Assembly (NCBI RefSeq): GCF_000687475.1 | Contig: NC_057322.1 | Location: forward strand, 62,001-126,000 | Source of the DNA: Ustilaginoidea virens | Taxonomy: Eukaryota; Ascomycota; Sordariomycetes; Hypocreales; Clavicipitaceae | DNA length: 64,000 nucleotides | Direction of reading: 5' to 3' | In this document: piece by piece, positions 1-64,000 of the stretch | Position numbering within the stretch: position 1 is the first letter of the stretch | Layout of the letters: each line of letters starts with the position of its first letter | Made by a program: the position numbers and the translations under genes | The notes under the pieces: model-generated | Database searches by the model: none | Told to the model about the DNA's origin: nothing | Seen by the model: only the letters and a program-made list of their open reading frames with translations

Positions 1-333
1 ATCTAGTGGCCTATATAGCCGGTTAAGACCTGCAGGTCCGAATAGGTCTATACTAGTATATGCTAGCCTATGCCGAAGGTTACTGCGGTCGTAGGCCGAT
101 ATAAGCCATATATTATAGTGCGTCTATAGTAGATTCTATAATATAGGCTGTATTAGGACCTAATAGCATATATAGCCGGTTAGGACCTATAGGTCCGAAT
201 AGGCCTAGGCGAGCCTACGCATAAGGAGCATACAATTATTCGCGAATATAGGAACCCTATACAGTAGTATAGTGTCTCCGTAGTGCATTGCTTACTCTAG
301 GCTGTATTAGCATATACGATACTGGGAGGCTGG
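1..333. repeat. 157-bp tandem repeat, left copy
   Basis: The CCGGTT element recurs at about 19 and 176, a spacing of 157 bases. Each unit contains the palindromic motif (GACCTGCAGGTCCGAA type) followed by AATAGGTCTA and a stretch with GCCGAAGGTTACTGC. The same array, with one or two more units visible, lies at 23161-23640. Confidence 0.85.
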
Positions 334-1058
334 TTCGGACGTGCAGGTCTAAATAGGCCTATACTAGCCTATATACTAGGCAACCTTCGCTTGGTTAGTC
401 TATAGAGGCAGCTATAAGGGAGGAGTGGTTAGTCGGGGATAGGCGGCAGGCTTTATCCCCTCTTACGATAACTCTAAGGCTAAGTCTACCAGCCCCTACT
501 GAAACCTACTTTAGGCTTTATAAATAAGCTACTATTACTAAGGTGGTATATTAAAAGGTCGGCTAGGATAAGACCGGCTAGGCTAAGACTGGTTATATAG
601 CTGATAGGACGGGCGCTACTAATGGGGGCGGCATTAGGTAGCCCGTTCAAACCTGCAGGTCCGAAGCTTTACCTAATCTATACATATAGGAGGGTTACCT
701 GCATAGCTACACTACCTTACGCACATAGGTAGGTGCCTTATCTAAGGGAAAAAGGCCGGTAAGAGGTCAAAGGCCGCGATCGGGCATTACTATATATCTC
801 AGCAATATAGTATATGCGAGTGCCCTAGCTACCTAACCTATATACATACTTCGAAGAGGGAGAGCAGTAGGAATAAACAAGCTATCTACTGCACGACGAG
901 GATGCAGATATAGCAGCGGTGCTCGGCATAGCGCGGCGATATATAGCGCGCTATATATAAAGGCCTGATATAATTAGGTATACTAAACGATATCTACCTT
1001 ACTGGAAACAGAATATTAGAATCGGTAGTTGCATTAGCCTAGCTATAATAACTATGCC
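334..1058. other. No gene seen; degraded repeat DNA with two palindrome copies
   Basis: I see no coding signal on either strand. The palindromic motif occurs near 334 in the TTCGGAC orientation and near 648 in the opposite one. The stretch is matched at 23790-24514 in the right duplication copy, with transition differences only. Confidence 0.6.
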
Positions 1059-1390
1059 TATTAGAATCGCTATCGTAAGGTGCCCAATTGGGCACATACT
1101 GCGATAGATATGCCGCGCGCTGCTGCGCACGATATAGCCACTTTTGCCTGTTTACCCCCTATGCCTAGTAGGGCACGCGGGCAGCCCGGCCCGACCGCGC
1201 CAAGGCATATAACTACAGCACGCGCATAACCGAGGCTATATTATATAATTCCTCTCTTTTGCCTCTTTCCTACTTTCTTAGATAGTTATTAGCAAAATAA
1301 TAGAATACCTTTACTTCGTGATCAATGGGTATATTATACTACACGCGCGACCCTATATATAAATAGGTACCCCTTAATATGGCACCAATA
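1059..1390 (+). mobile_element. Solo LTR of the Copia-A family
   Basis: This matches the 339-bp LTRs of the complete Copia-A element at 34580 and 41517, from the start TATTAGAATCGC (TATCGGAATCGC in Copia-A) to the end CAATA (CAACA in Copia-A). It includes the internal palindrome TGCCCAATTGGGCA. Flanking 5-mers are ATGCC on the left and GTGCC on the right; the duplicated copy has GTGCC on the left and GTGCT on the right. A GTGCC target duplication, later mutated, explains all four. No internal element sequence remains, so this is an LTR-LTR recombination product. Confidence 0.9.
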
Positions 1391-1837
1391 GTGCCAGTAT
1401 AGAATGGTTCCTACGTGCGAGGATGCACCAATATATAGTAGCGGAATCGACTCGCTGCACGTGCTTAGGTCAGGTGGCCGCCTATCACCTGACTTATAGC
1501 AGCCCGCGGTATATATGTGTCACCAATAGGTGCCCCACTAAGGCTTATAGTCCCACCATATAAAACACACACATCGTCGGCTTCATACACATCCCGAATT
1601 TAAATATATGCACTAAACCTATGCTTATTAATGCCGACTAGGAGCTAATACCGCTAACTATAAGCTAATGCCTAGTAGGAGTATTATATATTTATAACCT
1701 TATCTCCCTTCTTTTATCGCTTGTTATCTTATTAATTATGCTTATATAAATCCTTATTATTAAATGCCTTTACTTTTATATCCTCTGCCTCTGCTATATT
1801 TCCTATTTCTATTTTAGTTGCAACGGACCCTAGAGTG
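1391..1837. other. Spacer, no gene seen
   Basis: Short stretch between the solo LTR and the 161-bp array. It keeps some CpA (ACACACACATC near 1565) and is conserved at 24847-25293. I see no ORF or RNA gene. Confidence 0.5.
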
Positions 1838-2310
1838 GCTTATATAAAGCCCTCTTCCCGGAAAGCCTATTAACCAGGCCCGAAATAGCCTTATTGCAAC
1901 GGTTAGTACATTAGAATAGCTTATATAAAGCCCTCTTTCCGGACCGACGCTATATATTTTCAGGTATAGGTCCTTCGACAACTTTAAGTCCGCAATATTA
2001 TTTTCAATATCTACTCGTCGTTATTGCGGATTGACTAGGCCCAAAATAGCCTTATTGCGATGGTCAGTATATTAGAATGGCTTATATAAAGCCCTCTTTC
2101 CGGAAAGATGCCATATATTTTTAGGTACGGGTCCTCCGATAACTTTAAGTCCGCAAAATTTTTTTTAATATCTGCTTATTATTATTACGGATTAACTAGG
2201 CCTAAAATAGCCTTATTGCGATAGTTAAGCTATCTTTCTGGAAAGACGATTGATTAGGCCTAAAATAGCCTTATTGCGATAGTCAAGCCATATTTCCGGA
2301 AAGCCTTATA
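1838..2310. repeat. 161-bp tandem repeat, left copy (2 full units)
   Basis: GCTTATATAAAGCCCTCTTT recurs at 1919 and 2080 (161 bp), after a half-unit occurrence at 1838. Units include CCGGAAAG, ATTTTTAGGTA and CAGGCCCGAAATAGCC-like segments. The right duplication copy has four such units, at 25375, 25536, 25697 and 25858. Two units (322 bp) account exactly for the change in alignment offset from 23,456 to 23,778. Confidence 0.9.
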
Positions 2311-2880
2311 GGTTAATACTTTTATAAGAAAGAATCTTTCGGCTAAAGTTTTTAATTAGAAACTTGTCTTTAAATCGTACTTGCTGCACTATAGCTACGT
2401 CTGTAAGCCAGTCTACCGCCACGATAGGCGGCTCTATATTCCCCTTCTTAGCTATATCCCTAAAGCGCTACTATATCTGCTGCTTGTCTAGGCTACTACT
2501 AATAAGCAGGTAGACAGGCTTAGGCTTAGCGAAACCTTCCTCCTCGGCCGTTATAGGCTTAATTATCGTGCTGCTGCGCGTGCAGTATAGCTTGAATATG
2601 GCTCCGTTAGCCTTAGTAATTAAGCGGTAGCTCTTAAGTCCGTTGCAGATCTTCTCCATATAGTAGGAGTCCTTTATTTAGGGGTAAGTAGATAAGGCGG
2701 GTATAATCACTATATTAAATGCCGCTATAATATTTAGTTGAAGGAGCGAGTCTATATATATACTATAGTGGCCGTTCGCTTTAGCCTTTTGTATCCTAGG
2801 GAGCGGATTCCTTATCGCCTAGCGCTATATTATAGCCCCTAGAATGCTCTCTTTATCTATTTACGGTAAATTAGTAAAGG
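2311..2880 (-). pseudogene. Degraded coding remnant, unknown (weakly BRCT-like)
   Basis: Read on the minus strand, 2860 to 2330 gives one fairly coherent frame broken by TAG and TAA. A stop-free part at 2471-2659 starts with MEKICNGLKSYRLITK. Downstream of it comes IEPPIVAVDWLTD, which loosely recalls a BRCT-type I-V-x-x-x-W-L pattern. That resemblance is weak and I do not assign a function. In the other duplication copy (26089-26660) the ATG has become ATA, consistent with RIP. It may be a pseudogene fragment carried by the duplicated segment. Confidence 0.35.
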
Positions 2881-2899
2881 TATACTAAATAAGGCCTGC

Positions 2900-5880
2900 A
2901 GCCTATATAGAATTAGCGCTTTTACTTACTATCTGGCAAGGTAGGCATAGTAGACGGCTAGATATAGCGATATAGGCATAATCAATCTCGCGTACAAGTA
3001 ATATTGCTGGTATATTATCTTAAGAGTGGCTAATATGCACTTTAATTATGGCTCGCAGCGTGATAAGAAAGCATGCTAAATCTCGTACTAGAGCACTAGC
3101 TAACTGCCTATTTTTATCGAGGTTTATAGAGAACCGCAGTTCTCCTTTATACCTATACTAATTAGTAGTAGTTAGGCATTAGGAAGATTATAAAGTAAAA
3201 GTAGCTAATATACACTTTAGTTGTGGCTTATAGTATAACGAGAAAGCATACTAAATCTCGTACTAGAGCACCAGCTGGCTGCCTATTTTCATCGAGGTTT
3301 ATAGAGAACCATAATTCTCCTTTATGCTTATACTAATATAGAATAACTATTAGTTGGTTAGTATTTTACCGCTAACTAAGGCGGATAAGAGGTAGAAGGG
3401 GGAAGTTAGAGCAGCTAGGTAAAGCCATACTGTATGCTAAGACTGAAGCATGCCTAGCTATATAGTGTATATATAGTGTATAGTCTAGGTGAGCGGGGCA
3501 GACGGCTGCTATCAGCTAGCAAGTAATATTGCCCCACACTACGCAGTTATGCCACTATAGAAAATTATTAATGCCTAGGGGCCATAATATTTATCTTCTT
3601 TAGTTATTATTTTCTTCCGCCGTTAATAAGCTAGATAGAATGCCTATAGCCTAAGGGCTATAATAATTATCTTCTTTAGCTATTATCTTCTTTAGCTATT
3701 ATCTTCTTTAGCCGTTAATAAGCTAGACGGAATGCCTATAGCCTAGGGATACCTCTATATCGAGTTAGGTAGTGAAAAAAAGAGCCGATACTGCTAAAAG
3801 ACCTAAACTTAGGGGCCTAAGTCTTATTAGCGCTAGGTAGAGCTATTCCCCTCGCTAATTAGTTAACTCTAAGGTTTTTCTCTCTATAACCGCAAACGAA
3901 GTTAATGCATTATAACTAAAAGTTAGGTGGTATTTTGCCGCTAAGCTGGAATCTTTTGCTGGTTGCGATATTCTTATGCGCTTTTGCTTATTATTTGGTA
4001 AGGTATATATAGAAAACGGGCGGGTATAGCGATAGAGGAGTGGCCGATCTAGCGTATAAGTAATAGTGCTAATATATAATTATTAAGAGTTAGTATTTTG
4101 CTGCTAATATAGAATCTTTCGCTAATTGCGATATTCTTAGGTCCTTCTTTCCGCAACTATAAATAAAGTCAACATATCTAGTTCTTATAGTATCGCTTAT
4201 AGGAATAATATCCTAATGACCTGGAAAAGAGAGCCTGGTGATAATAGCTTATATTCGTATAAATGTGCGAGAAATCTACTAGATTAATCCCCAGTCTTTA
4301 CTTATTATGCCAAATCCCTCCCGATAAGGCTGAGGATTATATAGATAGTCCCGCTAGTTAGCTCTAAACGCAGCCAAGCAGGCATTACCAACTCTACTTA
4401 GCCTTATCTATTATCGCTATCTGGGACTGGTTTATTATTATCTTTATCAATTTATTTAGCAATAGATATTTCCCTACACACATCCTTTATCTCATTAAAG
4501 AACACCTACGCTTTTATTCGCTATACTATAAGGTACATATAGTAAAAGGCCGGGTATAGCTATATAGGCGATATCGATCTTACGTATAAATAAGATTGCT
4601 GATATATTATTTTCTATAGGTTATTAAAAGGCACCCTAATCTTATCTAGGATAATATAGTAGTATATAGGCTAATATGTTCCTTATATAGCGATATACGA
4701 ACTAGTCTTCTCTGGTTTATTAGTCGACTTTTGCGTATAGTATAGGAAAAAAACGGTCTAATAGTTTATATTAGATAAGTCTGGCGTAAGCGAGTCTAAA
4801 TTAAGGTCTTAGCTAATATAGGAACCGCCCTCGATAAAAAGAGGAACTAAGATTTAGATATATATATTTAGCTATAAAACTATAGGGTTAGCCAAGCTAC
4901 CCTTCTAGATTTTATATTTTCTATCTAATCCCTCGATAGTTTTATAAAGAGTGCTAAAAGGTGTCCAGTTATCGCTAAGTTATTAAGCGCTATTTTTAAA
5001 GTCGGAACCTTTTATAAAGGCAACTAGACCTAGTTAGCGTATGCTATATAGTAAAGATAGGGGCAGCCTACTTTTAGGCAGATAGTTTCCCTCTTAAAGT
5101 AGAGTATTAATATCTATAGGCTCATTAATACTAATCAGCGGTTTCAACTTCTTACTATAGATAGTTTCTATATATAGTCTTATGTCATTTGCTCGGTATT
5201 GCAACGTAATCCTTAAGTCTTTATAACTAAATATCTTTTCGTCATTACCAAAAATGGCATATATGTTTTGCCGCTAACCTATACTCTTTCGCTGGTTGTA
5301 ATGTTTTCGTGCGCTCTTACTTGCTATCTAGTAAGGTAGGTATAATAGACGGCCGGATGTAGCGATATAGGCATAGTCGATCTTGCGTATAAGTAATATT
5401 ACTAGTATATCATCTTTTGCAGCTTAATTATAGGCACCCCTATCTCGTCTAGGATAACGCCTATATAGCTACACCCGGCTGTATTCTACTACTATCAGCA
5501 ATATTACTCGTACATAAGATTAATTATATGGTAGTGGATAGGCGTTAGCGGTTTCCCGCTAATGTAAAATCTTTCGCTAGTAGCGATATTCTTATACGCT
5601 TTTACTTATTATCGTATAAGGTAGGCATAGTAGACGGCTAGATGCAGTAATATAGGCGTGGTTAATCTCGCGTACGAGTAATACTACTTATATATAATGA
5701 TTAATAATTAGCATTTTGCCGCCAATATAGAATCCTTCGCTAGTAGCGATATTCTCATACACTCTTACTGCCTATCCTATAAGGTAAGTATAGTAAAAGC
5801 CTAGGTATAGCGATATAGGCATGGTCGATCTTATGTATAAGTAATATTGCTAATAAATTATTTTCTGCAGCTTATTGATA
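2900..5880. repeat. Interspersed ~110-bp module, six copies, left duplication copy
   Basis: A module of about 110 bases recurs irregularly near 2915, 3960, 4505, 5300, 5590 and 5755. It contains TTACTTGCTATCTAGTAAGG, then TAGACGG..GGATGTAGCGATATAGGC and GCGTATAAGTAATATT. Several copies are preceded by a segment like TTTTGCCGCTAATATAGAAT. Spacing is uneven, so this is not a simple tandem array. Intervening DNA has no stop-free coding frame. It could be a decayed repeat-containing gene or nested copies of a small element. Confidence 0.6.
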
Positions 5881-6186
5881 GGTACCCCTATCTCGTTAAG
5901 GATAATATAGTAATGGATAGGCCGAGCTAATCCTTATATAGGGATATACGAACTAGCATTTTGCCAAGATAATATAATATTAGACCGGGCGAGCTATTGC
6001 TTATATAGCGATATATAAACTAGCATTTTGCTAGGATAATAATCCTATAGCTCTATATTAGCTAAGTTATTTTTAAGGAATTCCTTATACCCACTTATAA
6101 TATTACTAACCTTATAAAAATATTTATAGGGCTAAAGTATTAATATGATAATATAGGTATTATAATCCGGCGATAAAGTAGGGAAA

Positions 6187-6400
6187 TTATATCCTAGAGG
6201 GAAGAAAATAGAGGGTAAGAAAGAAGGATAAGAGTAAAAGAAAGGAAGACGGAAAAGAGTAAAAGAAAAGAAAAAGGATAAAAATAAAAGTAAAAAAAAG
6301 GAGTAAAGGTAAGGAAAAAAGAAGGGAGTATAGGTATAGCGGGTAGTAGATAAAGAGGCTATAAATCAAGCTAGTAAAGAAGAAGGTCGTAAGGTAGTAG
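6187..6400. repeat. Polypurine tract (GGAAG/AAAAG rich)
   Basis: The plus strand is almost pure A+G with periodic single T or C (AAGGAAGACGGAAAAGAGTA and similar). The apparent minus-strand 60-residue frame is only Leu/Phe/Ser low complexity from the pyrimidine strand. It is matched at 29950-30180 in the duplicate. Confidence 0.75.
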
Positions 6401-6639
6401 TAAATTATAGGAAGTAATAAGCGTACCTAATAGGTATATAGGTATATAGTATATATGGCCGCGTTATAGCAGCGGCTGCTTATATGACCCTAGTACGCAC
6501 TTATATCTACGGTACGCATACATAACTACAGCACGTATATATAACTGCCGCATATATATATATAAAGGCCATATCGTTAGATATAGCGCTATCCGCCCTT
6601 TTCCTCCTTTTTCCCGCTTTGCTTAATATAGATAGAAGC

Positions 6640-6840
6640 CTATTAGGACCTGTAGGTCTAAATAAATAAGCATGCAAGCCCTATAGGACCTGCAGGTCTA
6701 AATAAATAAGCATGTAAGGCCTATTGGGACCTATAGGTCTGAATAAATAAGTATGTAAGGCCTATTGGGACCTATAGGTCTGAATAAATAAATATATAAG
6801 CCCTATTGGGACCTGCAGGTCTAAATAATATATATATAAG
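6640..6840. repeat. 41-bp palindrome array, type A, five units
   Basis: Five units of about 41 bp. Each has the palindromic core (GGACCTGCAGGTC and its RIP variants) followed by GAATAAATAAGCATGCAAGC. The right duplication copy has six units (30418-30655). The core resembles the one in the 157-bp array, but the rest of the unit is unrelated. Confidence 0.9.
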
Positions 6841-6849
6841 CTTAAATTA

Positions 6850-7115
6850 TATCCTATAAGGAGGAGAGTAAAGTATAAGAAAGAAGGAAGAGAGTAAAAT
6901 ATAAAAAAGAAGGAAGAAAGTAAAGTATAAGAAAGAAGGAAGAGAGTAATATATAAGAAAGAAGGAAGAGAGTAAAATATAAAAAAGAAGGAAGAGAGTA
7001 ATATATAAAAAAGAAGGAAGAAAGTAAAAGTAAAAAAGAAAAAGGAGAGTAAAAATAAGAAAGAAAAAAGAGAATAAGGGTAAGGAAGAAAAAAGAGAGT
7101 ATTAGTATAAAAGGT
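6850..7115. repeat. Purine-rich imperfect tandem repeat
   Basis: Repeats of roughly 26 bp of the form GAGAGTAAAGTATAAGAAAGAAG, strongly purine-biased on the plus strand. Equivalent DNA lies at 30670-30920. Confidence 0.8.
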
Positions 7116-7410
7116 AGTACGTAAAGAGATTAGGAATAAAGCTAGTAAGGAAGAAGGTCATAAGGTAGTAAATAGTAAGAAGTAAGGTAATAACGCTATT
7201 AGAATTATTAGTTAGTCGGTTAGTTAGCCAGTTATTTAGCGCATCTAACTAGGTATATGGCATATAAGGCTGCGGTACGGCTACGGCTGCCTATATAACC
7301 GCAGCACGCATATATAACTGCGGCACGTATATATAAAAAGGCTATATCGTTAGATGTAGCGCTATCTGCCCTTTTCCTCTTTATTACCGCTTCACCTAGT
7401 ATAGATAGAA

Positions 7411-7612
7411 GCCTATTAGGACCTGTAGGTCCGAATAAATAAGCATGCAAGCCTTATTGGGACCTATAGGTCCAAAGAGGTAGGTATATAAGCCTTACTA
7501 GGACCTGCAGGTCCAAAGAGGTAGGTATATAAGCCTTACTAGGACTTATAGGTCTGAAGAGGTAGGTATATAAGCCTTACTAGGACCTGCAGGTCCGAAG
7601 AGATAAGTATAC
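7411..7612. repeat. 41-bp palindrome array, type B, four units
   Basis: After one type-A unit at about 7411, four units combine the palindromic core with GAAGAGGTAGGTATATAAGCC. The right duplication copy has three (31270-31390). A single further palindrome lies at about 7786. Confidence 0.85.
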
Positions 7613-7867
7613 AAGGTAATATATGGTAGTACGATATATATATAAAGCGCTATATGCTATAGAGTAGTAGTATTAGTATTGGGAATTAAAGGGTACCTAT
7701 TATAATATAGGGTATGTATATAAAGGGAAATAATAAACGAATAAAGAAGATATATCTTACTTTTACTAAATCAATAGTATAGTTGGGACCTACAGGTCTA
7801 AAGTAGTTTATTTAATATATACGCCTTTAGGGTAATATTATATATACTAATAGCGCGTCTGCCTGTA

Positions 7868-8050
7868 TTTAGAGTAAAGTCACGTGTATTGCTTGCGCGC
7901 CTTTTACTGTATGCCCTATATGCCTTTAGAGTGAGGTCATGTGTATTGCTTGCGCGCCTTTTGCTGTATGCACTGCATGCCTTTAGAGTGAGGTTACGTA
8001 TATTGCTTGCGCGCCTTTTGCCGAATCCCCTGCTAGCCTTTACAGTAAGG
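7868..8050. repeat. 57-bp tandem repeat, three units
   Basis: TTTAGAGT starts units at 7868, 7925 and 7982, with a degenerate fourth near 8039. The unit contains GTATTGCTTGCGCGCCTTTT. In the other copy six units start at 31647-31932. The three extra units (171 bp) account exactly for the offset change from 23,779 to 23,950. Confidence 0.9.
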
Positions 8051-8157
8051 TGATTATGTATATTGCTTGCGCGCCTTTAGGATACTTTATATACACGCGA
8101 ATTTTATAGTGCATAATATATAGTGATACTTTAGTCAAATATTTGCCCCTTACTTAT

Positions 8158-9300
8158 AGAGCGGTACTTTATATGCACGCGAAATTTAGCGTATATGAGT
8201 ATATACTAAGTCGATTTAATATTTAGTAGGTATATAGGTATAATACCCCTATCGCCAGAGGATTTTCCAGATTTAGCTTAAAAAAACAACAACAGTCGGA
8301 TACTTTACGTACACGCGAGTTTAATAGTGTATAGTATATAGTGATACTTTACTCAACTGGTTGCCCTAGGGAGTAAATGGTTGCCCCTTATTGTAGAGCG
8401 GTACTTTATATGCATGCGAAATTTAGCGCATATAAGCATATACTGAGTCGATTTAATATTTAGTAGGTATATAGGTATAATACCCCTATCGCTAGAGGAT
8501 TTTCCAGATTTAGCTTAAAAAAACAATAATAGTTAGATACTTTACGTATACGCGAGTTTAATAGTGTATAGTATGTAGTAATACTTTACTCAACTGGTTG
8601 CCCTAGGGAGCAAATAGTTGCCCCTTATTGTAGAGCGGTATTTTATATGCACGCGAAATTTAGCGCATATAAGCATATACTGAGTCGATTTAATATTTGG
8701 TAGGTACGTAGGTACAATACCCCTATCGCCAGAGGATTTTCCAGATTTAGCTTAAAAAAATAACAATAGTCGGATACTTTACGTGCACGCGAGTTTAATA
8801 GTATATAATATATAGTGATACTTTACTTAACTGGTTGCCCTAGGGAGCAAATGGTTGCCCCTTATTATAGAGCGGTACTTTATATGCACGCGAAATTTAG
8901 CGCATATAAGCATATACTGAATCGATTTAATATTTAGTAGGTATGTAGGTATAATACCCCTATCGCCAGAGGATTTTCTAGATTTAGCTTAAAAAAATAA
9001 CGATAGTCGGATACTTTACGTGCACGCGAGTTTAATAGTATATAGTATATAGTGATACTTTACTCAACTGGTTGCCTTAGGGAGCAAATGGTTGCCCCTT
9101 ATTATAGAGCGGTACTTTATATGCACGCGAAATTTAGCGCATATAAGTATGTACTGAGTCGATTTAATATTTAGTAGGTACGTAGGTATAATACCCCTAT
9201 CGCCAGATGATTTTCTAGATTTAGCTTAAAAAAATAACGATAGTCGGATACTTTATATGCACGCGAGTTTAATAGTGCATAGTATATAGTAATACTTTAG
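8158..9300. repeat. 237-bp tandem repeat, five units
   Basis: AGAGCGGTACTTTATATGCA starts at 8158, 8395, 8632, 8869 and 9106, always 237 bases apart. Units include CGCGAAATTTAGCGCATATA, GAGGATTTTCCAGATTTAGC and ACTGGTTGCCCTAGGGAGCA. The duplicate has five units too (32108 onward). Confidence 0.92.
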
Positions 9301-9885
9301 TCAAATAGTCACTTAAAGAGCGGTACTTTATATGCATATAGATTTTACATGCCTCTATAAGTATTTGCCTAAGGAAATAGTTGCCCCTTAATTATAGAGT
9401 GGTATTTTATATATACGCGAAAATTTGCGTGCCTTTATATATACCAATAGTTGCCTAAGCAAATGGTTACCTAGTGAAATAGTTGCCTAGGTAAATAGTT
9501 TTTTAGGTAAATAGTTACTTAGGCAAATAGTTGCCCCTTATTTATAGAGTGGTACTTTATATGCACATAAATTTTGCGTGGCTCTATATATATTAGTACC
9601 TTATACGAACGGTTGCCCTTCATTTATAGAGTGGTACTTTATATATACGCGAATTTTGTGTGGCTCTCTATATATAAGTACTTTATGCGAATGGTTGCTA
9701 CTTAGAGCAGAGCAACTAGTTGCCCCTTAATTGTAGAGTGGTACTTTGCGTATATACAAAAATTTGCGCGCCTCTTAATGTACTGGTACTTTATGCGATT
9801 AGTTGCCCCTCACTTGTCTGAATTAAGCCAGGAAATTTTTTTTTTAGTGGAGCGGTACTTTGCGTGTATGTGAAAATTTGCGCGT
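9300..9885. repeat. Degenerate short repeats derived from the 237-bp unit
   Basis: Shorter variants of the same themes follow the 237-bp array: AGAGTGGTACTTTATATGCA, AATAGTTGCCTAGG and AATTTTGCGTG, with irregular spacing. The stretch ends with AAGCCAGGAAATTTTTTTTT near 9830. I see no coding frame. Confidence 0.7.
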
Positions 9886-9946
9886 ATCTGTATGTACCGA
9901 ACCTGCGACCCACTGGCCTGACCCTGCCCCTAGAAGGGACTCTAAT
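9886..9946. other. Unmutated end of the duplicated segment
   Basis: About 60 bases ending TAGAAGGGACTCTAAT are identical at 33836-33896 and keep CpA and TpG (CCCACTGGCCTGACCCTGCC). The rest of the duplication is RIP-mutated, so this edge escaped or was homogenised. Confidence 0.75.
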
Positions 9947-10049
9947 GAGGGTCGCTACTACCTATAATAGGGTCGATGGGCGTTCCTAGCAGGGGGAAAT
10001 AGTAGATTAGCTACCGTAGTCCTTGCCCTTATATAAGTAGGGTATCCTT

Positions 10050-11365
10050 GTGTGAGAAAGCGGGGGAGGGGCCGGAAGCTGCGACGCTATTGGTAGAGAA
10101 GGCAGCGGCTAGCGATAAAAGAGGAAATACCTATATATTAGCGCCCGGTAGGGGGGCGGCATAATAGCGATACTATTAGTATAGAAGCCGTCGTCTTGGT
10201 CCTACTTTAAAGTGCCTACGCCTTTAGGTTTCGACTTGCGGGGCTTATAGTAGATAGCGTTAAAATATAGATAGGTAAGTATATCGAATATAGCCTGCTA
10301 GGAGTAGGTTTTTCGTAGGTAGTATAGGCTTGCATCTCCTGGGCTCTAAAGGGCTACCTTTACCTTATAGATCTAGTCGGCTATCTCGAATATCTCTACC
10401 TCTTCGGTCGCTTTTTACTTATGTAAGCCGGTAAGGGTTTTAAAGGGCCTATAGGTAAAGAGTCGATATTAGTTGGTATAGTCTATATAGCGGCAGTAGA
10501 ATATAGTGGCGATAGCCTCTGCTATACTTGCCTCATCCTAGCTAGGCTAAAGGGGGAGCAGCTTAAGGAGGCGAGATATACACATAAGTAGTATTAATTG
10601 CTAAAACTATATCAGGTCCGGGTCTTATGGGTCGATAAAGTGCTATAGAAAGGCCGCGTCTAGTTAATCGAATAAAATAGGGTCGGGGTTAGGACCCGGC
10701 CTATAGAATAGTATAGCGAGTAGTAGGTTGGCTCGTATTAAGGTCTGCCTATCTAGACGGGCGTCTTCTTATATGCGTTTGCCCCCCTGCTAGAGCTATA
10801 TAAGGCTGATAAATAGCGGGGGGGCATTAGTAGCACTAATCGGCGCCCCTAACCGGCGCACGGTATATATAAGGCTGCTTAGGTGGTTATAGGTTAAGTC
10901 TAGCATTAGCGCAGCTATTAGCTTCTTATCGTGGCCGCGGTAGATAAACCACCTTTTAATAGCGCAGGTAGCTTCTAAAAGCTGCCGCACTAGGCCTAGT
11001 ATTTGCGCGTAATCCCTAGCCGGGTCCGGCGGGCTCGCCAAAGTATATGCATCCTAGGCCTCTAACTGGCCGTTTGCCTCTATAGCAGTCGGTTGGCTCT
11101 ATATTATAGCCTTAAAAAGGGTAAGGGTTATATCATTAGGGGCGGTATCGGGGGGGGAGTTAGCGGGTAATAGGCAGGCTGATATAGTAGCATAGCGTAA
11201 GGCAGGGTAAGGCAGCCTAATTAGGCGTTTGCATTCGTATTTATATTCGCGTTCTAAAGGAGGGTCTATAGGTTTTAAGTTACCGTCCTAGCGGCTCCTC
11301 TTAGGGTAGGGCATAGTAAGGCATAAGGGGGGGAAGGGGGGGGGAGAGGGGGAAAAGACAGCCAT
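10050..11365 (-). pseudogene. RIP-degraded gene B, unknown function
   Basis: One minus-strand frame runs from a possible start at 11363-11365 (MAVFSPSPPPFPP) to about 10050, some 430 codons, interrupted only by TAG/TAA. The best-kept stretch is 10796-11041 (MASPPDPARDYAQILGLVRQ). The predicted product is mostly helical and Leu/Ile-rich after a Pro-rich N-terminus, with a late KPRKSKPKGVG basic patch. I recognise no family. It lies just downstream of gene A in the same orientation but another frame, so it could be a separate gene or a later exon. The start and end are estimates. Confidence 0.5.
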
Positions 11366-11549
11366 ACTTCTGCCTTACTAAGGAGGATAAAAGAAAGAGA
11401 TAGATAGGGCTAGCTAGCTAGTAGTATAGTCTATAACTAGGGTCGGACGAGAGGGCAGTAGATATAGAAGATGACCTAGCGTATCGTATAATATAATGCA
11501 TATATAGACACCTGGCCTTTTCGCACTAGTGTCTAATGCTATATTTGCC

Positions 11550-14500
11550 TACTTATAGCCTTAGATAGCCCCCTAAGGCGTTAATAGTAGTTACCTATTA
11601 GACCCCTTATCCGTATCTTAGATCGAATATAGTTAGGATATATAGGTCCTAAGGGGGGCTCTTAGCCCTTCTTGCCGCCTAACTATATATTAGACTAGGC
11701 ATTGCTCTTACTTATAATCCTATCGGTTAATTCAGCTTTTAATTCATCCGACCCGGTTAATACACTAATTTCTTCCTATAGCGGCTCCCTCTACTCTAGG
11801 AAAGCTATTATATCCCTAATGCTATTGCTTTAGCTATACTCCTCGTTAAACTTATTCCTAAGGGTCTTAGCAGTATCTAGCTCGGTAAGGGGGTATTATA
11901 TAGGCTAGAAGGCGGGTCGTAATAGGCTATCTATAAAGATATTATCGTCGCCTTCCTCGGGCCTAAGGTCGGAAGATAGGCAGAGGCATAGGGTATATAA
12001 ATAGTAAAGTAGCGCTTCTATAGTATACTCGTCGGCTAGGCAATATAAGGCGATTATATACCCGATATATTCTATAGTAAAAAACCGGGCTATTGCGGCT
12101 AAATGCCGCCAAATCGACCGCACCAACTCCCTATAAGGCACGAATATAGCCGGCCAGCTGTTATAAACCTCGCTATACTTAGCGATAGTAGCTCGCGGAA
12201 CCTCGCGCATTATGTTAAAATTGCTGGCGGCATATAGGGACTAGGCCTTGCGTCCTCGGTCGAACCTCTGCCTATAGGGCAAAGGGGCCGGCGTATTTAT
12301 ACCGAGCTGTAGATTAATACCGTCTAGGTCCTAGATATTAGTAAGTATATCGCACAGGCGCTATATATGGTAGGTAAGCGCTGCAACGGCTTGAATTATT
12401 ATAGGTCGCTCTATATTGTAGGGCTGGGCGGCGCGTAGGATAGGCAGTACCCGACGCTACTACTACAGCCGTATAAGCGTTATAAAGTGCTAGTAGTTAT
12501 TGCGGCAGCGCTATCGCTGCCTATTATCGTAGCCGGACTTAGGGCCGCAGCCGTCGGTATATGCGTATACTATAGGGGCTTGGAGCTAGATGAGGAAGAA
12601 GGATGGGATAACGCTAGCCTGCCTAGCGCGGGGGGTGGCAGCGTGCTGCGCCAGCGGGTTATTATAGCTTGCCGGTTCTGGTATATATCGTAGGGTGCCG
12701 ACCTTTTTAGAGCGGTCTAAGTTAAATATAATGAGTATATAGTTGCCGATCTACTCTTAGAAAATATTGTTAAATAGGAGGGCGCCTAGGTAAGTATTCC
12801 TATAGTAGGTATTGTATAGTATTTAGAAGAGGCTGTAAAATGCATTTATCCTCTATATCTTCTTCTTTTAGTCGTAAAAAAGGGTATAATAGATAAGCTA
12901 GGACTACCTATTGCCGGCCCCGCGCTTAGATAGCCACCTTAGGTATATGCCGTATAGCCTAATCTCGGCCCTAGGACCGTCGCTATTGCTATTGCTATCG
13001 CTATCGCTACCGCCGCGGCTATTATAGCTATCGTTATAGTAGCGGTTAAGTTCGGCTATAGTATAGCAAAACGGGTTCGTATATTTATTGTGGAAACGTT
13101 AGGCCTTAGCGTCGCGGGAAGGGTTAGGGCAGGGCCCGCCGCCCGGCCACTAAAGGAGAGATACTATAGCTGTTTTACTATTGCTAAAGATAAGCAATTA
13201 ACTATCCTCGAAGTAGATAGAGCACGCCTCGTAGTATATAGCAGCGATATCTATGGGGAGGAGGATGGCTGGCTTAGGGTTATTACGGTAGCGCTTGAGT
13301 AGGAGGCGGAGGGTAGGCAGACTGCTATAGATATATTAGGCCTATAGGGCGCGCGCTGCTAATATCCTAGGGAGGGCGTTGCCGATAGTATCGGCCACTA
13401 GTGCCGCTAGGACCTTAGGGGCGATAGTAGGCTCCTCCGCATCTTCGCCGGGGAGGGGCTGCAGCTCCTAGGCGGCTATGGTCTAGTACTTATATAGCTT
13501 TTCTAGGAGGTAAAAGCCGTATAAGCGCGCCACCTCGCTAATAATAAAAGCGATAACCTTACTCTTAAGCTTCCGGGCCCTCTAATTCGCCTGCTTAGCC
13601 GCGGGCGCGGGGGGGTCTAATATAGAGACCTACTGGTATAGGCAGGCGGTAGTATGCGTATAGTACTCTACTAAAAAGCCGGTGCGGACGGGTCCTACGG
13701 TAAAGCTTTATATAACACTTTACGATAGCTATACGTTTATAAGCGGGTTGCGGGGGATATAGCAGGTGGCTAGTATGGCGAAAGAGAGGTATAGGTTTAT
13801 TAGGTCGACCTGCCCCTCGTCGAGCTAAAGGCAGCCATCGTGAAGTAGCTAGCTAAGCAGGCCGAGCCTACGGCGGCATATAACGATAGCCCTACCGCTA
13901 TCGCCGCAGACGCGGGTCCGCTATATATCGCGCTATATCTAATCGTCGTAAGGTATATCGACCTCGCTGGTTAGGCCTAGCTATAGCAGCCGCAGGAATA
14001 GCAACGCTATATAATACCACGCGATAGAGTGGCCGACTTAGGACTTAGGCGGGTCTAATTAGGCTCTAATAAGGAAGATATTATCGAGCGTAGCAATAAG
14101 GCGGCTAATATTAGTAAGGATGATAATATTAAGGTTGCATATCGGGAGGATCTAGTAAAAGTAGTAGTAGTAATAATAAGGGTTGTCCGGCAGGGTCGCA
14201 TCCTAGATGCCGCCGCCTATACGCATGCGTAGCCGCACCTTTCCGCCTAAGGCGCCGCTAATACGGCCGGCAGAGAAGCTGCCTTATGCGTAGAGCATGG
14301 CTATAATATCGAGGCGAAAGGTGATCTCCTTCCTAGCTATATAGCCCTAGGCGTCGACCCTATCGTCGTATAGGGTCCGCAGATAGGCCCGGTTGGCCGC
14401 CTAGGCCGCCTTAATCTTAAACCGCGGCGGCGCGCCGGCCCTAGTCGCCTTACCTTAGTTATAGCCTGCGATATATATCTTATCCACCACGGCCTTAGGC

Positions 14501-17500
14501 AAAGCGAGCATCGCTATCTCGGCATTAGTATAGAGCTTATAGTCGCTAAATATACTGCTGAAGAGCTTTTTATACGAGTAGTAGCCTTTAGCCTGTATAA
14601 CGCCTATCTTATAGTAGAGCGGGTGGCCGGGGTGCAGGTAGGCAGCGCCCTGCCTAACGATGCCGCAAGCCTTGCCTATATAGGTGGCCGCCTTGTGCAT
14701 ACTATAGGAGTAGAAGAGGCTCCTATTTAACTTAATATCGAGGGAGGGCTTACATAGCATCTAGTAATACTGCTTTATACACATATACTTCTATAGTAGT
14801 ATTACGCCGCTAAAGGCATCGCTATCCTTATCGTTATTATTATTAATATCGCCGCTATCTTTATAATCGCGGTCGATCTCTATAGCATTATTATAAGCCT
14901 CGGCCTGCCTGGCCTGCCTAGCCTGCCTAGCCCTTTTGACTGTATCGCAAAAGCCAATATCGATTTAGGTAGACTAGGGATCGATATAGCCTAGCTCGAG
15001 GGAGCCTAAGACGGTAGTACTAAAGCTCTCTAGCGCTAACTCTACCGTCTCGCTAATTATAATGTTTTTCGTATTGTGCGCCTAGAAGAGGAGCTTAAGG
15101 TGCTTAAAGTAGCAGATTATCCTGCTTGATGCTAATGCGACCTCAATAGAGCCGTAGTGCCGGCAGAAATCGTACTATATATCGTCTAGATGCTCGCCGG
15201 GAATAATATAGTATAGGTAGTATTAGCCGGGCCTTTCGCCCCTCTGTAGCGCGGCTATATCTACCGGCCCTATATACGTAGCCCTATACCGCTCCTGGTT
15301 AGACTGCAACTTAGCCTTTGCTATAGCGAATGATATAGGTATCTCTTGCGTATAGTATTGCGGCATATGGCCGCGGATGGCCGGCAGTAGGGCGCTGTCT
15401 ATAAACTCGGCCTGCCTCTAGTAGCTTAAAGTAAACGGTTAGCTGCCCTACTTACTGCCAGGCATAATATAGGCATTTAGGAAGAGGATGAAGATAAAGA
15501 AGGTAATGCCGCAAAACGCTATAGTATAAGAGCCTAGGTAGGTATAACGTGTCCTCCCTAGCTAGACGCTATAGGGCTAGATTACCTAATCACCTTAGAT
15601 AGACAGCATAAAGGGCAGCACAAGGGAGACGCATATATATATCAACAGCAGGACTACAGCAAGCGATATAGCCCTTATTTAGCTGCTATCGATATCCTAT
15701 ATACGGCAGATCTCTATATTATATAGGCGCGCGAGGGCCTTCTGTATAGCCTCTAGCGAGATAGGTAGTTTTAATATCAGCCCGAAGCATATAGGCTACA
15801 GCTGCTTTTAGTCGGCCTTAGCACTAGCCCCTATAGCCACCTAACGAGCGGAAAACTAATAAGCGGACGATTAGAAAAGGTCGACTGTAAGTAGCCGCAT
15901 AATAGTATTATGGCTAAGACCGAGGGAGTCTGCCGTATCCTAGAAGTCGCTGGGGCTTAGCCTGGCGGCCCTATTGCCCTTAGGATTATCGCTATTATCG
16001 CTGCTACTATCGCTATCATTATTCTCTTATATGCTATAGGAGCATAAGGGTTAGAACGCCTTTTAGAAGATAGTCTTATATGCCGAGGCCTACTGCTATA
16101 GGAACTTATCGCCTTTATTATCGCTATTAGTATCGCTATATTCGATCCCGCTATTACTGAGGCGCCATTTAGCTTAGTCTGCGATTGTAAGAAATGGGTC
16201 ACCCCTACTAAATAGGGGCCTAGCTAATAGATTAGGCGATAATAGCGGTATTATAGAAGGATAATATAGCGGCTCGCTATCGGTCTCCTCAAGGCTGCTA
16301 TAATATTCTAGTTATGGCAGGCTATCATTAAAACCCTATCCGCCGATACTATTACCGGGGCTATAATTAGTCTGGCTTTTCTTATAGTATTCTATTAGAT
16401 AGAGAAGATAGGGGTACTACCTAATATCGCCGCCGGCATCTAATATAAAATCATCATCCGCTCTAATGCTATCGCGGCCGGTATCTATTATAGTATTATT
16501 ATCCGCTCTAGTGCTATTATAGCTAATATCCGTTATAGTTTTGTTATCCGCTCTAATGCTATCGCAGCTAGTATCCGTTATTATATTGTTATCCGCTTTA
16601 CTATCGCGGCCGGTATCTATAGCGTTATTATCTACTCTAGTGCTATTATGGCTGATATCTATTATTATGTCGTTATCTGCTCTACTATCGCGGCTAGTAT
16701 CTATAGCATCGTTATCCGCTCTAGTGCTATTATGGCTGATATCTATTATTATGTTATTATCCGCTCTAGTGCTATCGCGGCCGGTATCTATTATAGTATC
16801 ATTATCCGCTCTACTATTGCGGCCGGTATCTATTATAGTATCGTCATCCGCTCTACTATTGCGGCTGGTATCTATTACAGTATCGTTATCCGCTCTAGTG
16901 CTATCGTGCCCGGTATCTGTTATAATATCGTTATCCGCTCTACTATTGCGGCCGGTATCTATTACAGTATTGTTATCTGCTCTACTATTACGGCCGGTAT
17001 CTATTATAGTATCGTTATCCGCTCTAGTACTATCGCGCCCGGTATCCGTTATAGTATCGTTATCCGCTCTACTATTACGGCCGGTATCTATTATAGTATC
17101 GTTATCCGCTCTAGTACTATTACGCCTAGTATCTATTATAGTATTGTTATCCGCTTTAGTATTATTAGCTACTAGTATATACTCTTATTCTTCGGTATCG
17201 CTCTTGCTATCTAAGTTTAGTATAACCTTAGTATTATTATATAATATAGCAGGGTCGCTAGCTGCTGGGGTATACCTATGCTCCTTAGTATCGCTCTTAC
17301 TATCCGAGTTTGGTATAACCCTACTATTATTATCTATTTAAGCTGAATTACTAGCTATTAGGGTGTTCTAGTGCTCCTCGGTCTCGCTCTCGCTATATAA
17401 ATCTAGTATAATTATAGTATCGCCTTGCGGTCTAGGTAGGGCATTAGCAGCTGCTAAGCCTATATTTTATAGGATATATAGCCCTTCTATCGATATAGTA

Positions 17501-17960
17501 AGTAACTATATATTGCCTTAGTACTGCATATAGGCCTCTTCGCGCCTGATATAACGCTCTAGGGCGCCTAATGCCGAGCTTCTAGCGACCGCTATATAAG
17601 GCTCTAGTATAGGGGCGAGATAGTCAGCAATAGGGGATAGCCGGCAGAGAGGCAGGGCTATAGATGCAGCTAGGGATATAATACTGCGGCTACTCAAGGC
17701 CGGTCTAGCGGATAGCCTCGGTAATATCCTTCGCAGGCCGGCATATAGAGAGGCTATAGATAGGGCTAGCGATATACTATTGCATTGGCTCGAGGCTGGT
17801 CTAGCGGATAGCCTCGGTAATATCCTTTGCGGGCCGGCATATAGAGAGGCTATAGATAGGGCCGGCGATATGCTGCTGTATTGGCTTGAGGCTGGTCTAG
17901 CGGATAGCCTTAATGATATCTTTTATGGCGCGGCCTATACTAACTGCTCCTACTATAAAG
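11550..17960 (-). pseudogene. Large RIP-degraded gene A, unknown function
   Basis: A single minus-strand frame was checked at 11701, 12961, 13441, 14455, 15061, 15463, 16021 and 16801, and all fall in the same phase. The frame therefore crosses more than 5 kb with no net frameshift; stops are mostly TAG/TAA where Gln or Trp codons are expected. Readable segments from the N-terminal side: a 14/15-residue repeat (DTIIDTGRNSRADN type, 17.19-16.43 kb), an acidic Ser/Asp/Asn stretch near 16.0 kb, hydrophobic segments near 15.63 and 15.5 kb that could span a membrane, a conserved-looking block around 15.4-14.4 kb (including PGHPLYYK), an SDSDSNSNSD linker near 12.98 kb, and a helical C-terminal block near 12.2-11.7 kb (REVPRATIAKYSEV). 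No family recognised. The N-terminus is uncertain and may start below 17.4 kb. Confidence 0.6.
16430..17190 (-). repeat. Coding minisatellite, 42/45-bp units
   Basis: About 16-17 units alternate between 42 bp (CCGCTCTACTATTGCGGCCG core) and 45 bp (CCGCTCTAGTGCTATCGCGG core). Both lengths are multiples of three, so the gene A frame stays open and encodes a 14- or 15-residue repeat, Asp/Asn/Arg/Thr-rich (DTGRNSRADN or DTGRDSTRADN). Long plus-strand frames across the same DNA (16541-17341 and 16648-17175) are best read as by-products of the repeat, since all frames of such units tend to be open. Confidence 0.85.
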
Positions 17961-17970
17961 GCTGGTTATC
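17606..17970. repeat. 96-bp tandem repeat, about 3.5 units
   Basis: GGTCTAGCGGATAGCC recurs at 17702, 17798 and 17894, exactly 96 bp (32 codons) apart, with a diverged earlier unit from about 17606. Both strands stay open. On plus it encodes LEAGLADSLGNIL..GPAYREAIDRA repeats. On minus it continues the gene A phase with an Arg/Leu/Ser-rich repeat. I cannot decide which strand was translated. Confidence 0.75.
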
Positions 17971-17974
17971 CTAA

Positions 17975-18970
17975 ATAGCTTCATTTAAAGCATTTACTAC
18001 CTTTTGCGCACGCTACTGCCGCTACCTAGTATTTCTATACTGTCGTTATATTATAGGATTAACCCGGGGGCGGCTATAAGGATGCTTAGGGGGGGTTACT
18101 TCTATAGGGCTTGTAGTAAGCGCGCGGGATAATATACTTCTTAGTATAGGGTGGCAAGCGTATATATCCTTTTTATTTAATAAATATAAGAGGCTGGCGC
18201 TACTGCTTTCTAGAGTACTAAAGGTAAGTAGGAATATATAGTAAGGTTAGTAATCGTATAGAAAGAGGGTAAAAAAAAGAAAAGTTCTATATTATTGCTA
18301 TATTAACCCTTACTATTACTATATGAATATACTAGAGAAGAGCCGGCTGCTTCCCTTATCCTATCTATTGGCGTGGACTGGCGCATAATTTAGTATAGAA
18401 AAGCCGGCTGCTGCCCCTACCCTATTATTAGCGTGGACTGGCGTATGACTAGCGTATACTCTACGTTTATTCTAATAGCTAGCTAATAGGGGTGCGGTTT
18501 ATATGCTAGATTTAAATCGTATAAAGGATATAAGTTATATATATAGTCACGCGCGAGGTAGTACGTAATAAGTAGTGGTGCGGCTCTATAGGGCTGCCTA
18601 TGCACCCTATAAAAGAGTATAGGGAAAAGCGGGTTCACTATGTATATAATAGTCGTAGTGATTAGGCGATTGCGATATTAATTCCATTTAGTAATATAAG
18701 GGATATATGGTAAAGAAGGCGCTATAAGGCTACGAAGGAAAGCATAGCGTATTGCCTATACCTTACCCCTTACCTTATTAATATAGGCCTGCTATGGTAA
18801 ATAAAGTAAGGGTTATAGTATAAAAAGGAGCGTTTCACCTAACTATAATAGCATAGCAAACAATCTATAGCGTGCTAACCTAGCCACCTTCTTTTTACTA
18901 TGCAGTATCTACTATAGTAAGTGGTTAGACAGCCTAGGGCAATGCATTTCGGTATAGTGCTAACTTATCT
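17975..18970. other. Intergenic, with a 61-bp duplication and a dispersed repeat
   Basis: AGCCGGCTGC recurs at 18341 and 18402, giving two 61-bp units that both keep GCGTGGACTGGCG. The part at 18570-18700 (GCGGCTCTATAGGGCTGCCT, then GGAAAAGCGGGTTCACTATG) resembles 59130-59270, so it belongs to a dispersed family. I see no gene. Confidence 0.55.
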
Positions 18971-18979
18971 CTCTATTAT

Positions 18980-20220
18980 ATTTGCTATTTTATAGCACGC
19001 CTTACTAGTATATTATCAAAATCCGACCGCTTTTTATCTAGGCGGCAGCGTGAGGCATTAGCGTGCCGCCCTTAGCGCCGCTACTAATGGTCTTTATATA
19101 ATACTAACCTCCTTATTAGGCTTATCTAGACCGAGAATGCTTGCTGGTCTAAAATTGAGGAGAAATATAGGGATATATTCGATATACTATATAACCAATA
19201 GGGCTTACGGGATAAAGTGTGTAATCTAAAGGTAGACTTCCTATTAGGGGATTATTTACTACCCCGGTCGTTTGACTAAATAGCTCTAAGAAAGAAAGAG
19301 ATTATAAAGTTGGTTAATTATAGCAAGAATCCTAATAGGTCGGAAAACGATATCGATTCAGATAGGAAACCTACTAATACCTTATACTAGTCGCCTTTAG
19401 CTCTATATACAATTAATTATCTATGCCTTATAATACATATTGCCCTAGAAAGTAAAAAGCATCTATATACTAAGCCGCCCTAGTACCTGACTTCTATACG
19501 ATATTACATATAGCAAGATATACCAAAAGAAATACCCTATGCCCCTTTTATGAGTGCGCCACTATAACTATATACGGCCTAGCTATTATTAGTTAGAGGG
19601 GAAAAAACAGAAAAGGAAAAAGGCCGCCTTACTATTCTAGTAACTAGTAGTAAGAAAAGGCATATGCGAGGAACTCGGTAGTATCCTATATACGCAGGAG
19701 GTACTACTCGTCAATTAGTCTGCCTTATATAAAGTCTATCGCCGTATCTATATAGATAGATTATTCTTCAAGGGTTGCCTATCTAATTATATTACGCAAC
19801 TAATTATCGTAATATCTGATAAAGCTAAGGAAAAATATCGATTCTAACTTAAAATCGTCCGTAAATAGCATATAGTCGGGGTTATTTATATTACTGCTAA
19901 TAGTACTCTCTTCATCGCAGACTATATGCACGATTCTCTAGTATATCTTATGTATATAAGGGTGATGATTGATTAGTTCCATCCTAGTTCGGCACTTTGC
20001 GTAAGGCCTATAGCGATAGCAAATATAGCAGACGGTAGATCCTTCCTCTATAAGGCAGACGTTAAGGCTATAGTGGCATATAATTATAAAGTAGGGGAAG
20101 TAGGAATCCCTCTCGTTAGTTATAGCACTTTAGGCTATAGTCGTAGGCGGGATAAAGTATAGCAGTATATAATACGTAAAATGCTAGTCGCTAGCGGGGA
20201 AATAGTATTATAAAGAGGAT
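18980..20220 (+). pseudogene. RIP-degraded gene C, unknown function
   Basis: Two readable plus-strand stretches lie in different phases. About 19040-19680 includes KIEEKYRDIFD, GLRDKVCNLKVDFLLGDYLL and KEIIKLVNYSKNPNRSEND. About 19680-20215 includes ITQLIIVISDKAKEKYRF, STLFIADYMHDSLVYLMYIR and VRPIAIANIADGRSFLYKAD. In-frame TAG/TAA interrupt both. The phase change near 19680 may be a lost intron boundary or a frameshift. CpA content is higher than in gene A, so mutation is milder. I recognise no domain. It lies convergent with gene D. Confidence 0.45.
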
Positions 20221-21630
20221 AAAAAGGAAGAAGGGTAGGATATACTAAGGCTTACTTATATAAAAGAGGAAAAGAGAGAAAAAGGTAGGGCAAATAGTAG
20301 GATAAGAAAAAAAGAGTATAAGTTATAATAAGGGGGAAAGAAAGGAAGAAGGGAGGGAGAAATTAAGGCTTTATATAGGAGAAAGAAATTGAGGGAATAG
20401 GAGTAAAAGTAAAGGGAAAGTGAAAGTAAGAAGGCAAAAGGAAGGTAAAGGGAAAATAAAGGCAGGAAATATATTAATTCTTTGCTTCAATAGGCCTTAC
20501 TTCCGCTACTAAATAGGCGAGCATATACGATAAAGTTAGGTGTATAGCTGTAAATCGCAGGTGGTTTTGGTTCGGACCTATAAGTCTGAGCTGGTTCTCC
20601 TGCTCGCCTACTTTATCGCTATTCTATCGTGCTTTATTATCTACGATATATAGATCCTATGAAATAGTAATAGTACCTTCTCTATAGACTATAGTAATAA
20701 GCAATATTCTAATAGTGTCTCTATACGACTGACTGACTAGAAGGGATAAAAAGGGTAAGAGTAGACGTAAAGGCGAGATATAGGGCTATAGCGCCATAGG
20801 TTCTATGGAAAGTATTTATAATGCCACGCGCCATATACTATTATAAGGTGCTATCTGCTACGATGCCCCCCTCTATATTCTGGCAGCTTAGAATAAAGCT
20901 GGCAAGCTTTACTATTAGGGAGGTTAGTATATAGGTCTTTATAGAGTAGGTGGTCGTAAAGATTATATATATTAGTAGGCGTTCTCTATATTACTAGAAG
21001 ACTCTGACTACTATGCCCCCCCGGTTAAGTCGTAATAATTGATGTGTCTTATTCTTATGTATAATGATAAATTACTATATAGAGCCTATTAGGGAAGAGG
21101 GAGAAGAAGATTATCGGGTTAGAATTATATTAAACTAAGGTCTCGGATCAACTTAGGTTTCTAATATTTAATACCCCCCTCCCCGTTAGAATATAGTTAG
21201 GCACGTAGGCTGGGCCGCGCTGCTTATATAGTAGTCACTATAGCATATACATACAACCTTGGTAGGTTGGGGGGCGACGCTATAGTACGACTATATGGCC
21301 CGGTTGGGACCTGCAGGTCTGAACCACCCTACCGCCTATATAGCTTATCGTATTATAGCGCATATATATAGTGACACACTCTTAATTCGTAGTTAGCTAT
21401 ATAGGTATACATCTATCTATACTATATGTTTGCGTCTAATATAATACTATACTAAGTAAAAATATATCCCCCTATAGTCGTTCGATAAAATATAAAGCAA
21501 AATGCCTGCGAATACACCTAAGTTATATGCCAAGCAATATAGCCCCCCCCCTTAGTATTAGCTAAAAACGAAAAAAACAAAATAAAACGCCACCTTATAT
21601 TTCCTATTAGTGGTTAATAAAAATAAAAAA
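20221..21630. other. Purine-rich tract and palindromes, no gene seen
   Basis: 20260-20470 is purine-rich (GGAAGAAGGGAGGGAG and similar). The dispersed palindrome occurs at about 20571 (TTCGGACCTATAAGTC) and 21305 (GGGACCTGCAGGTCTGAA). C-runs lie near 21174 and 21542. I see no supported coding frame. Confidence 0.55.
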
Positions 21631-21639
21631 AGCAAATCA

Positions 21640-22720
21640 CCTCTTACTACCGCGCGCCTAGTAGCGTATATTCGTATTATTAATACTTATAAGTTAAATC
21701 ATACTCCTATAATATAATATTATCTTTAAAGTAGAATTCATTTTTAAAATAGCTATTACTATAGTTATCGTATGCGGCATCTTTTGCGTCGCCGTTATTA
21801 TAGGCGCTAGAATAGGTACTAGTGCCTATTTTTATAAATTCTTAATCTTTATCTATATCGTAGAGTATGCTATTGGTAGGTGAAGGGGGGGGGGATGCGA
21901 TACTACTAGTGCGGGAAGAAGCAATACTACTAGGGGGGGGAGGGATATAGCGGAGTGATTATATAGGGTGTGGTCGGCTAAAGTACTCCTAATGCTATTA
22001 GTAAAGAGACTTGGCGATATCCCTTTTAAAGTCCTAATAGGCTAGATAGGGATAGTGTATAGAAGGGTTTATAATATGCAAAAAATGCTTCTGGTATATA
22101 GCCTTTTTGAACTCTATCGCTTCGATATATAGTATTCGTAGGCGTCTTTCGGCTATTGCAAAATATCGGAGGAATATAGCTACTATAGACTAGAACGCCG
22201 GTATTATCGTTATTATTAATATTTCATTAGTGTTAGGTAGGCGGGCGGCGGTACTATCGACTAGCTTCTAAAGGCTAGTTCTATTATATATTATATTGAA
22301 GAGCATAAGGTATTTGCCGGCTAATATCTCCTAGCGTATAATTAACTTACTCTTTCTAAGGTAGTAGCGGCCGTAGAGCAAATACTAATCGTAGGAGCTA
22401 CTGTTTTATATACTAGTATAGTATAGGAACCTAGAGATAAATCTATTGCATATATAGTTATAGTATAGCTGTGCGGGCGATACTTATACGAGAGCGTCCT
22501 AGTCTTCTATTTAGATAGTTTTATCGGTAAGCCTATTGGGCAAATAGGTTTAAGCATCTAGTCTACTAGTGATCCTCCTATAGGTTAACGCATAAAGGTT
22601 CGTAAATAGCTCATCAAATATACTAAATAATGCCGTAGGGATAATCAACTCTTTCTCTATGCCGTATTTTGTGGCATCTATAGCCGAGGTAGGTTAAGCT
22701 ATTATATCCGTCTTAGTTAT
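21640..22720 (-). pseudogene. RIP-degraded gene D, unknown function
   Basis: The minus strand from about 22700 (DATKYGIEKELIIPTALF) to 21900 (PPPPSS region) reads in one frame with only TAG/TAA breaks. It then continues in another phase to about 21650 (NGDAKDAAYDNYSNSYF) across a G9 run at 21887-21895, a likely slippage site. The middle part is hydrophobic and helical (NTNEILIITIIPAF, VAIFLRYFAIAERRLRIL). I recognise no family. A 20-A run upstream (22800-22819) and purine-rich DNA at 22735-22800 flank its 5' side. Confidence 0.45.
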
Positions 22721-23160
22721 TAGTATAAAAAAGAAGAAAGGAGGGATAAAAAGGGAAGAAAAAAGAAAGGAAGGAAGAAAAAAAAAGAATAAATTTATAG
22801 AAAAAAAAAAAAAAAAAAGTAGGTACTAAGATAAAATATAATTAGATCGTATATATATAATTCTTTATTATCTATAATAAGAGTAAATAAGCTACGATAG
22901 CAGTTCCTATATAATTCTATAGTAACTCAAGAGTATTAGGTAAGTCGGCGCACCGAATTATAAGGTATACCCCGCTTTTCCCCGCACTAGGAGTTGCTAG
23001 CCCTACTGCAGGACCTATAGTAGTAGAGCCGTACTAGTAGAGCCGTACTACTATGCCTATTAGTATATAGGCTATCTTATTAGGGCTCGCGCGTTATCCT
23101 CTGCCTATTACTTATGCATTCTAATGCTTATAACTTCTATATATATGGTAGTCTGAGGGG

Positions 23161-23800
23161 CCGGTTGGGACCTATAGGTCCGAACAGGTCTATATTAGTA
23201 TATGCTGGCTTATGCCGAAGGTTACTGCAGTCGTAGGCCGATATAAGCTATATATCATAGTGCGTTTATAGTAGATTCTATAATATAGATTATATTAGGA
23301 TTTAGTGGCCTGCGTGGCCGGTTGGGACCTATAGGTCCGAATAGGTCTACGCTAGTATATACTGGCCTATGCCGAAGGTTACTGCAGTCGTAGGCCGACA
23401 CAAGCTATATATCATAGTGCGTCTATAGTAGATTCTATAATATAGGTTGTATTAGGATCTAGTGGCCTACGTGGCCGGTTGGGACCTATAGGTCCGAATA
23501 GGTCTATACTAGTATATACTAGCCTATGCCGAAGGTTACCGCGGTCGTAGGCCGATATAAGCTATATATTATGGTGCGTTTATAATAGATTCTATAATAT
23601 AGGCTGTATTGGGACCCGGTAGCGTGCGTAGCTGGTTAGGACCTATAGGTCCGAATAGGCCTAGGCGAGCCTATACATAAGGAGCATATAGTCGTTCGCG
23701 AATATAGGAACCCTATACGGTAGTGTAGTGTCTCTATAGTATATTGCTTGCTCTAGGCTATATTAGCATATATAACGCTAGGAGGCTGGTTCGGATATAT
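23161..23800. repeat. 157-bp tandem repeat, right copy (three units plus a partial)
   Basis: CCGGTT or its variants recur at 23161, 23318, 23475 and 23632, each 157 bp apart. Each unit carries the palindromic motif (GGGACCTATAGGTCCGAA). The array extends left of the part aligned to window position 1, so the duplication may begin before 23457. Confidence 0.9.
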
Positions 23801-24514
23801 AGGTCTAGATAGGCCTATACTGGCCTATATACTAGGCAACCTTCGCTCGGTTAGTCTATAGAGGTAGCTATAAGGGAGGAGTGGTTAGTCGGGGATAGGC
23901 GGCAGGCTTTATCCCCTCTTACAATAACTCTAAGGCCAAGTCTACCAGCCCCTACTAAAACCCACTTTAGGCTTTATAGGTAAGCTGCTATTACTAGGGT
24001 GGTATATTAAAAGGTCGGCTAGGATAAGACCGGCTAGGCTAAGACTAATTATATAGCCGATAGGACAGGCACTGCTAACGGGGGCGGTACTAGGTAGCCA
24101 GTTTAAACCTACAGGTCCGAAGCTTCACCTAGTCTGTGCATATAGGAGGGTTACCTGTATAGCTACGCTACCTTACGCATATAGGTAGGTGCTTTATCCA
24201 AGGGAAAGAGGCCGGTGAGAGGTTAAGGGCCGCGATCGGGCATTACTATATATCTCAGCAATATAGTATATGCAAGTGCCCTAACTACCTAACCTATATA
24301 TATACTTCGAAGAGGGAGAGTAGTGGGAATAAGCGAGCCATCTACTGCACGATGAGGATGCGGATATAGCGGCGGTACTCGGCGTAGCGCGGCGATATAT
24401 AGCGCGCTATATATAAAGGCCTAATATAATTAGGTATACTAAACGATATCTACTTTACTAGAAACAGAATATTAGAATCGGTAGTTATATTAGCTTAGCT
24501 ATAATAACTGTGCC

Positions 24515-24846
24515 TATTGGAATCGCTATTGTAAGGTGCCTAATTAGGCATATACTGCGATAGATATACCGCGCGCTGCTGCGCACGATATAGCCACTTT
24601 TGCCTATTTACCCCTTATGCCTAGTAGGGCATACGGGCAGCCCGGCCCGACTGCGCCGAGGCATATAACTATAGCACGCGCATAACCGAGGCTATATTAT
24701 ATAATTCCTCTTTTTTGCCTCTTTCCTACTTTCTTAGATAGTTATTAGCAAAATAATAGAATACCTTTGCTTCGTGATCAATAGGTATATTATACTATAC
24801 ACGCGACCCTATATATAAATAAGTACCCCTTAATATGGCACCAATA
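24515..24846 (+). mobile_element. Solo Copia-A LTR, duplicated copy
   Basis: Orthologous within the duplication to 1059-1390 (offset 23,456 at both ends). The left flank is GTGCC and the right flank GTGCT, so it shares the insertion site and predates the duplication. Confidence 0.9.
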
Positions 24847-25293
24847 GTGCTAGTATAGAATGGTTCCTATATGCGAGGATGCACCGATATATAGTAGCGG
24901 AATCGACTCGCTGCATATGCTTAGGTTAGGTGGCTGCCTATCACCTGACTTACAGCAGCCCGCGGTATATATATGTTACTAATAGGTGCCCCACCAAGGC
25001 TTATAGTCCCACCATATAAAACACACATATTATTGGCTTCATACACATCCCGAATTTAAATATATGCACTAAACCTATGCTTATTAATGCCGACTAGGAG
25101 CTAATACCGCTAACTATAAGCTAATGCCTAGTAGGAATATTATATATTTATAACCTTATCTCCCTTCTTTTATCGCTTGTTATCTTATTAATTATGCTTA
25201 TATAAATCCTTATTATTAAATGCCTCTGCTTTTATATCCTCTGCCTCTGCTATATTTCCTATTTCTATTTTAGTTGTAACGGACCCTAGAGTG

Positions 25294-26085
25294 GCTTATA
25301 TAAAGCCCTTTTCCCGGAAAGCCTATTAACCAGGCCCGAAATAGCCTTATTGCAATAGTTAGTACGTTAGAATAGCTTATATAAAGCCCTCTTTCCGGAC
25401 CGACGCCATACATTTTTAGGTATAGATCCTTCAACAACTTTAAATCCGCAATATTATTTTCAATATCTACTCGTCGTTATTGTAGATTAACTAGGCCCGA
25501 AATAGCCTTATTGCGATAGTCAGTATATTAGAATGGCTTATATAAAGCCCTCTTTCCGGAAAGACGCCATACATTTTCAGGTATAGGTCCTCCAATAACT
25601 TCAAGTCCGCAATATTATTTTCAATATCTGCTTATCGTTATTACGGATTAACCAGGCCCGAAATAGCCTTATTGCGATGGTTAGTATATTAGAATGGCTT
25701 ATATAAAGCCCTCTTTCCGGAACGACGCCATACATTTTCAGGTACAGGTCTTCCGATAACTTTAAGTCCGCAATATTATTTTTAATATCTACTTATCGTT
25801 ATTGCGGATTAACCAGGCCTAAAATAGCCTTATTGCGATAGTCAGTATATTAGAATGGCTTATATAAAGCCCTCTTTCCGGAATAATGCTATATATTTTC
25901 AGGTATAGGTCCTCCAATAACTTTAAGTCCGCAAAATTTTTTTCAATATCTACTTATTATTATTGCGGATTGATTAGGCCCGAAATAGCCTTATTGCGAT
26001 GGTTAAGCTATCTTTCCGGAAAGATGATTGACTAGGCCAAAAATAGCCTTATTGCAATAGTTAAGCCATATTTCCAGAAAGCCTT
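25294..26085. repeat. 161-bp tandem repeat, right copy (four full units)
   Basis: Unit starts (GCTTATATAAAGCCC) are at 25375, 25536, 25697 and 25858, with a half-unit start at 25294. It has two more full units than the left copy. Confidence 0.9.
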
Positions 26086-26088
26086 ATA

Positions 26089-26660
26089 GGTTAATACTTT
26101 TATAAAAAAGAGTCTTTCGGCTAAAATTTTTAATTAGAAACTTATCTTTAAATCGCATTTGCTGCGCTATAGCTATATCTGTAAGCCAGTCTGCCGCTAC
26201 GATAGGCGGCTCTATATTCCCCTTCTTAGCTATATCCCTAAAGTGCTACTATATCTACTACTTGTCTAGGCTACTGCTAATAAGCAGGTAGACAGGCTTA
26301 GGCTTAGCGAAACCTTCCTCTTTAGCTGTTATAGGCTTAATTATCGTGCCGCTATGCATACAATATAGCTTAAATATGGCTCCATTAGCCTTAGCAATTA
26401 AGCGGTAGCTCTTAGGTCTGTTGCGGATCTTCTCTATATAGTAGGAGTCCTTTATTTAGGGGTAAATAGATAAGGCGGGTATAATCACTATATTAAATGC
26501 CGCTATAATATTTAATTGAAGGAGCGAGTCTATATATATGCTATAGTGGCCGTTCGCTTTAGCTTTTTATATCCTAGGGAGCGGATTCCTTATCGCCTAG
26601 CGCTATATCGTAGCCCCTAGAATGCTCTCTTTATCTATTTACAGTAAATTAGTAAAGGTA
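26089..26660 (-). pseudogene. Degraded coding remnant, duplicate of 2311-2880
   Basis: Same minus-strand remnant as in the left copy, with further transitions. The candidate ATG is ATA here. No function assigned. Confidence 0.3.
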
Positions 26661-26689
26661 TACTAAGTAAGGCCTGCAGCCTATATAGA

Positions 26690-29650
26690 ATTAGCGCTCT
26701 TACTTGCTATTTAGCAAGGTGGGCGTAATAGACGGCCAGATACAGCAATATAGGCGTAGTCGATCTCGCGTATAAGTAATATTACTAGTATATTATCTCA
26801 AAAGTAGCTAATATGCACTTTAGTTATAGCTCGCAGCGTGATAAGAAAGCATGCTGAATCTTGTACTAAAGTACTAGCTAACTGCCTATTTTTATCAAGG
26901 TTTATAGAGAACCATAGTTCTCCTTTATACCTATACTAATTAGTGGTAATTAGGCATTAGGAAGATTATAAGGTAAGAGTAGCCAATATACACTTTAGTT
27001 ATAGCTCGCAGCATAACGAGAAAGCGTGCTAAATCTCGTACTAGAGCACTAGCTAGCTGCCTATTTTCATCGAGGTTTACAAAGAACCGTAGTTCTCCTT
27101 TATGCCTATACTAATATAGAATGACTATTAGTTAGTTGGTATTTTACCGTTAATTAAGGCGGATAAGAGGTAGAAGGGGGAAGTTAGAGCAGCTAGGTAA
27201 AGCTATACTATATACTAAGACTGAAGCATGCCTAGCTATACAGTATATATATAGTGCACAGTCTAGGTGAGCGGGGCAAATGGCTACTATCAGCTAGTAA
27301 GTAATATTGCCCCGCACTATACGGTTGCGCCACTATAGAAAATTATTAATACCTAGGGGCCGTAATATTTATCTTCTTTAGTTATTATTTTCTTCCGCCG
27401 TCAATAAGCTAGACAGAATGCCTATAGCCTAGGGGCTATAATAATTATCTTCTTTAGCTATTATTTTCTTTAGCCGTTATCTTCTTCAGCCGTTAATAAG
27501 CTAGATAGAATACCTATAGCCTAGGGACACCTCTATATCGAGTTAGGTAGTAAAAAAAAGAGCTAATGCCGCCAAAAGACCTAAACTTAAGGGCCTAAGT
27601 CTTATTAGCACTAGGTAGAGCTATTCCCCTCGCCAATCAGTCAACTCTAAGGTCTTTCTCTCTATAACCGCAAATAAAGTTAATATATTATAACTAAAAA
27701 TCGGGTGGCATTTTGCCGCTAAGCTGGAATCTTTTGCTAGTTGCGATATTCTTATGCACTTTTGCTTGCTATTTAGTAAAGTATATATAAAAAACGGGCG
27801 GGTATAGCGATAGAAGAGTAGCCGATCTAGCGTATAAGTAATAGTACTAATATATAATTATTAAGAGTTAGCATTTTACCGCCAATATAGAATCTTTCGC
27901 TAATTGCGATATTCTTAGGTCCTTCTCTCCGCAACCATAAATAAAGTCAATATATCTAGTTCTTATAGTATCGCTTATAGGAATAATATCCTAATGACCT
28001 AAAAAAGAGAGCCTAGTAATAATAGCTTACATTCGTATAAACGTGCGAGAAATCTACTAAATTAATCCCTAGTCTTTACTTATTATGCCAAATCCCTCCC
28101 AATAAGGCTGAGGACTATATAGATAGTCCCGCTAGTTAGCTCTAAACGCAGCTAAATAGGCATTACTAACTCTACTTAGCCTCGTCTATTATCGCTATCT
28201 AGGATTAGTTTATTATTATCTTCGTCAATTTATTCAGCAATAGATATTTCCCTATATATATCCTTTACCTCATTAAAGAACACCTACGCTCTTATTCGCT
28301 ATACTATAAGGTATGTATAGTAAAAGGCCGGGTATAGCCATATAGGCGATATCGATCTTGCGTATAAATAAGATTGCTAATATATTATTTTCTATAGGTT
28401 ATTAAAAGGCACCCTAATCTCGTCTAGGATGACATAGTAGTATATAGGCCGATATATTCCTTATATAGTAATATGCGAACTAGTCTTCTCCGGTTTATCA
28501 GTCGATTTTTGCGCATAATATAGGAAAAAAACGGTCTAATAGTCTATATTAGATAAATCTAGTATAAGCGAGTCTAAATTAGGGTCCTAGCTAATATAGG
28601 AACCGCCTTCGATAAAAAGAGGAACTAAAATTTAGATATATATATTCAGCTATAAAACTATAGGGTTAGCCAAGCTACCCTTCCAGACTTTATATTTTCC
28701 ATTTAGTCCCTTAATAGTTTCATAAAGAGTGCCAAAAGGTATCTAATTATCGCTAAGTTATTAAGCGCTATTTTTAAAGTCAGAACCTTTTATAAAGGCA
28801 ATTAGACCTAATTAGCGTATACTATATAGCAAAGATAGGGGCAGCCTACTTTTAGGCAGATAGTTTCCCTCTTAAAGCAGAGTATTAATATCTATAGGCT
28901 CGTTAATACTAATCGGCGGTTTCAACTTCTTACTATAGATGGTTTCTATATATAGTCTCATATTATTTACTCGATATTGCAATATAATCCTTAAGTCTTT
29001 ATAACTAAATATCTTTTCGTTATCGCCGAAAATAGTATATATATTTTGCCGCCAATCTATACTCCTTTACTAATCGCAATATTTTCGTGCGCTCTTACTT
29101 ACTATCTAGCAAAGTAGGCATAATAGACGGCCGGATATAGCGATATAGGCGTAGTCAATCTCGCGTACGAGTAATATTACTAGTATATTATCTTTTGCAG
29201 TTTAATCATAGGCACCCCTATCTCGTCCAGGATGACGCCTATATGGCTGCACCCAGCCGTATTCTACTATTATTAGCAATATTACTTATATGTAAGATCA
29301 ACCATATAGTAGTGGATAGGCATTAGCGGTTTCCCGCTAATGTAAAATCTTTCGCTAGTAGCGATATTCTTATGCGCTCTTACTTACTATCGTATAAGGT
29401 AGGCATAATAGACGGCCGGATATAGCGATATAGGCATAGTTAATCTCGCGTATGAGTAATACTGCTTATATATAATGACTAATAATTAGCATTTTGCCGC
29501 CAATATAGAATCCTTCGCTAGTAGCGATATTCTCATACGCTCTTACTGCCTATCCTATAAGGTAAGTATAGTAAAAGCCTAGGTGTAGCGATATAGGCGT
29601 AGTCGATCTTACGTACGAGTAATATTACTAATAAATCATTTTCTACAGCT
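26690..29650. repeat. Interspersed ~110-bp module, right copy
   Basis: The module seen at 2900-5880 recurs in the same order near 26700, 27750, 28290, 29085, 29375 and 29545. No supported gene lies in this stretch. Confidence 0.6.
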
Positions 29651-29949
29651 TATTAATAGGTACCCCCATCTCGTTAAGGATGATATAGTAGTAGATAGGC
29701 CGAGCTAATCCTTATATAGGGATATACAAACTGGCATTTTGCCAAAATAATATAATATTAGACCGGGCAAGCTATTACTTATATAGCGATATATAAACTA
29801 GCATTTTGCCAAGATAACGATCCTATAGCTCTATATTAGCCAAGTTATTTTTAAGGAATTCTTTATACCTACTTATGATATTACTAACCTTATGAAAATA
29901 TTTATAGGGCCGAGGCATTAATATAATAATATAGGTATTATAATCCGGC

Positions 29950-30180
29950 GATAGAGTAGGGAAATTATATCCTAAAGGGAAGAAAGTAGAGGGTAAAAAA
30001 GAAGGATAAGAATAAAGGAAAGGAAGATAGAAAAGAGTAAAGGAAAGGAAGAAGGATAAAAATAAAAGTAAAAAAAAAGAGTAAAAGTAAGGAAGAAAGA
30101 AGGGAGTATAAGTATAGCAGGTAGTAGATAAAGAGGCTATAAATTAAGCTGGTAAAGAAGAAGGTCATAAGGTAGCAGTA
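29950..30180. repeat. Polypurine tract, right copy
   Basis: A+G-rich plus strand, counterpart of 6187-6400. The minus-strand 67-residue frame is Leu/Phe/Ser low complexity. Confidence 0.7.
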
Positions 30181-30417
30181 AATTATAAGAAGTAATAAGC
30201 GTACCTAATATGTATATAGGTATATAGCATATATAGCCGCGTTATAGCAGCGGCTGCTCACGTGACCCCAGTACGCACTTATATCTGCGGCACGCATATA
30301 TAACTGCGGCACGCATATATAACTGCCGCATATATATATATAAAGGCCATATCGTTAGATATAGCGCTATCCGCCCTTTTCCTCTTTTTTCCCGCTTCGC
30401 CTAGTATAGATAGAAGA

Positions 30418-30655
30418 CTATTAGGACCTATAGGTCTGAATAAATAAGTATACAAGCCCTATAGGACCTACAGGTCTGAATAAATAAGCATGCAAGCCCT
30501 ATAGGTCTTATAGGTCTAAATAAATAAGCATATAAGGCCTATTGGGACCTGCAGGTCTGAATAAATAAGTATACAAGCCCTGTTGGGACCTGCAGGTCTG
30601 AATAAATAAGTATGCAAGCCCTATTAGGACCTATAGGTCTGAATAATATGCATAC
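30418..30655. repeat. 41-bp palindrome array, type A, six units
   Basis: Six units of palindrome core plus GAATAAATAAGCATGCAAGC, against five in the left copy. Confidence 0.9.
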
Positions 30656-30669
30656 AAGCCTAAATTATA

Positions 30670-30920
30670 TCCTATAAGGAGGAGAGTAAAATATAAGAAA
30701 GAAGGAAGAGAGTAAAATATAAAAAAAGAAGGAAGAGAGTAAAATATAAAAAAAAAAGAAGAGAGTAATATATAAAAAAAAAGGAAGAGAGTAAAATATA
30801 AAAAAGAAGGAAGAAAGTAATATATAAGAAAAAAGGAAGAAAGTAAAAATAAAAAAGAAAAAGGAGAATAAAAATAAAAAAAAAAAAAAGAGAGTAAGAA
30901 TAAAGAAGAAGAAGGAGAGT
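30670..30920. repeat. Purine-rich tandem repeat, right copy
   Basis: GAGAGTAAAATATAAGAAAG-type repeats, counterpart of 6850-7115, with more A-runs. Confidence 0.75.
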
Positions 30921-31237
30921 ATTAGTATAAAGGGTAGTGCATAAAGAGATTAGGAATAAAGCTGGTAAGGAAGAAGGTCATAAGGTAGTAAATAGTAAGA
31001 AGTAAGGTAATAATGCTATTAAAATTATTAGTTAGTCGGTTAGTCAGCCAGTTATTTAGCGCATCTAACTAGGTATATAGTATATAAGGCCGCAGTACAG
31101 CCACAGCTGCCTATATAACCGCAGTACGCATATATAACTACGGCACGTATATATAAAAAGGCTATATCGTTAGATATAGCGCTATCTGCCCTTTTCCTCC
31201 TTATTACCGCTTCGCCTAGTATAGATAGAAGCCTATT

Positions 31238-31395
31238 AGGACCTACAGGTCCGAATAAATAAGCATGCAAGCCTTACTAGGACCTATAGGTCCGAAGAGG
31301 TAGGTATATAAGCCTTATTAGGACCTGCAGGTCCGAAGAGGTAGGTATATAAGCCTTACTAGGACCTATAGGTCTAAAGAGATAAGTATATAAGG
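31238..31395. repeat. 41-bp palindrome array, type B, three units
   Basis: One type-A unit, then three units with GAAGAGGTAGGTATATAAGCC. The left copy has four. A single palindrome follows at about 31565. Confidence 0.85.
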
Positions 31396-31646
31396 TAATA
31401 TATAGTAGTACGATATATATATAAAGCGCTATATGCTATAGAGTGGTAGTACTAGTATTAAGAATTAAAGGGTACCTATTATAATATAGGGTGCATATAT
31501 AAAGGGAAATAATAAACGAATAAAGAAGATATATCTTACTTCTACTAAATCAATAGTATAGTTGGGACCTGTAGGTCTGAAGTGGTTTATTTAATGTGCA
31601 TGCCTTTAGGGTAATATTATATATACTAATAGCGCGTCTGCCTATG

Positions 31647-32010
31647 TTTAGAGTAAGGTCACGTATATTACTTACGCGCCTTTTACTATATACCCTGCAT
31701 GCCTTTAGAGTAAGGTCATGTGTATTGCTTGCGCGCCTTTTGCTATATGCACTGTATGCCTTTAGAGTGAGGTCACGTATATTACTTGCGTGCCTTTTGC
31801 TATATGCACTGCATGCCTTTAGAGTGAGGTCACGTATATTGCTTGCGCGCCTTTTGCTATATGCCCTATATGCCTTTAGAGTGAGGTCACGTGTATTGCT
31901 TGCGCGCCTTTTGCTATATGCACTACATGCCTTTAGAGTGAGGTCATGTGTATTGCTTACGCGCCTTTTGCCGAATCCCCTACTAGCCTTTATAGTAAGG
32001 TGATCATATA
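31647..32010. repeat. 57-bp tandem repeat, six units
   Basis: TTTAGAGT at 31647, 31704, 31761, 31818, 31875 and 31932, always 57 bp apart. Because 57 is a multiple of three, an apparent plus-strand frame (31596-32003) runs through as a 19-residue repeat. I treat it as a by-product, because the left copy does not keep a comparable frame. Confidence 0.9.
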
Positions 32011-32107
32011 TATTGCTTGCGCGCCTTTAGGATACTTTATATGCACGCGAATTTTATAGTGCATAATATATAGTGATACTTTAGTCAAATATTTGCCCCT
32101 TACTTAT

Positions 32108-33830
32108 AGAGCGGTACTTTATATGCACGCGAAATTTAGCGCATACAAGCATATACTAAGTCGATTTAATATTTAGTAGGTATATAGGTATAATACCCCT
32201 ATCGCCAGAGGATTTTCCAGATTTAGCTTAAAAAAACAACGATAGTCGGATACTTTACGTATATGCGAGTTTAATAGTATATAGTATATAGTGATACTTT
32301 ACTCAACTAGTTGCCCTAGGGAGCAAATAGTTGCCCCTTATTATAGAGCGGTACTTTATATGCACGCGAAATTTAGCGTATATAAGCATATACTAAGTCG
32401 ATTTAATATTTAGTAGGTATGTAGGTATAATACCCCTGTCGCTAGAGGATTTTCCAGATTTAGCTTAAAAAAACAACAATAGTCGGATACTTTACGTGCA
32501 CGCGAGTTTAATAGTGTATAATATGTAGTAATACTTTACTTAACTAGTTGCCCTAGGGAGCAAATAGTTGCCCCTTATTGTAGAGCGGTACTTTATATGC
32601 ACGCGAAATTTAGCGCATATAAATATATACTAAGTCGATTTAATATTTAGTAGGTATATAAGTACAACACTCCTATTGCCAGAGGATTTTCCAGATTTAG
32701 CTTAAAAAAACAATGATAGTCGGATACTTTATGTGCACGCGAGTTTAATAGTGCATAGTATATAGTGATATTTTACTTAATTAGTTGCCCTAGGGAGCAA
32801 ATAGTTGCCCCTTATTATAGAGCGGTACTTTATATACACGCGAAATTTAGTGCATATAAGTATATACTGAGTCGATTTAATATTTAGTAGGTACATAGGT
32901 ACAATACCCCTATCGCCAGATGATTTTCCAGATTTAGCTTAAAAAAATAATAACAGTCGGATACTTTACGTGCACGCGAGTTTAATAGTGCATAGTATAT
33001 AGTAATACTTTACTCAACTAGTTGCCTTAGGGAGCAAATGGTTGCCCCTCATTATAGAGCGGTACTTTATATGCACGCGAAATTTAGCGTATATAAGTAT
33101 ATACTAAGTCGATTTAATATTTGGTAGGTACGTAGGTATAATACCCCTATCGCCAGATGATTTTCTAGATTTAGCTTAAAAAAATAACGACAGTCGGATA
33201 CTTTATATACACGCGAGTTTAATAGTGCATAGTATATAGTGATACTTTAGTCAAATAGTTACTTAAAGAGCGGTACTTTATATACATATAGATTTTGCGT
33301 GCCTCTATAAGTATTTGCCTAGGGAAATAGTTGCCCTTTAATTATAGAGCGGTACTTTATATACATGCGAAAATTTGCGTGCCTCTATATATACCAATAG
33401 TTGCCTAGGCAAATGGTTACCTAGTGAAATAGTTGCCTAGGTAAATAGTTTTTTAGGTAAATAGTTGCCTAGGCAAATGGTTGCCCCTTATTTATAGAGT
33501 GGTACTTTATGTGTATATGAATTTTGCGTGGCTCTATATGTACTAGTATTTTATACGAACGGTTGCCCCTTATTTATAGAGTGGTACTTTATATGCATAC
33601 GAATTTTGCGTGGCTCTCTATATATAAGTACTTTATGCGAATGGTTGCCACTTAGAGTAGAGCAACTAGTTGCCCCTTAATTATAGAGTAGTACTTTATA
33701 TGCACGCAAAAATTTGCGCGCCTTTTAATATACTGGTACTCTATGCGACTGGTTGCCCCTTACTTGTCTGAATTAAGCCAGGAAATTTTTTTTTTAGTGG
33801 AGCGGTACTTTGCGTGCACGCGAAAATTTG
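32108..33830. repeat. 237-bp array and degenerate tail, right copy
   Basis: AGAGCGGTACTTTATATGCA starts five units from 32108 at 237-bp spacing. From about 33250 shorter degenerate units follow to AAGCCAGGAAATTTTTTTTT near 33780. The unit number equals that of the left copy. Confidence 0.9.
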
Positions 33831-33896
33831 CGCGCATCTGTATGTACCGAACCTGCGACCCACTGGCCTGACCCTGCCCCTAGAAGGGACTCTAAT

Positions 33897-34400
33897 CTAT
33901 ATGATAAAACTATCCACCTAAGATAGTACTACTAATGCTTTAAATTCGGATATATTGCGAATTACTGTATAGAGACCCCTCGATGCGGATAGTATAGCGC
34001 GGAGAGACACCCTAACGGAGATAAAAACTGCCCCAGTATTATTAGCAACAAAAGAGAGTACTGCCTTAACTGCTAGGGACCCCATCCGGCCTAGTCTCGA
34101 CTCTACCCTATAGTGAACAGGCAATAGGACATCATAAGACAGGCTTACAGCACTAAACCAATATAGTTCGCAACTACCGGCACCTTATCGATGCCTCCCC
34201 CCCCTATCCCAAAGGATAGGGGCCGCAGACGCCTCGCTAGTAACTCCCTAAAGGAGGACTCCCTAAAAAAACAAATCGGCAGACCATATAAAAAAAGCTC
34301 CATCGCCCCCAAGAGGACTAATAGCAGTAGTAATATCGCTGTATTCTTCTAACCTAATTTATCCGAGCCTACCGCTACTAACGCACCGAAAGCCCCGACC
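33897..34400 (+). pseudogene. LINE ORF1 3' part (zinc-knuckle region)
   Basis: From 33936 one frame reads CFKFGYIANYC, then PRCG, a TAG, and YSAERHPNGDKNCP. This matches the paired Cys/His knuckles that end ORF1 in Tad-type fungal LINEs, where ORF1 is an RNA-binding chaperone. The frame differs from ORF2 (473 bases separate the checked codons, not a multiple of three), as expected for two ORFs. The upstream part of ORF1 is missing. Confidence 0.7.
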
Positions 34401-34574
34401 CCCTAGCCCTAACACTAATAATAGAGGTACTATACTAGAACATACAAAAGAAATCACTATTAGCATACCTCGCCTTTAATTACGAATCCGAACCGGATAT
34501 TATCGCCCTCTAGGAATTTATAGCCCTAGATAGACTCCCCCCACACTCCAGCCTCAGTAGATACTAAATAGCCG

Positions 34575-34579
34575 CCTAC
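34575..34579. other. Target-site duplication of Copia-A, left (CCTAC)
   Basis: CCTAC directly before the 5' LTR, repeated exactly at 41856-41860 after the 3' LTR. Confidence 0.95.
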
Positions 34580-34918
34580 TATCGGAATCGCTGTTGCAAG
34601 GTGCCCAATTGGGCACATTACGACGGATGTGCCGCGCACACCCGATGCGCACGATATGGCCACTTTGGCCCCTTTTGCCCCTTTACCCCTGAGCCCGGTA
34701 AGGCACGCGGGCAGCCCGGCCCGACTGCGCCGATGCACATAATAGCGGCATGCATAAAAAGGCCACATCGTATAATTACCCTCTTTTGCTTCCTTTCTTT
34801 CCTTTTAGATATTCAGTCATTAGTAAAGCAATTAAATCCTTTACTTAGTGACCTCACAGTACATAATACCACGCGCGCGACCCTACGTATAACTAGGTAC
34901 CCCGAGTTTATATCAACA
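34580..34918 (+). repeat. Copia-A 5' LTR
   Basis: 339 bp, collinear with 41517-41855. Contains the palindrome TGCCCAATTGGGCA near its start. It should hold promoter and R-region signals, but I could not place a TATA box with confidence. Confidence 0.95.
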
Positions 34919-35504
34919 CTGATTAGTAGTAATAGATACCACTCACAGGATAATATCCCGCAAAGACGGTTTCATTATAGATTAGCAAGATCTACTCGAA
35001 GAGACGATTTCTATTGCAAATCGTGCTAATCAGGAAGGCAGATAACCTATTCCATTAAACGGTTACGCTGCCGACTAATTAGAAGGACGATGTAGACCCC
35101 TTCCACCTTCGTCTATTACGAAGGAAGAAAACATATTAACTATCACGATCTTTAAAGATACCCTCAGTATATATAGGAGGCGGCTAACCCATTCCGTTAA
35201 ACGGTCTACTGCCAACTATAGGAGGCAAATAACCTATTCTATTAAATGGTTACTTTATTAATTAACCCCTTCTTTTCTTTCTTTTATCCTACCTCTTTCT
35301 TTTATCCTACCCCTACGGATAAAAGCCCTCATCAAATCTTGTACTCCTTACAAGAGTGAATATTACACTCCTTGCAACACATCCCCCCTCTCAAACCCTC
35401 CTCTCAATACTATAGCACGATCACGATCATCAATATCACAACCGGTACTGCCTAAAAGGTTATAGCGATTTGCCCCCTTACTCAATAACAATTAGGCTAC
35501 TACG
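34919..35504 (+). other. Copia-A untranslated leader
   Basis: 586 bases between the 5' LTR and the presumed gag start. It includes repeated segments with ATTCCATTAAACGGTTAC-like text near 35050 and 35200 and a duplicated TTTCTTTTATCCTACC near 35280-35320. I could not identify a primer-binding site next to the LTR. Confidence 0.6.
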
Positions 35505-38500
35505 ATAGAGCCAATTACCCCTGATGCCACCACTATAGCATTATATAACCGCCTGGCCTTCTTGATCTATACCTATAAGAAAGATTATATTATTAATGAC
35601 GACCTATAGGAACTATTCCACGAAGACTATAGTGAATAGGATAAACAACTATTTAACCGCATTAATCCCCTATTCCTACGCGAATTCCGCACATACCTAC
35701 GGGATCACGGCGTATATATCGGAGCATCAGGCTCCATCATAATACCTACCCTAATGGAATGCCTTCAACAACAATAGAACCCTAAATAGCCTTAAGAAGA
35801 GATCGACCATCAATTAAGGCGTAAAATATTCCAATCACGACTTAACCCTCATAGGGAAGCATTAGTACCTATCGGCAATTTCGACCAGGAAGTCATAGGC
35901 TCACAGAATTCATTACAAGCACCTACTACAGTAAGGCCCTCAAGAAGATCCTCACGAGCTTTAACAACAAGGGACTTCATAACACCAAGGGTGGCACAAT
36001 CACAGTCATAATAACCCATCATCCCCCCCTCTATATCGAAAAAGCCTCTTGCCCCTGCCCCTACCGAAGAAGATAAGGGCCGATCCTAATAACAAAAAGG
36101 GAAGACGCCTATTTACAATAGGTCGCTATTTGAATCAGGGGAAAGCTCCCGCTAATAACAACATATAACGGCCGAAGATTATAGCCCAACCGACTAAATA
36201 TTACACCCTAGGGGTTATACCCCTAGCCGGGCTAGCCGAGGCGGCTATTCTAATGCCCCTCGAGGCCATAGCATACCTAACAAAGCTCGGGTTACAGGCC
36301 CTAATAATATACTTCCTTCCACAGAGGACCCTGATAATACCCTCTAAGCCAATACCGCCAATGCCGCCCGTAATACCAGATATTAGGCCCAAACGCCTCA
36401 CCCGATAATGCCAAAAATAAGCACGGCACCTAGCCCTTCCCGTCAATATCGGCCTACCTAGGCCGATGAACGGACCGTCTTGACGGGAGGACCGGTAAAC
36501 CTAGACCGACCCAGGTTATAAGATAACCCCGCAAGAAACCCCGCCAGCCTACCGCAAGGCAACCGATAAGCTATTCTAGAATACCCTCCGGAATACCCCC
36601 AAAATTATACCCAAAAAGCCTACACAGAGGCCGGGTTTAATTAAGAAGATCATTCCCAAAACAGGTTTAATAATATATCGAAGAAGATATCTAACCTTTT
36701 ACACAGCTATCATACAGAGGATAGATATAGCAGCAAAATGGATGATTTTATTATACTAAAAGTTATATCCTTCAAGAGCAAGTACCGCCTATTAGGATTA
36801 CCCGATAATACATTCGCTAGAGCCTTCCAAATCATACTTATCGGCGATGCTAAGACCTATTACTTTAATAATATTAAATGTATTCGCAATACCCTTACTT
36901 TTGACGATATAGTCCGCAAAGTCAAAAGCCATTTCGAAAATGAGAGTACAAAGCAATTCTACTTATACCATTAGAACAAAATAATGCTCCAATCAACTAT
37001 TGCGAAACATCCCGACAAATCAAAGCTAAAATGCCTTAATATCCTATTAGAAGAACTTCAACGCCTATATTATAGTCTTTTTCCCCCTTTTACAGCTAAT
37101 ATAGAGCTTCATCAGCAAGTGCTTAATACTATAAGGGATACCCCTAAGTGTAGCCAGGCCTTGTACCGTCATGCCCCTATATTCAAAGGCCTCGCCGCTA
37201 ACCTACGGCGATCCCTTTCTATCTACGAGTCAATTTATACAAATCAATAGCATTATTTCCTTCAACAGCAACAACATTACGATACTAACGATATTGATGA
37301 CAATATAGTGTTGTTCACTAACCGTAGATATAGTCAATCCCGCCCTCAATGCCGATTCGGCCCACAGCAGCAGTATTAACGGCAACAATAGAATCGCGCC
37401 TTTCCAACTAAGCCCCATTAAAGAAGATGCTTCATTTGCAATAAAACAGGATATTAGTTATCTAACTACTCTGCTAAAGAGCAACAAAAATCAAAGGAGT
37501 GATGGATGAAGAACCGATCCTACTGTACTGCCCCTAATAATAAGAAATTCCGTATTTTCTTACAGGAATACAAAAAGCCCGGCCCCTAAGGCCTTAAAGA
37601 AGAAGACGCAGAGGCTAACCTTGACGATATTATTGGTAATATCGAAGTAATAATAGCAGGGGACACACAATAGGATACAGAGAATACTACTACACCGCAA
37701 ATCACAGCCACTCAGTATTTCCAAGCCCCTACGCAAGCAGAACCATCATTATCTATTAAGATATTACAGGCCCTGCAAGATAAATCATACCAACACGCCT
37801 TCTTACAAGTTAACCCCTTCTAAATACCCTCACCGAACCGTAATTCTGCCTTTCTAGAAGAAGAATACTATAGTAATTATACCTTCCGCGGAATCTTACC
37901 GGATACCAGCGCCTCCAGCCTATCAATAGTAGGCCTAGGTCAAGCAAAGGCCCTAATGCGATTGATGAAGACCCTGACCATCGAGACAATTGATAAAAAG
38001 TATATGGTGAATTTTGGAGTAGGCTCTGCCATATCTTCTGGTATACTAAATGTCCCGACGATATTTAGTAATATCCCCTTCCACGTTCTTGATAGTAGCA
38101 CCCCCTTTCTCTATTCTATTACGGATATAGATAGGATAGGCATAAAGCTAGATAATATCGATAACCTATTAATCTAAGGGAATATTAAGGTCCCAATTAT
38201 TAGGAAATGGGGATATCTATAGTGGACTCTTAATACCATAGATACTACAGCCTTCCATTTATCGTTATAGGAAATCTATTAGCTTTATCGTCGATTCGGG
38301 CACCCCTCTATTAATAGGCTCACCAAATTGCTTCAGCGGGCTAGATATAATGATGATATTAACCGCAATATCATCAAGAAGATTACCTATATGTGCCATT
38401 AATGCTAGATAAACGTAAAGGCACCTAGCCGATTTAAATTCACACTCAAGGATGACGATACCAGCCAATTCAATTACGAAATTATCGTCGATATCCTTTA

Positions 38501-41231
38501 TATTGATAATCGGCTGGTATTACACATCATGGATGCTGCAATAAGCTTCCAGGCAGCTAGGTTCCTTAATCTATAAAGATAGAAGGCCCGAGATGTTTAG
38601 AATGCCCTTAAGGAATGCTGGATTGATACCTATCTTAGCCCGCCAGACTGGATAGTTTATAATGCCAGACCTAACTTCGCTTCTGCCGAATTCCGTTATA
38701 ATACCCGGCTTCTATCTATCAATATAGATAAAATTCCCGTAGAAGCCTATAATAGTATCGGCAAAGTCGAGAGATATCACGCCCCATTACATAGAGCCTA
38801 TACTATTATTAATAAAGAAGTAGGCGACCTATTAATAAGGGAACAGAAACTATAGCTAGCTATTAAAGCCATTAACAATTCTGCTAGGCTTAATAGCCTA
38901 GTACCTACGTTACTAGTCTTTAGAGTGTATCCCCGACTTACGGATAACTTACCTCCTAGCTTATCAGTATTATAATGCGCCTTAATATTACGAAAGGCCA
39001 CTAATAAAGCTAGGAAATGCCTCGCTAAGCGACAAGTTCATAATGCCCTCAACCAACGGAACGGCCCAGATACGCAGCCTATCTACCGACTACCCCTATA
39101 ATCCGACGTACGGGTATGGCGAGAGAAAGGTGGCTGGTATGGGCTATACCGGCTAATCAGCCTGGATGGTGAGACCTATATCGTATAAATGCCATATAGC
39201 CCGGTCAAGTTCCGGTTAACGGTCGTCAAGCCATATAACCACAACCCCGACGATACTAAAGATATCGTCTATGCCGAAGGCCCGGCCCGCCCCGGCAGGT
39301 TAGAAGTCAGGATACCGGCTGCAGCCGCACCTCTAGCCGCGATAATACCTACAGCCGAGACATCATCGACGATACCTACAGTCGCAACATATCCATCGCC
39401 AGCCACTAGCCCTAATCAAGTCAGGCCAGTATCACTATCACCACCGCCAGCATATGTAATATCTGATGTCATAATTAATAAGGATTAAGAAGAGGCTTTC
39501 GTTAATGCTATCGCTTCTAATACCATCATCAATGCCTCTTTCCTAACCATAAAAGAGCAAGCCGACCTACAGCTTACTAATTAATTACGCCGGGAAAGGA
39601 AGATAATAACCCCAGGAGCCCCCTTCGAATAGTCTAACTATACAGAGATAGAAGCGTTATAGGCCCGCAATATATTCCGATTTATTACCTTTAATATCGG
39701 TAAACATAGAGCCTAACGCCTCTTTAACTCACGTATAGTACAAGAGATTAAGGGTAAAGGCATAGATACGCCATACGAGAAGTCTAGGCTTATAATACAA
39801 GGTCATAATAATGACAAGAAGCAATTAATATTAACTCAATCCACCATAATTCAACAGGCGAGTCAAAGGCTACTAATATCAATAGCTCTATCACTATAAC
39901 GTTCTCACAGCCTATTCCTTTGGATACATAATATCACACAGGCTTACATACAGTCATCCACCACCCTCAACAGATCAATTATCGCCAAGCTACCTAAGCA
40001 AATAGCATATCAATACCCCGATAATACGATCATAAAAATAGTCAAGCCACTATACGGAATAGCTAAGGCAGGCACCCACTGGTGGGCAATATACTTCCAG
40101 CACCATCGCGAGAAGTTAGGCATAACCACATCAACCTATAACCCCTGTTTGCTAATATCCGCCGGTAATAACGATACTAACCGTACTGGTAATACTGACT
40201 ATACTAACGTTCCTAACCGCGATACTACCACATGCTTCGGTATCATAGGTATGCAGACTAACGATACCCTCGGACTTAATGACGATGCCTTCTTCCAATA
40301 GGAGGAATTAGAGCTTACCAAAGCAGGCTTTAACGCCAAGCCTAAAATAAAGCTATCACCAACCATACCCCTAATATTCAACGGGTGTATACTAACGGCC
40401 AATGCTGACGGTATGATATTACGCCAGAAAGGTCAAAGTAAAAAGATCGCAACCATCGACAAAAATGCGCCTACGGCCTAGCATAATTATGTCGAATAAT
40501 ATGCTCGCGGTGCTTATATGGCTACGGTCTGCCAGCCTAAGGCGTCTTTCGACCTATCCGTCGCGGCACAATATCAATAGCCTAACCCTAAGGATATCGC
40601 GAGGTTGAATAAGCGCCTTTAATAGCAGCGCGATAACCAGGATTATAGCTTACGGTACATCAATTTAGCCCTTACTACAGCTAAGATCTTTATATTTATT
40701 GACGGATCCTTTGCCAATAACAAAGATTTAAGCTCCTAGATTAGTTACATAATTATGCTAGGGAATGAGGCAGATACTATAGATAATGCCTTCCAGCTAA
40801 CCGGTAATATCATTACTTATAGCTCTATAAAGAGCAAGCGGGTAACACACAGCGCACTCGCTTCGGAGCTATATAGTATAGTACAAGGGGTCGATATCGC
40901 ATACGCAATAGGCACGACCCTCAATATGATTACCAACAGGCTGGGATTACCGAAGATCCCCACAGTTATATATACGGATTCGTTTTCGCTATACGAATGC
41001 CTTATTAAGCTGGGTACTACTAAGGAAAAAAGGCTCATAATAGATATCATGGCCCTACGATAGTCATACAAGCGCCGGGAGATTTATAAGATCCATTAGA
41101 TCAATAGGAATGATAATCTCGCCAACGCAATGACTAAGGGAACGCCTAACAAAGCCCTTAAGACCTTTATCGACCGAAATCAGGCTATTATACGTATGGA
41201 AGGGTGGGTAAAGAGGCCGGTCAATATCTGA
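35505..41231 (+). pseudogene. Copia-A gag-pol polyprotein, RIP-broken
   Basis: One phase of 1,909 codons with no net frameshift at any checked point. The start codon is probably the ATA at 35505 (ATG before mutation), followed by EPITPDATTIA. Gag core from codon ~412 (36738, MDDFIILK), zinc knuckle CFICNKTG at ~642 (37428), integrase zinc site FGHPS at ~933 with MCH-stop-C downstream, integrase catalytic triad at ~996 (VDILYID), 1053 and 1089 (KVERYH), reverse transcriptase from ~1470 (NITQAY, MQTNDT), RNase H at ~1733 (IDGSFANN) to the stop at 41229. The second integrase Asp (38661), the first RT Asp (39930) and one of the paired RT Asp (40260) are Asn, each a TpG-to-TpA change. Many in-frame TAG/TAA. 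Confidence 0.92.
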
Positions 41232-41498
41232 CTGCGTTTAGAAGGTATTAGTGATATGATAAGTGGCAAGTGTGTGGATTTTCCTATGTTTAATGTTGTG
41301 TGCAATACTACTTTTACTGCGTTTACTGCTGCCCCTTTTGCCCCTTTATTTTGGCTGCGATATTCAACATACCGGCTATACAGTATAAGGCCGCGCGGCG
41401 CGACAGCATTATCGGCGGTACAACCTGCCGAGACCGCGCCGCACTTTCTTTTCTATATATGCGCTTTACGTCCTAGCGATTCCGATGTTTACTTCTAT

Positions 41499-41509
41499 AA
41501 AAAGAGAAG
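41499..41509 (+). promoter_or_regulatory. Candidate polypurine tract of Copia-A
   Basis: AAAAAGAGAAG, seven bases before the 3' LTR. It is the nearest purine run and a likely plus-strand priming site, though it is not directly adjacent to the LTR. Confidence 0.5.
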
Positions 41510-41516
41510 CTGCCAG

Positions 41517-41855
41517 TATCGGAATCGCTATCGCAAGGTGCCCAATTGGGCATATTGCGATGGATATGCCGCGCACACCCGATGCGCACGATATGGCCAC
41601 TTTGGCCCCTTTTGCCCCTTTACCCCTGAGCCCGGTAGGGCACGCGGGCAGCCCGGCCCGACTGCGCCGATGCACGTGACAGCGGCACGCACAAAAAGGC
41701 CACATCATGTAATTACCCTCTTTTGCTTCCTTTCTTTCCTTTTAGATATTCAGTCATTAGTAAAGCAATCAAATCCTTTACTTGGTGACCTCACGGTATA
41801 TAATACCACGCGCGCGACCCTACGTATAACTAGGTACCCCGAGTTTATATCAACA
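41517..41855 (+). repeat. Copia-A 3' LTR
   Basis: 339 bp, same length and boundaries as the 5' LTR, followed by the CCTAC target duplication. The few differences seen between the LTRs are mainly C/T and G/A. Confidence 0.95.
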
Positions 41856-44800
41856 CCTACGGCAGACGCGCAGCGATCTATATCCACAAAAGACACACTC
41901 CTAGCTCTTAGGCAATAGACGCAGGTCTAGACTAATGCCGTATTATACTCTAAAATACCGATATTTACTCTATCTACTCCTTAATCCCTTCCCCGAATTA
42001 ATCTACCCTCCTCTAGGAATTCGCCTAAACCACCCCTCACCCCTATAGCATCTTTACTAGTAACTTCAATATCCACCACCCTATATAGGACCACTCTCAC
42101 AGAACCTCCCTAGGCTATAATACCCTCCTCGAACTCGCATTAAAATAGAAGCTAACCCTTATAATACCATAGGGAGAGATAACCAGATAAGCCCCAGGCA
42201 AATATAATAGTACTATCGACCATATATAAAGCATAAGAGACCTTAATATAGAGTTTATAGGGGCAGCAGATATCACTAGATTTAACTATATCCCTTAGGT
42301 AATCTAAGTAGAAATAAGACTAGATAAGTTTTATAAACTACCGCCGATACACTAATAAAAGAAACTTAATAAAATCCTCGCTCGAGCTAAAGCCGAAGTT
42401 AGGATAGCTATCCTATATACCTCGCACCCACCCTAGTCCCCCACAGAGATCAATGCTTTCGCCTAATGGCTTACGACCCAACTATAGGCTATCGCCAATA
42501 TTACTGCGCCTAAAAGAGGAACCAAACCGCTAGGAAGGGCCCTATAGTAGACCCAAGAAATACAGTCGGCTATAATAGCAGCCCGTAAGGCTATAAGGAA
42601 TTAGAGAAAAGACCGTACTAACCTTAACTGGTTAATAGCATAAAAAGCAAAGACAAACCGAACCAAGGTTATCCAATAGGAAAGGCGCTAGATATAGAGA
42701 GAAGCCGTCAATAAGGCCATAACGAAAAATGCAGACTTATAGTCCCTAGAGAAATAGGCCTAAATACGCAGCAGACTCCCCCTAGAATTAAAAGAAATCC
42801 CTATACTTTTCCGAAGCAAAAGAGCCCAAACATAAAAAATAAAAATATATTCCTCTAAAGCAGAAGTACTAGTAGAAAGATTCTTCCTGATATTAATAGC
42901 CACCTTTAATAATATCCCAGACCTACGATTCCCCTACCTTACTGATGCGATATTCGCCCCTAAAGACAAATTCTCTAAAGTAGATATCTATAATGCCCTC
43001 CGATATATAGCCAGCTAAAAAGCATTAGGCCCTAATGGTATACCGGCGGGATTCTTTAAAGCCTGCAGAGAATTAGTTCTTAAAGCCCTAATAATACTCC
43101 TCAATGCTATATATAGAACTAGTCACTACCTAACACAGTTCCAGGAAGCTAAAGTCGTAGTATTGAGAAAACCCGGCAAAATACCTAAGGAATATTAAAA
43201 AGTAGGAGCCTAGCGCCTAATATCCCTCCTAAACCTCCTTAGTAAAGTCTTTAAAGCTATAATAGCAAAAAGACTAATAATAATCGCAAAAGAATAGAAA
43301 TTACTACTAGATATATAAATAGGCAATAAAGCAAATAGATCAATAGACATAGCGCTATATACCCTAGTAAAAGCAGTTAAGGCTACCTAGCAGCATAAAA
43401 GAATAGCATCGCTACTATAATTAGATATCTCTGCGGCATTCGATACCGTTAACCACACTAGACTTACGCACTTCCTCCTCTAAAATAGCGCCCCCCGATA
43501 GATAGCAGCCTAGGTCTAAGGCTTTACCGTATTATACTTAGCTAAAATCTTCTTTAAAGGCTAACCTACCTAAAGATTCTTAATTATAGTAAAAGTGCCC
43601 TAAGGCTTTCTAATCTCCTTAATCCTTTTCCTCTTCTATATCGCACCCTTATACCGCAGACTTAAAGTAGTAGATAACTTACTAACCCTAAGATTCGCAG
43701 ATGATACTAATATAATCGCATACAGCAAAATAACGCAGGATATAATCGCAACCCTCTCGAAAGTATAGAAGATCTATAAAAAATAATCGGCAGAGGCTAG
43801 ACTAAAATTTAACCCAGCAAAGAGCAAGCTAATATACTTCACTAAATAGCACCAACCGGATACTATAATAATACGACTCGGCAATACAACTATCTAGCCT
43901 ATATAATACGCCTAATTCCTTAGAGTAGAGATTAACCGCAAATTTAGCTAGACTAACTATAGGGCCTAAATAGTAAAGAAGCTAGAAAGGCAGAAGCTCG
44001 CCCTTATCGCTCTAGCGGCCTCTATATAGGGATATTAGTTCCGCGAAGCCCGACTACTATATATATAGGTCATTAGAATTATAATCGCCTTTAGCGCTAG
44101 AATCTAGTATACTCTTACTAAGCCGGAAGAAGTAGCAAGAGGCATTATATACAGTCTAGCCGCTAAATAGTCGAAATGCCTCTATATAGTTATAGGAGCC
44201 TACCGAGCAATACCTAACGCAATTATAGAAACCGAAGTAGTAGTCCCTCTACTTAACCTTTACCTTAACCTAGCCTAATAACAATTCCTCACTAGAACCT
44301 AAGAAAATAGTATAGCCGATCTTATCTTTAATATATATACTATTATCCAGATTTAGCTACGATAAAGACCTACCTATAGATAAAGGCGACTGACCGAAAA
44401 TAAAACACCAAATCATATAGCCCTTAAAGATTCAATTCTACTTTAGGATAATAAACTATCCCCTACTTACTCCCTAGCTTTTAAATAGATAAAGAGATAG
44501 TAATCAAAGTAATAACTCGCCTAAGTATAATACCCGCTAAAGAACTGCCCTACTACCGAATATACCTTTAACTTTACCTCTATAAAGAAGATGCTAGATC
44601 TCTATAAAAACCTCTATAAATATAAATCCTCCCTTTTTACCTAATTTAGAATAGAAAAAATAGGCCTTAATGAGTTCCTATATAAGATAAAGGTCCTATC
44701 TATCCGCTACCTATATTGCCGATGCGGTCCTAATATAAAAAACATTAAATATATAATCCTAGAGTATAGTAACTATTTTAGAAACCCTCCCCTCTATATC

Positions 44801-45103
44801 TAAGACCGCCCTATACTAGATAAGTATAGTATTACCTAAGCACTCGAAAATAAAAACTTAGCTAAATAGGTTATTAAATAGGTCCTTAATACCCGCCGGC
44901 TCGAATAATTTACCCTAACTATCGCACTTACCGCCTATATAGACTTCGGCTCTAATAATAACCCGATATAATTATACCCTAACCCTAGACCATATATGCA
45001 TATATAGATAATTATAGATAAAGATACAATTGACTATATAGATAGGGGAAGAATATCCTTTTTATATAAGCTACCTATACAGTCGATAGACTTAGACCCC
45101 TAA

Positions 45104-46936
45104 TCTTCTTAATATCCCTAACCCCCTAAACCTTTACTTACTCTATATTATCCTCTCTATCACTATAGCTATTATTAGAGGCTATTTTCGCTTTCCCTTT
45201 TCCCTTCTTCTTCCCCTTTAGGGAAAAAGAGACTATAGATCTCGAATATATCTTTCGTTTAACCCTAGCGGCTAGACTTAGTGTTTCTTTTATAGGCGAC
45301 TCTATTGTCTTTAACTCCTTCCTCTTCCTTTTAAAGGGGGAGGGGGCAGGGGTATTAATATAGGGACGAGGAGAAGATAGCAATAGAACTACTAACTTAG
45401 CTTACTTAGGCTATACCGATCAAGCAGCAAATAGGGGAGGCTTCAATAGCGATATAGCTAGCGCTCTAGAGGTAGATACTATTAGCTAAGACTCCGCTTA
45501 GGACTTTATAAACTTTAAAAACGCAACCGCTTACTATAACTTACTAGAAGATGGCATTATAGGAGTCTTAGACTATATTGGCGAGACCCCTTCGCTATAA
45601 GGTAGTTCCTCTATAGTAGCAGGCCTAGGAGCAGGCTCGTCATCGATATCTAATGCAATAACGGAATTAGTAGGGCTTCTATCGCTAGTAGTAGTAGTAG
45701 GAGGCTGAATTCCTTCGACCGACGAGAGAGGCTAAGGCTTGCCGTTATAGGCGCGTTCTAAAGCTAAAACCCCTTTCTTAATAAGCCTAAGGAAGTCGGC
45801 TAGCAGTAAGATTAGGATTATAGGCACTATTATTTATATTATAATAGCAGAATCGTTTTAACCCTTTCGAGGCACTAAGGTAACTAACGCAATAGACCGA
45901 TATGCAGCCTACTAGGCCTTATAGTAATTGTCTTTGTCTACCTACTAAAGTTAACTATAAAGTTAAGGGATACTAGTAAATTGATATACTTACTTCCTGC
46001 TTATAAGTGTAGGCCTTCTGTAATATAAGTATACTCTCTATCGGTTCGCGGTTCGTAGTATTACGCACTAGGATATAATAAGGCTTCTGCTTTGAAGTAT
46101 AAGCGAAATAGGCACCCTTAAGCCCTACCTACTATTAGAAAAAGATAGATAACGATTAAAGAGAACCTCTTACCTTATTAGTCATAATAACAAGCGGCTA
46201 TATCGGCATTACGGCGTGCGTAGGGACGATATAGCTATTTTCGAGCTAGGCTAGGACCTAACTCTAGAATAGTAGGCATATCGAAGAATAAAGGATACAT
46301 AAAAACTACTATAGCGCAATCGAGGCGGAGGAGTGAAGGAAAATTCTTAGCAATTTTTAATAAGGAATAAAAAGGGAAGAGGAAAAGAATCAAAAAGGTA
46401 AGGCAGGTAAAGGAGACTTTATACCGCTATATGCCTACACTAGATCACTCGACCGTCCGCCAGCTGCCCCAACCTATATCAGACGAAGCCAATAATAATA
46501 AAACGCGCGACTCACCGCGATACTACCGCCCACCCGATACTAATGTTACCGCCGCCTCCTATACCTAATAATATTGACTACGTCGGTTCCGATTTATACC
46601 CACCCTAGAGCCTGACTAATGCCCAATAACTAATGACTAATGACTACTAAGGCAAATCACTGCGCCTATCGAGGCGCGCCTACTATCCATACTTTCCCAG
46701 CCCTGCCGCTAGACCTAGTCTCGCGCGATAGGACACCTCCTCGCAACGTATAGTAAACCCCCTTCGATTCTAAAGGGATACCATCGACTACGGACAGTAT
46801 ATAGGTTTTCCTCCCGGTACTCGGGTTTCCTATATAGATTAGGCATAGAGGTACTAGCACTAGGCTAGATAGGGGCTTATCCCCCCCCTAGATAGCTTAG
46901 CTAGTGTAATATATATATATATATATATATATATTA
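45104..46936 (+). other. LINE 3' region and tail
   Basis: About 1.8 kb after ORF2 without an identified domain. The end contains GTATATAGGTTTTCCTCCCG, GGTTTCCTATATAGATTAGG and GAGGTACTAG, a 3'-UTR block that also closes the LINE fragment at 60960-61035. It ends in (AT)n. A short minus-strand frame at 45138-45383 (Lys-rich, KRKRKELK) and open plus-strand pieces near 45380-45700 have no recognisable identity, so part of this DNA may be an insertion rather than LINE sequence. Confidence 0.7.
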
Positions 46937-48008
46937 GCAGTAGTAATAGTAATATTAGCCTAACTTAATTAGGGCTAGTAGCTAGCGATAGGTATATCGC
47001 AGCTATAGGTATTATTGCGGCTAGAAGTATAGCTATAGCTAGTATCCTAACTTTTAGCCTACTAGGGCGGGCTAGGCCTTTAATATAGATAATATCTTTA
47101 GGATTATTTATATTAGGGTTATAGTTATATAGCTTAATAACTATTAATTAGAACTTAATAGGGCTATAAAGCATTTATACGATATAGGTCTTACTATTAA
47201 GGCTGATTAATTAGTATGGCTTATACTATCTACCTTTTTCTCTTTATACCTATATATTAGACTATAGGGGTAATTAGTAGATAGGCTATATATTTAAGCT
47301 ATTCTATTAGGTAAAGGTATTATAAATCTACCGTTTAGCGAGGTATTTCTTAGCTTTATTAATAGCCTTTCGTAATATTAAGGTATATTATAATACTAAT
47401 AATCTAGGGGGTAAGTTATCTATAAGTTAGGGATATACTCTAAAGATTAGTAATATAGGTATTAGGCCGTTAGGCTTCGTAGAATTATTAATAGCTTTAA
47501 TAGTTAGCTATAATTTCTATTCCCTTATTAATAGGTCGCCTATTTCTTTATTAATAATAGTATAGGCTTTGCGTAATAAGGCGTAATATCTTTTAACTTT
47601 ACTAATACTATAGTAGGCTTTAATAGGGATTTTATCTATATTAATAGATAATAGCCAGGCATTATAATAGAATTCGGTAGAAATAAAGTTTAGTTTAGTA
47701 TTATAAACTATCTAATTTAGTAGGCAAAGGTATATATCAATTTAGTATTCTTTAAGAATATTCTAAACGTTTTAGGCTTTCTATCTTTATAGATTAAGGA
47801 ATCTAGCTACTTAAAAGCTTATTATAGTATCTACAATATATAATACCGGCCGATTATTAATATAAAGGATATCGATAATAATTTTATAATTAAATTAGCT
47901 AGTATTATTATCCTTAAGGGTAAATTTAAATCGACTAAATGCCTTTATATTTATCTAGTATTAATAGCATATATAGGTAATACTTTTAATAATATTGCGG
48001 TTAATATT

Positions 48009-48013
48009 ATTAT
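48009..48013. other. Target-site duplication of Copia-B, left (ATTAT)
   Basis: ATTAT precedes the LTR start TGCAATTC and is repeated exactly at 53311-53315. Confidence 0.95.
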
Positions 48014-48746
48014 TGCAATTCTAAAGGTCACTATAAAGCAAAGCCTTACTAGCTAGCTAAATGGCACAAGACTGTCTGCGACCTGTGACTTAATCTTAGT
48101 ATAAATACTAGATTCTTCACTAAGTCCTAAGACTATACAAGTGCTATAAAGCGAGGCAAGTGTAAAGGCAAGGCAAATATAAGATAACCAGAATAACGCA
48201 GGGAAGGTGGAAGTTAAGAGGCATGTAGTGCATTAACAGGTTCGATTGTGCTGCCCTTCTACTATCGAGAAAGAAAGGGAAAAGCTATCCTATATATACA
48301 CGAAGGAGGGGTGGGCCCAGGCATCCAAGGTAGCCAGTAAGAAAGCTCCCCGTAATGCTCGCTTTGCCACGTATATAATACGTCAGCAGCCCCACTATAT
48401 CCAGCCTTTCCAACCACCCTAACCACCGCACTAGTAACTAGTCACCACACTAGTAACTAGCCACCACGCTAGTGACTACCCACCACACTAGTGGACTAGC
48501 CACCACACTAGTAGGCCGCCACCACACTAGTAGGCCCACCACGCTAATTTAGCAATACCACACCTTTTTAGCAAGGCCTACCTTACTTGATATACAGTAA
48601 ATAATCCACTGAAAATCCTTAAGGTAAAAGGCAAAGGCCTAAGGTAATACTACCATAAGTCCAAGAGGCGGTATAAGGACTAGAAAGTCAGTAAGCCAGT
48701 AGGGCATTAGGCCAGCAGCCTAGTAGGCTACTATAGGATTTTAACA
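48014..48746 (-). repeat. Copia-B 3' LTR
   Basis: On the minus strand it begins TGTTAAAATCC and ends AGAATTGCA. It includes a short tandem repeat (CACCACACTAGTAACTAG type) at about 48420-48545. Confidence 0.95.
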
Positions 48747-48754
48747 CCCCCTCT
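48747..48754 (-). promoter_or_regulatory. Polypurine tract of Copia-B
   Basis: Minus-strand CAGAGGGGG lies directly against the TGTTAAAA start of the 3' LTR, the canonical place for plus-strand priming. Confidence 0.85.
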
Positions 48755-48869
48755 GATTAGCTACTGTAGTAGCAAGCTAATCGTATAAAGGATAGGGAAA
48801 GAAAATGCAGTAAAAAAAATGCTAAGGAAAAACATAAGAAAAACCTTAGTAAAAGTAAGTTAGTATAAG

Positions 48870-51869
48870 TTAGCAGGCCCTAAGACCTAGTAACTCGCGG
48901 AACCTAGTAAATTTAGGGCCCGGCAGTGGCTTCGTAAGACCGTCAGCAGGCATACTATTAGTAGGTAAATAGGTAATTTTAACCAAGCCCAGCTGGGCTT
49001 GCTCCCTAATATACCGGAATTTTAATAGCGTATGCTTAGTGCGAGCGTGCTGATTAGGGTCGTTAGAATTCGAAATGGAGCCCTGGTTATCGCAATATAG
49101 CGGTATAGGGCGTAAAATATCAATTTCCAGCTCTTTACAAAGGTTAGAAAGCCACTGTACCTCACGGATAGTCTCAAGTAATGCATCAGATTCAGCTTCT
49201 AAAGTAGATAGCACTACTAAAGAGGCTCGCTTAGAACGCCAGCTAATAGGACCACTATTAATAGTAGTCAAGAAGCCTCCAGTGGATTTAGAGGTTTCTT
49301 TACAGCCAGCAAAGTCGCTATCAGAATAAGCGGTTATAATAGGCTGTTGATTGCTTTTAGTAGTACTAAAGCAAATAGCTAGGTTCTCAGTGCCTTTAAG
49401 GTAGCTAAAGCTGCCTTTCGCAGCATTTAGATGTACATTAGTTGCCTTGGACATAAACCGGGAGAGGTATTGGGTAGGAAATGCTAGGTCGGGCCTAGTC
49501 ATCATCATAAGCCACATTATAGTGCCAGTAAGGCTCTGATAAAGGCTCTGATCAGTAGGGCTAAGGTCTTTTCCACTAGATTCATTTAGAATCCCTGGTT
49601 GAAGTGGAATTAGCTGAGGTTTAGTATCCTGTAGACCGAATTTAGCTAGGACCTCTGCTATAAATTGGGCTTGGTATAGCCACAATAGACCTTCCTTCCT
49701 ATTTTGTATAATCTGTACGCCTAGGAAGAAGGAAGCCGGACCGCGGTCTTCTATAGCATAGACCTTATGGAATTTCCTTTTTAGCTGGTTAATATAAGTT
49801 ATATTTGGACCAACTAATAGGCAATCGTCAACATAGGTGACGATAAAGGTGCTGGTTTGCTTATTATAAAAGACGGCAGCATTAGAAGCTAAAGGTAAAA
49901 AACCTTCACTAGAAATCAGGTCTTTTAGCCGGTGTTGCCATTTGCGGGGTGCTTGTTTTAGCCCGTATAGGGCCTTCTTTAGCAAGATAGCTTGCTTAAT
50001 AGAAGGGTTAAATATAGCTTCTTTAAGCAAAGTTAGTAGCCGTTGGCGCTGTATATTAGACCAAAGCTTGCTATCAGTTAGTAAACTTTCCGTAAATTCA
50101 AGGAATCCATTAGGAATATCCATATAAATAGTCTCAGAAAGTTCGCTATTTAGAAAGGCGCCTATAAAGTCTTCTGACTTAGGAAGGTAATCTACGGTGG
50201 CATTAGTATTAGTAATATCATCCGGGGTAGCATTAGTAATGCTAGTAAAATTAGTAGGGTCCGGCATGCTTTCTAGGTCATCCGGTATAGCATTAGTGCT
50301 AGTAATGCTAGTAAGGTTAGCAGAGTTAGTAGGGTTAGGAATGCTTTCTAGGTCATCCAGTAAAATAGCAGGTTCTTTATTGCTAAATACCCCCTCTGAA
50401 CCTGTATTTTGCCCTTTGTGAAAGTCTCCTTCTAGGCCACTAGAAATAGGGCCTATACCTTCATTTTGATGGATAAAGGTAATAAAGGTTGTTTTAGTAA
50501 TAACCTTCTTATTTAAAAGGTAGACTAGGTAAGTATTATTACCTAGAGTGGCAAGGAGCCTACCAGGCTCGGTACGGGGCGCTAATTTGCGGCTTTTTAC
50601 ACGCTTTTCGTGTGGTATAAGCACTTCAATAGCTGCTCCAATAGCCCTAAGGTTAATAAGGTCAGGGTAGTGCTCCGGTGTTATCTGGTCGTAATCCTTT
50701 AGTAGCTCCTGATAGGGGCTAGAAGGTCTGTTAGTAACAGCTGTTATATTTACTAGCATAACAACGCCAGTAATTACAGCAGACCAGAGGTTAGATGGTA
50801 GCCTTGAACAGGCCATAGTAGCACGTAGCCTATCAGCTATAACCCTAATGGACCGCTCAGCTAGGCCGTTTTGTTCGTGAATATAGGGGCAAGATGTATT
50901 AAAAGTTATACCCTGTTCGACAAGCCAATCACTAAGCATTTTGTTGATTTCATTTCCACCATCATAGTGGAATTCAACAGGCGTTTTACCATATCTGACC
51001 TGTAGGCTCTATATAAAGCTCTGTAATGCTTTAAAAACAACAGTGCCTTCCCTATTAGGCAGTAAGTAAAGCCAACGGAATCGGGATTTTCTATCCACTA
51101 ATATAAGGGCAACAGGTCGTTTATTGTATGGCATAGGTGATATAGCAAAAGTATCACCTTCTATAATATCCAGGCATTTAGCTGGATTAGGTATCGCATC
51201 CTTAGAAGGTTTTCTAACCTTCTTAGCTTGAATACAAGCTAGGCAGCGAAAATCAGCATCTTTAACCTTATTAAGGTTAGGAAGACCAGGGGTATTAGCA
51301 CAGGTCTTTTTAAGTAGCTGAATACCTATATGCCCTAGCCGTACATGCCAAATGCCGGCTAACTGTAATAGCTTCTGATATTCTGTATCAGCAGCTATAG
51401 GGGCAGGAGTAGGGCTAGTAGCCACTACGGGATTTTCGCTAGTCGTAATAGCGGGCTCTTCGCTAGTCGTAATAGCGGGAGAGTTGGTAGTAGGGCTAGT
51501 AGCCTCTACAGGTTCCTTACCAGTTGCAATAGCAGAAGGTTGGATAGTAGGGCTAGTAGCCTCTATAGGGTCCTTGCTAGTCGTAATAGCAGAAGGTTGG
51601 ATAGTAGGGCTAGTAGCCTCTACAGGGTCCTTACTGTTCATATTAGTAGGACCGGAGATAGTAGGGCTAGTAGCCTCTACTAGTTCCTTGCTAATTGTAA
51701 TAGTAGGAACGTTACTATTTTGCCTACTAACTAAGCCTTGTATAAGGGTAGTTAGGGTATTCATCTGGGACTTTATATAGTCCATATCTAGCTGTAGTCG
51801 TGCAGTAAGATCAGCTTTAGAGTTGGAATCCAAAGTGGCCTTATAAGTGGAAGGCCTAGACTGTGCCAT
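48870..51869 (-). pseudogene. Copia-B pol (integrase-RT-RNase H), one in-frame stop
   Basis: 1,000 codons in one phase from ATG (MAQSRPSTYK) at 51869 to the stop at 48870, broken only by TAG at codon 287 (51009-51011), probably a Trp codon mutated by RIP. Order: a short N-terminus, a 19-residue Thr/Ser/Pro repeat (EATSPTIQPSAITTS), the integrase zinc domain (HVRLGHIG..CLAC), the integrase core with Asp in EGDTF, Asp in HYDGGNE and Glu in NGLAERS, a second low-complexity linker (PDDLESMPDPTN), reverse transcriptase from DFIGAFLNSEL through KALYGLKQAP to YVDD, and RNase H (SDSDFAG, EAESDAL, CDNQG, ADGLTKPL). Missing: gag with its zinc knuckle, the protease Asp motif and roughly 100 or more residues of RT fingers before DFIGAF. 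Confidence 0.93.
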
Positions 51870-52565
51870 TATAGTGGTTAAAAGTCGTTAAAAATGGTGC
51901 CAATAGCTGTAGGAACAGATGAATAACCAGCTAAATAGCTGGCAAAATAGTCGAGTAACTAGCTGGACAGCTAGTAAATATAGTGGCTAGTAGCCTACTA
52001 TAAAAGGTAACCGCAGAATATAGCGGTAGGTCTCAGTATAAAAGCACAGATGCCGTAGGCGTTGTGCAAGTCCAGAATATAGCGTTAGTATTCAAGGTGC
52101 CGTAAGTGCCGTAGGTGCCGTAGGTGCCGTGGGTGCTATAGGTGCCGTAATATAAAAAGGTGCCGTAAATGACGTACCAAAAGTGCTATAAGTGGGAGAG
52201 TATAACAGGTGCCGTATGGTGCAGTGGGTGTCGTGCACTAGGTGCAAAGGTGTTATACAGTGGTATAGTGTGATAGATATCACACTATAAAGTCCGTAGG
52301 TGCCGTAGGTTACTCCAAAAATAACGTAAGGTTACGCTAAAAGTGCCGTGAGGTTACGCCGTAAGTTGCCGTTAGGTACGCCGTTGATTGCCGCAGGGTA
52401 ATACCGTAGGTAATAGAGGGTAAGCCAAAGGTAATAATAGGTAAGCCGAAGTTAATAAGGGTAAGCCGAAGATACCAAAGGATAGCTATATTAGTAGTAC
52501 TAATAAGCAAAAGAGACCAAGGGGTGAACACAAAAAGGTAGGGTGAAACAAAGAAGTAAAACCCG
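51870..52565 (-). repeat. Copia-B leader with GGTGCCGTA short repeats
   Basis: The leader between primer site and ATG has no coding frame. On the plus strand GGTGCCGTA and variants repeat in tandem at about 52096-52150 and then scattered to 52400. GGTAAGCC-type repeats follow at 52430-52480. Gag would normally be encoded in this position. Confidence 0.8.
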
Positions 52566-52579
52566 GGCTCATAACCTAT
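52566..52579 (-). promoter_or_regulatory. Copia-B primer-binding site for half initiator tRNA-Met
   Basis: The plus strand reads GGGCTCATAACC next to the 5' LTR. That is the anticodon stem-loop sequence of fungal initiator tRNA-Met (anticodon CAT). The element strand is therefore complementary to an internal tRNA segment, as in copia-type elements primed by a cleaved half tRNA rather than by the tRNA 3' end. Confidence 0.8.
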
Positions 52580-53310
52580 TGCAATTCTTAAGGTCACTAT
52601 AAAGCAAAGCCTTACTAGCTAGCTAGATGGCACAAGACTGTCTGCGACCTGTGAACTAATCTTAGTATAAATACTAGATTTTTCACCAAGTCCTAAGACT
52701 ATACAAGTGCTATAAAGCAGGGCAAGTGTAAAGGCAAGGCAAATATAAGATAACCAGAAACGCAGGGAAGGTGGAAGTTAAGAGGCATATAGTGCATTAA
52801 CAGACTCGATTATGCTGCCCTTCTACTATCTAGAAAGAAAGGGAAAAGCTATCCTATATATATACGAAGGAGGGGTGGGCCCAGGCATCCAAGGTAGCCA
52901 GTAAGAAAGCTCCCCGTAATGCTCGCTTTGCCACGTATATAATACGTCAGCAGCCCCACTATATCCAGCCTTTCCAACCACCCTAACCACCGCACTAGTA
53001 ACTAGTCACCACACTAGTAACTAGCCACCACGCTAGTGACTACCCACCACACTAGTGGACTAGCCACCACACTAGTAGGCCGCCACCACACTAGTAGGCC
53101 CACCACGCTAATTTAGCAATACCACACCTTTTTAGCAAGGCCTACCTTACTTGATATACAGTAAATAATCCACTGAAAATCCTTAAGGTAAAAGGCAAAG
53201 GCCTAAGGTAATACTACCATAAGTCCAAGAGGCGGTATAAGGACTAGAAGGTCAGTAAGCCAGTAGGGCATTAGGCCAGCAGCCTAGTAGGCTACTATAG
53301 GATTTTAACA
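52580..53310 (-). repeat. Copia-B 5' LTR
   Basis: 731 bp, near identical to 48014-48746. The transitions seen include GCATGTAGTG/GCATATAGTG. It is followed by the target duplication ATTAT at 53311-53315. Confidence 0.95.
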
Positions 53311-54903
53311 ATTATTATAATTAGCCTATTAAAGTAATTTAGTAAGCCTATTAATAAAGGGGTGCCTAAATCGATAATATAACTAATAGATTTCCTATAA
53401 TAATAGATAGAAGGCTATAGTATCTATAGTATTAATAGTCTACTATAGATATCTTTATTTCCTAATAATTAGGACTTTAATATCCCTTTAGATTAATAGG
53501 TTATTAATATTATTAAGCTTTATGCATATCTTATCTATATCTATAATAGAATAAAGGAAGGGGGTACTACTATTAAGAATATAGAAAAGGATATTATTAA
53601 ATATTATTAGGATATTTAGTATACTAGATAATATAATAGAGCCTACGCTAAAATTAATAGTATACTATTTATTTATTAACTTAATTATTAAAGATTTTAT
53701 TAATCTTATTAAGGCTCTTACTTATCCTATACCTACTATAGATAGGCTAAAGGCGCTAATATTTAGTAGGATTCTATAGAAGGTAGAATTACTATAATAT
53801 TCTTTTTTTAAAAAGATAGAGTTATAGTTTAGTAAGGGTATTTAGAAGGGGTTAATCTATAGGAAAGTATATTAGTATAATTTATCCTATAAGGCTTATA
53901 ATATTTAGTTGGTAATGCTTTTATTTATAGAGGGGCTTAAAAGTACTAAATAGCTATAATTTACAGTATAATAGCATCCTCTATATCTTATTATATAATA
54001 TTTGCTATTATAACTTCGATATCTTTAACGATATTATTAAAATTAATATCATTAAGGTAGTTTTAGTTAATAGTCCCTTTATATTCCTATAGGAAAATAT
54101 AGAATTTCCTATTATTAGAAGTAGTATAATTAGAATAGTTTTTTAGCTATTATGCCTTTAATACTTATTATTCTTAGGTAGTATAGTTGGATAATTAATA
54201 TCCTAATTTATTATAAATAAAGTAATATCTTTAATAAGGCCTAGCTAAAAGGGTACAATTCTATTATTACTATTAATATTACTACTACTATAGGCTAAAG
54301 CGGTATTAAAGGCGGGATTAACTATATCTATAATCTATAAATAATACTATATTATTATTAATATCTTTAATATCCTAATATTATTAAGGCGGCTATTATT
54401 AAAGGAATTAATACTATTAAGTTATATAGGTAGTCTTATAGATTAAAAGGGATTGCTATAGGTTAATAGTAACGCCTTTAAATATAGAGGTATAACAATA
54501 TATAGCTTAGCTATATTTAGGGGTATCCCTTATAGCGTTAAATATTTATCGATAAAGATTTATATTAATTATAAAGGGAGGAAAAAGACTATAATATAGG
54601 CACTAAAGTTCCTTTAGTAGGATATTAAGGCATTCTAGCTTTAATTTATTAGGATATTTTACAATAGTTAATTAAAGTATTATTTGATTTTAATAGTATA
54701 AATAGAATTACTTTATACTCTTATTCTTAAAATAGCTTTTAATTTTATGGATTATATTATTAAAAGTAAGGGTATTATAAATGCATTTAATATTATCAAA
54801 ATAATATATTTTAATATTGCCGATTAATATAATTTAAAAAGCTTTAGCGAATATATAATTAGGTAGTTTTAAAAGGTAGTATTTACTCTTAAAAGATACT
54901 ACT

Positions 54904-55147
54904 TGTTACGGGCTCGGGCTACGCCCGTGCCACAATATGGCTAGGACTCGGGCTGTGCCTATATTTAGCCTAAGAAGGGCAATAGACGGAGTCACGGGAC
55001 TATATTAGGACTCTAATATATATTATAATCGGGATATAAATAGACTAAATAGAAGGTTCCTATTTGGATCCTTTTCTTTCCTCTTTAGTCTATTTAATAT
55101 ATATTATTAATGCCTATTTGCAGTCGCCCTAAGGCCAGTCCTTTACA
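54904..55147. mobile_element. Solo LTR, 244 bp, different family
   Basis: Starts TGTTACGGGCTCGGG and ends CCTTTACA (TG..CA), with a GATATAAATAGAC TATA-like box near 55033 and CTTTTCTTTCCTC after it. Flanks CTACT and TTACT fit a 5-bp target duplication with one transition. CpA and TpG are present, unlike the AT-rich copy around it, so it is a later insertion. Length and ends suggest a Ty3/gypsy- or copia-type LTR; the plus orientation is inferred from the TATA box. Confidence 0.8.
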
Positions 55148-57454
55148 TTACTTTTAATATAAAGAAGTTATCTATTTTACTACTATATCTATCCTTTATA
55201 TAATAGCTATATAAAAGGTTAGATATTTTCTTCGAAATATTATTAAACCTAGCCTCTATATAGGCTCTTTAGGTATAATCTTCATAATAGTATTCTAAAA
55301 GGTATTCTAAAATAGCTTATTAGTTATTGCCTTATAATAGGAAGTTTATAGGGGCTTTATTTCCTCCCCTATTTGCTAAAGCTTTATTTCCTTCTCTATT
55401 AGCTAAAGCTTTATTTTCTTTTATTAAAACTATCTATTTATTAGCTTAAATAAGCTAATAATACTAAAAGGGATTTAATATTATACCTATCTTTAATATT
55501 ATTAGGTAAGGTATTTATGCCTATAGGATATAATATTAAGGAGTTAGGTTATACCTATCTTATTAGCTTTAGTAAATATATAAGGCCAAAAGGGATATAA
55601 GTATTAATTATACTAAATATAGTAATTTAGTATAATATATACTCTTTTATTTAGCCTAATAGTTAGATAGAAAGTTAGGCTAAAACTTAAACAATATATA
55701 TAAATACCTATTTAAGGCCCTTTAGGCTACTTTATTATATATAGCTATAATACTATAATTTATAATATTTAATATTAGGGGTAGCTATTTTATTAATATT
55801 AAGGGCTTACCTAATACTATTAGTAATAGTATATTAAGGAATATTAATATTAGTAGCTTAGAGGGTATTACTAGCGACCTTAAGGGTATTACTATTAGTA
55901 TTTTCTATTAATTAAAGTATATTATTAAAGCCTATAACCTAACCTTTAACCTTTATAAATATAATATAGTCTTAAAGGGTATTAAAATAGCTATTTTAGC
56001 TAATTTAACTAAAGGTAGAATCTCTAAAGTAATATATTTAATCGGTTAGGTTATAATTATTAGCTATTATATATTATTATTATTTTTATTAAGAGCTTTC
56101 CCTTATCTTAAATAGCAGCCTATTATAAATAAGTATTTTCCTTTTTACTTATAATAATTAGCTTTTTTCTTTTTTAATAAAAATAAAGGCCTTTTTTAAT
56201 ATAAATAGAGGGATAAAAGGTTATTATACTATTAGTATTATAAAATCCCTAGGGGTTAAAAGGGCTTATAAAGGTTTTTATAAAGGTAATTATAAAGGTA
56301 TTTATAAAGGTATTTATAAAGGTAATTATAAAGGGATTTATAAGGGTATCTATAATAGTATCTATAATAATATCTAAATAATTATAGTAAAAAGTAAATT
56401 CCTTAAGCTTATAATAAAAAAGGCATTTTAGTTTATTTATATCTCTTATTCGGTATAAATAGTAGGGACTAATTATTCCCTATCTAAGTTTAACCAAAAT
56501 ATAAAGGTTTTATATATAAATTAAAGATCTATTTCTTCTTAAGGCTATTTAAATATATACTTTTATTATATATAATAGAAAAGGGTCCTAATTATTAATA
56601 ATCCTATATTTCTAATATATACCCTATATTCTTATAGGGTTATTTATAATTTCTATAAAAGCTATTTATTAATATAGCTAAATAACTTTTTAATCTATTT
56701 ATTATAATCTTTATAGAATTATTCCTATAGATTATTATCTTTTTTATTGTATATTATATAACTATTAATAAGGTAGGCAATATAATTATATAATTATTCG
56801 TTTATAGTATTTATAAGGTTAATTTAGTCTATTAAATCGATTTAGTTTTTTATAATAATTTTAGTAAAAGGCTTAAGCTTTTCTAATAATAGTACCTCTA
56901 TTATAATTTTAATAAAGGTAGGTATATATATTAAAGAGATAGTAAGTATTTAGTATAGGTATTAAAAAGAGGTAATTAATAAAAAAAAAAAGGAAATAAA
57001 AAATAAAAAAAAAAAGAAAAAAGTAAAAAAAGAAGTAATAATTAGGCAGAATATTATAAGTATTCTAATTATTTATTTAACTATATATTAGTAAATAGGT
57101 TTTTTACTATTATAAGGCTCTAAATTACTTATATAAAAACCTATATTTATGCCTGCTAATAGTATTATAATAGATTTAGTATTCTATAGTTCCTAGTATA
57201 ACTAAAGGTATTATAATATTTAGCAATTATTACTAACTAATATAATTAATTAGTATAATATTTAGTAATTATTCCTTATAATAGATAAATATAGAAGGTT
57301 AGATATAATTAATTTATCCTTTAGTCTATAATATATAAGCCGTTTTAACTAAATTAAGATAAATTATATTCCTTATTAATATAATCTTTTTAAATTATCT
57401 CTTCTTATTAATCTTAGTTAATCTATAAAGTAAATTTTAACTTTACTAATTAGT

Positions 57455-57781
57455 ATTAGTTTTACTAAAGGGTATTTAGTTATATATAGGGTAGTGCGTA
57501 TAGTAATATATACCGGGTGATTATTAAGTAAAGGATTTAATTATTTTACTAATAATTATCTAAGAAAGAGGAAAAGAAGTAAAAGAGGGTAATTATATAA
57601 TATAGTTTTTTTATATATATACTATTATTATATATATTGGTATAGTTAGGCTAAGCTGCCTATATATTCTACCGGGCTTAAGGGCATAAGGGCAAAAGTA
57701 GCTATATTATATATAATAGGTATGCGCGGTATATCTATTGTAATATGCCTAATTAGGCACTTTACGATAGCTATTTTAATA
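57455..57781 (-). repeat. Reverse-orientation Copia-A LTR
   Basis: The reverse complement of the LTR is readable from TTACTAAAGGGTATTTAG (inner end) through ATGCCTAATTAGGCA to CTATTTTAATA at 57781 (outer end, TATCGGAATCGC in Copia-A). It is the 5' LTR of the reversed copy. Confidence 0.85.
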
Positions 57782-58020
57782 CCTTTACCCCTTTTGCCCC
57801 TATACCTAATAGGGCATATAGGCAGCCCGGCCTAACTATACTAATATATATAATAATAGTATATATATAAAAAGGCTATATTATATAATTCCTCTTTTGC
57901 TTCCTATTTTCCCTTTTAGTTAGTTAAATTATAATTAAAAAAGTAATTATATCTTTAACTAGTAACCTTACGGTATATAATACTACGCGCGTAACCTTAT
58001 ATATAACTAAATACCCCTTA
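57782..58020 (+). mobile_element. Truncated forward Copia-A LTR
   Basis: CCTTTACCCCTTTTGCCCCT to AACTAAATACCCCTTA follows the middle and end of the Copia-A LTR in plus orientation. The 5' third is missing. It begins exactly where the reversed LTR ends, so the reversed copy probably inserted inside this LTR. Confidence 0.8.
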
Positions 58021-58135
58021 GTAAAACCTATAGAAAGAATTATATTAGGGTGCTACTAAATTCTTTAGTATTAAAGGCATAGGGAAAGCAGAGTAGCCAG
58101 GCGGGTAAATATTAGTCCGGTTTAGCTACTGCTTA
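58021..58135. other. Short spacer, no gene seen
   Basis: About 115 bases between the LTR fragment and the minisatellite. No feature recognised. Confidence 0.5.
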
Positions 58136-58775
58136 TTTGCTGCCTTTTTTTACTACTCTTTTTACTGCTTTTTTTACTACCTTATTTTACCTTTACCGCC
58201 TTTTTACTGTTTTTTTTACTGCCTTTTTTACTGCCTTATTTTACCGCCTTTTACTGCTTTTTTACTGCCTTATTTTACCATCTTTTACTGCTGTATTTTA
58301 CCGCCTTTTTACTATCTTACTTTACCGCTTTTTACTGCCTTTTTTTACTGCCTTTTTTATGCTATTTTTATAATCTTATTTTACTATATTTTTACTGCCT
58401 TATTTTACTGCCTTTTTACTGCCTTATTTTACCATCTTTTACTGCCGTATTTTACCGCTTTTGCCCTGCCTTTTTTACCGCCTTTTTACTATCTTATTTC
58501 ACCGCTTTTTACTGCCTTATTTTACTGCCTTTTTACTGCCTCATTTTACCATCTTTTACTGCCGTATTTTACCGCTTTTGCCCTGCCTTTTTTACCGCCT
58601 TTTTACTGTCTTACTTCACCGCTTTTTACTACCTTATTTTACTGCCTTTTTACTGCCTTATTTTACTATCTTTTACTGCCGTATTTTACCGCCTTTGCCC
58701 TGCCTTTTTTACTATTTTATTTTATTATCGTTTTTACTACCCTTTTTACCGCTTTTATACTACCTTCTTTCTATA
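58136..58775. repeat. TTTTTACTGCC-type minisatellite
   Basis: About 640 bases of units of 10-12 bp such as TTTTTACTGCC, TTATTTTACCGCC and TTTTTACTATC, with a higher-order repeat of about 115-120 bp visible from 58440 (GCCCTGCCTTTTTTACCGCC recurs). The plus strand is strongly pyrimidine-biased. Plus-strand frames here (58137-58373, 58461-58778) are Phe/Leu/Tyr low complexity and not believable genes. Confidence 0.9.
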
Positions 58776-60540
58776 TAGTATTTAGTACTATTTTTTAGTA
58801 GAATAAAATATTATAGTATTTTAATGGTAGAATTAGTCTCTTTACCGCCTTTTATATAGTAGAATCTTACTGCCTTTTTTTATAGATATATATTCTTTAA
58901 TACTAAGGCTAGTAGAAGTAGAATATTATAGTACTTTACCCGCTTTTTTCGTCTAATCCCTAGATAATTTAAAAAAATATCTCTATAGGATGGCTTTATT
59001 ATATTTTAAAGAGGGAAAGTAGGAAAGAGTTATACCCTTCCTACTTTACCTTCCGATTTCTTTACAAATCTTAGGTAAAGTTTTGCTTTCCCTAATAATA
59101 TAGTCTTTTATACATATACTGTAATTATAGGTAGTAATACGGCTCTATAGGCCGCCTATACGCCTAATTAAGGCATAAGGAAAAGCAGGTCTACTATATA
59201 TACGGCGGCAAATATATCATATGCATAGCGTATATAACGGTATATTAGTCGCAATACCTAACTAAAAGGGTAATTGCGATTCTAATATTATATAAATATT
59301 AAAAAAGGTATATTTATTAGCTATTTAGTTATTATTAGTTTACCTATTAATCCCTATACTATCTCTAATTCTTAAGGTTCTATACTTTAATTCCTAAAAC
59401 TTTATTATTTTCTAAAGAAAATATATAAGCTTATTATTCTAAATAGCTTAGGGCGTTCTTAGAGTAGTAGCGGTAGAGCGGCCTCCTTACGGTTTTAAAT
59501 ATCAAAATAGGGTTATAGTATTCTTCTTCTTCGAGAGAGGAGTTATAGTAAGACTAGTGCTAGAGCCCTTCTTTTGCCTAAGAGAAGTCTAAGTATTATA
59601 AATCTATATACTAGCATCTATAGTAGCTTTTTCTGGCTTTTTACTATCCCTTACGGTATATATATTAGATAAAATTTTTATAATCTCTGCCCTCTTTTGA
59701 TTTATAGGGGAAGGCGAGGGGTCGGCAGCATTCTAAAGGTTAATAGTCTCTATCGCAGTAGAGAGAGATAGGCTAATAGGGAAAGTGCTATCTAATTGGG
59801 CCTAAATGCCCTTAAGAGCTATAATACCGTACTTAAAGATATCTAAAAACTCGCAATTAAAAGGGATAAGTGCTAATAGAATAGAGGCGAAAGACCCTAA
59901 TAAGGTAGCAGTAGTAGTAAGACGCATAGGAGAATCTATTAGCTTTATAGCGCGGTAAGCCGCCTTTTAGGCATCTGACCACTCTTTTAGACCGACCTAC
60001 TAAGGTTAGTAAGGCTAATAAAACAGAACTAAACCATTTACTTCTTCCCTAGATATAAAAGCCGTCTATAAAGCCATATACCGCTTGATAGCCTTACGGT
60101 TCTAGGGGGTTCGCTCTAGCTAATAAAATATTAATAGGAAAACGCATTATAATAGATAGGATACCTACCGGTATATAAAGACGATATAGCGAGGCATAAT
60201 TAAAATATACTCCGCTAGGACCTATTGAGGTTAGTACGCCACTATAATACTGATTAAAGGCACTTTACCTTATTGATTATAATACTGCACTATAGGGTTA
60301 CTATACTGTATACTACTGTAATACGGCTAAGAGCGTATAACCCTTAGACCCAACTTAAGTGTAATCGGCAGTATATAAGGTATCGCAATAAGAAAAAGGT
60401 AGGTTAAAAGATAGGATATAAGCAGTAGTATACTAGGTTAAGGAACTATTATATAATTTTACGAGAGAAAAAGGAAGGTTAACTTAAGGGAAGAAAAGAA
60501 AAAAAAAAGGAAAATAAAAGTAGGTAAGAAAGAGAAGAAG
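58776..60540. other. RIPed DNA with a dispersed repeat; possible LINE body
   Basis: 59130-59270 resembles 18570-18700 (CGGCTCTATAGGCCGCCTAT, GGAAAAGCAGGTCTACTATA). From about 59700 the plus strand has short coherent pieces (for example VAVVVRRIGESISFIAR) interrupted by TAG/TAA, of unknown identity. The region leads into a LINE 3' tail, so it may be LINE-derived. No gene can be called. Confidence 0.45.
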
Positions 60541-61080
60541 TTTTTATACCCTATAAGAGGCACCCCGATTTATATATGCATACGGCATTATATAGTCGGC
60601 TTTAACCTACCCTTTTCGGAAATAATAATATATATGCGCCCGACTATAGCACCGCAACTACCCTAAAGCCCCACTAAAATAATAACCGTACTTCCGAGCC
60701 CTAATAATTGAATGAATTGGGGCAATAAGCCTTATCCTTACGGCATCCGCGTTACTACCTATATACTCCTAGCCTAGCAGCCTAACGATATTAGTAGTAG
60801 GGCAATAAATTTCCATGCAATAACACCAAGCCCTTACGGACCAGTAGGGGCATATTATATGACCTTACCTATATAGGCACTCTACTATTATATATCCTAG
60901 CTTAGCTCAATTAAGCCTCCTTTATATCATATTATACCCCTTATAGGGCACTAACAGCCATACGACCGTATATAGGTTTTTCCCCCGGTCCTTAGGTTTC
61001 CCACGTATATTAGTATAGAGGTACTAGATACCAATATAGTTAGGGCTGCCTAAATATACCAGCTACAGTAGTATATATAT
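60541..61080 (+). mobile_element. Second LINE 3' tail fragment
   Basis: The block TATATAGGTTTTTCCCCCGG, GTTTCCCACGTATATTAGTA and GAGGTACTAG (60968-61030) matches the LINE tail at 46797-46855. An AT-rich end TATATATATATAAGC follows. Endonuclease and reverse transcriptase are not recognisable upstream, so this looks like a 5'-truncated insertion. Confidence 0.7.
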
Positions 61081-61239
61081 ATAAGCTTACTTTCATTTAG
61101 TTAACTTAACTATATATTCAGAGGGAATCTTTATGCAGTATATATATGAATTTATCTCTGTCTATCTAGATTTGCCTATATATAATAACTGTCTAGTATA
61201 AAGTAAAATGTAGCAAAAGAAAAAATAATAAGCTGCTAA
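61081..61239. other. Short spacer, no gene seen
   Basis: AT-rich DNA between the LINE tail and the pseudogene stop codon. Nothing recognised. Confidence 0.4.
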
Positions 61240-64000
61240 TTACTCGTCTAGGTCCCTATCCTCTCTTTCCCTGCTATTAATCGGTATATCTTAATACTCA
61301 CTCTCCACCTTATCTACCCGCCCTACCGATAGTTCCTTACTATACTTATATAACCTATATAGGATTTGCGTTTATTCTTCGCTTTTATTGCGAGATTTAG
61401 CCGCACGCTAGGCTTTCTTCGCCTCCTCCTATATAATAGGCGATATCTCCTCTACAGATATTATATACCACCTTCGGATGGTAGGTATATTATACGTATT
61501 TAACCGATAGATAGCATATATAGATATTAAAATATTATGCATATTATTATTAAAAAATATTATCTTTTTAGTATCCTCGGGAGGGATAGTATAGATAAGC
61601 TTTATAAGGCAAAAAAGTATATAACCTAACTTGCGTATAGATTTAGCATTCGGCTTAAACTCCTTCTATGAGGTATCCTTAATAATCTACTATGCTATTC
61701 TATTGAAGGAATAACCGAAATACTGCCTCTGCAGTTTATATACTAAGGTTTCCTTAATAATACCGTCTGCCTAAGATAGTACTTTTATATCGGCCTAGAG
61801 CTATATAGTCTATCGTTTAAGTATGCCGTACTCTACATAGTCTTAGTACGAATCCACAACCTTAATAATATGCTAAATAATATACTAAAGCTATCCTATT
61901 CGATATAGCCTGGCTTACGCCTACTAGATAATTTATACGTTTAAGTGGAAATTAATAAAGATGCCTTTATAGTATTATCGCTGCAGGTTGACGCTAGTGC
62001 TTATAATCGATATATTAATAATAAAAACGTATAGGCCTATCTTCGGGTTGAGGAAGGCGTTTAATGCTGCTTGCTTTTCAGAGCCCTTATTAGTGCTGCG
62101 CGCTATAAAGGCCTAAACCCCGCAAAGTAAGATAATGCCGTAGAGGTACCTAGGTAGTTATATGGTTGGTCAGTTATAGTTACCGGTTTAGACCTATAGG
62201 TCCGAAGTAAGGACCTTTTCGGACCTATAGGTCTTAAAGGGCTGTAGCTAGCTTAGAGCTTATATTTGCAGAACCGGTAAATCATAAAATATTAGCAGCC
62301 TCTCCTTACCCTAAATGATATAGAGGTAGATAAGCTAGATCACGCGGTTAATAACCGGGCTGCTATATGCTAGGTATTGCAGCTAGTCTAACGATATGGA
62401 TAGTCTATACCATCCCGGCTCTAAGTTTATCATTAAGAAGAAGGTACTAAGACCGTAGTAGAGGTCAGACCTTATAAGGTCCCGACAGCTATTAGTGCTA
62501 AAGGTGATAACCCTACCTTTATTAGTCTCTTTTTAAATCCGCTCGATCTTAGTATCAGTAAGTTTAATGCCTTTATAGGAAATCTCGTATAATATCTAGG
62601 CAATGGCCTCTTTACGCTTTACTATCTTCTTATATAGATTATATTCTAAAACTCTTTTAAATCTAGTATTGAAAGCAACTATATTACCGGCGCGCTATAA
62701 GCTAAAGTTCCTATTGGGCGGTTTCTCGATATTACCGGTTGCCTATAGCCTATTACTAGCTATAGCCGTCGTAATGATATTATCTATACCTTAGGATAGG
62801 GGGGTAAAGGATGATAAGGCCGACTCCTTGCTATATATCTTAACCAACTTTTTATACAAAATGCCGTGGTTTACTTCTTTATAGTATACCGTTTATAGCG
62901 GGAGGTCGATTCTAGGAAATATAATGCTATATCTATCGGGGCTATTAATAATAGCCCTTGCCGAGCGAAATATGCAAAAATTGTTTTTTAGTGCAGATAT
63001 TATACTATTACTAAATATAAACTCCTACCTAATTATCCTTCCTATAGCTAATATAAGGTGCGGGTAGACCTACTATAGATGTATACTATTGTCGTAGTAC
63101 TGCCGCAATACTGTCTTAATGTTGTTATTAAGCGCGAAATTATTATACAGAATGCTGATAATACGGCCTTTCTCTTTAGCTGCGATCCTATCCCTAGTAT
63201 CGATATTGCTAGGCAATCGCCTAGAGTAGGGATTATACTCGCTACTCTAAAGTACGGTAAGGCTCTAGCGGTTAATAGCGGTAAAGAGAGAGTCGGCGAG
63301 CTATACTCTATTGATAGGTATATACTCGAAGAGAAAGCATATAAATCTAATAATATCCCTATTGCCAAATATAATTAATATACCAGTAATCTAGATGCTA
63401 TACTCACGCTTAATAAGATTGAGATAGCGATTATAACTCTTCTAAAAGTTATAAGCAATATACGCCTTATTAAGTATAAGAAGCTTAAACGAGTATAAAG
63501 CGGAACTCTCGTCCTACTACTCATAATTAATTAGGTTGCCGTTTGGGTCTTTACTACTTTTTTTGCTAATAGTATGAATCTTACGGTAGCTAAGTTCTAT
63601 CTTTATATAATAGGTAGTATGCTTTTAGCTTATATCCTTTTTTTTCTTCTTCTTTATCTCTTTACTAATATCCTATATCCTCTACTATAGCTTATTCTCT
63701 ATTAAGGTGCAGCGAATACTATAGCGCCGTTTCTTTGGTATTAATATAAATGCATTATCGCTATAACGCTTGCGTTTATAGGGGGTATAGGGGGTATAGG
63801 GGGTGCTTATACGCGCCCGGTCTTTTATATTATCTTCCTCTTTATCCTCCTCCTGCTCCTCCTCCTTTTTATTTTTATCCTCTTTATTCTCCTTACGATT
63901 TAAAAGCTTATTATCTAAATTATTATTATCATCTACCTCTAGTATCTTTCGGTCGTCTTTAATATCTATATCTTTTTTAATAAATATAAACCTCGTTTAG
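61240..64000 (-). pseudogene. SNF2-like helicase pseudogene, N-terminus beyond window
   Basis: One minus-strand phase (checked at 61240, 61861, 62281, 62521 and 63841) runs about 920 codons to TAA at 61240, broken by many TAG/TAA at likely Gln/Trp codons. From the N-terminal side: an acidic Lys/Glu stretch (63.9-63.8 kb), a basic patch (KRKRYSDN, PKKRRYS), a middle region, KGRVITFSTNSCRDLIR near 62.5 kb, GKERLLIFYDLPVLQ near 62.3 kb (fits helicase motif IV), ISTSVNLQR near 62.0 kb (motif V) and ARLYRIG-stop near 61.9 kb (motif VI, usually HRIGQ). These are C-terminal-lobe signs of SNF2 ATPases, which translocate on DNA and remodel chromatin or act in repair. Motifs I and II of the first lobe were not found here. 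Confidence 0.7.
62186..62234. repeat. Two palindrome copies inside the SNF2-like frame
   Basis: GACCTATAGGTCCGAAG at about 62188 and TTCGGACCTATAGGTCTT at about 62216 face each other. The helicase phase is the same on both sides (62281 and 61861), so any insertion kept a multiple of three or the motif belongs to the gene. Confidence 0.75.

Follow-up and report, generated by a model that had tools for sequence, protein, structure and literature searches.

A palindromic motif within a subtelomeric repeat of Ustilaginoidea virens, a candidate recognition site of a two-fold symmetric protein

The palindromic motif GTTnGGACCTGCAGGTCCGAAc of the rice false smut fungus Ustilaginoidea virens is a candidate recognition site of a two-fold symmetric, probably homodimeric protein, copied within a long subtelomeric repeat, amplified with it and mutated by RIP. 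This reading is tentative and is given a probability of roughly 0.4. The motif is strongly enriched and, among the sites seen, confined to the repeat with one strong interior exception; its flanks are unrelated, its amplification followed the repeat units, and RIP came later. Compared with a hairpin, a putative recognition site for a symmetric DNA-binding protein, spread by copying, is favoured by the pattern of fixed and free letters, because one position per half appears free and shows no preference for pairing.

The subtelomeric repeat and its sites

The window, a stretch of 64,000 nucleotides, is subtelomeric. All of its palindromes lie within a single subtelomeric repeat of about 36 kb, which carries an SNF2-type helicase pseudogene and is present as three units, of which two lack their telomere-side part:

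1..9946, plus strand: unit 1, reference 24714 onward, starting before the window at C7:61535
9942..33902, plus strand: unit 2, reference 11398 to 35861
57254..64000, plus strand: unit 3, from reference 126, continuing past the window

A repeat marker had at least 22 near-full-length matches, on C1, C2, C4, C6 and C7, so that the repeat is present at several chromosome ends. Weak marker matches were also seen at C3:437137 and C4:3415181.

With a RIP-tolerant 24-bp score of at least 22, 36 sites were found in the window, and ten first-order shuffles gave 0, 0, 0, 0, 0, 0, 0, 2, 0 and 0. The sequence GGACCTGCAGGTCC had 24 matches in the window at no more than 2 mismatches, where shuffles averaged 0.01. 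The original prediction of about 36 copies agrees with this count, and its single positions, its 157-bp and 41-bp arrays and its pair at 62.2 kb are all present; it overlooked the sites at 11631 and 23788. The sites are as follows:

21..201, plus strand: end of the 157-bp array, 2 sites (21-44, 178-201)
332..355, minus strand: single site, context 25511, better reversed
644..667, plus strand: single site, context 25823
6641..6827, plus strand: 41-bp array A, 5 sites
7414..7601, plus strand: 41-bp array B, 5 sites, homologous to A
7781..7804, plus strand: single site, context 33282
11631..11654, plus strand: single degenerate site, context 13119, newly found
20569..20592, plus strand: single site, context 22291
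21302..21325, plus strand: single site, the best-preserved one of the window (context 23024)
23163..23657, plus strand: 157-bp array, 4 sites
23788..23811, minus strand: single degenerate site, context 25511, newly found
24100..24123, plus strand: single site, context 25823
30419..30645, plus strand: unit 2 copy of 41-bp array A, with 5 sites scoring at least 22
31234..31380, plus strand: unit 2 copy of 41-bp array B, with 4 sites
31560..31583, plus strand: single site, context 33282
62185..62208, plus strand: context 4823, first member of the pair in helicase intron C
62216..62239, minus strand: context 4854, other member of that pair, better reversed

Since the window consists of copies of one long repeat, a single context often appears two or three times among these apparent copies. 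A further array of 118 bp, with two palindromes per unit, lies beyond the window at C7:6743-7036. The arrays had been described as unrelated; the 41-bp arrays A and B, however, are homologous, their surroundings aligning at about 73% (reference 31701-32341 and 32465-33116), and the A spacer recurs in the first B unit.

Distribution in the genome

Genome-wide, TTnGGACCTGCAGGTCCnAA had 215 sites within 2 mismatches and its reversed control 3; GGACCTRYAGGTCY matched 262 and 277 times on the two strands and the reversed pattern 0 and 0 times; the 12-mer GACCTGCAGGTC had 77 sites, against 2 in the control. No other dispersed k-mer of the reference repeat ranks above the palindrome. The frequency is thus far above the shuffled expectation with which the original prediction had proposed to compare it. 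In a matrix scan, 34 sites scored at least 22, compared with 0.2 in shuffles, and weaker sites were not in surplus, so that there is no tail of decayed copies.

The listed sites lie nearly all in the subtelomeric repeat family. The exceptions among them are C3:909406 and, on C5, two 12-mers that look like chance matches. The exact 12-mer occurs away from the ends of C1-C6 at C3:909412, C5:952232 and C5:4810129, with about 2 such sites expected by chance (control 2). The two on C5 have a poor flank fit, one locus (L034) containing no site that scores at least 18 and the other (L035) a single one of 24.2. The C3 copy is the single strong interior exception among the sites seen, and interior half-sites are at chance level (4 besides C3). 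Derivation of all copies from one longer repeat, which had been named as a refuting outcome, holds in that the listed sites belong to one subtelomeric family; it does not account for the 16-19 separate contexts that the motif occupies inside the repeat.

Anatomy of the motif

The conserved unit spans about 20-22 bp and is longer than the 14-bp core first described. Its 16-19 contexts have unrelated flanks, which bears out the earlier view of a short module in unrelated surroundings. Both orientations occur, 13 of the 18 reference-repeat contexts matching better forward and 5 reversed.

Between fixed neighbours, one position in each half (4 and 19) is free. When RIP was undone per column in 19 contexts, transversions were found in 10 of 38 cells at these positions and in 4 of 342 at positions 2, 3, 5-18, 20 and 21 (p=2e-8); in 16 stricter contexts the counts were 8/32 and 2/288. 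The scan matrix placed zero weight on positions 4 and 19, so site selection partly favours this contrast, and a search seeded by the inner 12 bp alone is the fairer control: its 12 contexts showed TT at positions 2-3 (1.2 and 1.75 bits) and left position 4 open (0.2 bits). Once the contexts are oriented, position 4 is G in 12/19 and position 19 is G in 14/19, and thus neither is fully free. The two are complementary in only 5 of 19 contexts, so base pairing is not what is kept. Moreover, the right flank agrees with GGCCT at 45 of 95 positions (25.6 expected), and the motif holds 29.5 bits, far above the 17.1 bits needed to find its sites, which points to common descent.

RIP and constraint

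The change of CTGCAG to CTATAG was correctly attributed to RIP: RIP targets the TGCA at the centre of the motif, and the unit copies are RIP-mutated. Among 7019 mismatches between unit copies, 6964 were transitions, 3943 of these at CpA. Within contexts, the core showed 96 differences against 98.7 expected from trinucleotide-matched flanks (ratio 0.97), a comparison of little power because divergence is nearly all RIP. Polarised non-RIP cells of the core gave the one hint of constraint, 23 changes where 39.0 were expected (ratio 0.59, the 2.5% bound of the null being 0.62), again in a low-power test as divergence is mostly RIP, and RIP-type cells changed above expectation (20 against 8.2). The present copies show no clear constraint on the site.

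The helicase pseudogene

Two helicase features lie in unit 3:

62150..62263, minus strand: intron C of the pseudogene (SNF2-type helicase), its position carried over by offset from C7:4788-4901 of the reference
62413..63066 (C7:124413-125066), minus strand: part of the pseudogene, 80% identical to the reference piece, with 7 internal stops

An independent protein, P0001, matched SNF2-rel_dom (PF00176) in Pfam at 37.6 bits (cut-off 24.9), with ResIII under its cut-off; a PDB search with a 133-aa helicase piece gave no match. For a putative second gene at C7:13-18 kb, read in frames, four stop-free pieces of the stretch (four of ten proteins) gave nothing above a Pfam cut-off, and neither did a stop-free piece at 19 kb. 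Two of the helicase palindrome clusters lie in introns confirmed by P0001 and the third in an inferred intron. Introns make up 12.9% of the gene, and the chance of all clusters being intronic is 0.002 (post hoc). In a search for empty sites, the divergent helicase fragments L031 and L032 (C5) and L033 (C4) matched exons of the repeat and spanned no palindrome.

Alternative explanations

A serious rival, and a quite possible one, is that the motif is a micro-palindrome that moved passively: some 24-34 bp of self-complementary sequence with no host function, spread in the repeat by hairpin-primed template switching or other copying. The shared asymmetry at position 19, the excess information and the GGCCT remnant of a palindromic outer part are consistent with it, as is the location of all three helicase clusters in introns, one of these inferred, as if exon copies had been lost. 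Signs of present movement, however, are lacking. At 20 sites, under four assumed boundaries, no perfect target duplication of 4, 5, 6 or 8 bp was found, and 3-bp duplications at 4 sites at most; all 62 aligned copies of 14 single contexts retain the site. Recent mobility is not supported, and neither mark of a MITE or DNA transposon (target duplication, presence or absence between repeat copies) was seen. The chance level of interior half-sites, the lack of a surplus of decayed copies and one variable position per half among fixed neighbours also argue against passive spread.

It is unlikely that the sites are a plain relic of one old, broken-up internal tandem array, neither mobile nor functional. 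Some flanks are partly shared (41A/41B 28/40; 25511/157 20/40; 10334/9130 20/40), but flank identity averages only 11.4/40 over pairs of contexts, and gapped similarity is barely higher near the sites (5.31) than far away (5.16).

An introner-like RNA hairpin, in which the palindrome would be the folded core of proliferating introns, is suggested by the intronic clusters and has a precedent in the internally symmetrical proliferating introns described for Hypoxylaceae (PMC8469720), which likewise place symmetrical sequences in introns without flanking duplications in the account given there. According to that account, the Hypoxylaceae copy entire introns that carry inverted repeats of 45-55 nt, whereas in U. 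virens about 20 bp are shared, mostly outside helicase introns. The helicase introns are alike, by eye, in the palindrome only and were not copied whole with their splice sites. With most contexts outside the introns of that gene, pairing of positions 4 and 19 as rare as stated above, and no match in an Rfam search of the window, this origin is very improbable.

That breakage at the palindrome started tandem arrays, as originally proposed, is scarcely credible: the palindrome does occur in four arrays (118, 157, 41A and 41B), but 41A shares its lineage with 41B, arrays make up 17.1% of the repeat and hold no more contexts (4 of 18) than chance would give (P=0.37), and the unit starts observed (reference 9598, 11398, 20731 and 24714) are never at a palindrome.

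A putative recognition site and its spread

Dimeric DNA-binding proteins recognise palindromic operators with two-fold symmetry and free positions between fixed ones. The U. virens motif resembles such operators in its symmetric fixed positions with free ones between, positions 4 and 19 being only partly free once oriented; unlike operators, its copies agree over more sequence than a protein would require. Protein binding was one of the options first listed, and the free position in each otherwise fixed half supports it as such.

The motif would have been copied to 16-19 places inside the repeat, probably as short palindromic tracts, since the sites have in common both the G4/G19 asymmetry and the AGGCC..GGCCT remnants further out. 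A protein may bind it, and binding may have held the fixed positions while the contexts diverged. Amplification of the repeat at chromosome ends then gave about 200 sites, which RIP mutated last. A role at chromosome ends, such as silencing, a barrier, replication or clustering, can be envisaged.

Three particular identities were rejected. A Zn2Cys6 site is a CGG inverted repeat, and as position 4 is C in only 3/19 oriented contexts, one half usually lacks CGG. Telomere-type TTAGGG half-sites require A at position 4, found in only 2/19. For a tRNA B box, the spacing is one base off the consensus.

Comparison with known systems

Fungal mitochondria contain PstI palindromes and GC clusters, which are short, built around CTGCAG and scattered over many unrelated introns and spacers. 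The present motif shares these traits, but it is nuclear, confined to one subtelomeric repeat, different in sequence and without signs of present mobility. Literature searches for PstI palindromes with Neurospora and for GGACCTGCAGGTCC found no paper, in the latter case none containing the sequence.

Classical telomere-linked helicases are RecQ-type, whereas the U. virens helicase is SNF2-type (PF00176 in P0001); the repeat thus differs from theirs in helicase type and resembles it in occupying several chromosome ends. Fungal telomere-linked helicase genes (PMC12857005; named also in PMC8381367) are, in the passages concerned, helicase-type genes next to telomeres on several ends, as here. In Pyricularia, subtelomeric tandem arrays with truncated units follow telomere failure (PMC8381367), and the U. 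virens units are likewise head-to-tail, variably truncated and near chromosome ends. The Pyricularia repeat is described there as 4 kb long and flanked by interstitial telomere repeats, whereas that of U. virens is about 36 kb and the C7 unit junctions examined contain none; the passages on these arrays do not mention a palindrome ("palindrom", 0 occurrences). In passages of one U. virens genome paper (PMC13233505), no word starts with telomer or palindrom.

Implications

A chromosome-end system particular to U. virens, in which a putative dimeric protein on about 200 sites would cluster, silence or insulate the ends while the repeat propagates its own sites, even in helicase introns, is conceivable though doubtful. 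Whichever reading holds, the sites mark the unit structure and RIP history of the subtelomere. If no protein reads the site, the motif would represent in the nucleus what the mobile palindromes are in fungal mitochondria. If a protein does read it, the site would provide a testable handle on chromosome-end organisation in a RIP-competent fungus, and would illustrate how a repeat can spread binding sites through palindrome copying.

Repeat units and their divergence

In the window (C7:62001-126000), a blastn search with the least-mutated copy of the subtelomeric repeat (C7:1-36200, the reference copy) revealed a single repeat, present as three units:

1-9946, repeat unit 1
9942-33902, repeat unit 2
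from 57254, repeat unit 3

CCCTAA repeats are located at the start of contigs C7 and C1, and TTAGGG repeats at the end of C7. All six unit ends inspected (four on C7, two on C1) reach GGGACTCTAAT or GGGACTCTGAT, and the units next after them begin at reference 9598, 24714, 11398 or 20731. Given these constant ends and variable starts, the arrangement is a head-to-tail array in which units are truncated on the telomere side. Comparable arrays, head-to-tail and likewise truncated on the telomere side, are described in Pyricularia after telomere failure (PMC8381367); unlike those, the C7 junctions here are without telomere repeats. On C1, interstitial CCCTAA runs occupy 4131-4229 (stretch L018), about 4.1 kb from the contig end and immediately before the repeat. 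A 1-kb repeat marker gave at least 22 near-full-length matches, on C1, C2, C4, C6 and C7; of the matches listed, the farthest is about 150 kb away from a contig end.

A very AT-rich stretch (54001-58000, GC 0.21-0.25) lies where unit 3 begins. The left flank there is also found ahead of C1:4655, which makes the complete repeat longer than the reference copy. The constant unit end CTRAT, following CCCTAGAAGGG (e.g. 9942-9946), is reminiscent of the Helitron 3' end, which is CTRR before T. Interior repeat fragments without the palindrome occur at C4:4724501-4727500 (L033; one of 656 bp at 83%, another of 313 bp at 90%).

Comparison of the reference copy with seven stretches aligned to it gave 7019 mismatches, of which 6964 were transitions, 3943 of these at CpA. 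With just 55 transversions, the units are recent copies whose divergence is nearly all RIP. Being a two-sided target of RIP, the TGCA centre of the palindrome accounts for the CTATAG variants of CTGCAG, as the original prediction had proposed.

A Copia-type LTR retrotransposon occupies 48011-53310, with direct repeats at 48011-48746 and 52577-53310 (97.7%) and an ORF with RVT_2 between them at 48870-50939. To either side, 36757-39355 and 47002-54908 are 73-77% similar in inverted orientation and probably represent older relatives of this element or of its flanks.

Abundance and contexts of the palindrome

A RIP-tolerant 24-bp score of at least 22 is reached by 36 window sites (ten shuffles: 0,0,0,0,0,0,0,2,0,0), in agreement with the roughly 36 copies first claimed; GGACCTGCAGGTCC, with up to two mismatches, gave 24 window matches against a shuffled mean of 0.01. 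Across the 37.16-Mb assembly, GGACCTRYAGGTCY had 262+277 strand matches and its reversed pattern none; the exact 14-mer was found at 33 sites (control 0), the 12-mer at 77 (control 2), while 215 sites came within two mismatches of TTNGGACCTGCAGGTCCNAA (control 3). The locations given here are those of the matches listed. Among them, C3:909406-909429 (TGTTCAGACCTGCAGGTCCGAACG) is the sole C1-C6 site within one mismatch of TTNGGACCTGCAGGTCCNAA away from chromosome ends. Its surroundings are 57-60% GC and, beyond the site, resemble the repeat in no more than a few weak matches. Nearby is a DnaJ/TPR gene that equals a Ustilaginoidea virens protein save around one unspliced intron (475/545 aligned columns identical, 62 gaps), which identifies the host as the rice false smut fungus. 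Besides the C3 copy, four half-sites GTTNGGACCTGCA were detected in the interior (control 0+2).

The palindrome is the top dispersed k-mer of the reference copy, where a matrix scan found 34 sites scoring at least 22, versus 0.2 in shuffles, and no excess of weaker-scoring sites. These sort into 19 contexts, or 16 after removal of partly related ones. Mean flank identity between contexts is 11.4/40 and gapped similarity is 5.31 near sites versus 5.16 far away; flanks are thus mostly unrelated, with the exceptions of 41A/41B (two 41-bp arrays), 157/25511 (the 157-bp array and a context at reference 25511) and 9130/10334. The window copies do lie in units of a longer repeat, but with so many contexts that repeat is insufficient to account for the motif. 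No target duplication was found at the sites searched, and the site is retained in 62/62 aligned copies of 14 single contexts. Arrays 41A and 41B are parts of a duplication of about 650 bp (73% identity); the proposal of three unrelated arrays therefore fails for this pair, while most context flanks are indeed unrelated.

Helicase pseudogene and introns

A helicase pseudogene lies on the reference copy's minus strand; most of its stops coincide with Q or W in an intact relative. This protein, P0001 (source 'lgn', 1340 aa, 87% identity), matches the SNF2-related domain. Absent from P0001 are precisely those two stretches in which the palindrome pair C7:4823/4854 and the 118-bp array C7:6743-7036 lie; since both also start with GTAAGC and end with AG, they are introns. 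The corresponding window feature is:

62185/62216, palindrome pair in intron C of the unit 3 helicase

A third palindrome cluster, at 9130, lies upstream of the P0001 start; the stretch around it contains GTACGT, CTAAC and TAG and is probably another intron. The repeat may hold a second gene, read in frames at C7:13000-17800, minus strand (L008).

Shape and possible role of the motif

Once RIP is undone per column, the contexts in common orientation give GTTnGGACCTGCAGGTCCGAAc. Its positions 4 and 19 differ between contexts amid fixed neighbours (transversions in 10/38 versus 4/342 cells). The scan matrix places zero weight on both positions; the inner-12-bp seed, a fairer control, gave the same variability across 12 contexts. 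Freedom there is partial, since G occupies position 4 in 12/19 and position 19 in 14/19 oriented contexts. We favour, at a probability of about 0.4, a putative recognition site of a symmetric protein.

Its main rival, a passive mobile palindrome, is somewhat less probable. A palindromic outer remnant AGGCC..GGCCT (right-side matches 45/95 versus 25.6 expected), an information content of 29.5 bits versus 17.1 needed, and a shared asymmetry show that the copies descended from one another, and such copying speaks for this rival. That the palindrome is a relic appears unlikely. As for present constraint, the core has 96 differences where trinucleotide-matched flanks predict 98.7, polarised non-RIP cells have 23 versus 39.0 expected (ratio 0.59; null 2.5% bound 0.62), and RIP-type cells 20 versus 8.2 expected. 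With nearly all change due to RIP, these counts are compatible with selection as well as with its absence. A hairpin acting in introns is more doubtful still: the three palindrome-bearing stretches make up 12.9% of the helicase gene (0.002 by chance, post hoc), yet just 5/19 contexts have complementary bases at positions 4 and 19, which argues against hairpin selection in DNA or RNA. An amplification origin, as originally envisaged, is very improbable, because arrays with units of at least 20 bp contain 4/18 contexts and make up 17.1% of the reference repeat (P=0.37). A 16-bp array (unit AATAGTTGCCTAGGCA) at 9446-9535 and 33396-33485 has another palindrome, TTGCCTAGGCAA, spanning its unit borders.

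The free internal position, the missing decayed intermediates and the unpaired positions 4 and 19 together favour the recognition site, at which a symmetric protein may bind the subtelomeric repeat.
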